Source: Nereocystis luetkeana
Taxonomy: Eukaryota > Sar > Phaeophyceae > Laminariales > Laminariaceae
NCBI GenBank assembly: GCA_031213475.1
Contig: JARUPZ010000030.1
Location: 5,015,661-5,079,660 of the forward strand
Direction: 5' to 3'
DNA length: 64,000 nucleotides
The notes under the pieces are model-generated. The model was not told the DNA's origin. It saw only the letters and a program-made list of their open reading frames with translations, and did not search any database. Made by a program: the position numbers and the translations under genes. Position 1 is the stretch's first letter, and each line of letters starts with the position of its first letter. This document shows positions 1 to 64,000 of the stretch, in pieces.

Positions 1-3000
1 CCCCACCCCTTTGCGCTGGAGACGCCTTTTCCGCAACACTCTCAGAAGGTGCGGCTGCACCAGGTGTCCTGCCAGAGGGCGTAAAGCCAGACGTCTGGGA
101 GGAGCCGCGACGCTCGCCCTGCCAGGTCTGATGCGCCTCGGCAGCTCGAGCCAGCGCTGCCGCCGTACCCTCCTCGGGGTAGGGCAAGGCCCCCAGGTTG
201 CCCGAAGTCCCGCCGGTCTTGGGGTCGAACTTTCCGAGTATGGTGGTGTAGCACAGGTTGTAGGCGATCATCATCGAAGGATAGAGGGACTGCCGAGCGA
301 GGGCGGGGGTCAGCGTCGGGGCGGGTTCCGGCACCTCTTCAAGACAGGTGATGAAACATGTGTCTGTTCTTCAAATCAATAAAAATGCTTCTCGGTTTCT
401 TCCGTGGCCGCGCTGACGGGACGAAAAAAAGCTCACCGTTCGACAGGTGCGGCAAGCCACCGCCTCCATCCGTGCGAGAGCGCATTCGCGACCCCTCCCC
501 TTGCGGGTGTAAGGGAAAATTAATTTGGCTAAAAAATAGAGCGCACCGCGGTGAGGCTGGGCAACTATCCACGGAGCCGGCACTGGCACGCGTACCGCCG
601 AGGCTCGCACCTTGGCCACGCGTGACCGCGGCGGCACCTATCCCTCGCAACAACAAACGGAATCGCCGCTCATTTACGCGAACTATTTTCACACGCGCTG
701 CCGGTGTGTCGCCAATAATCCCTCACCTGGAAGTCTAGAACGACGACTGGGGACGTATAGAAGCGGCTGCGAGGCTCGAAGACGAGAGGGATGCTCTCCA
801 TAGCCGTCTGGCCAGCCACTTGCTGCCTCGACGGGCTAAGCGCCACGAAGTTGCGCGGCTTCATCACTCTGCGGAGGCAAAACGAGAGAAAAAAAAAAGC
901 GCCGAGTGGCAGAAGGTTAGTTACGCAAAAGCCCCGGAAGCTTTGTCCCCCACCGGGCTCGAGGTATCGGACGCGTGCCTTTTGACGGCTGGTACGGTGT
1001 ATTGCTACTACGTGGAACTGCAAGAAGTGTGCTGAATCGCCAGTGTCGCTCGAGGCACCGCTCACTAGGGAGAGAGCGATGGAAAGGGAGGGTGGACACC
1101 TACGACGCGCCACCAAAAAATGTCACTTGTCATGATATGAAACCCACGCACCACGTATTCTACTTTGCATGGGACACACCACTCACTCCATGCGCACACC
1201 GTCGAATCGTGGCGCAGAGGGGTCCGTGCGCAACGTCAGAACCCCCCGTACGCGGGGCGGCGCTCGTTCCGACATCAGAACACCAGAACCTTAACCCAAG
1301 AAGTCTACTAAACTCACGACAGGCCAGTTTTGGGTCCAGCGTGTAAGTCCTAACCGAGTCGGCGCTCCTACCAAAAGGGCACGGGATAGCCTCAACTTCC
1401 ATGAAATATACCAGGTATGTTTGCCGAATGTACGCAAAATCGTCCTCGCGCAAGAAAAAAAACAGACCCATTATATTCGCAACCTGCATTCTGAGCCAAA
1501 CCCTATGGAATGCTCAAAATATTTACTTACGTACGGGTTCATGAGTCACCACTTTTTTGGGCATGTCATTTTTGGCCATAAAGGCGGGGGTGGCATCATA
1601 CGTACCGGAGCATGACGGCTTCGACGCGGTATTGAGAGCCCCTGGACAGCACGCTGAAAAAGTCGATGCCAAACAGCCTCGCCATTTCTGACGTGCGCCC
1701 CACTAGGTCCAGCTTGTCCATGATTAAAAGGCAAGCCTGCGGGAAGGTAGGTCAAGATCATAGCGGACGGCGCGGCGGGCCACATTGTTGAGGCCTCTCC
1801 GCCGTGCTCACCCCCCTCCGTTACACAGAGCTCAATCGTAATCACGCGAACGATACATACACTTCCGAGACTGGATCAAGGATTTCCATCAAACCGTGCT
1901 AAAAGTCCGCGAAAGCTCCGAAAATGTGTCGTGGCCTTTCTTGCATGGCGGTGCGTCACAAACCACGACACAGAAACACCATATTGTATTTTGCAGTAAT
2001 GAGAAATTGACGTGTCATCGTACTGGATACGAGAGGCACAGCATACACACGACGGCAATCCAGACATATTTGTCTTCCCATCGCGTTTACGCTCTTCGCC
2101 CTTCTTTTCTCTCTCCCTCCTAGCCGTAACTCAGATCCGGGGTCACAAAGCAGGCTCTTCTCCCCGCTTCCGCACTAACGTATTATACGTGGGTGTAGTC
2201 ACCACATTAAATCGTCCCTTCTGCCCAGCTTCATCAGTACACCCAGTGTCCGTCCTGATTCCTTATCCTAAAAAGAGAGATAATATTTCTGTGGTCACAG
2301 ACTGAGAGACAGAGTTAGACCAAAAACAAAAACAAAATCGCAAATTCATCGGTCAAACAAGTGAAATGCCAGCGTACCGGGTACGAGAACACAAGAACAC
2401 AAGCAAGACCAGGAGATACGAACGAAAAAACAAAAACTAACGAAAAAAAAAAACAGAAATGAAACCGAACGCAAATGACGCAAGGAGATCAGAAAGGCTG
2501 CCAGGCAGAAAGCGTGCGTACTCAAGAAGGACAGATAGCTGCCGCACGGACGAAGCAACACGAAGGAGAGGAAGACACCGGCATAAGGACGGCGGGGAGG
2601 GGAAATGAATCAAAGGGAGAGGCAAGGCAATAAACAATACTCTGGTAAGGAAGAGAAAAGGGAGAAAGGAGAAAATCGTACTCCAGGCGGTGATAGTAAC
2701 ATAGGTGCCCGTCTCTGCTAGAAAACCGATTCGAGTAACCTAGCCATACCCTTTGCCGTCTCCTTCCTAAGCTCGTCAATAGCGGCGTCAAGTGTCAGTA
2801 CTGCCGCTGTCGCGCCCCCCCCCCCCATTGAACAACTCAACAAGAAGCAAACAAAAACGGCTTGAATTCAAGGGCTAGTCTACAACCTAGCCACCCGATC
2901 TATCTTTTCGTTTCTGCATTCGTCGACAGCTGTACCAGCACGCCCCCCCCCCCCCCCCCCCCGCCCTTCCTCTTGTCGCCGCTCTTGGCGTCCTCAGCTA

Positions 3001-5157
3001 CGCGGTTCTGTAAATACCTGGCGGGCACAAGCGTCGACACCACCCACCGAAAACTACAACAACAGGAACGTTGAAAACTCACCGACGCGCGGGTGAGGGG
3101 TTCCCCCAGCGCGCGAGAGCGTGCCGCGACGTTCCGGCCGGAAAACCACCGAGACCTCAGCTGGAGGCTGAACGACGGTACGCGCTTCCGCAAGACGTGG
3201 TCTGCCACGCTCTGCCCACCGCATGCGTGTGTCGAGACGAGGGATAGAGTGGGGGTTGGGGGTGGGGGCGGGGGTGGAGGTCGCTTCATGTTTCGTGTGT
3301 GTCTAAGGAAGCTGTAATATATGCCGCGAGCTTTCGAGGAAGCACACAGCCAAACAAAAGTGCGCACGAGGTCGCGTGCAGAACGTACGCAACGCTGAAA
3401 CGTACGAAATCTACGTGGGTAGGTGAGAGCAGGGTCGCAGTCTAGGAGCGGTACCGGTCAACGACAAGCGCGGAGAGCCACGCAGGAAAATTGACAACCG
3501 CCCTGCCAAGAGCGCTTCTCCCCTCCCTGCCATCCTAGGAGAACAACGATCCGACCCGCTCACCTCGCGAAACGAATATTGATCTCACTAAAAAAATCAT
3601 GCTGCCCCCTTTTAGACATCTGCTTGAACAAATGATCAACCTTCTAATATTCTGAATTCGGAGTCCCTACGAATAGGAACCGAACTACCCCCCCCCCCCC
3701 ACTCCCACTCGCGTACCCCCTTATCCCCGCCTTCGGTAAACCACTACTCGAACCCACAAAAACGGTACGCGTATGTCGTCATTACCTGGAGCGTGTACGA
3801 GCACAGCTTAAGCTCGGAGCGCATGAGGCGCCACATGTTGAGCACCGTGCGGCCCGTGAGCCAAATGCCGGAGCCGTGAGTCTTCCCCCACTCGTCACGG
3901 GCGTTTCGTTTGTCTGCTTCCCGCCCCGGGGTCCTAGACAGCAGGCGGGTCATGTCCAGAGACGGTTGCTGGCGAACACGCGCAGCAGATAACGGGGGAA
4001 AATATATGTTTTGGTTGTGCGATTTTCAAGTCGTGGGTCGCGAAACTTCCGCAAAACGGTCACGCACTAACGAACTTGACCACGGGTGTGCGTGGGTGAG
4101 CGATTTCCAGTTCTGCAGCATAGACACACTCACTCTACGACGAAGATCGTACGCATGGAAAATGACGGCGGCCTATCTCGACCGAGACCGTGGCGCCAAA
4201 ACATGTCCGCGGGGAGCGCTTCAAACTCGCCAATGCAACTTGACAACCTTGCTGCCCTGTGACGCGCACCAAGCAGTGATGTACCAACATGCCACGCGGC
4301 AATATATTTTGCGTAACAAAATACGCCCAGCCCATCGTCTCTCCCTGCACTGAAAGCTCACCATATTCAAGCCTCGCTCGACCAAGTAGCCCAGAGAATC
4401 GCCCTGCACCTCCCAGCCAGCCACAAAGTCGGGGTCGTGTCGACAAAAAACACCCACCAGAGCCTGCATCACCTGCGCTTCACTGCAAACCTCCAACACC
4501 TCCACCCCCTTCCCCAAGCCGTGGCTGAACGTCCCTCTTCCCGCTCCTCCCGCCTCGCCTACTCCCTGCCCCAGGTACCCGCCTCCGCCTTCGAAGGTGC
4601 AGAACGCCCTCTCATCGTCGTCTCGCTTTTCTCCGCACTTCAAGCACGTCTCGTTTCTGACGGCACCATCTCCCCCTCCGCCGCCGCCGCCGCCGCCGGT
4701 CTCGCCGCTAACACCGCGGGATAGTCCAGCGCCGGCCGCGACCCCGCGAACCCTCGAAGAAAGCGGTAGCACGATCACCCCCGACTTGGTCTCGACGACC
4801 TCTCGCACCGCAGAGGAGAATGCGTCTTTGACCCTCCAGCAGATCGCATGCACCGGGTCACGTCGGGGGTCCGGCCGCCGGCTCGCCCCAACCTGCACGT
4901 GAATCTCCATCGACAGGACCGTCAATCGGTCACCCCCCCCGGCTCCGCCTTTGGTCCCACCACCGCGCCCCCGGATACCGCCGCTTAGACCGAGGCTGCA
5001 ACTCTGGCTTCCGGCGGCAGCAGCAGCGGCGGTGGGGGCGGTAGCGTCGGAAGCTTTCGCGGCAGCGTGGTCTGCCCCTAGGCCGAAAGCGAACCGCCCG
5101 GCCCCGTCGTCTCCCGATAGACATGACGATGGCGTTTGCGTCGTGGGCGATATTTGG
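1..5157 (-). other. REV3: REV3 exons 12-17: exonuclease-like fold and start of polymerase domain
   Basis: Exon 12 begins after CACCAG and reads GGDRLTVLSMEIHVQ, then DPDFVAGWEVQGDSLGYL. The first exonuclease motif lacks the usual D-x-E pair, as expected for proofreading-deficient polymerase zeta. Exon 13 has TGRTVLNMWRLMRSELKL; exon 14 ADHVLRKRVPSFS; exon 15 LDLVGRTSEMARLFGI and LSRGSQYRVEAVMLR; exon 16 EPRSRFYTSPVVVLDFQ; exon 17 SLYPSMMIAYNLCYTTILG. Polymerase motif A is split by an intron between DFQ and SLYPS. After ILG comes an insert rich in Ala, Gly and Ser running to the window edge. A Gly-rich insert with the pair CLKC interrupts exon 12 near 4,640-4,700. Confidence 0.92.
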
Positions 5158-5263
5158 CTGGTGTAGGGAGCGCGGTGGGGTTCCTGTGTGAAGCGCTGGG
5201 GGTCACGAGCGCACGACAGCCGGGAATGCGGGACATATTGTGGGTCTACCGTCTTCCTTCTGC

Positions 5264-5294
<31 letters not shown>

Positions 5295-8200
5295 ACTCAG
5301 AGGTGTCTGGGGGGATGTATCAGCGAAGAGGGAGGTAGCTTGGTGCGCGGTCCAGCAGCGGAAACGGTGTGGTATACGTTAGAGATAGCTTATACCATTG
5401 AAGCCCGAAGCCCGAGGCGCCTTTCAGGGTTATTTTCATGTGGCCTTCGCCATCGAACGCAGCGAAAGAACAAAAAAACAAAAGTGCGGGCTTTTTACGC
5501 AGCATCCCCCTTCATGTACACGCGAGGCAAGTTTTTTCACGCACGTAGCCCGCTGCTGCTCTGTGCTTCCCCCCTCGAAAACAGCATGGTTGAGGACATT
5601 TACAGCGCTGCGCCGAACGAAAAAAACATGTGGAGCCGGTCCTTGCCTTCGCATGCGTACTCCAACTCTGCGGGGTTGTGTGATCGCGTCGAAGCCTCTC
5701 GCCCCCGATAGATGGTACACTGCCGCATGCATATAGAGGTGCACGGAGACGCGCAGGGTGTATGGTCGACACGGGAGAGGGGAGGAGGGACGGGGGAGAT
5801 GGCGCGGGTTTCGGCAAGGGGGTCAACACCCAAAGCGTGTCGCGGCCGCTGAAAGATTTCCCTGAATTTCTCCACCCAGAAGCTTTCGCATCACACAAGT
5901 CTTCGAGGTCATTTTCTGGCTGAAAAACAGCATTGGAGCCAACGATAACGTGTAATCAATTAATAGAAAGAAGGGGCAACACAGAAGCGAGGCAACAACG
6001 TTCGGCATCATGCAACATCTCCCAGCTACACAAGTAGTCGAATGGAATAACGAAAAAAACAAAACAGCAAGGATGTAAACTACTGGAATGCTGGTATGCC
6101 GCAAGACACATCTTCGCTCATGTTACACTGCAACAACAATCTCCAAAACCTCACACAAGTGGCCGGAAAGCGATTTTCTCCGCCGCGCCTCCCGGACGAA
6201 TTTCAAACGATCGACGCCGATTGGAGCCAGCATCGTTCCAAAAGAAAACGAGAGCTCCTTGCATTGTAAGCAAAAAAACGAAACCTTTACTGGTACCTTC
6301 TGAGGGCGTCGGACGGAGGCGTGCTGAGAGGTTCTGAAAAAGACGGGGACGGACTTGGCCGAGCCCCGCCGCCCCCGTCTTGCGAAACGGGGGTCAGTCG
6401 GGGCACGGTGGTGCGTGGGGTGACGGAAACTGGAACAAGCGCCCCCGTGTTTGCGTCCGCAACCATGGACATCTGGGAAAGGGGGACGAACAAAAAAGGA
6501 GGCGTTTCGTGAGGGGGGGGAGTGTACTCGACCTCATGCATGGCCGTAGACATAAGACATAGACCGTCGCATCCATAAAAGGCCGAGACGGAGCACGCCG
6601 GGCTTTCACCGACCAGGCAGACATTGCTTGCACCAAGCGCGAAGCGCCGTGAGGTGGTCGGCGAGTTGCATGAAGGGTGAGCAGCACCCTACTAAGAGCC
6701 GCTTTTGAGATGTACTTTCTTGCACATGGGTGACAGCGTCTGACAGATTGGGGGGGGGGAAGGAAATGAAGGCGTTTCGTCACGGGAACGAAGGAATTGG
6801 AGGCATTTTCGCGACGGGCACGAGGGAATTGGAGGCATATCTGCGCCTGGTTGTTTAGGGCGACGAGGTAAATGGAGGAAGTACGTGATGGGGAACGACG
6901 AAATTGGAGGGATTTCGCAATGGGGACAAGGGGATCGGAGGCATCTCTGTACCTCGGTGCTTAGGTCTTGGCACAACATAATCGAGGAAAACCACTATCG
7001 TGACCAGAGATCTCTCTCGCTCCCAGCGGGGAATTCGCACACATGCGCCGCGGCGCGACCGACAACGGCCGCTGATCCGGGTGGCAGGCAACGGGAAAGA
7101 AGAAACCATACAGACACGATCTGCTGGAGAAATTAACCGCTTTCATCCGGCGTACGCTGTGAACGCCCTACAGCAGTGGACTGTCGCCGTTACCCTCTGA
7201 AGCTATGTGGCCCTTTGGCACACCGTGTGGCAGATGCGGTTGCGTTATGCTGCGTTGGCATCTACTCGTACGGCGAGCATTTTTGTACGATGGCAGAAAC
7301 GGCCTGCCCAGTGGCTGCTTCACGATAAAAATGTCGCTAAGCACAACTTTAGGAACTTGCCAACCTCCGAGTTACATTGACCGGCCAACGCCGTGACAGC
7401 GAAATGTGCTCAATCATTTAGATAGAATGTCTCGTGGAAGGGGAGACATCGAAATCTCAACAACCAGCGCCCTTAGGCGGGGGTTGACTACACAGAGGAT
7501 GCTACGGCACACTGAATTTTACTAATCGCACTTTGGGCGTTGTTTTCTGCATCGTCTCCTGCATGACGAACGGCGAACGCAGCCCAACACAGCACACAAC
7601 ACCCGTTTGTTAAAACAACGGGAAAAAAAAGCTACCCAAAACAAGGCCCCCAACATCCTCCCTCGCCGGTCCAATACAACCATTTGGTTCTCCACGGACA
7701 ACGCAGGTATCACTCTCGCACACACCTCTTCCGAGCCGGCTTCGGTCAAGTCAGCCTCTCCCCCGCCAGCAAGAACGCCGAGAGCATTTCTTGTGGATTT
7801 CAACGCCGGCATGTCTACATCGTCGACGACGCGGGTAGTCCGGATGGAGGAAGGGTTAGCCCGGGCCCAAGCCGCCACATCCTTGCAGAATGGGTCCAAG
7901 CAGCGACGAGGGGGAGGGGAGGGGAAAGGTGAGGAAATGTTCGCCTGGATCAATAAAACGCTGGACACGTGTTTTCCGACAAAAATAAGGTAGACGTCTG
8001 TCGCGCCGGGTCGAGAGCGCGTTCCTATCGGATGGAGTACACACCGATAAGTTGGGTTCGTTACGAGCGTCGCCGGGGAGCGCTACAAGAGCCCCCGTCG
8101 AAGGGGTGCAAGAGAAGCAACCCGATGTTTAGGCTGAGGGTATAACTCGTTAGGTTATGTACCCCATGCCAGCGTCCTACCACGATGTAAGAAGTTATCG

Positions 8201-11200
8201 AGATTCGGTCGCAGCCTTGCCATAACCACAAACGAGGCAGGCGCTTTCAGATTTACAGTGTGTTCGATGCTTACCGCACCTCTAGAGGACCGCCTTCTTC
8301 TAAATCACACCAGATACCGCAGGTAGAGATGGCTCTCGGTTCAAGCAAGCCGTGGACCGCGCTTGGGTTGCGCAACCTTCAACCATTCGAGAGCAGCTGC
8401 TGCGCAATCGTCGCCATATCGCCGTCGGGGCAACTACTAAGGGAACGAGTTCGCTTGAGTCGATGTCCACACATTAGCAGGCAACCTTAACCTTGATCCC
8501 GTCTCGGAGTCGAGATGCGCGTAGCGTATTGGCAATTTGTGCATAACCTATTCAAGGATGTGTTTGCATACATACCTACTTTGTTGTCGTGGCGACTCTA
8601 CCCACCCACCGTTCCTCTTTTCCTCCCCCCCCCCCCCCCCCCCCCCTCCCTCCCTCCCTCCCTTCTCTCCCTCTTCTCTTTTTCCCTCGTTCTCACCCGG
8701 CGCAGAGGTGGCGAGATGGCGGGGGTGAGTTCCACCACTCCATCCAAACGTCGCCGAGCGGGGTGTTCCCGTCTCCTTATCCGCGCCGCCGCCTCTTTCT
8801 TCCACTCGTCTATGCCGCTGCTCCGTCCATTCCGTAGAATGCACATATTATAGACGCCGACGCAAGGCACGGGCGACGACACAACATATTTTCAACAAGC
8901 CTTCACGAGAAAATACAGGATGCAAGACGGCAAGGCGGCGAGACCATGCCCTCTAATGATTTCGTTTATCCGGAAAGTCACGATCTGGAAAATTTGACCC
9001 TACACTCGACTGGCCCTGGAAAGAACATCAACCATGAACAACACCTCCCTGGCCCTCCACCCGCAGCGTCTCTGCTCGAGGTAAGCACAGAGGGCGCAAA
9101 CACAACCAGCGTATGATTCCAACACAACAGCACCCCTGCGCAATACAGCAACTGCAACTCCCGAGAAGACGCGCACCGCAAGGCGACCGGAGCCCCACGC
9201 CTTCTATTGTCGTCGTTCCATGATGGAGCACCCGATCCGCTCCAGCCGCCCCCGTCCTCCTTCTCTTCCGCGTAACCTCCTGCTCCTGCCACCGATGGGC
9301 GCTCCGGTGGCTGCGATGCAGAAGCGCTGACGCTGACACCGCTCGACGCTTGAGTTCTCCACGAGGCGTCGAGGCCGTGGGAACAAGGAGTGCAGGACTG
9401 AGACGAGGCGTTATCGTCGTCGCCGCCTCGTGGGGAGCTACCTGTAGCCGCTGCTGCAGTCGCGGCAGCAGCGGTTGTCACTGCGGGCGCGGCTGTGGGT
9501 GGTGCCGGCTGCTCGAGCTCGTACGCGTGGAGGAGCTGGAGCGAAGGAAGCGTGTTGAAGTCCTGTTGGAATCCGAGCGGAAAAAGGGGGGGAAAGCCAA
9601 CGAGCGGTGATTCTACTGCCGCACAGCAGTGACCGACACGTTTCCCACGCCACTTTAACCTTAAGCAGCGGGTTGTGGGGTTTTTCATTTACACAGCGAG
9701 AAGGGGGAAAATTCACACTCGCACCTCCCCGTCGACCAGCGCTTCTGCCGTTATCCTATGCTGTTGCTCACCCACAGGAGTGCACCCTTGCGGCTTCTCT
9801 TCTCGTACAGGAGTCAAGCACCCTTGCGGCTTCAACTTTTACAGAGGGCTTCAGCACGTCCTGTATCTGTACCGCGCGAAACACAAACCCAGGAGCCGTT
9901 GCGCCCTTGCGGCTTCTCTTCTCGTACAGGAGTCAAACACCCTTGCGGCTTCAATCTTTACAGAGGGCTTCAGCACGTCCTGTATCTGTACCGCGCGAAA
10001 CACAAACCCAGGAGCCGTTGCGAACGCGGCGCACCTGCAAATCGTCCTTGTGCGGAATGCGAAACACCTTCCCGGCGAACTCACGCCGACGCTCCGGGAC
10101 GTCGTCCTTCCGGCTGAAGAAGGGTTCGGTGTGTACCATCTGGAAACAAAACGAACCAACCCCGTGGGGAAGACGGCGCAAACCCCAGGGACGGGATTGG
10201 CACGGGAGGCCAGGCGGACAACTCGTAATTCAGGTGGCGCGCGGGTTTGACCACCATCAACGCCTCATACCACGTAAGGGGTGCACCAAATTTGTATAAG
10301 GCTCCTGACTTGATTATAGAATCGGAGCTCTATAGCTCACACAAAAAAAACGACTTTTTTACGATAAATAATAGTTCAGTCCGATGAGCAAATCCCATGG
10401 CGTACTGTAGGCATGCATCAAATCCCAGTGGCAGTGGAAAAATTTCCAGTGATAATAGGCAATAGGTTCAGTCAGATTTTGTTTCGGGTGAAAAAAACTG
10501 CTGCCCTAATCGTAGCACGCATCGAAAACACTCATCAAGAGCACATCACTGTCGTGGGTATGTGGGTGCTGACTATGTACCGGCAAGTCTCACTGGAATA
10601 CTGGGGGGCAGAATCGCGGACGCAATCTAACGTGTGGTGTGTTGCGGCCAGAAAGAAGGCCCAGCAACGACACATGCCTCGGACTACAAAAAAAAAAGTA
10701 CGCGCCGGCTCGTCAAACATTCGCGCAAAAAAAAACATGCAGGAAACATTGCCGCTCCCACGCAGTACCGGGGCGCCAAAAGCGGATCACGCACGACGAA
10801 CGGAGATTCCACCATCGCAGACATGGCCAGGTCGCCGACCACGCCTACCCTAACGCTGATGCTGGGGCAATCTCACCTGAGGAACACCGAGCCGCGAAAG
10901 CGCCGCCACAGATGCCTGCGGATCTGGCGCTTCTTCGCAGGGCCGAAGGACCACCTCTCTTGACGGGCGACCGCGCGGCCTCGATATCGGCGGCGTCAAG
11001 GCCGAGAGACACTCAACCACCGGCGACCCGGCCATCAACCCGCTCCTTGACGCAGGAAGCCCTCCGGAACTGAGGGACGAATTGTCGCGCGCGCCGCCGA
11101 GTTTGCCCAAGCGTCCGTCGCTACTATACGCTCCCGACGAGGCGACGTTTCGCAGCGCTGGGCTCGGTTGGCCAAGGGGGGGCAGGTCTGACTGGTCGCT

Positions 11201-14200
11201 GTGGGCTGACAGCGGGAAGGTAGGAGAATGTCCAAAATCGAGCATGGGCGGCGATGTGGGGGTCGAGGCCGGGAAGCCAGGTGTGACTGCGCTCGTGGGG
11301 GAAGGGGCCGTGGTGACGCCTTGCCGCGACGTGTTCGGAGCCCTGGGAGGACTCCCAGTTTCTTTCGGTTGTTCCGGGTGACGCCGAGGAGTCTCGAGCG
11401 AGTCGCCCGCTCTGTCAAGGCTTGACGAGGTCGCCCCGCTTGTCGTAGCCAGGCCCTGCAGTGTCCGAACACTCGGCTGGTCAGAGCGACTGCTTGAGGC
11501 CTCCTGTACTTCTCCATCAGCATCCTCTTCTCGGTCCACGGCGTCGGAGGAACAAGACGCCCCTGTCGAGCCACCTGCCCACTTTTTTTTAACGTCTTCA
11601 TCCTTGCCGGACGCTTGCGCCCGGCGAGAGAAGTGGGGTGAGCTACCTCGCTCTTGCGCAAGACGCAATCGCGCATCGGCACCACGCCACCTATTCTTTA
11701 CCGCAGCTTCTCCTGTGTCGTTACATGCCGCGTTGTTTTGCTCAGCGATTTCCTGGGCGGACTCTGGGGCGAGCTCCATTTCGATTACGGACGACGACGC
11801 CGGCATGTCTCCTTTTGCGCTGACGACGCGAATCTTAAGTTCTTGCTCAAGCAAGCGCTCGTCTAATGCAGGCGGGTCGCTCGCACAAGCGGCCGGCGAA
11901 CGGGCTGGCGTTGGGCAGGCCGTGCCACCAACAGCACCACCGCCGCTTGCCCCAACCGGCACAGGAGAAGCGAGCGGCGCGCTCCCCGCGACATCACCAC
12001 TGTTAGCACACGTTCGATCTCCCTCACCGCGCAGCTTTTGTCGCTTGCCGGTGGCGACCTCCACCGTTCCCACCTCTTCAACCCCTGTTCCAACGCCTCG
12101 TCCGCGGGCTAAGGTTGGGGACGTGCGGAGTTGGGTAGTGGTAATGAAACTTAGCTGGCTCTCCGAGTATTCCACGGGGTGGTGGCCTTGCGAGCCCCAC
12201 CCTGTCACCACCACCTGCGAACGCTCCTCCTTGTTCGAATCTTCGTCGTCCCCTTCTGTATCAGACCCACTCTGGGCAGAGCCGCCATGCCCGGAGCCGC
12301 CGCCGACGGCCCCGTCCGCACTCGAACTATCAGCGGCACCGGCAGCAATGGCACCGATGCCGACACCAACTGCGGCGAGGCTTGTTGCGGTAGACGGCCG
12401 CGGTGGCCTGAAGCCTCCTGCCGACATCGAAGAGGACCGTCGCAGACCACCAGGCGGCCTGGGCGCCTGCCGCTTCGCCGGGGCACCAGACCATGGCACC
12501 GGTCGCTTGGCACCCGTCGGTGGGTTGACCGTTTCGGCAGAATCACGGGATGGTTCGGGCGCCGTTACCGACCTTGAAGGCCGTGGTGGCTTCAAGTTCT
12601 TGCTAGATGGTCCGGCTCCCCCGCGCAGCCTCAGGGGGCTCATTTGGCCTGATTTTTCTCGCCCCCCCCCTCCCTCCTCTTGCTCTTGCTCTTCGCCTAT
12701 TTCCTCCTCTTCCTCCTCCGCCTCCTCCTCCTCCTCTTCCTCCTCTTCCCCTGCCCCCGGTTCCTCTTCCTGCTCTCCCTCTTCCTCGTCCTCCTCAATC
12801 GGCTGGTCCATTTCTGTTTCTTGCTCTCCCTCGTCCGCCACCGGGGTGAGCTTTGTCCTGCTTTCATCTTCTTCTTCTTCTTCGTCATCGTCGTACTGAA
12901 GCTGGGTCGGTCCCCGCGTCCAGCTCTGGTCGCCCTTCTCGCCCAACCGCCGTGCTTCACCCCCCGCTTGGCCTATCCTTCTGCCGCCCTCAGCCTCGTC
13001 CTCGTCATCGACATCGTCATTATCTTCAATGCCACCGTCGCCGTTCGCCTCACCGTCCTCCTCAATCATCTCCATACCCTCCCCGGCGGCGTTTGCTCTC
13101 AGCACCTGGTCCTGCTCTACCTCCGCTTGGGAGCAGATGATGTCCGCCAGCTCGCTTCGGTGTCCAGGGAACCGTCAACGCGCAGCGTTCCGCAGGGGCC
13201 ATCCCCGCGGGTACGGAGCGCACGGGGAAAAAATAAAAAGACGGAACAACACGCAGTCGAGGTGGGGTGGACGATGAAAAAGCGTGCAACACTCCCGCCC
13301 CCAAGGCCTGTAGTGGAATAGCACAACGAAATACGGCATTTCGACCGCATTGCCACCTTAAGGGGTATGCACAATAGAAACAAAAACAGAACCCAGTGTG
13401 ACCAAAGGCACCGCCCGTACTTCATACTTCATTGGTCTTTCACCGTTGCAACCGGTGCGCACCGACGACGCCTAATCAACAAGCAATCTTGCGGAATATG
13501 TGAGGCTGGAGGGCGGGCGTGAGTCAACCAAATTCATACCAGGTACCTAGGTTCGAAGTTCGAAGACCGCGCGGCCAACGGCACCCCATACGGCGACCTT
13601 CTCGGATATTTCGGCATCCCTCCAGCCCGATCGGGCTTCGTTTGCGTACCATGTAGATGGTCGTCAGCACTCCTGTGAGGACAGTTGAGCGGGAAAGTGA
13701 GTAACTATACATTTTTTATAGCGCGGGCTCTTTCCACGGCAAAAATAACGCATTGTCTCTGTGCGTAACGTTCCGAGTAGCCTCTGTGACAATCAGCAGT
13801 GGGGGCCGAGAACGGCCAGCAGCGAAACCTTCGCACAGAAAGCTGCCGCAAAGCACGCCCGGGTTCGAGGGTAATTTCACCTGGAGGACAGCTGTGACAG
13901 CAGACTTTCCGGTTCGTTTCCCCCCGGTTCGAATTCCTCCTCTTGCCCCCCGCCCTCCCGCGGTTCAACGGGACTGTGCTTGTAACCCGCCAGCCTCTTC
14001 GGGAGGCCGGTGCTCGTTACCTCAGCACTCGTCTGCGACCAAAACGGCATGGATGCCGCCCTTTCTGTAACCGCTCCGGCACGAGACTGCGACCAAGGCG
14101 GGTAGCTGGCGGCTCGCTGGGACCATGGTGGAGGGTCGATCGCCGGCGCAGGTCTGCTGAGAGCCCCAGTCGGGGACGCAGCGTTGGGGGTTGTAGCAGC

Positions 14201-17200
14201 CGCGGGGATGGCTGTGTCGGCTATCGCGGCTCGCCCGTCCGACGTTTCGTGGTAGTCGTCGGACCCGTCCGAGTCGTAGTGACGTTCCGCGTGCGCCGCC
14301 AGTGCCACCTGCTTGTCGAGCGCCTCTTCTTCGAGCTCCTGCTTTTTCTGGGGGAGACAATGGGTCGAAAGCATGGGCGGGGAAGGCGCCAGAGCATATG
14401 GACTTTCACAAAGCTTGGTTTCATTCCATGCAGAGATACAACAAAATTTCGGCATAAAAGCTAGAGGAGGTGAACGTGCCCGAATCTTCTCTCATAAGAG
14501 CCTCACGAAGCAACGGATGCTAATGGTGGAGCTTCTCGACGGTTTTGTGTCCGTACTCTCGACAATGACCGACGAAAAAAAAAGGAAACATTTATCGGAA
14601 CGTTCGCGCGAGGCAAGGTACCTGAGTTGCCGCTACCGCCTCCCCTAAATCCACGGAAGAAGCAGGGGTACAAATAGGCTCCTGCGAGCGCGGGCCGGAC
14701 GGCGACTGCGTGTATCTTTCCCCTCTCGGTGACGAAAACTGCGACCCATCCTCGCCTTCCTGGCTAGAAGACCCTCGCAAGGCGGCGAGCATGTCGAGCA
14801 GACCCTGGTCCCCGGCGCCGCCATCCGTCCCATCCAGTTTGGGCAAGTAATTCGACGGCGAGCTCGAAGCGCCCGCCACACCCGCCGAAGCCTGGGAGAG
14901 CCCGTCCCGCCCCGAGGGTGTAAGGTCAGCATGGGGGGACAGAGTTTGGTCGTCCCCGTCAACCGCGGACGCTTGGGACGGAGGCTGCGAAAACGGCTGG
15001 CGTTCGCTCTCTTCACCTCGCGCGGGCATCCTGCCCAAAACGTTGCGCGCGAGACTCTCCACCGCGCCCTTCATGTCCTGGGTCAAGAGACCCTCGGGAG
15101 GTTCCCAGGGGTCTTGGCTATCGGCGAGCTCGAGGCCCGGCGGGGCCGAAAGCTGCGACCCCGCGCCCGCCCCCCTCGAGCGCTCCTTTTCTTCGTCCCA
15201 CAGCTCGCGTAGGCTCGCGACCGCCATCGCCTTCCCTCCCGCTTCCGTCACCCCGGCCGCCAACAGGCTTGGATTGATCACGTCGTCGACAGTGCCCGCA
15301 ATCTCTAGCTCCGTCGTTGTTTGGCGCTCCCACCACCTCGCCGAGGGTCGCGTTCGAGCGCTTCCCGCCGGCGTCGGTGGCTTGGCATACGAAGATGTTA
15401 CCTTCGGCGTGGGTCTTTCTTTAGAGCCGGGGCGTGACTCGTGAGAGGGGGAGGGCGGCTGCGAAAACAGCTGAGACATGCTGATGCCATTCAACAGGTC
15501 GGGTGGAACCTTTCAAAGTTACATAGAGACGGGGAAAAGGCGGAGTTTTGAGGCCTGCGTTTAAGAGGGAACAACGGCAGAGTAGAGGCCAAGTTTTGAG
15601 GCCGGCATTTCGTCGGTGGAACAGCGAGGACAACTGCGTGGGGGAGTACTATTCAGGCGCTTGACTCGCTAGACGCCAGCAACCTGTCGAAACCCGACGG
15701 AGGCCGTGCCGTAACGTTTCGAGCACAAACAACAGCCGCTCCCGCGCACCTCTTTCTCCCACGCCGTCCCATGCTTCCGAGCTTGTTCGGTTGTGATACC
15801 AGTTCCTCGCTTACTGGCGGCCACCTCAGCATGCGTCCGCATCGTGACACTTTGTCCAGGAGGGGTTGCCACAAGGCTAGGCGGCACGGTAACCGACGTA
15901 AAAATTCCGTGCCGGGCTGACGGCACGCTTGAATGCTCCGGCAACGGCTGGAGAAACAGAGCATTCTTTAGGTGTATATAGCTCATGCCGGATATGTTGT
16001 AGTCGATGAACACCTGACGAAGGAGCGGGAGTGGAAATTAGCGTCGACGTCGACGTTTACGGTGCAGGCTTGCTACGTAGCTGTTTTCGTATCCCACTCC
16101 GAAAGCAGAGGGTACTGCTATCGAGGTCCTACAAAAACTCCTACAACCGCGCAGCAGGAACAACTTGAACAACTGGCTGCCTCGCGTACGGCGAATAGCA
16201 AGAGGGAAACAGCACACAGTCTCAATACCTGCAGCAGGAAAGGCACGTGCGACTCGTACGGCTGGAATCGCGCCGAGAGAACATGCCCGGCCTGTAACAC
16301 TGAAGCCACCTTGCCCGTCAAAGATGGGTTGTTGATGTAAACCTTTCATGGAGCAGGCGACACGTTCACCGGGAAGAGTGCGCCGATGGGGGGCAACGGG
16401 CACGGTGCACCATACATGGGCGGTTTAGCCGTCAAAAAAGCGCGGTGAGCTGTGACGATGACCAGGCTGGGGTCCAGGTCGTAACGCTTACAAATCAAAA
16501 CCTACCGGTCCTTCGTGGATGAAAGCCGCAAGAAGCAAACGAATCATGTCCCCAACAGCCCGGAGCGACGATAGCGGCAACGGGTAGCGGGGGAATAAAA
16601 TGCAGTGCGTGAGCGAAACTCCCACATTATGCACTGGCAGCTATTGGTTTGTCTTGTTCAAAGGTTTGAGCAACACAGGTAAGCGGCAAGGTCAAGTCCG
16701 CCAAACCACACGCAAGGAGGCGAAGCATCGACCTGAGGAAATCTCCAAACAAACACTCAATACTCAGCACACAGCACTCAGCACTCCCTCCCCCCTCCCA
16801 CCTTGATGAACAACTTCTCCTCGGCATGGTAACCGTAGAACGGTACCCCTCGCACAACCTCCAGCCTCGCCAGAATTCGCTGTTGCCGCCACCCCCGCCC
16901 CCTCTGCCCCGCCCCGGCCGTGGATGTTTTCCCCGGGTCTTGCGGCGAGGGAGGCGCCGCGGACGACCGTCCGGATGATGCCGCCATAGCCGATTCGATC
17001 GCTTGTTCCAGCTGTGGAATCAGCGCGCTGAGGCTGTCAGGGTCTTCGAAGCGAGAAAATATTGCAGGGCTGTCGCCCTCCATAGGTCTGATCATAAAGT
17101 AGGGAAGAGCCTGCAGGGCGTTCCGACAGTTACACCGGTTGCAAATCCACCAGCAGTATAGCAGTGTGTATGGTATCACGATACCACCGACCGCGTTAGA

Positions 17201-17686
17201 ATGAAATGAACGGAGACAGACAAAACGACCAAGTCCGACACACTATTTTCATATCATATCATACCAATGCAGCAAATTTTATAGCAACCTGCGGTTTCTG
17301 CACGGAAACACGAGTCAGCAATCCTCTGCATGCAAAGGTGAGGTGCACATGCCAAGGACGCTGCAGAACTGAGCAGGTGAACAGGAATTCACCGCGAAGC
17401 CGGTGACAAGCAATGCCGAGCTCGGCTTACGTACGTACTGGCGAGTGTTGATGTGCGGCGCAATCAGCCTGCAAATTTGTAAAATGTACTCGAATTCTCG
17501 ATAAACAGCAGTGCAAAGTATCATGCACAGCGCAGCAGGCACATGCTGGCTCACCCCATGAAGATGAAGGCACGCCCTTTGCCCAGCAGGCGTGGACCCG
17601 AAGATGCGCACCACGGGCAGTTTGCTTTCCTCGGAGAGATACCAGTCCACATTCACCACGCGGACGGAGATCAACGTCGAATCCAT
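1..17686 (-). CDS. REV3: DNA polymerase zeta catalytic subunit REV3 (5' part, 17 exons; continues past left edge)
   Basis: Catalytic subunit of the translesion polymerase zeta (family B), which extends mismatched or damaged primer ends in the nucleus. Exons joined in phase at GT-AG sites: 17686-17555, 17110-16802, 16342-16229, 16013 to 15825 or 15750, about 15470-14622, 14347-13881, 13154-10877, 10139-10035, 9562 to about 9150 (donor unresolved), 7881-7726, 6472-6297, 5157-4362, 3968-3786, 3211-3083, 1736-1606, 868-727, 289 to beyond 1. The start is the ATG at 17686, giving MDSTLISVRVVNVDWYL, which aligns with the family N-terminus. Visible product is about 2,250 residues and ends soon after polymerase motif A. 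The rest of the palm, the thumb and the C-terminal zinc/Fe-S cysteines should lie left of base 1. Identity is secure from N-terminal, middle and polymerase blocks; the donors of exons 4 and 9 are uncertain. Confidence 0.93.
2100..2185 (-). repeat. SINE-like repeat fragment, diverged copy
   Basis: Contains the core ACTCAGATCCGGGGTCACA followed by GCAGGCTCTTCT, shared with copies near 26.23-26.31 kb and 52.5-52.6 kb. It is about 75-80% similar by eye and lies in the REV3 intron between exons 14 and 15. No tRNA-like head or tail is visible at this copy. Confidence 0.6.
5262..5295. repeat. CTG/CAG trinucleotide run in a REV3 intron
   Basis: About ten near-perfect CTG units on the plus strand (CAG in REV3 orientation), in the intron about 100 bp upstream of the exon 12 acceptor at 5157. 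No coding role is evident. Confidence 0.85.
6512..6750 (-). repeat. Poly-C-ended dispersed repeat, copy in REV3 intron
   Basis: Minus-strand copy of the repeat that is tandem at 34.6-35.9 kb. It shares the GCGCTTGGTGCAAGCAA block, the GGTCTATG stretch, CATGCATGA and a terminal poly-C (poly-G here, 6513-6520). In REV3 orientation that poly-C ends 40 nt before the exon 11 acceptor at 6472. Confidence 0.8.
6775..6960. repeat. Degenerate tandem repeat of about 33 bp in a REV3 intron
   Basis: The motif GGAATTGGAGGCAT and variants (AAATTGGAGGGAT, GGATCGGAGGCAT, AAATGAAGGCGTTT) recur at roughly 30-35 bp spacing. A related GGAGGCGTTTCGT lies at 6498-6510, on the other side of the dispersed repeat at about 6512-6750, so that repeat probably inserted into the array. 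Confidence 0.7.
9785..10022. repeat. Two tandem copies of a 119 bp unit in a REV3 intron
   Basis: Units 9785-9903 and 9904-10022 are nearly identical; each contains two CCCTTGCGGCTTC boxes. The array sits in the intron between REV3 exons 8 and 9, and its right edge is 12 bp from the exon 8 donor at 10034. It creates long spurious open frames on both strands. Confidence 0.92.
10877..15470 (-). other. REV3: REV3 exons 5-7: low-complexity middle region
   Basis: Exon 5 holds the short conserved block ending SLRELWDEEKERSR, which marks REV3 before the long variable region. Exons 6 and 7 encode about 900 residues rich in Ser, Pro, Glu and Asp, including acidic runs near 12,690-12,900 and no recognisable domain. 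The 6/7 junction joins SSLLSQLSS to ELADIICSQAEVEQDQ (AG plus C completes a Ser codon). Exon 7 is 2,278 nt, ends GVPQ at CAG/GTGAG and joins MVHTEPFFSRKDDVPE in exon 8, a conserved REV3 block. Known REV3 proteins also have a long, poorly conserved middle that includes partner-binding motifs. I saw no convincing REV7-binding motif, but did not scan exhaustively. Confidence 0.8.
16229..17686 (-). other. REV3: REV3 exons 1-3: family-specific N-terminal domain
   Basis: Exon 1 ends GSTPAGQRACLHLHG and splices at CATGGG/GTGAGC to exon 2, which starts ALPYFMIRP, so the conserved HLHG-x-x-PY block is rebuilt across the junction. Exon 2 carries an Ala/Ser/Pro-rich insert and ends VPFYGYHAEEKLFIK. Exon 3 contains FQPYESHVPFLLQ. 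Each exon is a whole number of codons (132, 309 and 114 nt). Exon 4 continues with VFIDYNISGMSYIHL. These blocks are specific to REV3 among family B polymerases and occur in the expected order. Confidence 0.93.
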
Positions 17687-17900
17687 TTTGAATACGACTC
17701 AAGTGACAAATAGTTCAGAGTGCACAACCATCAGGACTCACGGTTTCCGCGCCCCTACCGCTACGCACCTAGTTTCTTTATCGTGTCGGAGATGAGTCAA
17801 GCAACATCCTCTTGTGTTTACGACATGCAGCACCGAGCCTAGCTCTCTGTTGACTGTCGAAGGTGGGGCAGGTCCAGCGGACTGGACACAAAACTGGAAA
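17687..17900. promoter_or_regulatory. Head-to-head intergenic region between REV3 and NOC3
   Basis: Only 214 bp separate the REV3 ATG (minus strand, 17686) from the preferred NOC3 ATG (plus strand, 17901). Both promoters and both 5' UTRs must fit here or overlap coding sequence, so a bidirectional promoter is the simplest reading. I see no clear TATA box. An upstream in-frame ATG for NOC3 at 17814 would shorten the gap to 127 bp. Confidence 0.65.
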
Positions 17901-20900
17901 ATGGCGTCGCTGGTGGATGATGTTGAATCCCTGGAATACAATGCCTTCTTATTGGGTGGAAACCCCAACTTAGCTTTTGATGAGAGTGAGTATGTGTTCG
18001 TGGGGCGGCCATTCAGCCTGCGTTCGCACACGCTACGCACCATGAGCGCGCCGTTCAAGGTGCAGGCTCAAGCGAAGGCCAATGGTGAAACTCTCAAGTC
18101 CAAGAAGGGGCATGGAACCAAGAAAAAGCCGCGGAAGGCGGCCACCACCACCAAGAAAGCCAAGGGCGAGCCGCAACCACAGCACGAGGTGATCGTCCAC
18201 GAACCTGAGGCGGCAGGAGAGGACGACCATGCATTCTTCGACGACGAAGAGAATGCGGACTACGCAAAGTTTATGCTCTCTCTCGACTCCTCTGGGCTCC
18301 CCACCTTCAGCAAGCGAGCCAAGGACGGCGTCGCTGTGGCACCAACGTCCAAGAAGAAGAAAAAGTCGAAACAACCCACGCAAAATCTTGCGGCGTTGCC
18401 TGTCTCGCACGGGGAAGGCGAGGCAGCCCCGGCAACGGCGTCGTTATCCGACGGCACCCCTGCCGCCGTGATCGGCAGCGCTTCTCCGGCAACCGAAGCA
18501 ACCCCACCATCAGAACCTCCGGCTCCGCTGGTGACGAAGGCGCCTCGCTCGAAAGATGCCGTGGTCGACGCCAAGCGTCGGAAAGCGTCGACGACAGGGT
18601 GGATGGTAGAAGAAAGCGGCCCTGAGCGACTCCCCATCAAGACCCGTGGTGGGGTGCTGAAACCGAACGAGCGGATGCAGCAGCAACGGCCCCAAGACGA
18701 TGCCTCGCCCGGCAAAGATAGCCGAAACACGCAGGAAGGACAAAAACAAGGTGGTGGGTTGGCCGAGGAGGGGGTCGACCAGGGGGTCGACCAATCAACG
18801 GTGGGCGAGGCAATGGAGACCGAAGAGCAAGGTCTACAGCCGGGGCACGGTGGGGGTGGCGATGGTTCAGACGTGGTGTCCGACGGCGACGGTTCAGTGT
18901 ACGATTCGGCCGCGGACTCGGAGATGGAGGACTACGCCATGGGCGAACTGGGCCACAACGGGGATCGCGCGAGAATGGCCGATGGCAGCGACGGCCGCAG
19001 CCGTGGTGGTGGTGGTGGTGGCGGTGGTGTTGCTGTCGGTAAGGTAGATCTAGCTGTGCTGAGGCAGCGGCGGTTCGGTCAAAAGAAGGCTCTGATCGCT
19101 GTGTTGTGCGAGAGCATTCTGGCGGCGCCCGAAGAGTCTCTCACGCGCCCGAAGACTGTCGCGAAAGGCGAGGACGAGCGATCGAGGATGGAACAGCTTT
19201 TCGCCATGGTGAGCGGCTAGTTGCCAGAATTGCCACTGCTGCGCCTGCTGCGAACACTTCTTGCTCGTCCGTCGTTGGTTACGTCGTTGGTTCGTTTCCC
19301 GATGTACCAGTTCAAGCAGTTTGAGGATTTGCAAAAAAATGGGTAGCAGGCTGCGGCTTGCGGCAGCTCGAATATGCCACCGAGCCACCGAGCCGGTTAG
19401 CATACGGTACCAATATCCGTGATATCTCGGGACATTTTCCACATGCCAGCCGAGAGCACATGAACTCGTAACATAAGAGTACTGCAAAGCCAGCAGTACG
19501 TATGGTACTCTGCTTGCTGTACTCTGCAGTTCCCGATTCGTCCAATCTTGAACCCACGCGTATTTTGCTTGCTGTGCGGAGGTAGGTCCAGCTGCGCCGA
19601 CCCATGGGACTCGATTTCGAAACAGTGGTTGATGGGTTCGTGCGTCACTCACTCTCACCTGTTTTATTTTTTATTACGCATAATTTTCATCTTGACGTTT
19701 TTTCGCAAAAATCGCCGACGCATTCTGCTGTGTTGCGCGCTGCTTGCTTGCAGGTCGAGGACGACGATCACCGCGTACGCCACCTGGCGCTGCTGTCTCA
19801 GTACGCCGTGTTCAAGGACATCCTTCCGAGCTACCGAATTCGGGTACCGACAGCCGCCGAGATGGCGACGAAGGTTTCGAAAGACGTGCACCGCGTCAGA
19901 GCGCAGGAGGCCGCCTTATTGAGGGCCTACCAGGTGAGAGTTGCAATCGTTTTGGGGAGCTTCAATCTCAACTTCAATGTGCGTCGGCTGCTTCGTGCGC
20001 TCCGTTCTGGGGAGCGTTTCCTTTTGCCGGTGCTGAATTGCCTTGTTTTGAGATGTTTGTGCTTGTACGTGTGTGTCTCCCTGCCATGCCATTTTTCTTG
20101 GTGATATGTGGGAGTCGGCATGCTTCAGCGTTGACCCTGCTGAAGTCGTGTTGGCGTTCTCGGTGGCCAGTAGAGCGATGTTGTTTGCGTGATAAGGCCC
20201 TCCTGCAATGCCGAGAGCGATGTCGAGACCGAAGGACAAAACAGGCGACGAGTCTCCTCTCGACACGAGACGGTGTCGCCTGGACTGGACCCTACCACGC
20301 TCTTACACTGCTATCGCCGACCAACAAGCCAAGCCGCGACGTGCTTTCGCCTCCCGATGTTTTCCGTGCTCTCCTTTCGCCAGGCATACCTGAAAGCCCT
20401 CGAGGCAGCGGTCCAGACGGCGGTCTCATCCGCCGGGGGGGGCACCGCATCTCAAGGAGCGCGCGCGTTGGCATCGGCGGCCATCCGGTGCATGTGCGGT
20501 CTGCTGTCCGCCCACCCACACTTCAACTTCCGATCGAATTTGGTGCGGACAGTAGTGGCCGGGACGAACCACAAGCTCGTGGAGGTCAGGCAGGCGTGTT
20601 GCGAGTGTCTGGGGGGCGTTTTTTCTGACGATGTTCAAGGGGAGGTTTCGCTGGAGGTGACCAAGGCTGTCGCGAAGTTCATCAAGGAAAGAAAGTGAGT
20701 GGGTGGGTGCGTGCATGCAATTCAAGAACGTTTCGTTTTTTTTCGTTTTGCACTGCTTCCCTTGGCCCCGCGGTGCGCATAGACACGTTCGCAACATTTT
20801 CAACGCCTTTTATTCCCACGATACGGCGCCATGGTTGCTTGCGCATGCTCATAGAACACATTTTCGAACGGCCCGCGCACTCCGTATTCTGCGTACCCTT

Positions 20901-23900
20901 TCGCGTAGAGCTGCAGCAGCATCACTCACGAGCCGAAGGGTTCGATCCATATCAAAGACGCCACCCCTTGTCACGGTGGCGGCGGCGGCGACGGCTCTGT
21001 TTTTTTTCTTTGTCGTAGCGCTGAAAGTGCTGTATCGAACGAAGCTAACCCGTCTTGCCTGATTTGTGGAACCCTTCTCGGCATTAGGTATCACGTGTCC
21101 GAGGGCACCTTAAGGTGTCTTTCCGCGTTGCCCTTGCGCATTCGGGAGGACGAGCGAGCGCGAGCGAAGGCCCGCGTGAAGAGCAAGAACCGTAAGCGGC
21201 GAAGGGACGGAAGCGTGGAAGCCGGCCTGATGGAGGCTGATGCGCGGGTGGATGACGACGTCCGCGCCAAGTGCCAGGCCGACGCACTGCACGAGGTGTG
21301 ACAAGCGTGTTGAAGCATGTCGGGGCTGCTTTTGCTGCTCCTCCGCACGTGGTTTTTTTTTTTGCGACGTGGTCTATAGGGGCACCGATCTGTTTCTATC
21401 CAGATGACGGCTACTATTAATATGATGTCTCCGTACTTTTTGGCTTGCTTTGTTCTGTAAGGCCGTTTCGTGGCAGTTATGGATTTGTTTCAGTCCAAAC
21501 TTGTATTTCCAGCCGTTTATTACGAGCAAATCCGAGTTTCTAATTTTGACGAAGCCAAAAAAAAGAGGGTACCTAAAAAAAACTGAAGCCCGCGCCGTTA
21601 CGTTTGGTAGTGTATGGTTGATATTTTCAGAAAATGGCGTTTTGTGTTCCCGGTTTGAAAGACCAACACAAAAAAAACACCGGCTGGCACGGGGTAACTA
21701 TCGATCAAACGATAAGCAGCTAAACAGCGCCGCCGCCGCTGCGCGCAATGAGCCGCAAATGGGAACCACCGGAGCTGCGCTCCTGGGCTCCATCCTGCTG
21801 GTGTGCTTTTTGCTGTACGATTGCTGCGCCATAGCGAGACAGCTACATCTCGCCAGCCTCGACCCAAACACTCCGTCGGGAGCACAGCCGCAGCAATAGC
21901 AGCATCCCGCTGTTCCTTGTTTAGTTTTTTTTTCCAATCTGAGTTCGACTCCAGACTCCAGAATCTGTACTGTACGCACGGATTGTATGTATAATAGCAT
22001 GATGCAGGAGTCTTAGTGCTGTTGTTGCTGTGTGATGCTACTGTACGAGTACGCCATAATACTCGTAGACGACACAGCAGTAGCGTATTGGAGCCTGATC
22101 CCTGATCTGTATGTCTTCTCTATCTTGTGTGCGGTGTGTCACTATCAGCACAGTAGCAGTAGCGTATTGAAGTCTGATACTATGTCTTCTGTCTTGTGGC
22201 CGAACAACATCCCCAACTGTTTTCACGGCGAGTTCCTACAGACAGCTTTTCTATCTTGGTTGTTGTGTTGATTCCAATTTTGAACCGAAACACGCCCACC
22301 TGGCATAATAAACGGCCGAAGTATAAACCCTCGTTCTGGAAATTCAAAAACGTTCGCTTTGGCCGTCGTAGGGGATGTTGAACTACAGTAGTGAAGCACA
22401 CCACCACGCCCGGCTATATGGCGAGCGGTGCCACCAACTCGATGGCCCACCCCTTCGTTTGGTCCAGGTGATGTTGACCTATTTTAGGGTCCTGAAGCGC
22501 CGCCCGCCGCCGCCAGCCCTGTTCCCTGCTGTGATGGAGGGGCTTGCGAAGTTCGTCCATCTTGTCAATCTCGACACCGTGCAGGATCTCCTCGATCTCC
22601 TGAAAGATCTGCTCAACGAGGTGAGCAAAAAAGGCGCTGACGGGACGGGGTGTTCGCTGTATTACCAAGCTATGGAGGCGTTTGTAGTCGTTTCTGCAGA
22701 ATTAGGAGAGAGCTGTTGCAGGCGATTCGCAGCTCAAGAGAGGAAAATTAGCGCGAATCAACCATCCTTTCGGCACTGGCTGCGGCCTTTTCAAAACGCC
22801 ATTCGTCACGGAGCAAACCACCCCTGCTGGCTGCCGCAGAACCTATGTTTGCCAGGCAGACGATTTTTCACGGCAGTTCACGTCGGCCAGATCACCGATC
22901 TCCACTGCGTGATCTATGTATTTCAGGAAGAGATGTCTTTTCTTGGTCTGTATGACCTAGCTCGTGTTGCCGAGTGGGAGCTTTATTCTCTGCACGAGTT
23001 AAGACAGATTCCCCGGGTTGCATCTGTACCGTACATATCCCGGACAACCATCTCACACCGGCAGGCGAAGGTCTAGACGACCGACACTCGAGCGTGGTCT
23101 GTTTCACGTGTGCACAGTACGTAAGCGTGTTTACGACTTGACAAGGCTTGGAAAAAATAGTTGATCGTCCACGCTAACTCTTCCATGCCTGGTTCATCCC
23201 GTGAAACTTCCGAGGTGGTCTAGGGGTCATAGCGTCAGGTTTACTCCAACCATTTTTTGTCCACGCTGGGCCCTAGTCGTACACAGAGCCCTCATCTTTC
23301 AGTCAACTATTGTGCTAACACGGGAGGCCATATTAACTGTGACATAAACCCACCGTAGACCCAAAGACCAGGTATGCCGCTGCATGTTTACACTCCGTAC
23401 TTTGGGTATCACTTCTACGGTAGTTCTCCCGTCATTCTGCACGATCGATCTTACACTTATCCCTAATGTTTTTCCCCCCCCCGAAAAAATGGGTACAGAG
23501 CTCGAGGGATTATGTGTTACCAGGAATTGCGTCTTGAACCTTTCGCCTTGCCTTGCCTCCCCCCCCCCCCCCCCCCCGTCCTCGCTTTCCAGGACGAAGG
23601 CGAGGCCGAGCTTCCTCTTGAGGGAGCCCTGCACTGCGTGCTGGCCGCGTTTCGAGCCCTCCAGGGGCCCGGTCGCGAGCTGCAGACAGACGAGGCGGCC
23701 TTCGTGAGCGCCTTGTATCGCCGCATCCCTGACCTCCTAAAGCCGGAGAGCGGGGACGCGAGCGGGAGGAAGACCGCGTCGTGCGTGGCGCTGGTGTACG
23801 ATTGTCTGGACGCGGCTTTGGGCAAGCGACGGGAGCTGTCGACGACTCGTGTGGCAGCGATGGTGAAGCGCTTGATGTCGGTGTCGCTGCAGTTGACGCA

Positions 23901-25583
23901 GGTGAGGATTTTGAGTACTGGTTTTGTTTTGACGCGGGGCTCCATACGTCGGACAGATCACAATCTATCTATCTATCTATCTATCTATCTACAATAGCTC
24001 ATCTAGATCCTTACCTGCCGTTATTATATGCTCTGCAGGATCTACGTGTACAGTACAGATCCAACCCAGGAAACGGTTGCTCGATCGTATCCTGGTACAG
24101 GTTATACGGCTCCCACACCCTGCAACATGAGCTAGACCATACACATCATGCAGATCAGGAATAGATTATCTATCTGACCCTGGCCCTGAAAGGTCTCGTT
24201 CATGATCTCTATATGATCTGTAGATGATCTGCCTTAAGTATTTGTGCAAGATTCCCATCGGAGGGGTGTGTCATAGCGATTTGTGAACATAAAAACAAAG
24301 AATGCCAAGAGGAGTCGAACTTCGCTCACTCGCAGCTTGCACATATGTGAATTCCGACACAAATCTCGATCGCACAGCTGACGTACATATATAGGTATTT
24401 ATTTTTTTCCTAAAGGTTGCACTTCCGTTTCTTGTGTATATACAAAATAAACAAAAAACAATGTTTTGGCCTTACGGGTTTTCCGGGCACAACATGTTTC
24501 GATACAAATTCGTATCGGGTACGGTATAGTATAAAAAGGGTAGGAGTTTTGTTTTTCAACTTGCCCCAGTTTTTTCATGTGTTTGATGGATGAGCTTTGG
24601 TTTGGGTGGTGGGTGCGGTTGCTTGCTGCTCTTATGTCGGTGGCGCGTGTATTTGAACGATGTGCAAGCTCTGAGAACCCGCCCCTGGGGATCATTCAGT
24701 TGCTTGCGCCTGTCGCCACGACTGCATGTGGGTGGACAGCAAAATGATCTAATTAACTCACCCACCAAAATTGTTGTTCATATTACTGCAGTAAATACGA
24801 GTACTTGTCTGTCTTTCTCTCGGCTAAAGTAAGCGCTTCCGAGAACAGAAGCAAACCTAAACCGACCATCCCCTCGCGATTGGCTTACTGACTTGAATGT
24901 CTTGTCGATTAAATATATAGATATGTAAATAAATACCCGTGATCCGATCATGATTCACCCGCCCACCTTCCCTCCGGCCCTGTCGCCTCCGTCGCGCGCC
25001 CCAGTCCGCCAACCCAGCCTGGGGCGCCGGCGCGGGTGGCCTTCTCCGGGGAGCGCACCGCCTCCTCCTCAGGTACCCCGCGGCCCAGCAGCTCCTCGAG
25101 AACGAGCAAGACAGGCCGGGCTCGGGGCCTTTCCGCCCGGACCTCGGGAACCCGGAGCACGCCAACGCTCTCTCCTCGGCGGCGTGGGAGCTGTCCCTGT
25201 TGCGCCACAGCTCCGAGCCCGCGATTTCGGTGGTCGCTGCTGACGTGGTTGCGCTCGGCTCTCAGGACGCCGCGTCCGGGCTGGCCGCGCTGTACGAGCG
25301 AGGGAGGGAAGCGCGGGAAGCCGGGGCGGGCAAGGGAAACCTGGCGGCTGTGTTTGCGGGGGTTCCTCTCCCGGAGGGAAGAGCGGTCGCGCTTGGAAAG
25401 ACGAGCGCCGTCGAGAGCGGTGGTGCATGGGGTAGCAATGCTGAGACTGAGAAGCTGAAGAAAGGGAAAGGGGGGGGGAAGGGCCAAGCGCGCGGTAAGC
25501 GGGCGGTGCCCAAGGATGGGGTGGACGTGAGGTCCCCCCTTTTGGTACAGCTGGCGAGGGCAGGGGGGAGTGCTCGGGCGTAG
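17901..25583 (+). CDS. NOC3: Nucleolar complex protein 3 homolog (NOC3), seven exons, complete
   Basis: NOC3 works with NOC2 in maturation and export of pre-60S ribosomal particles in the nucleolus and has been tied to replication licensing in yeast. Exons: 17901-19208, 19754-19933, 20384-20694, 21088-21295, 22468-22620, 23593-23901, 25005-25583 (TAG). All six junctions are GT-AG and in phase; the product is about 1,015 residues. The long first exon is Lys-rich and acidic, then ERLPIKTRGGV. Conserved blocks follow: RHLALLSQYAVFKDILPSYR (exon 2), AIRCMCGLLSAHPHFNFRSN (exon 3), VMLTYFRVLKRR and LAKFVHLVNLD (exon 5), ALHCVLAAFRALQG (exon 6), FRPDLGNPEHANALSS and ELSLLRHSSEPA (exon 7). The start at 17901 has A at -3 and G at +4; 17814 and 18042 are in-frame alternatives. 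Confidence 0.92.
22875..23070 (-). repeat. Dispersed repeat D, copy 1 (NOC3 intron 5)
   Basis: Inverted relative to the copies at 23.95 and 27.46 kb. In reverse complement it shares CCCACTCGGCAACACGAGCT, a run reading CATACAGA, and an end at GATC...GGCCGACG. It explains the apparent open frame running from 22.4 into 23.1 kb beyond NOC3 exon 5. Confidence 0.6.
23945..24180 (+). repeat. Dispersed repeat D, copy 2 (NOC3 intron 6), with ATCT microsatellite
   Basis: Begins near CGTCGGACAGATC, includes a run of about seven TCTA units (23964-23992), then shares GTACAGATCCAACCC.GGAAAC and GAGCTAGACCATACA with the copy at 27.46 kb. The whole copy lies in the last NOC3 intron. Confidence 0.6.
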
Positions 25584-26225
25584 AGCTATCTGGATGCGGG
25601 GGGACTGTTTTGATGCCGTCGGTAGATAAAACTGTTTTTTTCTCCAACCCTTTTTTTACTGGGTTATTATACAGCGACCACGAAAAACGACGAGCGCGAT
25701 CGCATCAGGTGGCTTTACTTACGAGGAAGAGCGTGCAGCACCTTGCGTTACGGTTCGTTAAGTGTCACCCTACCCCCTTCGGCAGCTCAGGCTGCTCGGT
25801 GTTACATTTCCCACCCTTTTGTGACGCGCAGTTTGCTCTTTAGAACGACTGGAACCCTGGCTACTGCGCGCTTCGGGCACCACGCCTCGTTGTTGGCTGT
25901 TTTTCGTTTGCACCGACGACATATCTAGCCGGATATATATTATTTACCTCAGATGTCGACGACCGCCACTAGAAACTAATTATCAAGGACAAGACAAACG
26001 TGGTGACTGAACAAGTCGGCGTGAAATTCAGGCAAATAGCTTGCTATCCCTCAAGGGAACGTAATTTCCCTGTGTGCACTAGTATCGGTTTCGGGTACGT
26101 CAGCTTCAGATAAATAGTTAATAACTGCCCGCCTGAAGACCAGCAAACTTTGGTGAAAGCCGTTTTTTCATGGGTGACGTATCATAGCCATTTTTATTTT
26201 TTCTTGCTCATCCCATTTATTTTCT
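25584..26225. other. Downstream of NOC3, no feature recognised
   Basis: Unique-looking intergenic sequence holding the NOC3 3' UTR and terminator. No poly-A signal can be assigned with confidence and no open frame here is credible. Confidence 0.5.
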
Positions 26226-26529
26226 TCGCACATCTTCTTCTCTCTCTCCTTCCAACTCGTAACTCAGATCCGGGGTCACATAGCAGGCTCTTCTACCCCT
26301 TCCCGCTACGGTACGTGCCTTCATTTTTATCGCGAGAAGATTTCAGCCTTTTCTTCCCTCGTCGACTCGCATCGAATTGTGCCTACCCACGCTGCAAGGC
26401 GCTCTCAACAATTGAATCCTTTTTATTTTTATTTTTGCAAATAAAGTCAAATGTCCGACCCACCTGGGGCTCGAACCTAGGACTCAAACACAAGTAGAAT
26501 TCGAGGTTAACCACTTGAACCACCGGGGC
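26226..26529 (-). repeat. tRNA-derived SINE-like element
   Basis: On the minus strand a tRNA-like head runs from 26529 to 26455. Box A-like TGGTTCAAGTGG is at 26522-26511 and box B GGTTCGAGCCC at 26477-26467 (consensus GGTTCGANNCC). The stems do not pair as a functional tRNA. An A-rich stretch follows, then a body whose core AGAAGAGCCTGCTATGTGAC recurs near 52.55 kb and, diverged, near 2.15 kb. Head and body may be one composite SINE or two adjacent elements. Confidence 0.55.
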
Positions 26530-26784
26530 GATACGTACTACTAAGGCTCCCGCGCGTGAAATGACATATTCAGCGATGTCGCGAGTTTTTTGTGCTGCTG
26601 ACTCGCAACTTCGGGTTCACGAAAACACCTCGTGAGTCGTCGTTTCTGACAGCGTACGACTACTGTCTGGCGCATCCGACACCCTCACACACCCCATCAG
26701 GAACTTTCCCCAATTTCACGGACTGTGGCTGCTTGCGAGGAGCTTCGGCTGTCCGCAAGTGAAGGGCAAACGTTCCACACCTCG

Positions 26785-27000
26785 CACAGATCATCTACCA
26801 GGTACAGATCATCGATCCCCACTCGATGATCTAGATATTCCAAGATAGATCTCTTCTACACGATTTTGTATCACTCGGTTCGTGTTGTCGAGTGGGACCC
26901 GCATAATCTGCATGTAGTGCATGCTTCCCGGGGTGGACATATACTATGCAGACCCTGCGCTACCCCTCACGACAACGGATGAGGAACCACTGTAGATGAT
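26785..27000 (-). repeat. Dispersed repeat D, copy 3
   Basis: Shares TTCGTGTTGTCGAGTGGGA and a GATGATCTAGATATT block with copy 1, in the same orientation. A TACCAGGTA palindrome sits at 26796-26804 near its edge. Confidence 0.55.
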
Positions 27001-27463
27001 CTAGATTATGCTGTCGGAATATTATATGAAACATTCGGCTGGGGGTTGATTTTGTCTCGTTTTGTGTACCCCAAAATATCGACTAAATTCGACCTCTACT
27101 GAGAAAGCGGGGATGGCCAATCTGAAGAGAATCAGAAGCTGCTGTCGACTAGGCACTTGGCTGATGCATCCGCTCTCTGCTAAGGCGCGCACCGGCCGAA
27201 GATATAAAGGCAGCACGCCTTAATAATGGCGACTGTATTTTCTCGTCCGGTGAAACATCTTGGGATTAGAGTCGCCTGGAAACCCGGGTATGACGGGTGG
27301 ATAAGATCCTCCTTGGCCTTGGAGTGGCGTAGCAATGGCTACGACTGTGTGAATCCATAGTTCCAACCAGCCATTATGTAGACACCCCACCCATAAGATG
27401 TCCCCGGAATCTTAAGGTTAGTTGTTGAAGAAGCAACAGTCGCTTCCGAGGTTCTGAACGTCG

Positions 27464-27690
27464 GACAGATCGTGATCTCGATAATCTAGTCCCTCGCGTG
27501 CCGTTATGAGACGCTGTGCAGTAGTATCTATCTGTATAGCGCAGATCCACCCCTGGAAACATGGCCCTAAATCCTGCAGGTTAATGCGGCACCCACTCGG
27601 CCACAGGAGCTAGATCATACAGATCAGGAAGATCAGGAAGACATCTGCTCTGAAAGATCTGGAGCCTCTGTCCCGGGGTGTGAGGACATT
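27464..27690 (+). repeat. Dispersed repeat D, copy 4
   Basis: Starts ACGTCGGACAGATCGTGATC and carries GCAGATCCACCCCTGGAAAC, CACCCACTCGGCCACAGGAG and CTAGATCATACAGATCAGG. It is the clearest copy of the family. The element codes for nothing recognisable. Confidence 0.65.
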
Positions 27691-27762
27691 ATCACTTCGG
27701 TTGGCGTTTGTGACCAAGCACGAGGAGGAGGCGTTTAGTGCGTCCGGTTCCGTTCCGAAGCC

Positions 27763-27886
27763 TATTACGGGGGACCATAGTTAATAGGACCAAATATTGT
27801 TAGTAAAAATGGTTAAATATGTAGTACCTGGTAGTTTTTTTATCTATCCCATAGGTCCTATATACTAACTATGGTCCCCCGTAATA
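27763..27886 (+). mobile_element. MITE-1 copy 1
   Basis: Terminal inverted repeats TATTACGGGGGACCATAG / CTATGGTCCCCCGTAATA with TA at both outer edges. The interior is ACCAAATATTGTTAGTAAAA then GTTTTT. It carries a TACCTGGTA insertion at 27825-27833 that sister copies lack. Confidence 0.92.
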
Positions 27887-27889
27887 TAA

Positions 27890-29640
27890 CCTTGCAGTGT
27901 ATACAAGTCACTGATGGATGCCTGCCTCGTCGGCGCACGCATCTGTCCGGGGTCAAAGTATTCTCGTATTTTCCATTACCACGTGTATGTATCGCCAAAT
28001 GAAGCTGTTTGGTTGTTGCCGTGCTGAGTGGAACCGGGAGAAGGAGCCTATGCCCCTCGAAAGCGCCACGCTCTTCTTGCGAATGTTCGTGACGGTACAC
28101 CGATCAACATCCCATGTTCGTCGGACCATACCAATCACAGCACCAGGTCCTGGTAAACTGCTGAATTCTGCTTTTTTTTACTTTCCAATTGTTCGTGGCT
28201 CGTTCTGATCGTGAATCTGCTTGCAGCCCGTGGTCGCAACTCAGGCTTTTTGTTCCGGATGGAACGCACATACATGAAACACACGCACCGGTACAAGGAA
28301 GAGGTATCATATGGTATGCTAAGCCTGGTGCACACACACGTATGCCCTTCAAGGTGTATCTACTAAGCTGTTGCCGTGATGCCTCTCATTCATGTTTCCT
28401 CTAGAAGAGTCCTGTTGTTGTAGTACCGTTATTCAGCGGATGAAAGACCCGAACAGGAGGGGGGCTCATCTCTTGACTAATTCCCCTTTTAATATATACT
28501 TCGAGGTGTGCCAACAAACGCCAGCTAAAAATGCCACGTCATCCCTCTCAAGCATTTGCAAATGCTGGAACCTGGGCCTTTGCAGGCTTCTCAGAGCAAT
28601 ACCACTACACTCAACCTGCCCTGACGAACCGCAGACGCAGAAATTTGGAAGATTCGTAGAAACATCGGTTTCCACGAACTAGAATGTAGCTTAATTAAAG
28701 ATGCGGCTCCTCAAAACCCGCTCACACACCTTTACCACCCTGCTATAGGCTACGAGTCCCCAGGAAAGGACCGCAAAGATGGGCGAAACGCGAAACCCAC
28801 AGCCTTTTTAAGGGCGGGCTCGTCAGACGCAAAAGCTACCAGTCCCAGTAACGGGTGAGAAGGGCGGCAAAGATGTACCTCTCAAATCACTAAACAAGAT
28901 ATCGCGACGTGCCCAACAAGGGGGGAGGGGGGGGGGGGGGGGGGGGGAGCGTTCAAAGCGACAGAAACACAAAAAAATGCACTGTGTCGCGGGACGGGCA
29001 GCGACAATACCCAGACCACCGCCGGCCCTGACCGAGGGGGGTGTCAGCCAAACGGAGAAGGGAAGAACATAAAAATCCCACAGTCCTATGCCACAATACG
29101 AGCACCCAGATTGCCCAGACCCCAGACCGCCCCCGGCTCTGAGCGGGCGGGAGGGCGGCAGGATGCAAAAAATTGGGCGTTCGCGTGTGACTACATAGCG
29201 GGTACGGGCGAAAACGCGTCGTAGGTTGAACACGACGCATCACAGTCGAAAACCTGACTAGAAATCCAGCAGGAGCGGCCGCAAAAACTGTCTACACGCT
29301 GGAAGAACGGTACGTACGTGTAGAAGTATGCGCACGCGCCGGGGTGGGCATCGTTCGCACCCCTGCGGTAACATATTTCCAAATCCTGGAACCTCGGCCT
29401 TTGCAGGGTTTCCAGGGCGACGCCATCACACCGCATCCCGGAACACTCGGAAACCAAGAAATACACAAATTAATACGTACCCATCATACATAAAAATTCA
29501 AACCGGAAAAAACTGGAAGTTCGCAATAATAGCAGGAATTCAACAAACGAAAAGAAACGGTTGGAGTGCACATCAGAGACGTTGGGGCTCCAGGTAATCC
29601 CAGGGTCAGCTACAGAGGGCTAGGGGGCCGACAGTATCGG
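27890..29640. other. Intergenic, low-information stretch with poly-G tract
   Basis: No credible gene. A G homopolymer lies at about 28,921-28,947. Two GC-rich segments (about 29,010-29,045 and 29,120-29,160) and two related stretches reading GGAACCT.GGCCTTTGCAGG (28,566 and 29,385) suggest old local duplication. Confidence 0.5.
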
Positions 29641-29649
29641 ACAAATATA

Positions 29650-30060
29650 GACAAAACAAAATGAAAAGAAAACAAGAAAGCCAAGAAAACGAAAAGATCA
29701 ACCCAGAAACGAAAATCAAACAGCCAATAATGCCAAAGGCAAAAAAAAAAAAAAACACGACGTCAATCCAAAGGAAAGAAGGCAAAGCAGACCTAAAAAT
29801 AAGAAATAAAAATATAAAAATAGGAATGCAAGCAAAACAAGAAAATAGGAGAAAACGAGAGAAACGACAACGAGCCTATAACAAAAAAAACAAGACAAAC
29901 AAGACAAACAAAGAAAACAAGAAAAACAGGATAATAAGCGAGAAAACGAGAAAAACAAGAACAAGAAAAACAAGAAAACTATGGATACGAAAAACAACAA
30001 AAACAAGAAAAAAAAGAAAACATACAAGGAAAGCAAAAGCAAAAGAAAACGAGGGGCGAC
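29650..30060 (+). repeat. A-rich, T-poor low-complexity block
   Basis: About 400 bp made mostly of AAAACAAG, AAACGAG and AAAGCAAAAG words, with very little T on the plus strand. It opens a 163-residue Lys-rich frame, which I regard as a by-product of base composition. Confidence 0.75.
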
Positions 30061-30249
30061 ACAGCGTACAGGATACCGAGGCTACCGTAACTTGCAATAG
30101 ATTCGCACAACAGCAGTGTAGCGATCGTTTTTCAGCGACTCATTTTTCTTGAGGGGAGGTTGCCAATGCCAAACAGGGTGAATCACTGATGTGATTTCGG
30201 AAAGTTCTGATCGAGAGCCTTACGAACATACCAGCACCTGTTAATATGC

Positions 30250-30391
30250 ACTGCTCTGTGGCGTAGCTTCGTGACCACAGAACTTGTATATCTTCTAGGA
30301 TTGAAGAATCGGCACGGACACTGGTTGTGCTGGATGTCGACGGGTAGAAAGAACGGTTTAATGTGAAGAACACACAGAACACACACACTGC
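30250..30391 (+). mobile_element. RTE-like LINE family 1, 3'-end fragment (copy E)
   Basis: Only the last 140 bp of the LINE: CTCTGTGGCGTAGCTTCGTG through GAATCGGCACGGACACTGG to GAAGAACACACAGAACACAC. It ends in the same CA-rich tail as the other copies. Confidence 0.85.
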
Positions 30392-30986
30392 AACTGTTCA
30401 ACGTTGGCACCCCCTCCGTTGTCGAGAAACGAGCACACCTACCTCTGTACCTCTGTGCGACACCAACAACGCGCTTTACGGTAACCCCCTTCCCCCCCCC
30501 ACCTACTGCGGTAGGCTCTACCACGGCGTGCAACGTTTTTGACGTCTGCCGCAGGTCCATGCCGACCATCAGCCGACATAGCCCTTCCTCGCCTGCATGG
30601 AGGGTATGAACCCACTGCCGGATGAAAAAACGTACCAGGGTAGTCAACATCGAGATACGCATTCTTCCTCAGGATATGCGTGTGTACTACCTCTCGTGTA
30701 ACCAAAGAAACCCATCGCGCTCTTCTTGGCCCTTTACCTGCACATATATACCAGGTATACTATTAAGATGTATTCCAAACAAAAAATCGAAGCTCGTGTG
30801 CATCCATACCTGGTAGATATTGGGCGCTTTCTCTTTGACGAAGCCCTACTATCGAAGTATACAACAAACTGTGTGTATACTGGTACAACTTCTGATATAC
30901 AGCAGTGTACTGGTACAGCACAACACTGATAAAAGTCTCACCCCATCACTCAAAAATTAACATCCCACCCCACCCCACCCACGTGC

Positions 30987-33404
30987 ACGATCAACGATTG
31001 ATATGTTGTTCGTCGTGCGCCGGCTGCAAGAGCTCGGACGACAGAGGAAAATCCCCTTATACGTGTGCTTCATCGATCTGCAGAAAGCGTACGACTCTGT
31101 CGACCGAGAGCTGTTATGGAAGGTACTCACACGCTTTGGCGTACCAACCAAGATGCTGAGAATTATCCGTAATTTCCACGATGGCATGCGGGCTCGCGTG
31201 CGTACTGATGACGGCGAGCTCTCGGAATGGTTTGGTGTCACGCAGGGGCTGCGGCAAGGCTGTGTACTATCACCGTTACTGTTCAACGTGTTCTTCGCTG
31301 CTGCGTTACACGTCGTACTAGTACGCTTCAGCCAAGACAAAGCCATTGTAAGGGATTTGGTCCAACTCTGGGAAGCTGGAGTAGTTCGAACAGGGAAGGA
31401 GGAGCCATTGGCGTGCGTGCGAAGGTCTGTATGGGGCATGTTGTACGCCGACGATGCAGGAATTGTCTCGAAGTCGGCTGAAGGGCTCGCAAAAATGATG
31501 ACAGTCATCGTGACTGTCTTCGAAGCAGCAGGCCTCACGGTGTCGGAAAAGAAGACTGAGACAATGGTCCTACAAACACCAGACCGGACAACCCTCGCAC
31601 CACCGCTCGTCATCGAAGCGGCAGGTCAGAGGTATAAGCAGACGACCCAGTTCTTATACCTAGGCGGCGTTATCCACGAAAACGCTGACCTCTCGCTCGA
31701 AATCGACCGACGGATCCGCCTCATGCGAGCATGCCTCAAACGGTTCGGCCCGGAGTTGTATGATAGGACGACCGCCCCCCTTAGCCTTAAAGTCCGAATG
31801 CTGAAGGCCGAGGTGATTGAGACCCTGCTGTACGGGTGCGTGACGTGGACCCTCAGAGCGGAACACTTTGCCAAGCTTCGAACGGCTCACCACCAAGTCC
31901 TGTTGCGAGTCATTGGCTTCCAGCGCCGACTTCATACTGACCATGCCACCCTCTCGTACGCGAAGGCCCTCAAGATGACACGTTGCGAGAGCATCGAAAC
32001 GACCATTCGTAAACGGCGGCTCTTCTTTGCGGGGGGCGTGGCACGGCAAAGCAAGGAGCGATTACCCAATCGGGTAATGCTCGGGATGATAGCCGGTGGG
32101 GAGAACCCGAGACCAGGCGGACAGTGTAAGACTTGGCATAGATGCATAGTCGAAGACCTTAGGGAGTTCCGAGCCACCGAAGGGTCAACGGAAGTTGCCC
32201 CCTTGGTGTTTGGAGTTGAGACCGCGTTGTGGCCCACTGCAGCCAAAAAGGTGGGGAAGTGGTACCGGGGGATCCTTGAAGCAGCCGAACGGTTCATGGT
32301 GAGGTGGCACGAGGCTGAGGCTGAGATGAGTAGACAGCGCCGCGCATCCGCCGTGGATGGTGCCCAAGGGAACGGGGGGGGAGGGGGCAACAGGAGAAGT
32401 GGCATAAAGCCCGACCGAGGGAATGCGGAGAGGGGGGGGAACAGGAGGGGTAGAAGGGAAACGGCGGTAGACGAAAGTAGGAAGGAGATGGCAGACAGGG
32501 TAGCAAGGCACCAAGTCGACTAGGAAGTAGAATATGACCATACTACTAGTGCTACCAACTGGTGCAGCTGGTTCGAACGTGGTCTTCCCTTGTCTTCTCT
32601 TTTAGTTTTGTTTTTTTTCTTTCTTGCGCTGACTCTCCGTGATTTTCATTTCATTTTTTCTCTTCCTCTTCCTTTTCTGATTGATAAGCCGTACTCAAGG
32701 AGCCGTGTGGCGTGGTTGGAAGACGAACCTGCTCTGCTCGGCTCGTATTGTCTGACGCCAAGGGGCTGGGCATAGTTGACGAACGCAGGGCGGAGACGGC
32801 AGTCTGGGTAGCAAGGTACCAGGCGGATTAGCAGGGAGAACCTGGCTATACTACTCGTACCACAAGCTGCTGCCGCCACCTGGAAGGTGCTTTGGGCTTT
32901 GGTCTGCCTGTTATTTCCCCTTTGTTATTTTTCCTTGTTACTTTCTCCTTGGTTCTTTGTCTTACTCTGTTCACAAGCAGTGGTGTTTTTTGTTTTTTTG
33001 TTATTTCTTCTTTTTTCCAGCTCGTTCTTTTTCAAGTGTTGGCCACCTCGCCTGCGGGGGGGGGGGCACGACAGATTGTTTCTCTTAGATTTTGCTTTCA
33101 TTTTTCTTCTTTTTATTTTTCGATTTGTCTACCTTGTTTTTGTTTTCTCTTTGATTGTTTCTTTTCGTTTCACTATTTCATAGATTGCGTATGTCGTGCC
33201 TGTCGTATCTACTAATAGTATGATGACATGGCTTGCATTGCCCACTGCAGTTCACACTGCACACGTGGCAACGTAGTATCTCTGTGGCGTAGCTTTGTGA
33301 CCACAGAACTTGTATCTCTTCTAGGATTGAAGAATCGGCACGGACACTGGTTGTGCTGGATGTCGACGGGTAGAAAGAACGGTTTAATGTGAAGAACACA
33401 CACA
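30987..33404 (+). mobile_element. RTE-like LINE family 1, 5'-truncated (copy A)
   Basis: Starts abruptly inside the reverse transcriptase at CACGATCAACGATTG (equivalent to 47597 in copy C) and ends in GAAGAACACACACAC. An uninterrupted 506-codon frame at 31003-32523 holds [33 protein letters not shown] and the catalytic YADD. The 3' UTR (32524-33404) includes a run of G at 33057-33066. A 6 bp insertion (CTAATA) near 33207-33218 is absent from copies B, C and D. The element is otherwise close to copy C, so both are young. Confidence 0.93.
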
Positions 33405-33516
33405 CACGTTAATTCGCCCAGACTACGATACGAACTCATTATTTCACTCTCCGTGGACGATGACCGCCGAAGACAAAAAAGACAAAAAAAGTGATTTATA
33501 CCACTCCAGGGGCAAA

Positions 33517-34074
33517 CTAAACCCAGGGACCGTCGAGCAGCTCCTGGGCGGCAGCGCTGTGCTTCTCCCTCCAGGAGGAGAATGCCCGGAAGGCCTTGCC
33601 CCACGTTCCAATCCTCTCTTGTCCGACGGCGTCTGAGCCAGAACCCGAAGCGGAACCGGGGTCTGTCCTGCTCCTGCCGTTGCTGCCGCCGCCGCTGTCT
33701 CTGCTGCTACTGCTGCTGCTGCTGCTGCAGTTACCCCTGTCGCTGCCCCTGCTACTGCTGCTGCTGCTGCTGCAGTTACCCCTGTCGCTGCCCCTGCTGC
33801 TGCTGCTGCTGCTGCAGTTACCCCTGTCGCTGTCACTGCTGCTGCTGCTGCTGCTGCCGTCGCTGCCACCGATGCCCTCGCTGCCGGTGTTGCCCTTCCA
33901 GAAGCGGAAGCCACGGCGCTTGCTCTTGGCACGCGCAGCGTAGTTGTCGTGGGCCAGGCGCTCTCGCTCGGCTCGCGCAGCGTGGTTTTCTCGTGCAAGG
34001 CGGCTGCGTTCGGCACGCCGGGCGGCCTTGACCACCTCCGCTGGGAGGTGCACGTCAAACTCTAACCCCGCCAA
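33517..34074 (-). CDS. Possible Ser-rich repeat protein, 185 residues, function unknown
   Basis: Single frame starting MAGLEFDVHLPAEVVKAARR. A basic, Arg/Ala-rich segment follows (about residues 15-55, with ARENHAARAERERLAHDNYA forming an internal near-repeat), then GFRFWKGN. Next comes a low-complexity centre of three SDRGNC-plus-Ser-run units with 6, 7 and 8 serines, and a non-repetitive tail ending AAAQELLDGPWV. The Ser runs come from CTG/CAG-rich DNA. Frame integrity across the repeats and non-trivial ends argue for a gene; its isolation between transposons and the lack of a known domain argue for caution. It could be a transposon-associated or lineage-specific gene. Confidence 0.4.
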   Translation of the reverse strand: MAGLEFDVHLPAEVVKAARRAERSRLARENHAARAERERLAHDNYAARAKSKRRGFRFWKGNTGSEGIGGSDGSSSSSSSDSDRGNCSSSSSSRGSDRGNCSSSSSSSRGSDRGNCSSSSSSSSRDSGGGSNGRSRTDPGSASGSGSDAVGQERIGTWGKAFRAFSSWREKHSAAAQELLDGPWV

Positions 34075-34589
34075 GCCGCACTCACTGCTCGGTGCTGACC
34101 GTGAGGTGGCAACTGTCTCCCCGGCGGAATTTTCTGCGTGGCGGTACAGCGGAGAAGAGATGAAGGCGTTTTAGTTCGAGAAGCGCCAAAGAGCTGATTA
34201 GTTGTACATTTTGTGTAGCTTTCGCGGATACTGTTCTCATTGTGCTGCATGTAACGGGTGCGGGCTGTGAAGAAAGTTGACCCTACATACAGTACAGTAG
34301 TAGTGCATAATACAGTATTAATAGTGTTCTGTGAAGGGGTGAAGGGATAGACGGATAGACCACCACTGCTGGGCTATTGGGCAGTGTTTTGTGAAGGTGC
34401 AGACCACTGCGCGGGCTGCTGGCTATTATTGGCCAAAGCTCAAGCGACCACTTGACTCAGGGTGAAACTCTTCAAGTCGTGGGTCGGCCTTTTCTTATCC
34501 CATCCCCACTTTTATTGTAATACTGTGTAGGCTTTATATTAGGTCTACCCCTCCCCCCCCCCCTACATTGTATACCTGGTAATATGTAA

Positions 34590-35350
34590 TAGGTTGGGTT
34601 GGCGTCGGTTGGCGACGACGCTGTAAAACACGCCTCTCACGGCATGAGCTGGACAGTCAGAGTACCGATTTTATTTGTTAGTTACCACTGCTGGCGGTCG
34701 AGTTAGATAATTCTTGTGCGGGGAGAAGCTTTGCTCCGCACAAGGGGAATGATCGTACTTGGTAGTGTGTGTTTGGTAAGGCACCCACGAGGCAGTTACA
34801 TAGTAAACCCATTGCTATCATCTCTGGAAGTGGCCACACCAGAAATTAAATCAAATCATTGACGCTGTCATCCATATTGCAAAAAAATCCGCCTCAAAAG
34901 CGGTTCGTAGGGTCATTCTTATCGGAGAGCTTTTTTTCCAAATTTACGACATTTGGTTCGCGTGATTTTTCAATCTTCCATATTTTCCCTTTTTTTTTCC
35001 AAATATTGGAATGTTAACGAACTTGATATTTTTGGTTCTAGGGAATTTCACGAATAGTGACAGAGCGCCTCCGTACGTTGATACATGTTTCCAACTATTT
35101 TCAAACTTTGGAAATTATGGTAAAAACGCTCTCCGATCAGAATGAACCTTAGTAGGATTCAGCTCACCCTTCATGCGACTCGCCCTACACTTCACGGCGC
35201 TTCGCGCTTGGTGCAAGCAATGTCTGCCTGGTCGTTGAAAACCCGACGTTCTACGCCCCGGCATCGTAGGGATGCGAGGGTCTATGGTAATAGGACTACG
35301 GCCATACGTGATAGTGAGTACACCCCGCCCCCCCTCCGATCCCCCCCCCT
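34590..35350 (+). repeat. Tandem 0.5 kb repeat, unit 1 (interrupted by MITE-2)
   Basis: Begins GGTTGGGTTGGCGTCGGTTGG and ends in a C-rich tract, where unit 2 begins with the same words. It includes GAGGCAGTTACATAGTA, GCTTCGCGCTTGGTGCAAGC and GTCTGCCTGGTCG. Without the 244 bp MITE-2 it is about 0.52 kb long. A C-rich tract just upstream (34,550-34,562) may be the end of a further, lost unit. Confidence 0.85.
34908..35151 (+). mobile_element. MITE-2 copy 1, nested in the tandem repeat
   Basis: 244 bp with inverted ends (GGGTCATTCTTATCGGAGAG against AGGTTCATTCTGATCGGAGA read from the right) between TA dinucleotides. Unit 2 of the tandem repeat (near 35,665-35,680) gives the uninterrupted site, so this is a later insertion at TA. 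A 245 bp copy in the opposite orientation lies at 56,370. Confidence 0.88.
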
Positions 35351-35356
35351 ACCATT

Positions 35357-35890
35357 TATAGGTTGGGTTGGCGTCGGTTGGCAACGACACTATAAAACAT
35401 GCCGCTCACTACGTGAGCTAGACAACCGGGGTACCGTTTTTTTGTTTTTTTGGCGGTCGTCCACAGCTGGTTGTCGAGTTAAATTTTTTGTGCGACGTAA
35501 AAAACCTTTACTCCGCACAAGGTAATTGATGGTATCACGTAGTGTTTATGGTAGGGCACCCAAGAGGCAGTTACATAGTACTGCCATTGCTGTCTCTGGA
35601 AGTGGCTACACCGGAAACTAGAGCTCATTAAAGCTATAATCCATATGCAAGTCCGCCTCACAAGTAAGTGGTTCTTAATAGGATGCAGCTCACCCTCCTT
35701 GCGACTCGCCCAACGCCTGACGGTGCTTCGCGCTTGGTGCAAGCAACGTCTGCCTGGTCGGTGAAAACCCGACATGCCCCGTCCCGGCATTGTAGGGATG
35801 CGAAGGTCTATGGTCATACGACTACGGTCATGCATGAGAACGAGTGCATATTTCCTATCGAGTACACCCCCCCCCCCCCCGCCCTCCGAT
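35357..35890 (+). repeat. Tandem 0.5 kb repeat, unit 2
   Basis: Same order of blocks as unit 1 without the MITE, ending GAGTACACC then a C run (35,866-35,880) and GCCCTCCGATCC. Partial inverted copies lie in a REV3 intron (about 6.5-6.75 kb) and at the right window edge (63.93 kb onward). Confidence 0.85.
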
Positions 35891-36035
35891 CCTCGCTATT
35901 ATTTGTGTAGGTAATAGGAAGGCTCCTGGTTGATGTTCGGTGTGATTCGTCGCTACTTGCACAGAACCGAACAGCACCGAACCGCGCAGCAAGATTATAT
36001 TGGCACACCATAAAATGACGCCGACCGTATGCGTT

Positions 36036-36950
36036 ACAGAAGCCCTAAAAATGCCCCCGGAGGAACTTTAGTTAACGACGCCCCCCCCGGGGGCAGTTTA
36101 ACTTATTGTGCCCCCGAAATCGGGGGCAAATTGAGCAAATTAAACTGAAACTGCCCCCTGAAGAGTATAAGCTGATACCATGCGTGATGGCTGCGACCGC
36201 AGGATATCAGATCTGCGTGATGGTTGTCTACGACATCTACTGCCGCGGTGTGTCCAGAAGTTCCGCCGGTCATCGTTTTTCGCCCGATATACGGATGGTT
36301 TCGTGTGATCAAAACTCGTGATCTCTCCCGGCATTGTTTAGGGGCACATTGAGCTATAAATACCCACGAAAATAGAAGAGGTGAAGCACGTCACCAAGGC
36401 GCTGTCTAGCACCCTACGGTGGCCTTCATCGCTCGTGGTTCATGTTGTCTATTTCCGGGGGAACTTTTAGCTTAACCCTTTTAGAACCGCAGTCTCGTTT
36501 TGAGGACAAACTACTTGTCTATTTCCGGGGGCACTTTTTTAGCTTAACTCTTTTAGAACCACAGTCCCATTTTGGGGACAAACCACTCAAATTTTAAGTA
36601 GTTTGTCCTCAAAACGGGACTGCGGTTCTAAAGGGGTTAATGTACCCCCAAACAAATGCCTGGGTAGATCATGAGTACGGAGAACACGAACCCGTCTGTA
36701 CATCGAGCGAGAAGCGATGACCTGCGGAACTGCTTCACGCACCGCGGCAGCAGATGCCGTAGACAAATCCCAGACACCTTTATTAATAGTATCCTACGGT
36801 CGTGTTGGTCACTCGTGGTGGTGTGCTTCATGTTGTCTACTTCCGGGGGTAATTTTAGTTTAATTTCCGTCCAATTACGGGGGTACAGCAAGTTAAAGTA
36901 CCCCCGGGGGGCGTGGTTAACTAAAGTTCCCCGGGAGGCACGATAAGTTG
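36036..36950. mobile_element. 0.9 kb element with long inverted-repeat arms
   Basis: The left arm (about 36,036-36,350) and the reverse complement of the right arm (about 36,640-36,950) share GGAACTTTAGTTAAC.ACGCC, CTGCCGCGGTG, a GGTCATCG block and ATCTACCCAGG-like ends, at roughly 70-75% identity by eye. The core contains a MITE-3 copy and a direct duplication of TTGTCTATTTCCGGGGG. No transposase frame remains, so it is a non-autonomous foldback-type element. Confidence 0.65.
36544..36640. mobile_element. MITE-3 copy 1 (TTAA-ended palindrome)
   Basis: A 97 bp near-perfect palindrome whose arms contain TTTTAGAACCACAGTCCCAT and its complement GGGACTGCGGTTCTAAAGG, bounded by TTAA. A half copy stands just upstream at 36,472-36,514. 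Confidence 0.85.
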
Positions 36951-36999
36951 CACGGGGCTTCCATCAGGATGAAACAGCGGGTAACCGTTTTTTTTGTAC

Positions 37000-38095
37000 C
37001 AGGGTACACATCTACTAATTGAAAACCTCGTATCATATACCAGGTGTAGGCACAACAAACAGTTAACGGCCGCATTATGCAGTACGTACTGTATTAATAG
37101 TAGGGTTGGATATCGTATAGATCATCGGAAATTTCGATTTGTCGAAATGATTATCGACATGCATACCGTATCGAACGCATTTTGCGCTCCATCCCCCTGC
37201 ATCCCAGTACCGTGAACGTGCGGATGCTGCTGATATTGAACGGAAATTTAAAAGTCAAGACTCGACTGATCGACGATCTAAAGCATGTCGATTTAAGTAC
37301 TGCTGTACCTGTGTCGCATGGCTGGTAGTAGTCTGCACTCGACCCTCGTCCGACATCCATATCTTCCACTTCATCCTTATTATTACGTTCGATATCCTTT
37401 TCCATGCATTCCATCCTATTCACTACAGCCCTGTGGCGTTTTCTGCAGTACGTACTTCATATTTAGGGAAAAGCGTAAAAGCCAAAATCGGGTACACCTG
37501 TTCCATGTGAGCGAACAACAGGTAGCACTGAAACAACGTGAAAAGCGCACGCCTCGAGCGGTGCTTTGGCCGTGCGGAACCAGAAACGTTCATTAGTATC
37601 GTGCATGGACATTGAGCGTGTGGCCTCCAAAATCTGAAATTCTTTTGTTTTTTTATAGGGTATATATAGGCCCCACGGGCTCCACTTGGACCTGCGGAGG
37701 GTCACCAGTCGCCACGGCGCACGCTTCCTTAGTTTCGGACTGTACTGCTTTGCAATAGGAAACGTAGACGAGAGGGAGAACACTTTCGAGTCACGCTAGA
37801 GCCGAAAGCGAGCATGGAATGGCAGAGGATAGAGACAGAAAAAGTATCGGCATGGGTTAGAAGACTGGGATGGAGAGTATGTATAGCCAATGGAATAGCG
37901 AAACTAAGGCGTAGTCCTAGGGTGAACGAAGATAAGGGGAGACAGGAAACAGCAAGTGGCTCAAAGGGAATGGGGGAGAAACATGGGGATGCGGAACAAG
38001 CAGACAAAAAACAGGAATGGAAACGGAAAGAATGCTCTGAGAAGAGATGATAGAATTACTCGTAACGACAACGATGAAGGAACAACAGGTAAGAC
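37000..38095. other. Intergenic; possible 5' part of LINE family 2
   Basis: 37,000-37,790 shows nothing recognisable. A Lys/Arg/Glu-rich frame at 37,814-38,050 lies just upstream of the family 2 endonuclease and could be a decayed first ORF; this is a guess from position only. Confidence 0.35.
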
Positions 38096-38204
38096 TATTA
38101 CAGGGGACCATAGTTAATAGGACCTACGGTATACATAAAAACCTATATATTTTACCATTTTTACGAACAATATTTGGTCCTATTAACTATGGTCCCCCGT
38201 AATA
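38096..38204 (-). mobile_element. MITE-1 copy 2
   Basis: TATTACAGGGGACCATAGTT at the left, AACTATGGTCCCCCGTAATA at the right. The interior is in reverse orientation relative to copy 1. It lies directly before the endonuclease region of LINE family 2. Confidence 0.92.
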
Positions 38205-41200
38205 GAGCGGATAGTAAAACGAAAAAGAGGCTGAGAATAGAATCATGGAACGTATGTAGGTTCGCCACGGAAGAGCGCAAAAGGGTCCAAATTGCCCGAC
38301 AAGTAAGTAAGCGCGGCCTAGACATAGTGGTAATTCAGGGGTCGTGGGAGAAAGAGGGGGGGGAGATAGGATGCAAAGTTGGAGAGTACGTATGGATGGG
38401 GAAGAAGAGGAAGGGACAGAATAGCAAGAATAGGGGGGGCGGGGGGCGTGGGATTTCTAGTCAAAGAATACCCGTGTGGCACAATAGAGGTGATCAAAGA
38501 CACCAAATTCGACGAAAGCATATGGGTTAAAATACCAGGGGAGCGGGGAGCGAAATATTACTTGGTAGGGAACATCTATATGCCCCCCAGAGTCGAAGAA
38601 GACGATAAAAGATATACAGAGGAAGTTCGGAGAAGTAGCAGTAGTAGCTGTACAGAAGTAAAAGAGGCAAGGAGAAGTAGCACCAGTGGGAGATTTTAAT
38701 TCAAGAACTGGGAACTCAAGCAAACTGAATGAGAACATTGGACAATAACAAATAACAAGAATGGGGAAGATATTTTGAAGTTCCTCAAACGTAACGAGAT
38801 GCAGACGTTGAACAACAGAGTGAAAAAGGCAGAAGAACCGGAATGGACTGGACAGTGCATACAAAGGGAGAAAGCTCTATCCTCGACTTTACAGTAGTAG
38901 AAAATGGAAGTGGTAAGGAAACATAACATGTATGCGCAGCGGACGTAGGAACCACGGCTCACTGTCTAATATGGACATACAGCCAACAAACGAGAGTTAT
39001 CAAACAAAGACGAGGTAGGGGATTACTCAGAAGGAGAATAGATAAACTAGAGGTAGAAGAGAAACGGGAAGAGTTCCAAGAAGAGATGGCCAAGAATGCA
39101 GAGCGATTTTCCGAGCTAGGCACAACAAGGAATGATTTAGAGAGGGATGGTGCAGGAGCTCGGATAATAGAAGGGTGCAGGCAGTTGGTCAAGACCACAG
39201 CAAGTAAAATAATGGGGAATAAGTTGATAGCATGTAACAGAACAGTGAAATGGTAGGATGAGGAAGTGAAAGAGGCTATAACCTTAACCCTTCTAGAACC
39301 GCACTCCCATATGTGGGGACAAAACACTCTAAATATAAGTAGTTTGTCCCCAAAACGGTACTGGGGTCCTAAAAGGGTTAAGGAGAAAGGCACACGCAAG
39401 GCATACATCGAGTAAAACTACGATAAGATGGGATGAATATGCGACAGCTAGAAAGGAAGTAAAAGGGATGGGAGAGAAGAAGAAAGGGATAAGGAAATAC
39501 GTAGTAAATAAAACGAATGAAGAGTTTGAGGGCGGGATGAAGCAGATGTGGGTAGGGATAAAAGGGAGATACTGGGCAAACAAGCAGGAGGGGCAGACAC
39601 GGGAATAGCTATCTTAAGAGCACAAAACGGTAAAATGGTTAGTAGTTCGAAGGGAAAAAGGGAAGCGCCAGTAGAGTATTGCCGTAAGCTAGGAACACCC
39701 ACAGCCAACGAAACATTCGACGCAGAATTCGAGAAGGAAATCAACGCCGGGGCAGAGGCGAACGTAAATGCATCAGAAAGGAAAGACAGTGGTACGGAAG
39801 GGTTACAGAGAGAGTTCACAAGGGAAGAGGTCAAGAAATGTGTAGCCAAACAGGCAGCAGGGGCAGAGCAAATAGTGAATGAATTCATGAAGTACGGGGG
39901 AGAAGGAATGCTTAGCATGCTGGTTATATTGTATAACTGGATATGGAAAAACGAGTACGCACCTAGGAGGTGGAGAGAAGGAGTAGTAGTGAATTTATTC
40001 TCGAAAGGAGATAAGGCTGACCCGGGGAACCATAGAGGGAAAATGCTACTAAGCACAAAGCAGTAGGCTAGACATTTTGCAATATTTTGAACGATATAAT
40101 GGAAACAACGATGGAAAATGACGACAAAATAAGCGAAGGGCAAGCAGGGTATAGACCAAGCCGTAGCTGACCATGTGTGCACCTTAGGCAAGATAGTCCG
40201 AGGTAGGAAAGGCGTGGGACTAACAACCTACCGTTTCTTTCTAGATGTACTGAAGGTCTACGACACAGTATGGAGAAATGGATTGTGACAAAAACTGTGG
40301 GAAATAGGAACCAGACGAACATGTGGAGAATTATGAAAAATATGACGGAATGTGCGAGAAGTGCTGTGATGCTGGACGGGGAAATATCGAAGTATGATGA
40401 TATTTCACAAGGAGTTGCACCGGGATGTGCGTTGTCACCCAACCTATTCAATACTGGTACATATTAACGACCTGATAGGAGCCGTCGAAGCAGCAAGGTA
40501 GGGCATCACGGTAGGGGAAGATATGATGTCGGGATTGATATTTGCGGATGATTTCGTGAGGATATCAGAAACACCCGAAGGACTGCAGAAACAACTAGAG
40601 AAGGCGCTAGAACACACAATGAAATTGAGGGTGACGGTGAACGTCAAGAAATGCGCAGTAGTTGTTGGTAACGAAGATAAGGTGAACCCGGTAAATTTCA
40701 GTTGGAAGTTCGGAGAAGATGAATTGCCGATGGTAGACCAGTATACGTACCTTGGCGTAGATATATCAAAATACTTCTCTTGGGATACACATATAGCTAA
40801 AGTAATAGGAAAGGGTAAAGCACACGTCGGCAAGATGGATGCGATCCTAACATACTCGCATAATAATATAATATTGAAATCATAATTAAGATACATATCC
40901 TGATGAATGTGATAGTACCAAAGCTAGAATATACAGGAGAAGTATGGGAAGGTAACGCGAAGCACGTATAACAGTTGGAAACAGTACAGATGACAGCAGC
41001 TAGAAAAATCCAAAGATGCTCATGCACGACTAGTAATACAGTAGTATTAAGAGCAGAACTGGGGATGTACCCACTCCAGACAAATAGCGACATGAGAGAG
41101 TTGAAAAGGCAATATAAAGTAAGGAACATGCCAAAAAAGAGGTTGTCAGCCACTGTTGATAGAGCTGTATGGAAGAAAGTAACAAAAGGGCGAGCTGGAA

Positions 41201-41750
41201 TAAGGTGGGGCAGCGTAGTTGTGAAAATTATGGAAGGATATAGGGGGAAACCAAGAAGAGTTGGTGTCCGCCGGGAAGTTTGGGGGGTACAAGGCAGATT
41301 AGAAGAAATGATAGAAATAAGGGAAAGGCTAGCGCTAAGAAACAAGGTGGAATCGGAAAAAACACGTAGATATATACGGGGGGTTGAGAGAAGGAATAGG
41401 AATGAAAACGTATTTTCACGGCCCAATGGGCTTCGCGAAAAAGCTGAACTGCGATTTCGTGTAGAGGACCTGGACCTGCCAGAAAGAAGAAAGAGGTATA
41501 CCAGTAGCCGGGAGGAGGAGGAAGTAGATGCACTGATTTTGTGCCCGTGTGACAAAGCAATAGGGAGTAGAACTCACATACAGTAGTCGGAGAATGTGAA
41601 ATATACAAGGAGGAACGGGATGTATTAGAAGAGGAGATGAGGGAAATAGACGAATGTGACATGGAGGAGTTTGATACACTAAATAGCATCGAGAAAACGA
41701 CCGCTATCCTAGGAGATAGATGGTGGCAGCCACAGTCGGACAAAGAGGAT
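38205..41750 (+). pseudogene. Decayed non-LTR retrotransposon (LINE family 2)
   Basis: Broken pieces in order: an endonuclease-like start (LRIESWNVCRFATEERK; DIVVIQGSWE) at 38,221-38,350, GNIYMPP near 38,570, then reverse transcriptase parts. These are GAEQIVNEFMKYGGEG and YAPRRWREGVVVNLF (39,850-40,010), GVAPGCALSPNLFN (40,410-40,450), and FADDFVRISETPEGLQKQ with TYLGVDISK (40,540-40,770). A basic tail runs to about 41,580. Several frameshifts and stops separate them, so it is not functional. The A+T-richer base usage and absence of sequence match to family 1 mark a separate, older lineage. Clade not assigned. Confidence 0.82.
39284..39381. mobile_element. MITE-3 copy 2, inside LINE family 2
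   Basis: 98 bp palindrome: TTAACCCTTCTAGAACCGCA at the left, GGGGTCCTAAAAGGGTTAA at the right, so TTAA is duplicated at both edges. It interrupts the coding region of the decayed LINE and is therefore younger than that LINE. Confidence 0.88.
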
Positions 41751-42742
41751 GGGGAAAATATTTAGCAAAAAGTTTCTACCTGGTACCTGGTATGTAATTA
41801 GTGGAGATAACGTAATGAGCGTCCAATTGTTGGGGGTGTCTCTATTAGGAGTAGGAACGGTGCTCCGTCTCGAAAGGGATGCGCGGTTAATGGTCAAATG
41901 ACCAAGGCAAGCAACAAATAAATGAGTACGCCCCCCCCCCTCCCCCCGTTGAAAGCTTTAAAGGCTCTATCTAGGCGATGCTCGTGGAACCACCTGTTCG
42001 GCGCGGGATCATTTCGCCGTACCAAACGTGAGACCGCCTCGACGCGGGAGTGGGGCAGACGAACTGCCGTCTGTGTCCACGGTGCTGTAATATGACTCAT
42101 GTCGCCATAATAAACACAGAGTACACATGATAACAACTGAAGCATATCGTACACCTCAAAAAAGAAAATGTGAAATCAGCGTACGTATACTACTTACTGT
42201 AGGTATCACTAAAAACGAGGGACCGGAATCCGCACACGCAGAGAAAAATCAGTGTACGTATGGCCTCTCTGGTAAGCTGAAAATCAGGCAAAAACAGTCG
42301 GAAGCTAGACAAACTACAGAAGACAAATCCCGGTGGACCTCGCGAGTTGCAAGCCAAAAACAGGTACGATGTGAGGCTGGCCAATGGCAGGACTCGTGGC
42401 GTGTGATCTTTACTTGTTTTTAGTGTGTTGTGATGTGGGAGAGAAGGCAAGGGTACCAGTGATGATGATCCACAAAAGAAGCGTGACACAGGTGTCTTTG
42501 CTTGGCCAAACTCAGACGCAGTTCGTGAGACGTTCTCTTTTATTATGAGTGTGCGGCTTGCCCGAAGAGGGCAAGAGACGAGTGAGCAAGGAGGGGGGGG
42601 GGGAAGCGGCTGGTTCTTGAAGACAGAAGTATGATCTGTCTTCAACCGGCTACAATCTACTGGCAAGGGGGCACGCGTCACCCTCAACTGGGGGCACACG
42701 CCACCCTCAACTTCAAGCGTAACATCCCGTAGAACCTCAGGT
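41750..42742. other. Intergenic, nothing recognised except TACCTGGTA palindromes
   Basis: Two overlapping TACCTGGTA palindromes lie at 41,777-41,792 and C and G homopolymers near 41,931 and 42,592. No credible frame. Confidence 0.5.
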
Positions 42743-42756
42743 ATGAAGATACTATG

Positions 42757-45046
42757 TAGTGTGTGTGTTCTTCACATTAAACCGTTCTTTCTACCCGTCG
42801 ACATCCAGCACAACCAGTGTCCGTGCCGATTCTTCAATCCTAGAAGAGATACAAGTTCTGTGGTCACAAAGCTACGCCACAGAGATACTACGTTGCCACG
42901 TACCAGCACTGCAAGCACTGCAGTGGGCAATGCAATGCCATGTCATCATACTAGATACGACAGGCACGACATACGCAATCTATGAAATAGGGAAACGAAA
43001 AAAAACAATCAAAGAGAAAACGAAAACAAAGCAGACAAATCAAAAGAGAAAAAGAAAAGAAAAAAATGAAAGCAAAAACTAGGAGAAACAATCTGTCGTG
43101 CCCCCCCCCCGCAGGCGAGGTGGCCAACACTTGAAAAATAACGAGCTGGAAAAAAGAAGAGAAAAAAAATAAGAAAAAACACCACCACTGCTTGTAAACA
43201 GAGTAAGACAAAGAACCAAGGAAAAAAGTAACAAGGAAAAATAACAAAGGGAAAATAACAAGCAGAGCAAAGCCCAAAGCACCTTCCAGGTGGCGGCAGC
43301 AGTTTGTGGTACGAGTAGTATAGCCAGGTTCTCCCTGCTAATCCGCCTGGTACCTTGCTACCCAGACTGCCGTCTCCGCCCTGCGTTCGTCAACTATGCC
43401 CAGCCCCTTGGCGTCAGACAATACGAAACGAGCAGAGCAGGTTCGTCATCCAACCACGCCACACGGCTCCTTCAGTACCGCTTATCAATCAGAAAAGGAA
43501 GAGAAATATATAAAATGAAAATCACGGAGAGCCAGCGCAAGAAAGAAAAAAAACAAAACAAAAAGAGAAGACAAGGGAAGACCACGTTCGAACCAGCTGC
43601 ACCAGTTGGTAGCAATAGTAGTATGGCCATGTTCTACTTCCTAGTCGACTTGGTGCCTTGCTACCCTGTCTGCCATCTCCTTCCTACTTTCGTCTACCGC
43701 CGTTTCCCTTCTACCCCTCCTGTTCCCCCCCCTCTCCGCATTCCCTTGGTCGGGCTTTCTGCCACTTCTCCTGTTGTTGCCCCCTCCCCCCCCGTTCCCT
43801 TGGGCACCATCCACGGCGGATGCGCGGCGCTGCCTACTCATCTCAGCCTCAGCCTCGTGCCACCTCATCATGAACCGTTCGGCTGCTTCAAGGATCCCCC
43901 GGTACCACTTCCCCGCCTTTTTGGCTGCAGTGGACCACAACGCGGTCTCAACTCCAAACACCAAGGGGGCAACTTCCGTTGACCCTTCGGTGGCTCGGAA
44001 CTCCCTAAGGTCTTCGACTACGCATCTATGCCAAGTCTTACACTGTCCGCCTGGTCTCGGGTTCTCCCCACCGGCTATCGTCCCGAACATTACCCGATTG
44101 GGTAATCGCTCCTTGCTTTGCCGTGCCACGCCCCCCGCAAGGAAGAGCCGCCGTTTACGAATGGTCGTTTCGATGCTCTCGCAACCTGTCATCTTGAGGG
44201 CCTTCGCGTACGAGAGGGTGGCATGGTCAGTACGAAGTCGGCGCTGGAAGCCAATGACTCGCAACAGGACTTGGTGGTGAGCCGTTCGAAGCTTGGCAAA
44301 GTGTTCCGCTCTGAGGGCCCACGTCACACACCCGTACAGCAGGGTCTCAATCACCTCGGCCTTCAGCATTCGGACTTCAAGGCTAAGGGGGGCGGTCGTC
44401 CTATCATACAACTCCGGGCCGAACCGTTTGAGGCATGCTCGCATGAGGCGGATCCGTCGGTCGATTTCGAGCGAGAGCGCAGCGTTTTCGTCGATAACGC
44501 CGCCTAGGTATAAGAACTGGGTCGTCTGCTCATACCTCTGACCTGCCGCTTCGATGACGAGCGGTGGTGCGAGGATTGTCCGGTCTGGTGTTTGTAGGAC
44601 CATTGTCTCAGTCTTCTTTTCCGACACCGTGAGGCCTGCTGCTTCGAAGACAGTCACGATGACTGTCATCATTTTTGCGAGCCCTTCAGCCGACTTCGAA
44701 ACAATTCCTGCCTCATCGGCGTACAACATGCCCCATACAGACCTACCTTCGCACGCACGCCAATGGCTCCTCCTTCCCTGTTCGAACTACTCCAGCTTCA
44801 CTGAGTTGGACCAAATCCCTTACAATGGCTTCGTCTTGGCTGAAGCGTACTAGTACGACGTGTAACGCAGCAGCGAAGAACACGTTGAACAGTAACGGTG
44901 ATAGTACACAGCCTTGTGCCGCAGCCCCTGCGTGACATCAAACCATTCCGAGAGCTCGCCGTCATCAGTACGCACGCGAGCCCGCATGCCATCGTGGAAA
45001 TTACGGATAATTCTCAGCATCTTGGTTGGTACGCCAAAGCGTGTGT
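42757..45046 (-). mobile_element. RTE-like LINE family 1, 5'-truncated and damaged (copy B)
   Basis: Reverse-strand copy from CACACGCTTTGGCGTAC (45,046, matching 47,734 in copy C) to the CA-rich 3' end at 42,757. The coding part is split by a frameshift between 44,730 and 44,850. The catalytic box reads YADE (GATGAG near 44,716) where copies A and C have YADD. The remaining frame at 43,641-44,729 ends with the same C-terminus as the other copies ([11 protein letters not shown]). Dead copy. Confidence 0.92.
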
Positions 45047-45980
45047 CGTAGGATACTGTGCCGCGCTTTTGTTCTGGAGAGTTCTTCACTTTCTGTTAGT
45101 TATTTATTACATTTGATTAGAACAACACTACACATTGTCGGATGGCAAGCATGATAATAATATAATATAAATAGTAACTGTACGGACAGATCATTTTTTT
45201 TTGCCCTATGCTATGCTTCCTCATTCAGGATGATGTGTACGACCTGGCGATCAGTCGTACCGGTACATCTACTGGCGGAGATAACGTGCATGACCCACAC
45301 ACCTACTGGCGGAGATAACGTGCATGACTTGGTACATACCCATCGAACACGGTTCTCTTGTTTGAACCGCTTAGTTGTACAATCGTACCAGTTCTTCTTA
45401 ACCCCGACGCCGAGGAGTTCATCCCTCAGGCGGGACGGGTACATCACCACAGCAGAGAGCGCTACGTGGGCAGCCGGTGGAGTGGAGAGGCTGGCCACAG
45501 CGTGGGTATGCATGCACGACAGGAAGGATGGGATTGTCGGCGTGGGTTGGGACGGCTGCACCCAGCCAACGGAAACCAAGGCGCGTACCGGGCTACGAAA
45601 CGGAGAGCCACTTTCGCCATAGAGAAAAAAAAGAAAAAAAAAAGGAAAAAAAAAAAGAAGGAAGGCGGGGACGAGCCTCACGTCGGCTGGCAAAGAAAGC
45701 AGCACGCGAGGCTCGTAAGAGACAGAAGGAGGCACTTGTGACGGTAGCGACCTACAATGTGCGCACCCTGGCTGTAAAGGGGAAGAACGGGTACGGACAT
45801 GACGAGCGGGTACTGGCGAAGGGACGGTAACTCGGCTGTGACTTCATTGGCCTGCAAGAAACTCGGAGGTCCGGCAGCACGACGTTCCGTGCGGCAGGGT
45901 ATCGTGTTTTCTGTTCAGGACAGGAAACAACAGCCACCAGGCAAGGGCTGTACGGAGTAGGCCTAGCTGTCAAGGAATCG

Positions 45981-47270
45981 TTGTGCAGTAAGTCTGTGTA
46001 TACTCATCAGTTCGTTGACGAGCGGCTAATGTCTATGCGCTTTGAGCTGGCTGGCAAATGCGAGGCAGTCAATTTCGTCGTTGCGTATGCTCCAACTGAT
46101 TGTACCAAGGACGCCGAACTGACACGTATTTTCTGGCAGAAGCTGGAGTACTTGGTGGAAAAAATCCCGACGAAAGAGTGTCTGTTTGTACTGATGGATG
46201 CCAACGCGCGAACTGGACAGAGGAAGAAAGGGTGCGGTGATGATGAAAGCAGAGTGCTGGGAGCGTATGGACGTGATGTTCGTAACGATAATGGCAGACG
46301 GCTCCTGTCGTTCGCCACCAATTGCAAGTTGGCTCTCACCAACACGTTTTTCAGCACGCGCAAGGGTGGGATATCGCATACTTACAACGGCACCGGCCCG
46401 AATGACCGTAAGCGGATTGACTACATCCTAACCCGTCAAGTCCATCGACCTAGAGTACAAGATGCGAAAGTCGTCCCACAGCCTCCTGCCCCAGCTAAGG
46501 CTGACTCAGACCACAACATCTTGTATATCAAAGTCCGACTCGGTGGTCATTTTGCGCCCAACAGACAAATACGTAGACCGACGAAACGCCGAGAGTTCGA
46601 CAGGCAGCTTTTTATGTCCGATGGAAATTGTCGTGAACGAGTAGTCTCCAGGATCATCTCCACTCTCAACCAGCCTATCCAGCCCCGTAATACGTCTGGT
46701 ATGGTTGAGATTTTCACTACGGCTGTTATTGATGCGGTCGAAAAAGAGGTACCACCCCCTGCACGTCGCCACCGCAGACATGGATGGTGTGAGTCTGCCG
46801 AAACCTTGGCCGCATTCATGCCAGCATGGACAGCGAGGGAGGATGCACTACAATTCTTGCGTGCCCACCCCCGGGACAGAACCGCGTGGAAGACCCTGAG
46901 ATCTGCGTGTGCGAACCTGCAGAAGGTGATTGCCGCAGGACTGCATGCGTACTTCGAAGCGTACCTTGCCGAAACCGAACGACTCCTAGCGAACAACGAC
47001 CAAAGAGGCTTTTACAAGCACCTTAAGAGTACGGTAGGATTGGAAGGGACTAAAGCGAGGAGCGAACAGTTCATTAGGGACGAGGATGGCACGATCCTAC
47101 GGGATAAGGTGCGAATTCGTGAACGATGGGCGGGGTTTTACCACAAACTCTTGAACACGAAGTCGCTGAAACTCGATCCCACGATCGTCGACCTCTTGCC
47201 ACCGCGACCGCCTAAACTGTCGCTTGAAGATGAACCATCCATAGACGAGATGACCGAAGCACTTAATTAA
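45981..47270 (+). pseudogene. LINE endonuclease and linker frame of copy C
   Basis: A 429-codon open part of the LINE ORF. The AP-endonuclease-like core has FVVAYAPTD, LFVLMDANARTGQ, LTNTFFSTRKGGISHTY, RKRIDYIL and the SDH motif (KADSDHNILYI), the usual order in LINE endonucleases. The linker runs to [13 protein letters not shown], where the frame ends because TTAA has become TTAATTAA. Dropping one TTAA would read [16 protein letters not shown] into the RT frame. Confidence 0.88.
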
Positions 47271-47274
47271 GGGG

Positions 47275-49131
47275 ATGTCGAATTGGAAAGCTGTCGGGCC
47301 AGATGGTCTCCCGGTCGAACTCCTAAAAATCGACCACCCGGCATTCGCCCAGCGCTTTCACAACATCCTTGTCAATGTTTGGTTAACAGGAGAAGTCCCT
47401 CAGCAATGGAAAGATGCGATCATCAAGGTCCTTCACAAAAAGAAGGATCGAACTGACTGCAACAACTATAGAGGGATTTCGCTTGTTGCCCACGCAGGCA
47501 AAGTGTTGTTGAAAATCGTCGCGTCCCGCCTCAGCAACTACTACTGCGAGACCGAGGAACTACTCCCCGAGGAACAGTGCGGCTTCCGCCCCGCACGATC
47601 AACGATTGATATGTTGTTCGTCGTGCGCCGGCTGCAAGAGCTCGGACGACAGAGGAAAATCCACTTATACGTGTGCTTCATCGATCTGCAGAAAGCGTAC
47701 GACTCTGTCGACCGAGAGCTGTTATGGAAGGTACTCACACGCTTTGGCGTACCAACCAAGGTGCTGAGAATTATCCGTAATTTCCACGATGGCATGCGGG
47801 CTCGCGTGCGTACTGATGACGGCGGGCTCTCGGAATGGTTTGATGTCACGCAGGGGCTGCGGCAAGGCTGTGTACTATCACCGTTACTGTTCAACGTGTT
47901 CTTCGCTGCTGCGTTACACGTCGTACTAGTACGCTTCAGCCAAGACGAAGCCATTGTAAGGGATTTGGTCCAACTCTGGGAAGCTGGAGTAGTTCGAACA
48001 GGGAAGGAGGAGCCATTGGCGTGCGTGCGTAGGTCTGTATGGGGCATGTTGTACGCCGACGATGCAGGAATTGTCTCGAAGTCGGCTGAAGGGCTCGCAA
48101 AAATGATGACAGTCATCGTGACTGTCTTCGAAGCAGCAGGCCTCACGGTGTCGGAAAAGAAGACTGAGACAATGGTCCTACAAACACCAGACCGGACAAC
48201 CCTCGCACCACCGCTCGTCATCGAAGCGGCAGGTCAGAGGTATAAGCAGACGACCCAGTTCTTATACCTAGGCGGCGTTATCCACGAAAACGCTGACCTC
48301 TCGCTCGAAATCGACCGACGGATCCGCCTCATGCGAGCATGCCTCAAACGGTTCGGCCCGGAGTTGTATGATAGGACGACCGCCCCCCTTAGCCTTAAAT
48401 TCCGAATGCTGAAGGCCGAGGTGATTGAGACCCTGCTGTACGGGTGTGTGACGTGGACCCTCAGAGCGGAACACTTTGCCAAGCTTCGAACGGCTCACCA
48501 CCAAGTCCTGTTGCGAGTCATTGGCTTCCAGCGCCGACTTCGTACTGACCATGCCACCCTCTCGTACGCGAAGGCCCTCAAGATGACACGTTGCGAGAGC
48601 ATCGAAACGACCATTCGTAAACGGCGGCTCTTCTTTGCGGGGGGCGTGGCACGGCAAAGCAAGGAGCGATTACCCAATCGGGTAATGCTCGGGACGATAG
48701 CTGGTGGGGAGAACCCGAGACCAAGCGGACAGTGTAAGACTTGGCATAGATGCATAGTCGAAGACCTTAGGGAGTTCCGAGCCACCGAAGGGTCAACGGA
48801 AGTTGCCCCCTTGGTGTTTGGAGTTGAGACCGCGTTGTGGTCCACTGCAGCCAAAAAGGTGGGGAAGTGGTACCGGGGGATCCTTGAAGCAGCCGAACGG
48901 TTCATGGTGAGGTGGCACGAGGCTGAGGCTGAGATGAGTAGGCAGCGCCGCGCATCCGCCGTGGATGGTGCCCAAAGGAACGGGGGGGGAGGGGGCAACA
49001 GGAGAAGTGGCAGAAAGCCCGACCGAGGGAATGCGGAGACGGGGGGGAACAGGAGGGGTAGAAGGGAAACGGCGGTAGACGAAAGTAGGAAGGAGATGGC
49101 AGACAGGGTAGCAAGGCACCAAGTCGACTAG
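47275..49131 (+). CDS. LINE reverse transcriptase frame of copy C
   Basis: 618-codon frame. It starts [18 protein letters not shown], then [31 protein letters not shown], motif [18 protein letters not shown], motif [21 protein letters not shown], motif [12 protein letters not shown] and [13 protein letters not shown], typical of RTE-like LINE reverse transcriptases. The C-terminal 120 residues ([13 protein letters not shown], then a Gly/Arg-rich tail) have no known domain I can name. All catalytic Asp residues are present. The open frame is recent but is cut off from its endonuclease by a frameshift. Confidence 0.92.
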
Positions 49132-50070
49132 GAAGTAGAATATGACCATACTACTAGTGCTACCGACTGGTGCAGCTGGCTCGAACGTGGTCTTCCCTTG
49201 TCTTCTCTTTTAGTTTTTTTTTTTTTTCTTTCTTGCGCTGACTCTCCGTGATTTTCATTTCATTTTTTCTCTTCCTCTTCCTTTTCTGATTGATAAGCGG
49301 TACTGAAGGAGCCGTGTGGCGTGGTTGGAAGACGAACCTGCTCTGCTCGTTTCGTATTGTCTGACGCCAAGGGGCTGGGCATAGTTGACGAACGCAGGGC
49401 GGAGACGGCAGTCTGGGTAGCAAGCTACCAGGCGGATTAGCAGGGAGAACCTGGCTATACTACTCGTACCACAAGCTGCTGCCGCCACCTGGAAGGTGCT
49501 TTGGGCTTTGGTCTGCCTGTTATTTTCCCTTTGTTATTTTTCCTTGTTACTTTTTTCCTTGGTTCTTTGTCTTACTCTGTTCACAAGCAGTGGTGTTTTT
49601 TGTTATTTCTTCTTTTTTCCAGCTCGTTATTTTTCAAGTGTTGGCCACCTCGCCTGCGGGGGGGGGGGCACGACAGATTGTTTCTCTTAGATTTTGCTTT
49701 CATTTTTCTTCTTTTTCTTTTTCGATTTGTCTACCTTGTTTTTGTTTTCTCTTTGATTGTTTCTTTTCGTTTCACTATTTCATAGATTGCGTATGTCGTG
49801 CCTGTCGTATCTAGTATGATGACATGGCATTGCATTGCCCACTGCAGTTCACACTGCACACGTGGCAACGTAGTATCTCTGTGGCGTAGCTTTGTGACCA
49901 CAGAACTTGTATCTCTTCTAGGATGGAAGAATCGGCACGGACACTGGTTGTGCTGGATGTCGACGGGTAGAAAGAACGGTTTAATGTGAAGAACACACAC
50001 ACACACACCAGTAGGATCTGTCTCTGGTACTAAATATGTACTTGGTACGTCCATACCAATGGCATACTAC

Positions 50071-50149
50071 TATTACGGGGGACCTATGATACACATAAAA
50101 ACCTATATGTTTCACCATTTTTACTGACAATATTTGGTCCCCCGTAATA
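50071..50149 (-). mobile_element. MITE-1 copy 3, internally deleted
   Basis: Ends TATTACGGGGGACC and GGTCCCCCGTAATA are intact, but both inner arms are shortened (79 bp against about 109). Confidence 0.88.
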
Positions 50150-50773
50150 TACTACGGCTGTGGTATCGAAGGTAGTGGTTGTTTGCAATCGGTTTTACAG
50201 TTCGTACTACAAGTATATAAAAATAATAATATCAGGTACCTGGTACCCGTTGTGAACACCACGCATCGTGTAAAACCGACTGAATTCTGGCGTACTCGTA
50301 GTGAACCCCACGCATCGTGTAAAACCGACTGAATTCTGGCCAACATCATAATGATGAGGTACTCTTACGTACATTTGACCTAGCAGCAGTGTACAACAAG
50401 CAGTTCTGCCTGCAGTAGTAGTATAGTCTAAAGTAAAAGTATTCGTTATTACTATCTGTTGTACGTGCAGACTCCCTGTGTAAGTACATATACAGGTACA
50501 CACCGTACAAATATTTTGTGAAGCAAAGCTGCTGCAATATTGACCGTAGTAACTGCTGTACTTCTTTATTACGAGAGGCTGGACGACGATGGGGAGAAAA
50601 AACAACACAACAAGACGCAGCACGATTGATATTTACCTGGTACATATTTACAGCAGCAGCAGCAGTAGCACACACACCCCATCCATTCAGATTTTTCGAG
50701 ACAAAATCTCACACCCCCGTTCCGGAAGAAGATTTTGATCCATGAATAAAAAAGCACAATATAACCATACTTC
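50150..50773. other. Intergenic with a short direct repeat
   Basis: CGCATCGTGTAAAACCGACT followed by GAATTCTGGC occurs twice (50,263 and 50,312). Three TACCTGGTA palindromes fall in or next to this stretch. No gene is credible. Confidence 0.5.
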
Positions 50774-51646
50774 CTACCTGGTAGTATTATAACACAAACC
50801 GCCGCCGCACCTGTTCCCGTCGTGCACGAGTGCTGGTTCCCTGCCCATGCATACCCTAGCTCCACCAGCTGACACCCCAGCCAAGACAGGGAAAAAATGG
50901 CATGCCACGACACCCAGCACGACCCCTGCAAAAACCAGGGACAGGATCAGTCCCCAGAAGCAGCGGGACTCCAAGGGATGGATGAGGGCGGCGGTGGCGC
51001 GGCCGTGCGTGCTGCCTATCGCTCTAGCAGGAGCACGCCCCCCCTCCTGCCTCCCCACCTTCGCAGCAGGCTCTGCCCCGTCCACAGGGCCTGCTCCTGC
51101 TCCGAGTTGGTGCGGAGCCACCGCCAAGCCATCGTCCGCTGACGGTGCACCATCCACCAGATTGACAGTAGTAGTATCAGACGCGCTCCCTGGCTTTTCT
51201 CCTGATGATGACGATGATGATGATGATGATGATGATGATGAAGATGATGGGGCCGGTTCGACCTCCGCTTGCTGGGGGGGTGTCCCTTCCTCCTGTTGCC
51301 CGCCCCCACCCTGCTCGACGGGCTCGCCGATCGTATCTCCTGCCCATTTCAACAGGTCTACTCCACTGCGGAGGACGTTGCCGGCCAATCCGATGATAAA
51401 CCCCTTTCCTCCGCCGTGCTTCTTGTTCTTCTTTTTTTGTTGTTTTTGATGTTGATCGTCTCTGCCCCTGCTGCAGAATTTGCCGCTGCACCGTCCGCCA
51501 TATCCTCCTTCCTCTGCCGGCTGTTGGCTGCTGGGACTGGTGTCTCGTCTTCTTCGAAGCGAGTTGGTGCTGGGGGCAAGGGGTGGAGGTCTGGATATAT
51601 ATCCTCTGATGTAAGAAATAGCCAACGGGTGCAATCTTTTAATCAA
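50774..51646 (-). CDS. Possible membrane protein with Ser run, function unknown
   Basis: 290-codon frame. An N-terminal basic segment (QKQQKKKNKKHGGGKG) is followed by GFIIGLAGNVLRSGVDLLKW, an acidic and Gln-rich stretch, a run of 15 serines encoded by an ATG/GAT-type microsatellite (51,205-51,245), an Ala/Gly-rich linker, and one strong hydrophobic segment (FWGLILSLVFAGVVLGVVAC) near residue 235, then a Cys-containing tail. The layout suits a single-pass membrane protein. No domain is recognised, the start is uncertain and an intron is possible, so it may be a chance frame. Confidence 0.35.
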   Translation of the reverse strand: MIKRLHPLAISYIRGYISRPPPLAPSTNSLRRRRDTSPSSQQPAEEGGYGGRCSGKFCSRGRDDQHQKQQKKKNKKHGGGKGFIIGLAGNVLRSGVDLLKWAGDTIGEPVEQGGGGQQEEGTPPQQAEVEPAPSSSSSSSSSSSSSSSGEKPGSASDTTTVNLVDGAPSADDGLAVAPHQLGAGAGPVDGAEPAAKVGRQEGGRAPARAIGSTHGRATAALIHPLESRCFWGLILSLVFAGVVLGVVACHFFPVLAGVSAGGARVCMGREPALVHDGNRCGGGLCYNTTR

Positions 51647-52036
51647 TGGGAATGACCTACAGCCATTTTTTGCTTACAGCCAATGAGAATGTGACTACAG
51701 CAGTAGGATAGTCATTTCAATTGCTTTTTACTGGTGGTTCTCTAAGGGGGTGGGGGCTGACGGCAGGGATGTATATACATGGAGGGCGATCTGTGGATGG
51801 AATCGTCTGTATGTCCTGTGTGAAACAGCAGCCTACGAATACTCGTATCGGGTATATTTTCTCAGGACCGGATAAAGACCAACAAAGATCGTATATATAT
51901 TCGTAGGAAAAAATATTTTAGGACACGACGCGAGGCGGATTCAACGGGACGGTGAAGGGTGGATGGATGGAGGACGACTTGGTACAGCAGAGTGGTACAA
52001 GTACTGGTATCATAATCCAGCAGAACTCGTAGTCGT

Positions 52037-52884
52037 GTGTGTGTGTTCTTCCGTTCTTTCTACCCGTCGACATCCAGCACAACCAGTGTCCGTGCCAATT
52101 CTCCAATCCTATTAATAGAAGAGATACAATAAGTTCTGTGGTCACAAAGCTACGCCACAGAGATACTACGTTGCCACGTGTGCAGTATGCACTGCAGCAG
52201 TGGGCAATACAAAGCCATGCCATCATACTAGATACGACAGGCACGACATACGCAATCTATGAAATAGTGAAACGAAAAGAAACAATCAAAGAGAAAACAA
52301 AAACAAAGTACCTGGTAGACAAATCGAAAGAGAAAAAGAAAAAAAATGAAAGCAAAAACTAGGAGAAACAATCTGTCGTTCCCCCCCCCCCGCAGGCGAG
52401 GTGGCCAACACTTGAAAAAGAACGAGCTGGAAAAAAGAAAATAAATAAATAACAAAAACACCACTTTTTTTTTTTTTTTTTTTTTCTTCCCATTCATTAT
52501 CGTCGCACATCTTCTTCTCTCTCTCCTTCCAACTCGTTACTCAGATCCGGGGTCACATAGCAGGCTCTTCTACCCCCTTCCCGCTACGGTACACTGCTTG
52601 TAAACAGAGTAAGACAAAGAACCTAGGAAAAAAGTAACAAGGAAAAATAACAAAGGGGAAATAACAGGCAGACCAAAGCCCAAAACACCTTCCAGGTATA
52701 GGTGGCGGCAGCAGTTTGTGGTACGAGTAGTATAGCCAGGTTCTCCCTGCTAATCCGCCTGGTACCTTGCTACCCAGACTGTGCCGTCTCCGCCCTGCGT
52801 TCGTCAACTATGCCCAGCCCCTTGGCGTCAGACAATACGAAACGAGCAGAGCAGGTTCGTCATCCAACCACGCCACACGGCTCC
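52037..52884 (-). mobile_element. RTE-like LINE family 1, 3' UTR fragment (copy D)
   Basis: Reverse-strand 3' UTR only, from the CGGCTCCT end near 52,882 to the CA tail near 52,037. Compared with copies A-C it carries several small insertions (52,110-52,117 TATTAATA; 52,309-52,317 TACCTGGTA; TATAGG near 52,697) and a 126 bp SINE-like insertion at 52,465-52,590. Confidence 0.88.
52465..52590 (-). mobile_element. SINE-like insertion with poly-A tail inside LINE copy D
   Basis: Read on the minus strand: GTAGCGGGAAGGGGG, AGAAGAGCCTGCTATGTGAC, then AAGAAGATGTGCGACG and a 21 bp A run. Removing it restores exactly the CACCACCACTGCTTG of copy B, so the borders are exact and no target duplication is seen. 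Confidence 0.85.
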
Positions 52885-53001
52885 TACTACAGAGCAGTAG
52901 TATATACCTGGTACGAGTACCTGGTATCTGGTAACTGGTGCATCACAGCAGTATTATGTACCTTGACCATTTATATGTCATTGTTCCTAGCGGCCAATAT
53001 C

Positions 53002-53083
53002 GACCATCTGCCGGAGCGGTCTATCGGGTGGCGTTCAGGTCGTCATGTATTCGTACTCGTGGGTTCGAATCCCACGGTGGTCA
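53002..53083 (+). tRNA. tRNA-Leu (CAG anticodon), copy 1
   Basis: 82 nt type II tRNA. Acceptor GACCATC pairs with GGTGGTC (one G-T). D stem CCG/CGG. Anticodon stem TGGCG/CGTCA with loop TTCAGGT (CAG, reads CUG). Long variable arm with stem GTA-TTCG-TAC. T arm GTGGG-TTCGAAT-CCCAC. No encoded CCA. A run of T (53,090-53,097) is a good Pol III terminator. Confidence 0.93.
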
Positions 53084-53890
53084 AAAACCTTTTTTTTCGA
53101 GACCTGGGCGTTTTTTTTTTTTGCTGAAACTGAAACAACTTGTCCACAGAGCGTTCAGAAATATTCACAACCAACTGAAAAAACGGCTCGCACAGACCGG
53201 CAGTACGATTGTATGTACTGCTGTATTATACCTCGCATACATTCTTCACACCTCGCATAAAAGGGAGCACCCAACGATGTTACAGAGTTAGGCGTCAAAG
53301 CGAAAAAAAATCGTAACATTATAATACCGGTACGATGTGTTGTTACTACAGTACGTTGACATTCGATGAAAATCGACGAGCAGTGTGGGGATGCTGAACC
53401 CTATGCGCGACAAAAATAAAGGCACGCACCGGGTGGGGGAAGGGATGACACCTGTGACCACAGCTTGTCCAGGAGATCGCTGAGGGTAAAACCTCTCCTA
53501 CGAGTTAGGCTAGAAAGTAAAAGCGATGATTGAAAAAAAAAAAAAGTACGTTGCAACTACTTTCTCGATTTGGCGATATCATATTAATAGTAGTATTATT
53601 ACGTATTTTGTGTTGGCATTGTGTTGGCGGGCGATCGCATAACATTATGTCATACAGAGAGTGTTACCTTTTGATCCCGTATCGACCGCAGTATAAGTGT
53701 CACGGTGTTAGGGTATAGGCAGTCTACAGCGAGTATATTAGCACTATCTATGTTACTATTATTTTTCTTGCCATCCGACAATGTGCAGCATGATCTTCTC
53801 AACATGGATCACTCATAACTTTCCCGAAAGAAGAAAACCTCGGAAACAAAAGGAAACCCATCATCTATGTTATTAATAGTGTATGAATGC

Positions 53891-54300
53891 TACCAGGTAT
53901 AAGGATTACCCCGTGGGCTGGGCATTCGATTGATCTTTCACCCCCCCCTCTCCCTACTACTGGTAGGAAGGTGACACCTTCACAATTGACGTCGTCGAGG
54001 ACACGGGTTCGGATCTCAGTTCGAACGTTTCTTTTATAGAAGCGTTTTTGCGCGTGCGGTCTCTAAAGACATAAATAACAGGTACGATATCTCCCTCCGG
54101 TTCCCCAGGTATATATTGAATCGAAGCGGGTAGGTCAGCGGACGGCCGTATACGGCACCGACGCACCAAACATCTCGCCGCTCAGAGGGGGGGAAAGAGT
54201 GTTACAAGGATTATACCCTGGGCTGGGTATTCGGTCGATATTTACCCCACCCTATAGCTCAGTTAGCTCAGTAGGTGTAACACCTTCGCATTATTAGTGG
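53891..54300 (+). repeat. tRNA-like remnants in a duplicated segment
   Basis: Two related stretches (about 53,900-53,960 and 54,205-54,260) share GGGCTGGG.ATTCG.T. Box-A-like TAGCTCAGTTAGCTCAG is at 54,246-54,262, and a T-arm-like GGGTTCGGATCTC at 54,004-54,016. Neither folds as a complete tRNA; they look like tRNA or SINE debris. Confidence 0.4.
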
Positions 54301-54810
54301 AACTCCTAGTAGTAGTGGATATCGAAACACACCGTGAAGGGATAACGCACTACATGTACATTGCCCCATTGAATGTTAACACTATTTAATATGATACCGT
54401 ATTAGCGACATCAGCCCGTAGAGTGTAACGTTATGTTAGTGTGGCAGCGGAATTCATACTTGCTACCGTGTACGCTTTAGACGGATAACGTACGTACATG
54501 GCCCATTGAACGACATTTAGGTTAGTGTGTTGGCGGAATTCCTAAAATAGTGTGGCTATCGTAACACAGAACAACATCGTAACACGCCAGCGGGATAACA
54601 TACATATGACCGACGATACCATTTCACGTTTAAGTCACCGTATCAGCCCCGCGGCAGCAACCCGGATAGAGCGACATTTTGGCAGGGTGTTGTTACCGAA
54701 AGTCTTGCTACCATAACATGCATGCGTCAAACGGATATAACGTACGTACATGATCGATAAAACACTAGCTTAATGTGTTATAGTTCGTACGAAATTTATG
54801 TACAGTTACT

Positions 54811-54838
54811 TAGTAGTAGTAGTAGTAGTAGTAGTAGT
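54811..54838. repeat. AGT trinucleotide run
   Basis: About nine perfect AGT units, in gene-free sequence. Confidence 0.9.
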
Positions 54839-55086
54839 AACACAAGTTAGCAGATAACGTACATCCACAATCTAACATCCACAATACGTTGTTACTCCTC
54901 CTGCTGCTGTGTTAGCTCGTACGTGCGAGTTTCAGATTACGTTATAGATAGATGGATAACATACTGCTGTGTAGTATTAGTATTAATAGTATAATAGTGT
55001 TTCAGACAGTGAGAATGGAGAGGACCTATAACATAGTGGCGTTTTAGACGATGTCGTAATCTTGATATATATATGCCCGTGGAGAA

Positions 55087-55168
55087 GACCATCTGCCGGA
55101 GCGGTCTATCGGGTGGCGTTCAGGTCGTCATGTATTCGTACTCGTGGGTTCGAATCCCACGGTGGTCA
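55087..55168 (+). tRNA. tRNA-Leu (CAG anticodon), copy 2
   Basis: Identical over all 82 nt to the gene at 53,002, with unrelated flanks on both sides. A TTTT at 55,178 can terminate Pol III. Both copies keep every stem, so both are probably functional. Confidence 0.93.
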
Positions 55169-55635
55169 GAGACACATTTTGTTTTCCAAGAAATTTGGCG
55201 TAGAACGAAAATCCACAAAATAATATTATTATAACCATGCACACGTTTACACACAAACGACCACATCATACATCTACACAGAAGTATATCTATGTGTTCT
55301 GATGCCCAACAATGTTTAATCAAGGCGTGGGGATGGAGCTTGGATGCAGTTTAGGATTTAAGGATAGAACGTAATGAGAAGGAAGGAGCAAATACAGCAA
55401 ATAAATAGAGTAGACGAGCTGAAAGTTGGCACGGAAGGGAGGTAGACTTGGTGCTTGGGTTTCCTTTTGTTTCCGAGGTTTTCTTCTTTCGGGAAAGTTA
55501 TGAGTGATCCATGTTGAAGATCATGCTGCACATTGTCTGATGGCAAGAGGAATAATAAATGTTTAATCAAGTGATCTTTGATGCCCAATTTATCATAGCA
55601 TCATAGCAATTCAGAGTGGAGCAAAATTTAATGCT

Positions 55636-55762
55636 TTCACCGGGGATCATAGTAAATAGGACCAAATATTGTTAGTAAAAATAGGTAAATGTACTTCGAA
55701 GTATACCAGGTAGGTTTTTGTGTGTAATATAGGTCCTATTTGCTGCTGTGGTCCCCCGCAAC
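55636..55762 (+). mobile_element. MITE-1 copy 4, diverged
   Basis: Ends are worn (CACCGGGGATCATAG and GTGGTCCCCCGCAAC). The interior ACCAAATATTGTTAGTAAAA is intact. An extra segment at about 55,691-55,712 contains TACTTCGAAGTA and TACCAGGTA, both absent from the other copies. Confidence 0.85.
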
Positions 55763-56369
55763 AAAACAAAAAACAGCTTTTTTCTCCGACACACATCAAA
55801 ACGCATGACATGTTTCTCCCTGCGCCGGCACGCCCGCCACCTTCTTATGTCGCAGGTTGGCAAACTGTAATTCCGGCAGCTTCTTGTGTCGCAGGATGGC
55901 AAAACTGTAATACAACAACTTGTGCTTGCGCCGTGCTTGTCTTCGTGGCCACAGCGATTCGCGTCTCCTGTATTGCAGCGGTGCGGTCGCTGCTTTTACT
56001 TTTTGGTGAGAGTATAGGGTTTCCCCGATATTTTCACCCAAGAAATAAAGGGGAAAAAAAGTTTGCTGGATTTAAACACCCCGCCGCTCGGATTTAAATC
56101 CTCGTCGTTGCAGGCTCTTCACAAACCCCCCCCCAAGAAAAGGGAACAACTGGTTTACAAAGCATCAAGTTGCCTAGAGCACGACACGCGTTCACGCCAA
56201 TGCACGTGCGCAGAATGGCAGGGAAGAGGGGGGGGTCGAAAGGGGGACGAGAGGGGAGGGGGGGGGATGGGGGGGGGGGGGGGAAACACGCCCCTTTATG
56301 TCCCTTTTTGGTTCAATTTCTTCCTCTAGGTTTATTCTTGCTCTTTCCTTTTTTCCCGTTTGCCCCTCC

Positions 56370-56614
56370 TAGTTTCATTCTGATCGGAGAGCGTTTTTCC
56401 CATAATTTCCAAACTATGGAAATAATTGGAGATATGTATCAATATACGGAGGCGTTCTGTCACTATTCGTGAAATTCTCCATAATAAGCAAAAAAATAAA
56501 GTTCGTTAGATTTCTCATGTTTGGAAAAAAAAATCAGGAAAACATGGAAGATTCAAAAATTGCGCGAAAAAAATGTGGGAATTATGGGAAGCTCTTCGAT
56601 AAGAAACACCCTTA
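56370..56614 (-). mobile_element. MITE-2 copy 2
   Basis: 245 bp, inverted relative to the copy at 34,908. Ends TTTCATTCTGATCGGAGAGC and CTCTTCGATAAGAAACACCC, bounded by TA. The interior matches with CGGAGGCG and CACTATTCGTGAAATT. Confidence 0.85.
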
Positions 56615-57160
56615 GTGTCTCTATCTATCTCCTTGTTGCTTTTTGCTATCTGCTTTTTGCTTTGCTTCGCCGCCTTCGTCTTCCTTTCCATTTTTTGTCT
56701 ATTAGTTTCTTTTTGCCTCCCTGGTGTTCTTGGTAACGGAGTAAGTATGTTTTTGTTGTTCTTATCGCTGTTCTAAACCCCTCGCGTAGCTTGCTTGAAT
56801 CGTGTTTTTCTCTCTCTCTTCCCTTTCTGGTTTTCGATTTTTTCGATGTCGATTTCGATTTTTCGACGTCACGTTGTTTTTTCATCCTGCCTATTTCTTC
56901 TGGGAAGTGCATGCCGTCTTCTCGGTTCCTGTGGCATCTTGTACAGCGTACCGCATGTATACGTACGTGCGCGGACCTCACTTTTTATTTTTTGGGGTGT
57001 AGATCTGCTTCAGTTATCATGTGTATTTTTCTTCGCTTGTTTCTATTTTTTTACCGAGGGATTCTTCCACTCCAGAGTAATTGAATGTTGTTGTTTGGAT
57101 ACACTGCTGTCGGACGTGAACTTGGAATCACGTGGCCTACCGATATAGAGAAGAGCTGTA

Positions 57161-57167
57161 TACCTGG

Positions 57168-57207
<40 letters not shown>

Positions 57208-57208
57208 G

Positions 57209-57248
<40 letters not shown>

Positions 57249-57296
57249 TATATATATATATAATATATACCAGGTATATATATATATATATATATT
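57161..57296. repeat. TA dinucleotide array interrupted by TACCWGGTA palindromes
   Basis: Long (TA)n runs contain TACCTGGTA at 57,161 and 57,203 and TACCAGGTA at 57,268. The interruptions keep the TA register on both sides. Confidence 0.9.
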
Positions 57297-57299
57297 ACA

Positions 57300-58318
57300 C
57301 CCACCACACACCGAAATACACCCACACGCAGAAGCACAGTACCTGATCGTCAAAGGCTCCAATAGATACCAGGCGATCCAATACCTTTGCGTCAGAGGCC
57401 CCGCTACACATAAAACGAGGAGTATCTTAGCATCAAACCCCGGGTCGTATCTTAGCATCACGACTGCCCTGCAGGGCGAGCCATACCCACATACCAGCAG
57501 ACTCAGGCATACCACATGATACCTATTAATAGACACATAATACGAAACCCCAGAATATATATGAAACCGTCAGATATCCCCAGACCAGTATTGAGTACAG
57601 CGTATCACAAACATGTATCGCTGAACAACATACCATTCACGCCTACGGTAGAAAAACTCAAGCAACGTAAAGACCAGGTAGAAAATGGCGTCAGGACCTT
57701 GGGTGCCGTCCTGTATGCGACATCTAAGAATGTTCAACCACCGAAAAAAAATCCGTGCAAACGCTTTTGACCAATAGAAAAGCTGTGCTGAACTTTTCCC
57801 TCCCTCTCTATGCGATGGTAGCTAGACCCAGGCCCTGAAGACGCGGGCATCGTTGACTTGAACGCACCCGTAATAGAAAATAAAATCGAGATCGAGGCAC
57901 CAGAGACGGCGAGACAGGTAGCGATACGATTCCGCCGTGTAGGCATAAATCGGGAGGGATCGAGCAAAACCGATGGGCTTTCCCCAGACGGGCATCAATC
58001 ACAACGAAGACAAGGGGGAGAGGGGGGGGGGGGGGATGGACGTACCCTACACCCCAAACACAAGGAAACTAGCCAAAGTCAGGCTCGCAGAGGTGTAGGT
58101 CCACACAATACTCAGAAAAATTATGTACCAGGGTATGCGCCTGGTAGCTAGTTAACAGGCAAGCCTAAATGGTTTGACACTAGCACAACCAACAAATCAG
58201 ACGGAACTGCATACATGTTTTTCTACAACGTTAACCCTTGTAGACCAATGACAACACAGCACGCAGCCAACGGGCACCATGAGGGAGGCCTCCCTCTAGC
58301 GGGTGACGGGCAAACGCC
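57300..58318. other. Intergenic between the TA array and the prenylcysteine oxidase gene
   Basis: Several short frames (for example 57,516-57,770 and 57,858-58,151) give ordinary-looking protein but no recognisable motif, and no junctions link them. They may be remnants of an unknown element. A G run lies at about 58,023-58,033. Confidence 0.4.
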
Positions 58319-61300
58319 TCATAACTCAGCGCCTGACCCGTGCGGGTCGATGTCCGATTCCCTATCCGTGGTAGGTTTTACAAGCTCTGCTGCGCCCAAA
58401 TCGGACCGCAGAGCTCGCGCTACCCCGAGAGCGGCGTTCTTTGCGGCGATGGCAGAAATTTCCTGCGAAAAAAACGCAACGGCGTGAAGGGAAATAGCAG
58501 CAAGGGCCACTCAAAGTTAGCGCACCCCCTGGCTGTCGGGTTTGTCATCAGGGCCTCGAGCGACTCTGTGGCTTTCGTTCGAGTCGTCGTCTGAAAACTT
58601 CTGAAAAAAAGGGGGTTTCCATCGCCAGCGAGGCGGGAATGACCCAGGTGCGCACGTGCTTCTAGTTCGCGCCTATGCCACTGCTAGAAGGGTGGAGCAG
58701 TTTCCTCCTGGCATATACCCGTCGTAGTATAGTCGGTTGCCTGATGAGAAATCGCGAAGACAACATCGCACTCTACCATGAAGCTGAGCTGTTGCAGAAG
58801 CTACAGTATTTTACCTTGGAATTTTCATCTCGGAGGTGCGTTCACACCAGTGCACCTGTTGCCCCGAGAAAGCACATTCCCCGATAAAAGGTCATCCAAT
58901 GACGGAGGCGTGACGATGGTCCCGCCGCCAAAATAGGCGAAACAAACCCTGAAGTCTACTCCTCCCGCCCCCCCCCCCCCCCCCCCGTATCCTACCTCCT
59001 CCCCGTTCAGCTTTCTCGTTTGTGAGAGCTGTACAGGCCTCGGCCTAGCTCCCGTAAACTGATTAAAGTGTACTTGACTTCAAATAATAACCCTATAAAT
59101 AGCTCTAACCCCGGCCGCTTGGGAAAATTATCTGAATAAAAATGTAATGAGGGTTTTATGCGGATTATCAATAATTTTGGTCCAAGCTGGGCCGAGGCGT
59201 AAACACCAATACTGTCGTTTGCCTTAGCGTGGACTGCTTAGGAAATGGTTCCCTGCGATGACGGGCTCACCATCGCGCTCACGCCTTCCTCCAACGACGA
59301 TACGTACCACACCGGGTGTCCCACGAACAGCACGGCGGGCGAAAAGGCCTGCGCGGGAACAGAGAGCGGTTGCAGTACCGCCGAGGCCAAAGGAGACGCG
59401 TGGTCAGATTTGATTGAAGGGCGCTGAGTTTGTATTGGCTGTTGTGGGTGACGGACGGAGGGGGGGGGGGTACATTCTCCTCGCGATCAGGCAGAAGCAG
59501 AACGCCGCACGCAGGCAATGACACCCCACGACGATCAGGGGGCAAGGTTGGTAGGAAGCGAATCGACACGGCAAAACAACGAAACATCCGAAACTGAACC
59601 AAAACGGAAAGAACGAAATGACGAGAAAAAAACGGAAAATCGGAAAATCGGAAAATCGGAAAATCGAAAAATCTAAAATACCGACATTTCGAAAGGCAGC
59701 AAAGAAAGAGGGCCACCCTCCCTATTCTCGCTTGGGCATGCCAATGACCGGGAGGCCGCGATAATTCGAAGTTTACCTCCCTAGGCGTAAGAACGGGGTA
59801 CGCACGCCACTCGCGATGGTGCAAGATCTCCCAAGACCCTTGGACAAACAGCGAGTCCAGCAATCCCGTCCACAGCTCTTGCCTGCGGCGAGGGCAGACG
59901 CGGTTAGAAAGCTACCGACAGCAGTGCTGAAACTGCAGGAACGAGGACGACGGTGCCGAGTGAGCCTGGCGCACTGACGCTGTGTGCGACTGCAAGCGCC
60001 TGAGGGTGGTTCTTACAGAGTTCCCGTCTCATGCAAACGCGAACAATAACTGCGGTGTACTTCAGAAGAGCACGTGTCAAACAGACTGGGTCCGGCCACT
60101 GTCACTTCCCTTCTCCTAGCACCGCGGAAAGCATGCACCCACACCCAACTAGACCGCGCACAACCCTTGAACCGAGCACCTCGAAAATATCTTGTAGACA
60201 CCAAGGCCGTCAGAGGAATCGTTAACCCAGGCGTGCAGCGCCAGCGACGAGAAGGCCAGGCCGGCCGCCGTTTCCGTTAGCAGCACGCTAGCCGGCACCG
60301 TCTGGGACGGCTTGAGGCCAAAGTAGGCGCGATCAACCACGCCGCGCACGATGGTGGTGTGCACTTCTTGGTACTTTATGGTGGACAATGGTTGTTGAAG
60401 ATTCTTGCTCTTTCCGTCCTGAGCACTCCAGAGGGAGCAAGCAGCACGCGGCGGGGTTGGGGGTACGCAATGGACGGCTCGCTTTGCTACCTCAAGAGGC
60501 CAGCGTGCGCCAATGAAACACCCAGCGTGGTCATGTTAGATATACATCACAACCACTGAGCTTGCAGCCAGCGCTGACTACTATGATAGCTCAGTTGGTA
60601 TGATGTACTAAAACAAAACACTATTACGGGGGGCCATAGTTAATAGGACCAAATATTGTTAGTAAAAATTCTTGAATATATAGGTTTTTATCTAGACCAC
60701 AGATCCTATTAACTACGGCCCCCCGTAATAGTTGCCTACTATTACGGGGGACCATAGTAAATAGGACCAAATATTGCTAGTAAAAGTAGGGAAATAGATA
60801 GGTTTTTGTGTGTACCGTAGGTCGTATTAATTATGGTCCCCCGTAATAGCTCAGTGGGATATGGTGTATTGAAACAAGAGCACTGTTCTTAATACACTGA
60901 TATGTCCTGCCCCGACAACAATCATCGGATCGCTGTTGCTGCCAGGTAAAGGTACGACACCAGCTTCTTACCTCCCCCCGCACATCCAGTGCAATGCCTG
61001 CTAGTCCAAGCGGCGCCGCAATCACGACAGCGTCAAACGTCCCCAGCTTGTCTTGGGCACCGCCGATGAGTGAGTAGCCGGCCTTAGCGCTCCCGACAAC
61101 TCCGGTGACGCGAGTCTCTAGCCGGACTTCGGTTGCGGATGCTTTGAGGAGTTCCTGATCACAAAGGTTAAGGAAAAATAGCACAAAGCGGGCGCCAAAC
61201 ACGTCACCCTCACGAGGCTTGCCCGCCCAGAATAGTCAAGGGCGCGTAAGAGTACGCAGCGCGGCCAAAGCTTGCACCTACTCCCCCGCACACCCATACT

Positions 61301-63903
61301 CCGCCTAGTATTTCAAGGCAATGCTAATATGAACTACAGTATAAATGACTACGAGTATCGCCGGAGGATGGCAAACCAATAGCGATGCCTCTATAGGCCA
61401 CTCTTTGATAACCGCTTTTGGAACGATATCAGCACTCATAAGTCCCACTCGCATTCTCCTGAATTTTCGTCCCAATCGCTGTTGACTCTTGTACTGCTGC
61501 GAACCTAATTCGACTCTACGTTAAGTAGCCAGTCTGAAACAACGTGGGTTTTGCGACGGGGAAAGCCCTGTATCCATCTCAGATGGACCCTTGTTCGAAA
61601 CCTTCAATTGTAACGCCAGCTATGTTTGCTGGGTTAAGGGGGCGACCGTTCGCACCTCTGACAGTCGTGAATTTCCCCCTTCAACCTTGAACAGATCTCC
61701 GGTCACCGCTGGACAGAGGCTCACCACTCCCGCGAGCGCGTTAAGACCGTTATCCTGGAGTTTCAATTCCGAAATGCCAACAAAACGGTGGCCATATAGA
61801 GCGGGGGGCAGGAGAGCGGGGGGGGAAAGGAGCAAAGGAGTTTGTGGTGCAAGCCGAGGACATGGTTTTGCTGGCCACAAGGGGGAAGGGTGTGTGTGTC
61901 ACCTGCTGAACTATGCGATGGGCGGCGAAACCTGTCGGGGTCGGGCGCGTGAAAGGGTTCAGGCGCACTCTTGTCAGGTTCAGTCAGAGGGGTCCCGACA
62001 AAGCGGGTGGTATGTCCCACCGCCGGATGCATCATAGGAGGAACTTCTGACAGAGGGGGGTGCCGGTGACGTAGTACGGAGCGTTCTGTAACGCAGCACC
62101 TGTTTCGCCACCGCAGCGGGTGCTATGATAAGACGGTCGACACCGAGCCACACCTCGCGCTTCGACCGATGAGGCTCTCCGACGTCTCCCGTGTGGAGCA
62201 ACCGTTCAGCGCTGACGAAACATCGTGCCGGTTACATCGTGAGGAACGTGAATACAACGTAACGGCATGCCCCCTGCACTTTTTGCGGGGGATAATGCGT
62301 TCGGTGCGGCGAACACCAGCAAGGGTACCGGTACCACTTCAAATCTCCATAACCGACCACATCAATCGAATATGGACCTGACAAAGACGAAAAGGCCATC
62401 TTCTTTAGAAGGAAAACCCTATTTTCCCCTCGGGGAGTCCTTCAAATTTTTCCTTCTCGCCCCGTTATTCTGGTTTGGGGAAACGCTATTCCCTGCGCCT
62501 CGGTGCGTCTATCGTAACATGGCCAACACTTTTTACGAGTAGCTCGCGTCAAAACCTCAAATTTAGTAGGGGATCTCGACTTCAAGAAAGTGCCCAGCAT
62601 ACCAGAACCTTGCGAGTAGGGGGAAGGCAATACAGGATCGGTCCTTTGGCGAGAGGAGTGAATAGGTCGCCCACCTGATTGTAGTTAACTCTGTTGGCGG
62701 CGTGCGCGAGCTCGCTCTCCACCAGCGACCCTCTCCGGCCGACTCGGTCCTCAAAGTGGTCCGCGATCGTCATACGAGAGAGATCGAGAAGGCCGACCTC
62801 GCCTGAAAACGCGCCGGCGTCCAAGTTAGCGGTCTGTTTTGCACAGGTGGCCAGGGGCAATGAGGCAGGAATAACCAAAGGCTGACCGTTGAATGTCGCC
62901 GTCATCAGCAACGGCGGCGTTTAGTTTTTTGAGAGTTTCGACGGCGTTCTCAATATACTCGTGTGTCCACCCGCTCTAAGCGAGCAACCGGCTTTGCTCG
63001 TTGCAGGTGGTATAGTCTGTAAGCCAATCCAAAGACATGCGATGTATCTCTTCACTCGGACTCTCTGCGCACACCACCTGCCGCCCGCCCACCCCCCGCT
63101 TTGCGACGCAGACAGACAGACAGACCGTGAAATTCACGTCATGCGTCGCATCAGCGTTAGGGACCACAGTGTTTACAGAAGCGGCAAACTATTCTATCAG
63201 TGCGTCAAATTCTCGAGTGCGCTCGGCCTATACCGCCGTTGCTCCTGGACGTTACCGCCGTCCACGGTGCAGTAACGCCTGCCCCGACTCACTCCACAAA
63301 TCTTCTGGCGTGTCGAACACCCTCCCGTCAGCCTGAAGGTCGTATATCCGGTCGAACTTCGCCAGCGCGTCATAAACCATGGATCTCAGCGTCAGCAGTG
63401 ACCTGAACAAGGAACGAAAACGGACCGCACACGTTGTGTTAGACGTCAAATCCGCCGCCGCCAGCGAAGGCCATGAAGGTCGATCAAAAAGCCGAAAAAT
63501 CATTCCCGTGACCTATGCTGTGCCACTCATTCGGTCAACGATCGCTGCTGCATCGCTCAACGTACTGCTTTTTTTAAACGCAGCTACGCGGGGGGTGAAA
63601 ACCGGGCGCAGGCTGCCATGCCAAATGCGGGCGAAAAATACGCCCCAAAGCTACTGTATCACATAATCTCATATGCGCTTACATTCCGTATCGCCACGCC
63701 ATCCGCATCAGGTTGGCGACACCCCTCTCCGTCGTCGTGAGCACGAACCGCTCGCCGTCCCATAGCCCCGTTTGGGGTCCCTCCTGCTTTGCGGCGTCGA
63801 CCCGTTTGAGGCCGACGCGCTCGGTCAAGTTGAAGAGATGGGCGTTGCCGGTGTAGATCACGGATGCGCCTGTCTCTAAAATCCGCCCGTCGTACACGAA
63901 GTG
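58319..63903 (-). CDS. PCYOX1: Prenylcysteine oxidase (farnesylcysteine lyase family), 3' nine exons; 5' end beyond right edge
   Basis: FAD-dependent thioether oxidase that breaks down prenylcysteines released from prenylated proteins; animal relatives are lysosomal. Exons joined in phase: 63903-63683, 63402-63293, 62802-62675, 61754-61656, 61154-60972, 60373-60180, 59882-59777, 59348-59271, 58462-58319 (TGA). Landmarks: VYDGRILETGASVIYTGN, FDRIYDLQADGRVFDTPEDLW, ELAHAANRVNYNQ then DNGLNALAGVVSL (cf. RVNYGQ...NGFVGAVSL of the animal enzyme), LFKVEGGNSRL, TFDAVVIAAPLGLAG, EVHTTIVRGVVDRAYFG, EWRAYPVLTP, LFVGHPVWYVSSLEEGVSAM and EISAIAAKNAALGVARAL. The N-terminal FAD-binding GxGxxG region must lie right of base 64,000. 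The symbol is by family resemblance. Confidence 0.92.
60622..60730 (+). mobile_element. MITE-1 copy 5 (prenylcysteine oxidase intron)
   Basis: 109 bp: TATTACGGGGGGCCATAGTT to AACTACGGCCCCCCGTAATA. Paired changes in both arms (GGCC for GACC) keep the hairpin. It lies in the intron between exons 60972 and 60373. Confidence 0.93.
60740..60848 (+). mobile_element. MITE-1 copy 6, adjacent to copy 5
   Basis: 109 bp, same orientation, separated from copy 5 by 9 bp. Related tRNA-like words (TAGCTCAGTTGGTAT and TAGCTCAGTGGGATAT) flank the pair at 60,590 and 60,847. Confidence 0.93.
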
Positions 63904-63924
63904 CTATTTCACACATAGCGGCAC

Positions 63925-64000
63925 CGAGGGAGGGGGGGGGGGGGGGGGGTTCTCGATATCATGCATGGCCGTAGTCGTATGGCCATAGACCCTAGCATCC
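63925..64000 (-). repeat. Poly-C-ended dispersed repeat, copy at right edge
   Basis: Minus-strand copy: GGATGCTAGGGTCTATGGCC, CATGCATGA, then an 18 bp C run. It is the same family as 35.36-35.89 kb and 6.51-6.75 kb, and the C run lies about 28 nt upstream of the acceptor at 63903. Confidence 0.8.

Follow-up and report, generated by a model that had tools for sequence, protein, structure and literature searches.

TACC(A/T)GGTA, a palindrome found across the whole genome of Nereocystis luetkeana, is very probably a repaired scar, each copy marking a site from which a cut-and-paste DNA transposon, TA-targeting and of the Tc1/mariner/pogo kind, was excised. Support for excision scars is good, as the motif is enriched, appears as an insertion at TA, shows a target preference and a polarity among its variants, and has a positive control in a second, TTAA-type scar; membership of the unseen element in Tc1/mariner is putative, by likeness to the Sleeping Beauty footprint TAC(A/T)GTA. 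A first-pass annotation of the window (the whole 64-kb stretch of DNA analysed here) had already proposed excision scars of an unseen TA-targeting transposon, and this proposal stands except for its 3-nt cut geometry.

All 20 copies which that annotation listed are exact (20/20), and we found no further copies in the window (Table 1); the overlapping copies and those at (TA)n were also as it described them, with 57161 at the tract edge. Its estimate of about 0.5 copies by chance agrees with our expectations of 0.29, 0.43, 0.41 and 0.71 under Markov orders 1-4, and orders 5 and 6 gave 3.2 and 8.3, both of these models being trained on the motif itself. Among the 512 odd palindromic 9-mer families in the window TACC(A/T)GGTA is the commonest, with 20 copies against 8 for the runner-up, and in 314 kb (window, L014-L033, L037-L043) it ranks in the top two of TA-X-TA words for strength. 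The genome-wide count suggested as a check gave 182,395 copies in 465 Mb compared to 1,744 of the reversed pattern, the former figure including copies multiplied inside repeats and not being a count of excisions. The motif is not confined to the window but dispersed genome-wide. A palindrome of such frequency might be a protein-binding or regulatory site under selection; we consider this extremely unlikely, since some of the ~180,000 copies lie in LINEs, MITEs and (TA)n, since the testable cases arise as insertions with TA duplication, and since neighbours one mismatch away are over-represented (114 vs 52; window + L014-L033), from which it follows that copies decay.

Table 1. Scars, variant scars and MITE-1 copies in the window (strand as reported)
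Feature	Position	Strand	Remarks
Scar TACCAGGTA	1409..1417	.	exact match
Scar TACCAGGTA	13537..13545	.	exact match
Scar TACCAGGTA	26796..26804	.	exact match
Scar TACCTGGTA	27825..27833	.	centre of MITE-1 copy; exact match and sister comparison
Scar TACCAGGTA	30749..30757	.	flanked by ATATA and TATAC; exact match
Scar TACCTGGTA	30807..30815	.	exact match
Scar TACCTGGTA	34573..34581	.	exact match
Pair TACCTGGTACCTGGTA with common TA (41777 + 41784)	41777..41792	.	exact match, pair count
Scar TACCTGGTA	50237..50245	.	exact match
Scar TACCTGGTA	50634..50642	.	exact match
Scar TACCTGGTA	50775..50783	.	exact match
Scar TACCTGGTA, 7-bp insertion in LINE 3' region	52309..52317	.	exact match; sisters; 5 empty paralogs
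Cluster of two exact scars (52905, 52918)	52905..52926	.	exact match
Scar TACCAGGTA	53891..53899	.	exact match
Scar TACCAGGTA	55704..55712	.	centre of decayed MITE-1, adjoins TACTTCGAAGTA (55692-55703)
Scar TACCTGGTA	57161..57169	.	edge of (TA)n tract; exact match
Scar TACCTGGTA	57203..57211	.	within (TA)n; exact match
Scar TACCAGGTA	57268..57276	.	within (TA)n; exact match
Variant scar TACCAGGGTA, polarised class	30633..30642	+	further copies 36997, 58126
Variant scar TACCAGTA	41499..41506	+	word count
TACTGGTA, reverse complement of TACCAGTA	6288, 30878, 30908, 40452, 52002, 53958
Second scar type CTATTAATAG in LINE	52109..52118	.	CTAG in sisters; 8 empty paralogs
MITE-1 copy, ends C-TA-TTACGGGGG...	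27763..27886	+	repeat comparison
Other MITE-1 copies	38096-38204, 60622-60730, 60740-60848		decayed: 50071-50149, ~55639-55767

Comparison with paralogous sequences supports the view that TACC(A/T)GGTA is an insertion at TA and not an ancestral motif. Three scar-bearing repeat copies had been set against sisters said to carry only TA. The one in the LINE (52309) is indeed a clean 7-bp insertion (CAAAGTA-CCTGGTA-GAC) which three LINE sisters in the window lack; the MITE-1 sisters of 27825 and 55704 lack the motif as well, but neither scar is a simple 7-bp insertion at TA, as 27825 differs from its sisters by ~9-10 bp and 55704 has a second palindrome, TACTTCGAAGTA, alongside. Neither of these two passed our strict ungapped paralog test, by which 6 of 127 scars were testable in the window and L010-L046 (L010-L013 had been chosen for holding a pair and L034-L046 for transposases). 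For all six, TA-only paralogs were found (five with only empty paralogs, one with both states), compared to 8 of 180 control words with empty paralogs (Fisher 6e-8), and in these six the repeat comparison proposed in the first-pass annotation came out in favour of the motif as an indel against an empty TA. A TA on both sides of the inserted bases in the six testable scars is what footprints of the Tc1/mariner/pogo kind show. In a looser test, scar 26796 has one empty-like paralog in L032 at 74% identity.

Two neighbouring copies can use a common TA: we counted 15,917 such pairs genome-wide vs 2 for the control, in line with the earlier suggestion that overlapping copies are repeated hits at one site, although a part of them look like tandem duplications. 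By hand count, 40 of 59 listed + strand pairs have the same centre where half would be expected, and some pairs therefore stem from a tandem duplication of 7 bp. Such same-centre pairs would be produced if TACCWGG-like units expanded by slippage or as microsatellites. As a general origin this has next to no probability, given that the majority of the 182,395 copies stand singly (15,917 pairs), that empty paralogs speak against it, and that it leaves unexplained why TACCAGGGTA is 7 times as frequent as TACCTGGGTA (see below).

The flanks of the CCWGG scars support a symmetric target preference of the integration type, as of a transposase. In a logo of 198 ends with exact pairs removed (window, L014-L033, L037-L046), position +1 is C/T at 0.80 (0.60 at all TA sites), +6 is T at 0.51 (0.25) and +7 is A/T at 0.79; the preference persists in 108 ends once near-pairs are removed (window + L014-L033). 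Scars per 1,000 sites range from 14.8 at ATAT down to 0 at TTAA, and an A+T-rich palindromic preference around TA, as in Tc1/mariner/pogo footprints, is found here. In one case only, in L044, the TA of a CCAGG scar has itself received an insertion, a CAGTACCGG element.

A second scar type can be linked to a visible element. TATTAATA occurs 93,112 times genome-wide vs 10,689 for the reversed pattern, and 73 vs 1.7 times in the 314 kb; it is an insertion, with empty paralogs for 8 of 10 testable copies vs 45 of 227 controls, and its flank carries G at +1 in 0.49 of cases (background 0.21). MITE-1 has the ends TA-TTAC..GTAA-TA with C as the preceding base in 18 of 26, and the TTAA scar has both the end bases (TTAC/GTAA) and the C..G flank in common with it. 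We also found a 4.3-kb relative of MITE-1 with TTACGG ends in two copies of 99.8% identity (L037, L038), linked to MITE-1 by common end design; it contains a coding frame of 437 aa with a match to DDE_3 at 4e-12 (L037), for which a solved-structure search found nothing. As judged from sequence, TATTAATA matches the ends and target of MITE-1 and is a positive control for scars in the same genome.

Variants of the motif are polarised. Genome-wide, TACCAGGGTA was found 11,422 times (control 409) and its mirror TACCTGGGTA 1,578 times (control 362); the mirror is 7 times rarer and still 4 times its own control, so that some slippage or decay must exist. This polarity is as would be expected from joined remnants of an end reading 5'-CCAG. 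In 352 kb (window + L010-L046) we observed TACCAGGGTA 12 times vs 0.86 expected, its mirror not being enriched, and TACCAGTA was seen 40 times vs 10.3 expected and its mirror TACCTGTA 18 times vs 14.1. The first-pass annotation had assumed a 3-nt cut inside CCA...TGG ends, and this did not hold up: the predicted one-sided product TACCATA is present 53 times vs 41.6 expected and the full TACCATGGTA twice vs 0.33, while TACCAGTA and TACCAGGGTA are enriched. Full joins are hardly seen in the same sample (TACCAGTGGTA 1, TACCAGCTGGTA 0). An overhang of 4 nt (CCAG) or 5 nt (CCAGG) appears to fit better than 3-nt CCA; Tc1/mariner staggers are 2-3 nt, and 4-5 would be unusual. The same variants bear on the idea that the 7-bp CCWGGTA moves on its own as a very short mobile unit, or is templated, for instance when a break at TA is repaired, with no larger element involved. 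This would agree with the clean insertion at testable sites and with no donor being seen in the window and L010-L046, but we regard it as very unlikely, as polarised variants and TACCAGTA are readily understood as joined end remnants and as excision is indicated by the symmetric logo and by the TTAA scar, which can be linked to a real element. No enzyme is known to us that can move a transposon of 9 bp.

Searching for the donor of the CCWGG scars, we found none with TA-CCAG...CTGG-TA ends among 115 TACCAG/CTGGTA pairs in the window and L010-L046 (0.35 Mb, <0.1% of the genome), all of these pairs turning out to be other repeats in inverted copies or matches at chance level. TIR scans with any TA-flanked arms (at least the arms listed), TACC arms and TACCAG/TACCTG arms gave no donor, and viral-contig scans nothing of use. 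A whole-genome DDE_1 profile search returned 46 matches at E<=1 (28 at E<=0.001), of which 15 lie in the 13 regions examined (L034-L046). We could recover the ends of the TTACGG family (L037, L038; DDE_1 match marginal, E about 0.01), of L039 and of the CAGTACC family (L040, L044, L045), while L034-L036, L042, L043 and L046 showed no clear TIR and L041 is an inverted duplication; the ends of readable transposase families start with TTACGG, CGCGAC or CAGTACC, none with TA-CCAG. Whole-genome Pfam searches gave no match for DDE_3 (positive in 3 of 14 control genomes) or for Transposase_1 (positive in no control genome). However, since the L037 frame matches DDE_3, the DDE_3 negative is false, and therefore neither negative is evidence of absence; DDE_1/DDE_3 transposases are present in the genome. 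The suggested donor search thus yielded a TA-targeting DDE_3 element with TTACGG ends but no CCA...TGG-type donor in 0.35 Mb, and the donor is probably rare, degraded or unassembled. That scars outnumber visible donors would also follow if germline-limited, TA-bound elements were removed in the life cycle and the assembled tissue showed scars only. In the ciliate Blepharisma, according to the available part of one article, pogo MITEs bounded by TA are eliminated, and the excisases discussed in that article are PiggyBac types with mostly seamless excision (PMC9942856). The scars here, read from one assembly, are not seamless and lie inside repeat copies whose sisters have no scar, as in ordinary transposition, and we judge programmed excision to be very improbable.

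For the scars of a cut-and-paste transposon we propose the following course. The element would insert at TA, preferring RTAY within symmetric, A+T-rich surroundings such as ATATAT, and duplicate the TA, as the target preference supports. A staggered cut inside the element, suggested by the variants, would then leave 3' tails 5'-CCAG (or CCAGG) on both flanks, which may pair over CAG/CTG with one central A:A mismatch and have their gaps filled; resolving the mismatch either way would give CCAGG or CCTGG between two TAs, and less often a trimmed tail would give CCAG, CCAGGG or CCGG. In this manner scars, counted at ~one per 2.5 kb, could have built up, and their TAs, which resemble the preferred target, seem by the pair counts to be re-hit above average. 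Tentatively, and as a reading we would not quite favour, just one TA-targeting lineage, unusual in its stagger of 4 or 5 nt (CCAG/CCAGG), might have left >180,000 scars and too few intact donors to be seen in 0.35 Mb, its scars being among the most frequent dispersed sequences and each a favoured next target; if so, its marks outnumber its copies.

As a rule, the footprints of transposons are sequenced singly, in reporter assays. Where ~180,000 scars of the same kind are preserved along with another large set, the geometry of the cut, the choices made in repair and the preferred target become readable without a visible transposon, and excision traffic can be compared with extant copies. A highly enriched palindrome, moreover, can be a scar and not a regulatory site. 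Narrow literature searches found no earlier report of such a genome-wide scar set (for TACCTGGTA, among the matches listed).

MITE-1 and its DDE_3-bearing relative resemble the CCWGG scars in the TA target and in a palindromic insertion scar (CTA-TTAA-TAG), but differ in the ends TTACGG, the target CTAG, the scar TTAA and in that the elements are visible. Elements of the mariner Mos1 type have ends CCAGGT... and 3-nt tails; they share the TA target and an end beginning with CCAGG with the proposed donor, but TACCATA, the one-sided product to be expected from them, shows hardly any enrichment here, and the Transposase_1 search of this genome, positive in no control, had no match. In the case of Sleeping Beauty, the footprint is accounted for by two equal 3' tails that pair with an A:A mismatch. 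In the part of the source available, this fish Tc1 element leaves TAC(A/T)GTA, like CCWGG a short palindrome with an A/T centre and TA on either side (PMC3432063), with 3-nt CWG vs 5-nt CCWGG here, where ~180,000 natural copies exist and the donor was not found. Tc1/mariner excision is described, again in a partly available source, as leaving 3' overhangs and NHEJ footprints (PMC8151067). For Ectocarpus, the accessible part of a report on TcMar elements does not contain the words footprint and excision, and gives almost 12,000 Mariner-Tc1 copies (PMC12477816). The same part describes a 4.4-kb autonomous TcMar element with a short non-autonomous partner, an arrangement like that of the MITE-1 system here (PMC12477816).

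All 20 copies of the scar motif TACCWGGTA (CCAGG or CCTGG between two TAs) claimed by the first-pass annotation proved exact, with no further copies in the window. Its chance expectation of about 0.5 agrees with Markov models of orders 1-4 (0.29-0.71 for the window); orders 5 and 6, which both learn the motif, give 3.2 and 8.3. By pattern count the whole genome (465,085,209 bases in 1,987 contigs, window included) holds 182,395 copies compared to 1,744 for the motif read backwards, which bears out the proposed genome-wide enrichment, and two copies sharing one TA (TACCWGGTACCWGGTA) occur 15,917 times against 2 in the control. In an unselected 264-kb sample (the window and twenty 10-kb stretches, cut from contigs 1-20 at a fixed coordinate) we counted 97 copies where 2.35 were expected. 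An unbiased scan of 314 kb for TA-X-TA words, covering every X of 2-12 bases with simple repeats masked, returned CCWGG (108 vs 2.8 expected) and TTAA (73 vs 1.7) as the top two.

The scars are insertions. The motif had been described as absent from sister copies of three repeats; this holds for all three, but a clean 7-bp difference was observed only at 52309, where exactly CCTGGTA is missing from three LINE sisters in the window. At 27825 and 55704 the difference from the sisters, copies of the short repeat family MITE-1, exceeds 7 bp. We deleted 7 bp from each testable scar in the window and the further loci L010-L046 and searched for ungapped paralogs over the junction. Such a paralog was found, by either reading, for 6 of 127 scars, and all six have the TA-only form (five solely, one with both), whereas control words TA-N5-TA had a paralog in 180 of 1,204 cases and the TA-only form in 8 of these 180 (six solely, two both; Fisher 6e-8). 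A looser test of the same sequences gave 18 scars with some paralog across the junction: nine ungapped and empty-like, three ungapped and filled-like (one scar in both groups) and seven gapped. The two remaining filled-like cases match one another mainly via the scars themselves.

The second scar type, TATTAATA, is a positive control within the same genome, with 93,112 copies compared to 10,689 for the reversed pattern. In the window and L010-L046, TA-only paralogs were found for 8 of 10 testable copies and solely filled ones for 2 of 10 (control: 45 of 227 TA-only, 19 of those solely empty); CTATTAATAG copies also occur in L018, L021, L024 and others. MITE-1 ends in C-TA-TTACGGGGG...CCCCGTAA-TA-G, with C preceding TA in 18 of 26 ends, so that TTAA is the expected leftover of its two ends. 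A Pfam DDE_1 profile search of the genome gave 46 matches at E<=1; in the most repeated family, two copies are 99.8% identical over 4,292 bp. This 4.3-kb element (TA-TTACGGAGGCTC...GAGCCTCCGTAA-TA) shares its end design with MITE-1 and is probably a long relative. Its DDE_1 match is marginal (E about 0.01); a 437-aa open frame in the L037 copy matches DDE_3, a domain of Tc1/mariner/IS630-type transposases, at 4.2e-12. Judging from the ends, MITE-1 may have been mobilised by an element like this one.

Features located in the window and in further loci of the same genome
Feature	Location	Remarks
Second scar type CTATTAATAG in LINE	window 52109-52118	6-bp insertion at CTAG; sisters CTAG; fits the ends and target of MITE-1
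4.3-kb element	L037 about 1340-5609; L038 about 1817-6086	recent
Transposase family, ends TA-CGCGACAGCACTTAAG	L039 about 417-4728	
DDE_1 family, 2.0-2.2 kb, ends TA-CAGTACCGGCC	L040, L044, L045	L044 copy inserted in TA of a CCAGG scar
TA-palindrome-TA word TACTTCGAAGTA	window 55692-55703	adjoins CCWGG scar
Palindromic units resembling GCTGTCTACAGACAGC	L017 3400-5200	array
LINE	window 45831-49131	long open frames with endonuclease and reverse transcriptase domains
Tandem array carrying scar variant TACCAGGGTA	contig 1, 1304145-1308362	at least seven copies 528 bp apart, eighth 1,040 bp before

Further words of this design are in excess in the 314 kb: TACWGTA (120 vs 41 expected), with TA-only paralogs, in the window and L010-L046, in 8 of 20 cases and none in 12 of 20 (control 14 of 163), and TACTTCGAAGTA (3 vs 0.02).

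The scar surroundings are transposase-like targets. Among 198 flank ends with exact pairs removed (window, L014-L033, L037-L046), frequencies were 0.80 for C/T at +1, 0.45 for A at +2, 0.43 for T at +3, 0.51 for T at +6 and 0.79 for A/T at +7; over all TA sites the background is 0.60, 0.27, 0.26 and 0.25 at +1, +2, +3 and +6. The preference persists, reading TA-T-A-T, when neighbours within three mismatches of a scar are excluded (86 of 194 ends dropped; window and L014-L033). Per 1,000 available sites, scars number 14.8 at ATAT, 13.6 at ATAC, 8.5 at GTAC, 5.8 at ATAG and 5.0 at CTAC, down to 3.7 at ATAA, 1.7 at CTAG and GTAA, 0.8 at CTAA and 0 at TTAA. Read inward from its own TA, the scar itself (C-C-W-G-G-T-A) fits at +1, +3, +6 and +7, which would help to explain in part why pairs are commoner than a rough estimate of 4,400 (182,395 x 2 x 0.012, the rate coming from the target-site analysis). 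Overlapping copies had been suggested to reflect repeated hits; however, among 59 listed plus-strand pairs, counted by hand (23 A-A, 17 T-T, 14 A-T, 5 T-A), 40 have identical centres where independence predicts half, so part of them probably arose by 7-bp tandem duplication.

Because the palindrome itself hides direction, we examined polarised variants, which reveal it. In 352 kb, TACCAGGGTA was found 12 times and its mirror TACCCAGGTA/TACCTGGGTA 0 times (0.86 expected for each); genome-wide the counts are 11,422 (control 409) and 1,578 (control 362). The 528-bp array indicates that the 11,422 include copies multiplied together. Since the mirror lies about 4-fold above its control, a degree of decay or slippage has to be assumed; a 7-fold side bias about the central base, though, is nothing that slippage in CC/GG runs would give reason to expect. 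Likewise, TACCAGTA occurs 40 times (10.3 expected) and its mirror TACCTGTA 18 times (14.1) in 352 kb; in the window and L010-L046, the CC+GG form TACCGGTA reaches 21 vs 5.2 and the CC+G form TACCGTA, more weakly, 83 vs 42.6. The clearly enriched forms are CCAG+nothing, CCAG+G, CCAG+GG and CC+GG, and the polarity is explained if remnants of a 5'-CCAG end were joined to the complementary CTGG; a CCAGG overhang of 5 nt would do so just as well. Longer joins are scarce in the window and L010-L046 (TACCAGTGGTA 1, TACCAGCTGGTA 0), hence simple fill-in is not what usually happens. The CCA cut of 3 nt originally proposed fared poorly, neither predicted product being prominent in 352 kb (TACCATA 53 vs 41.6, TACCATGGTA 2 vs 0.33).

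No donor was found among 115 TACCAG/CTGGTA pairs 60-9,900 bp apart in the window and L010-L046, of which six matched at 10 or more of the 20 bases compared. Two perfect pairs are inverted copies of other repeats; the remaining ones listed match at 12, 11 and 10 of 20 bases, and the best of 119 TACCTG control pairs at 11. As a rough upper bound from less than 0.1% of the genome, donors number fewer than about 3 per 0.35 Mb, provided that their ends are recognisable. A genome-wide DDE_3 profile search was empty although the L037 frame matches DDE_3, so the family searches of this genome missed real transposases.

One-mismatch neighbours number 114 (52 expected) beside the 97 exact copies in the 264-kb sample, a sign of decay, so the set does not consist of fresh scars only; within the window by itself, the majority of such neighbours look barely enriched. 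In Tc1/mariner excision the cut on the non-transferred strand falls a few nucleotides within the element, which results in 3' overhangs and in NHEJ footprints (PMC8151067), and Sleeping Beauty excision leaves TAC(A/T)GTA (PMC3432063). Compared with that footprint, the Nereocystis scar works alike and is two bases longer; the putative donor may belong to the Tc1/mariner group.
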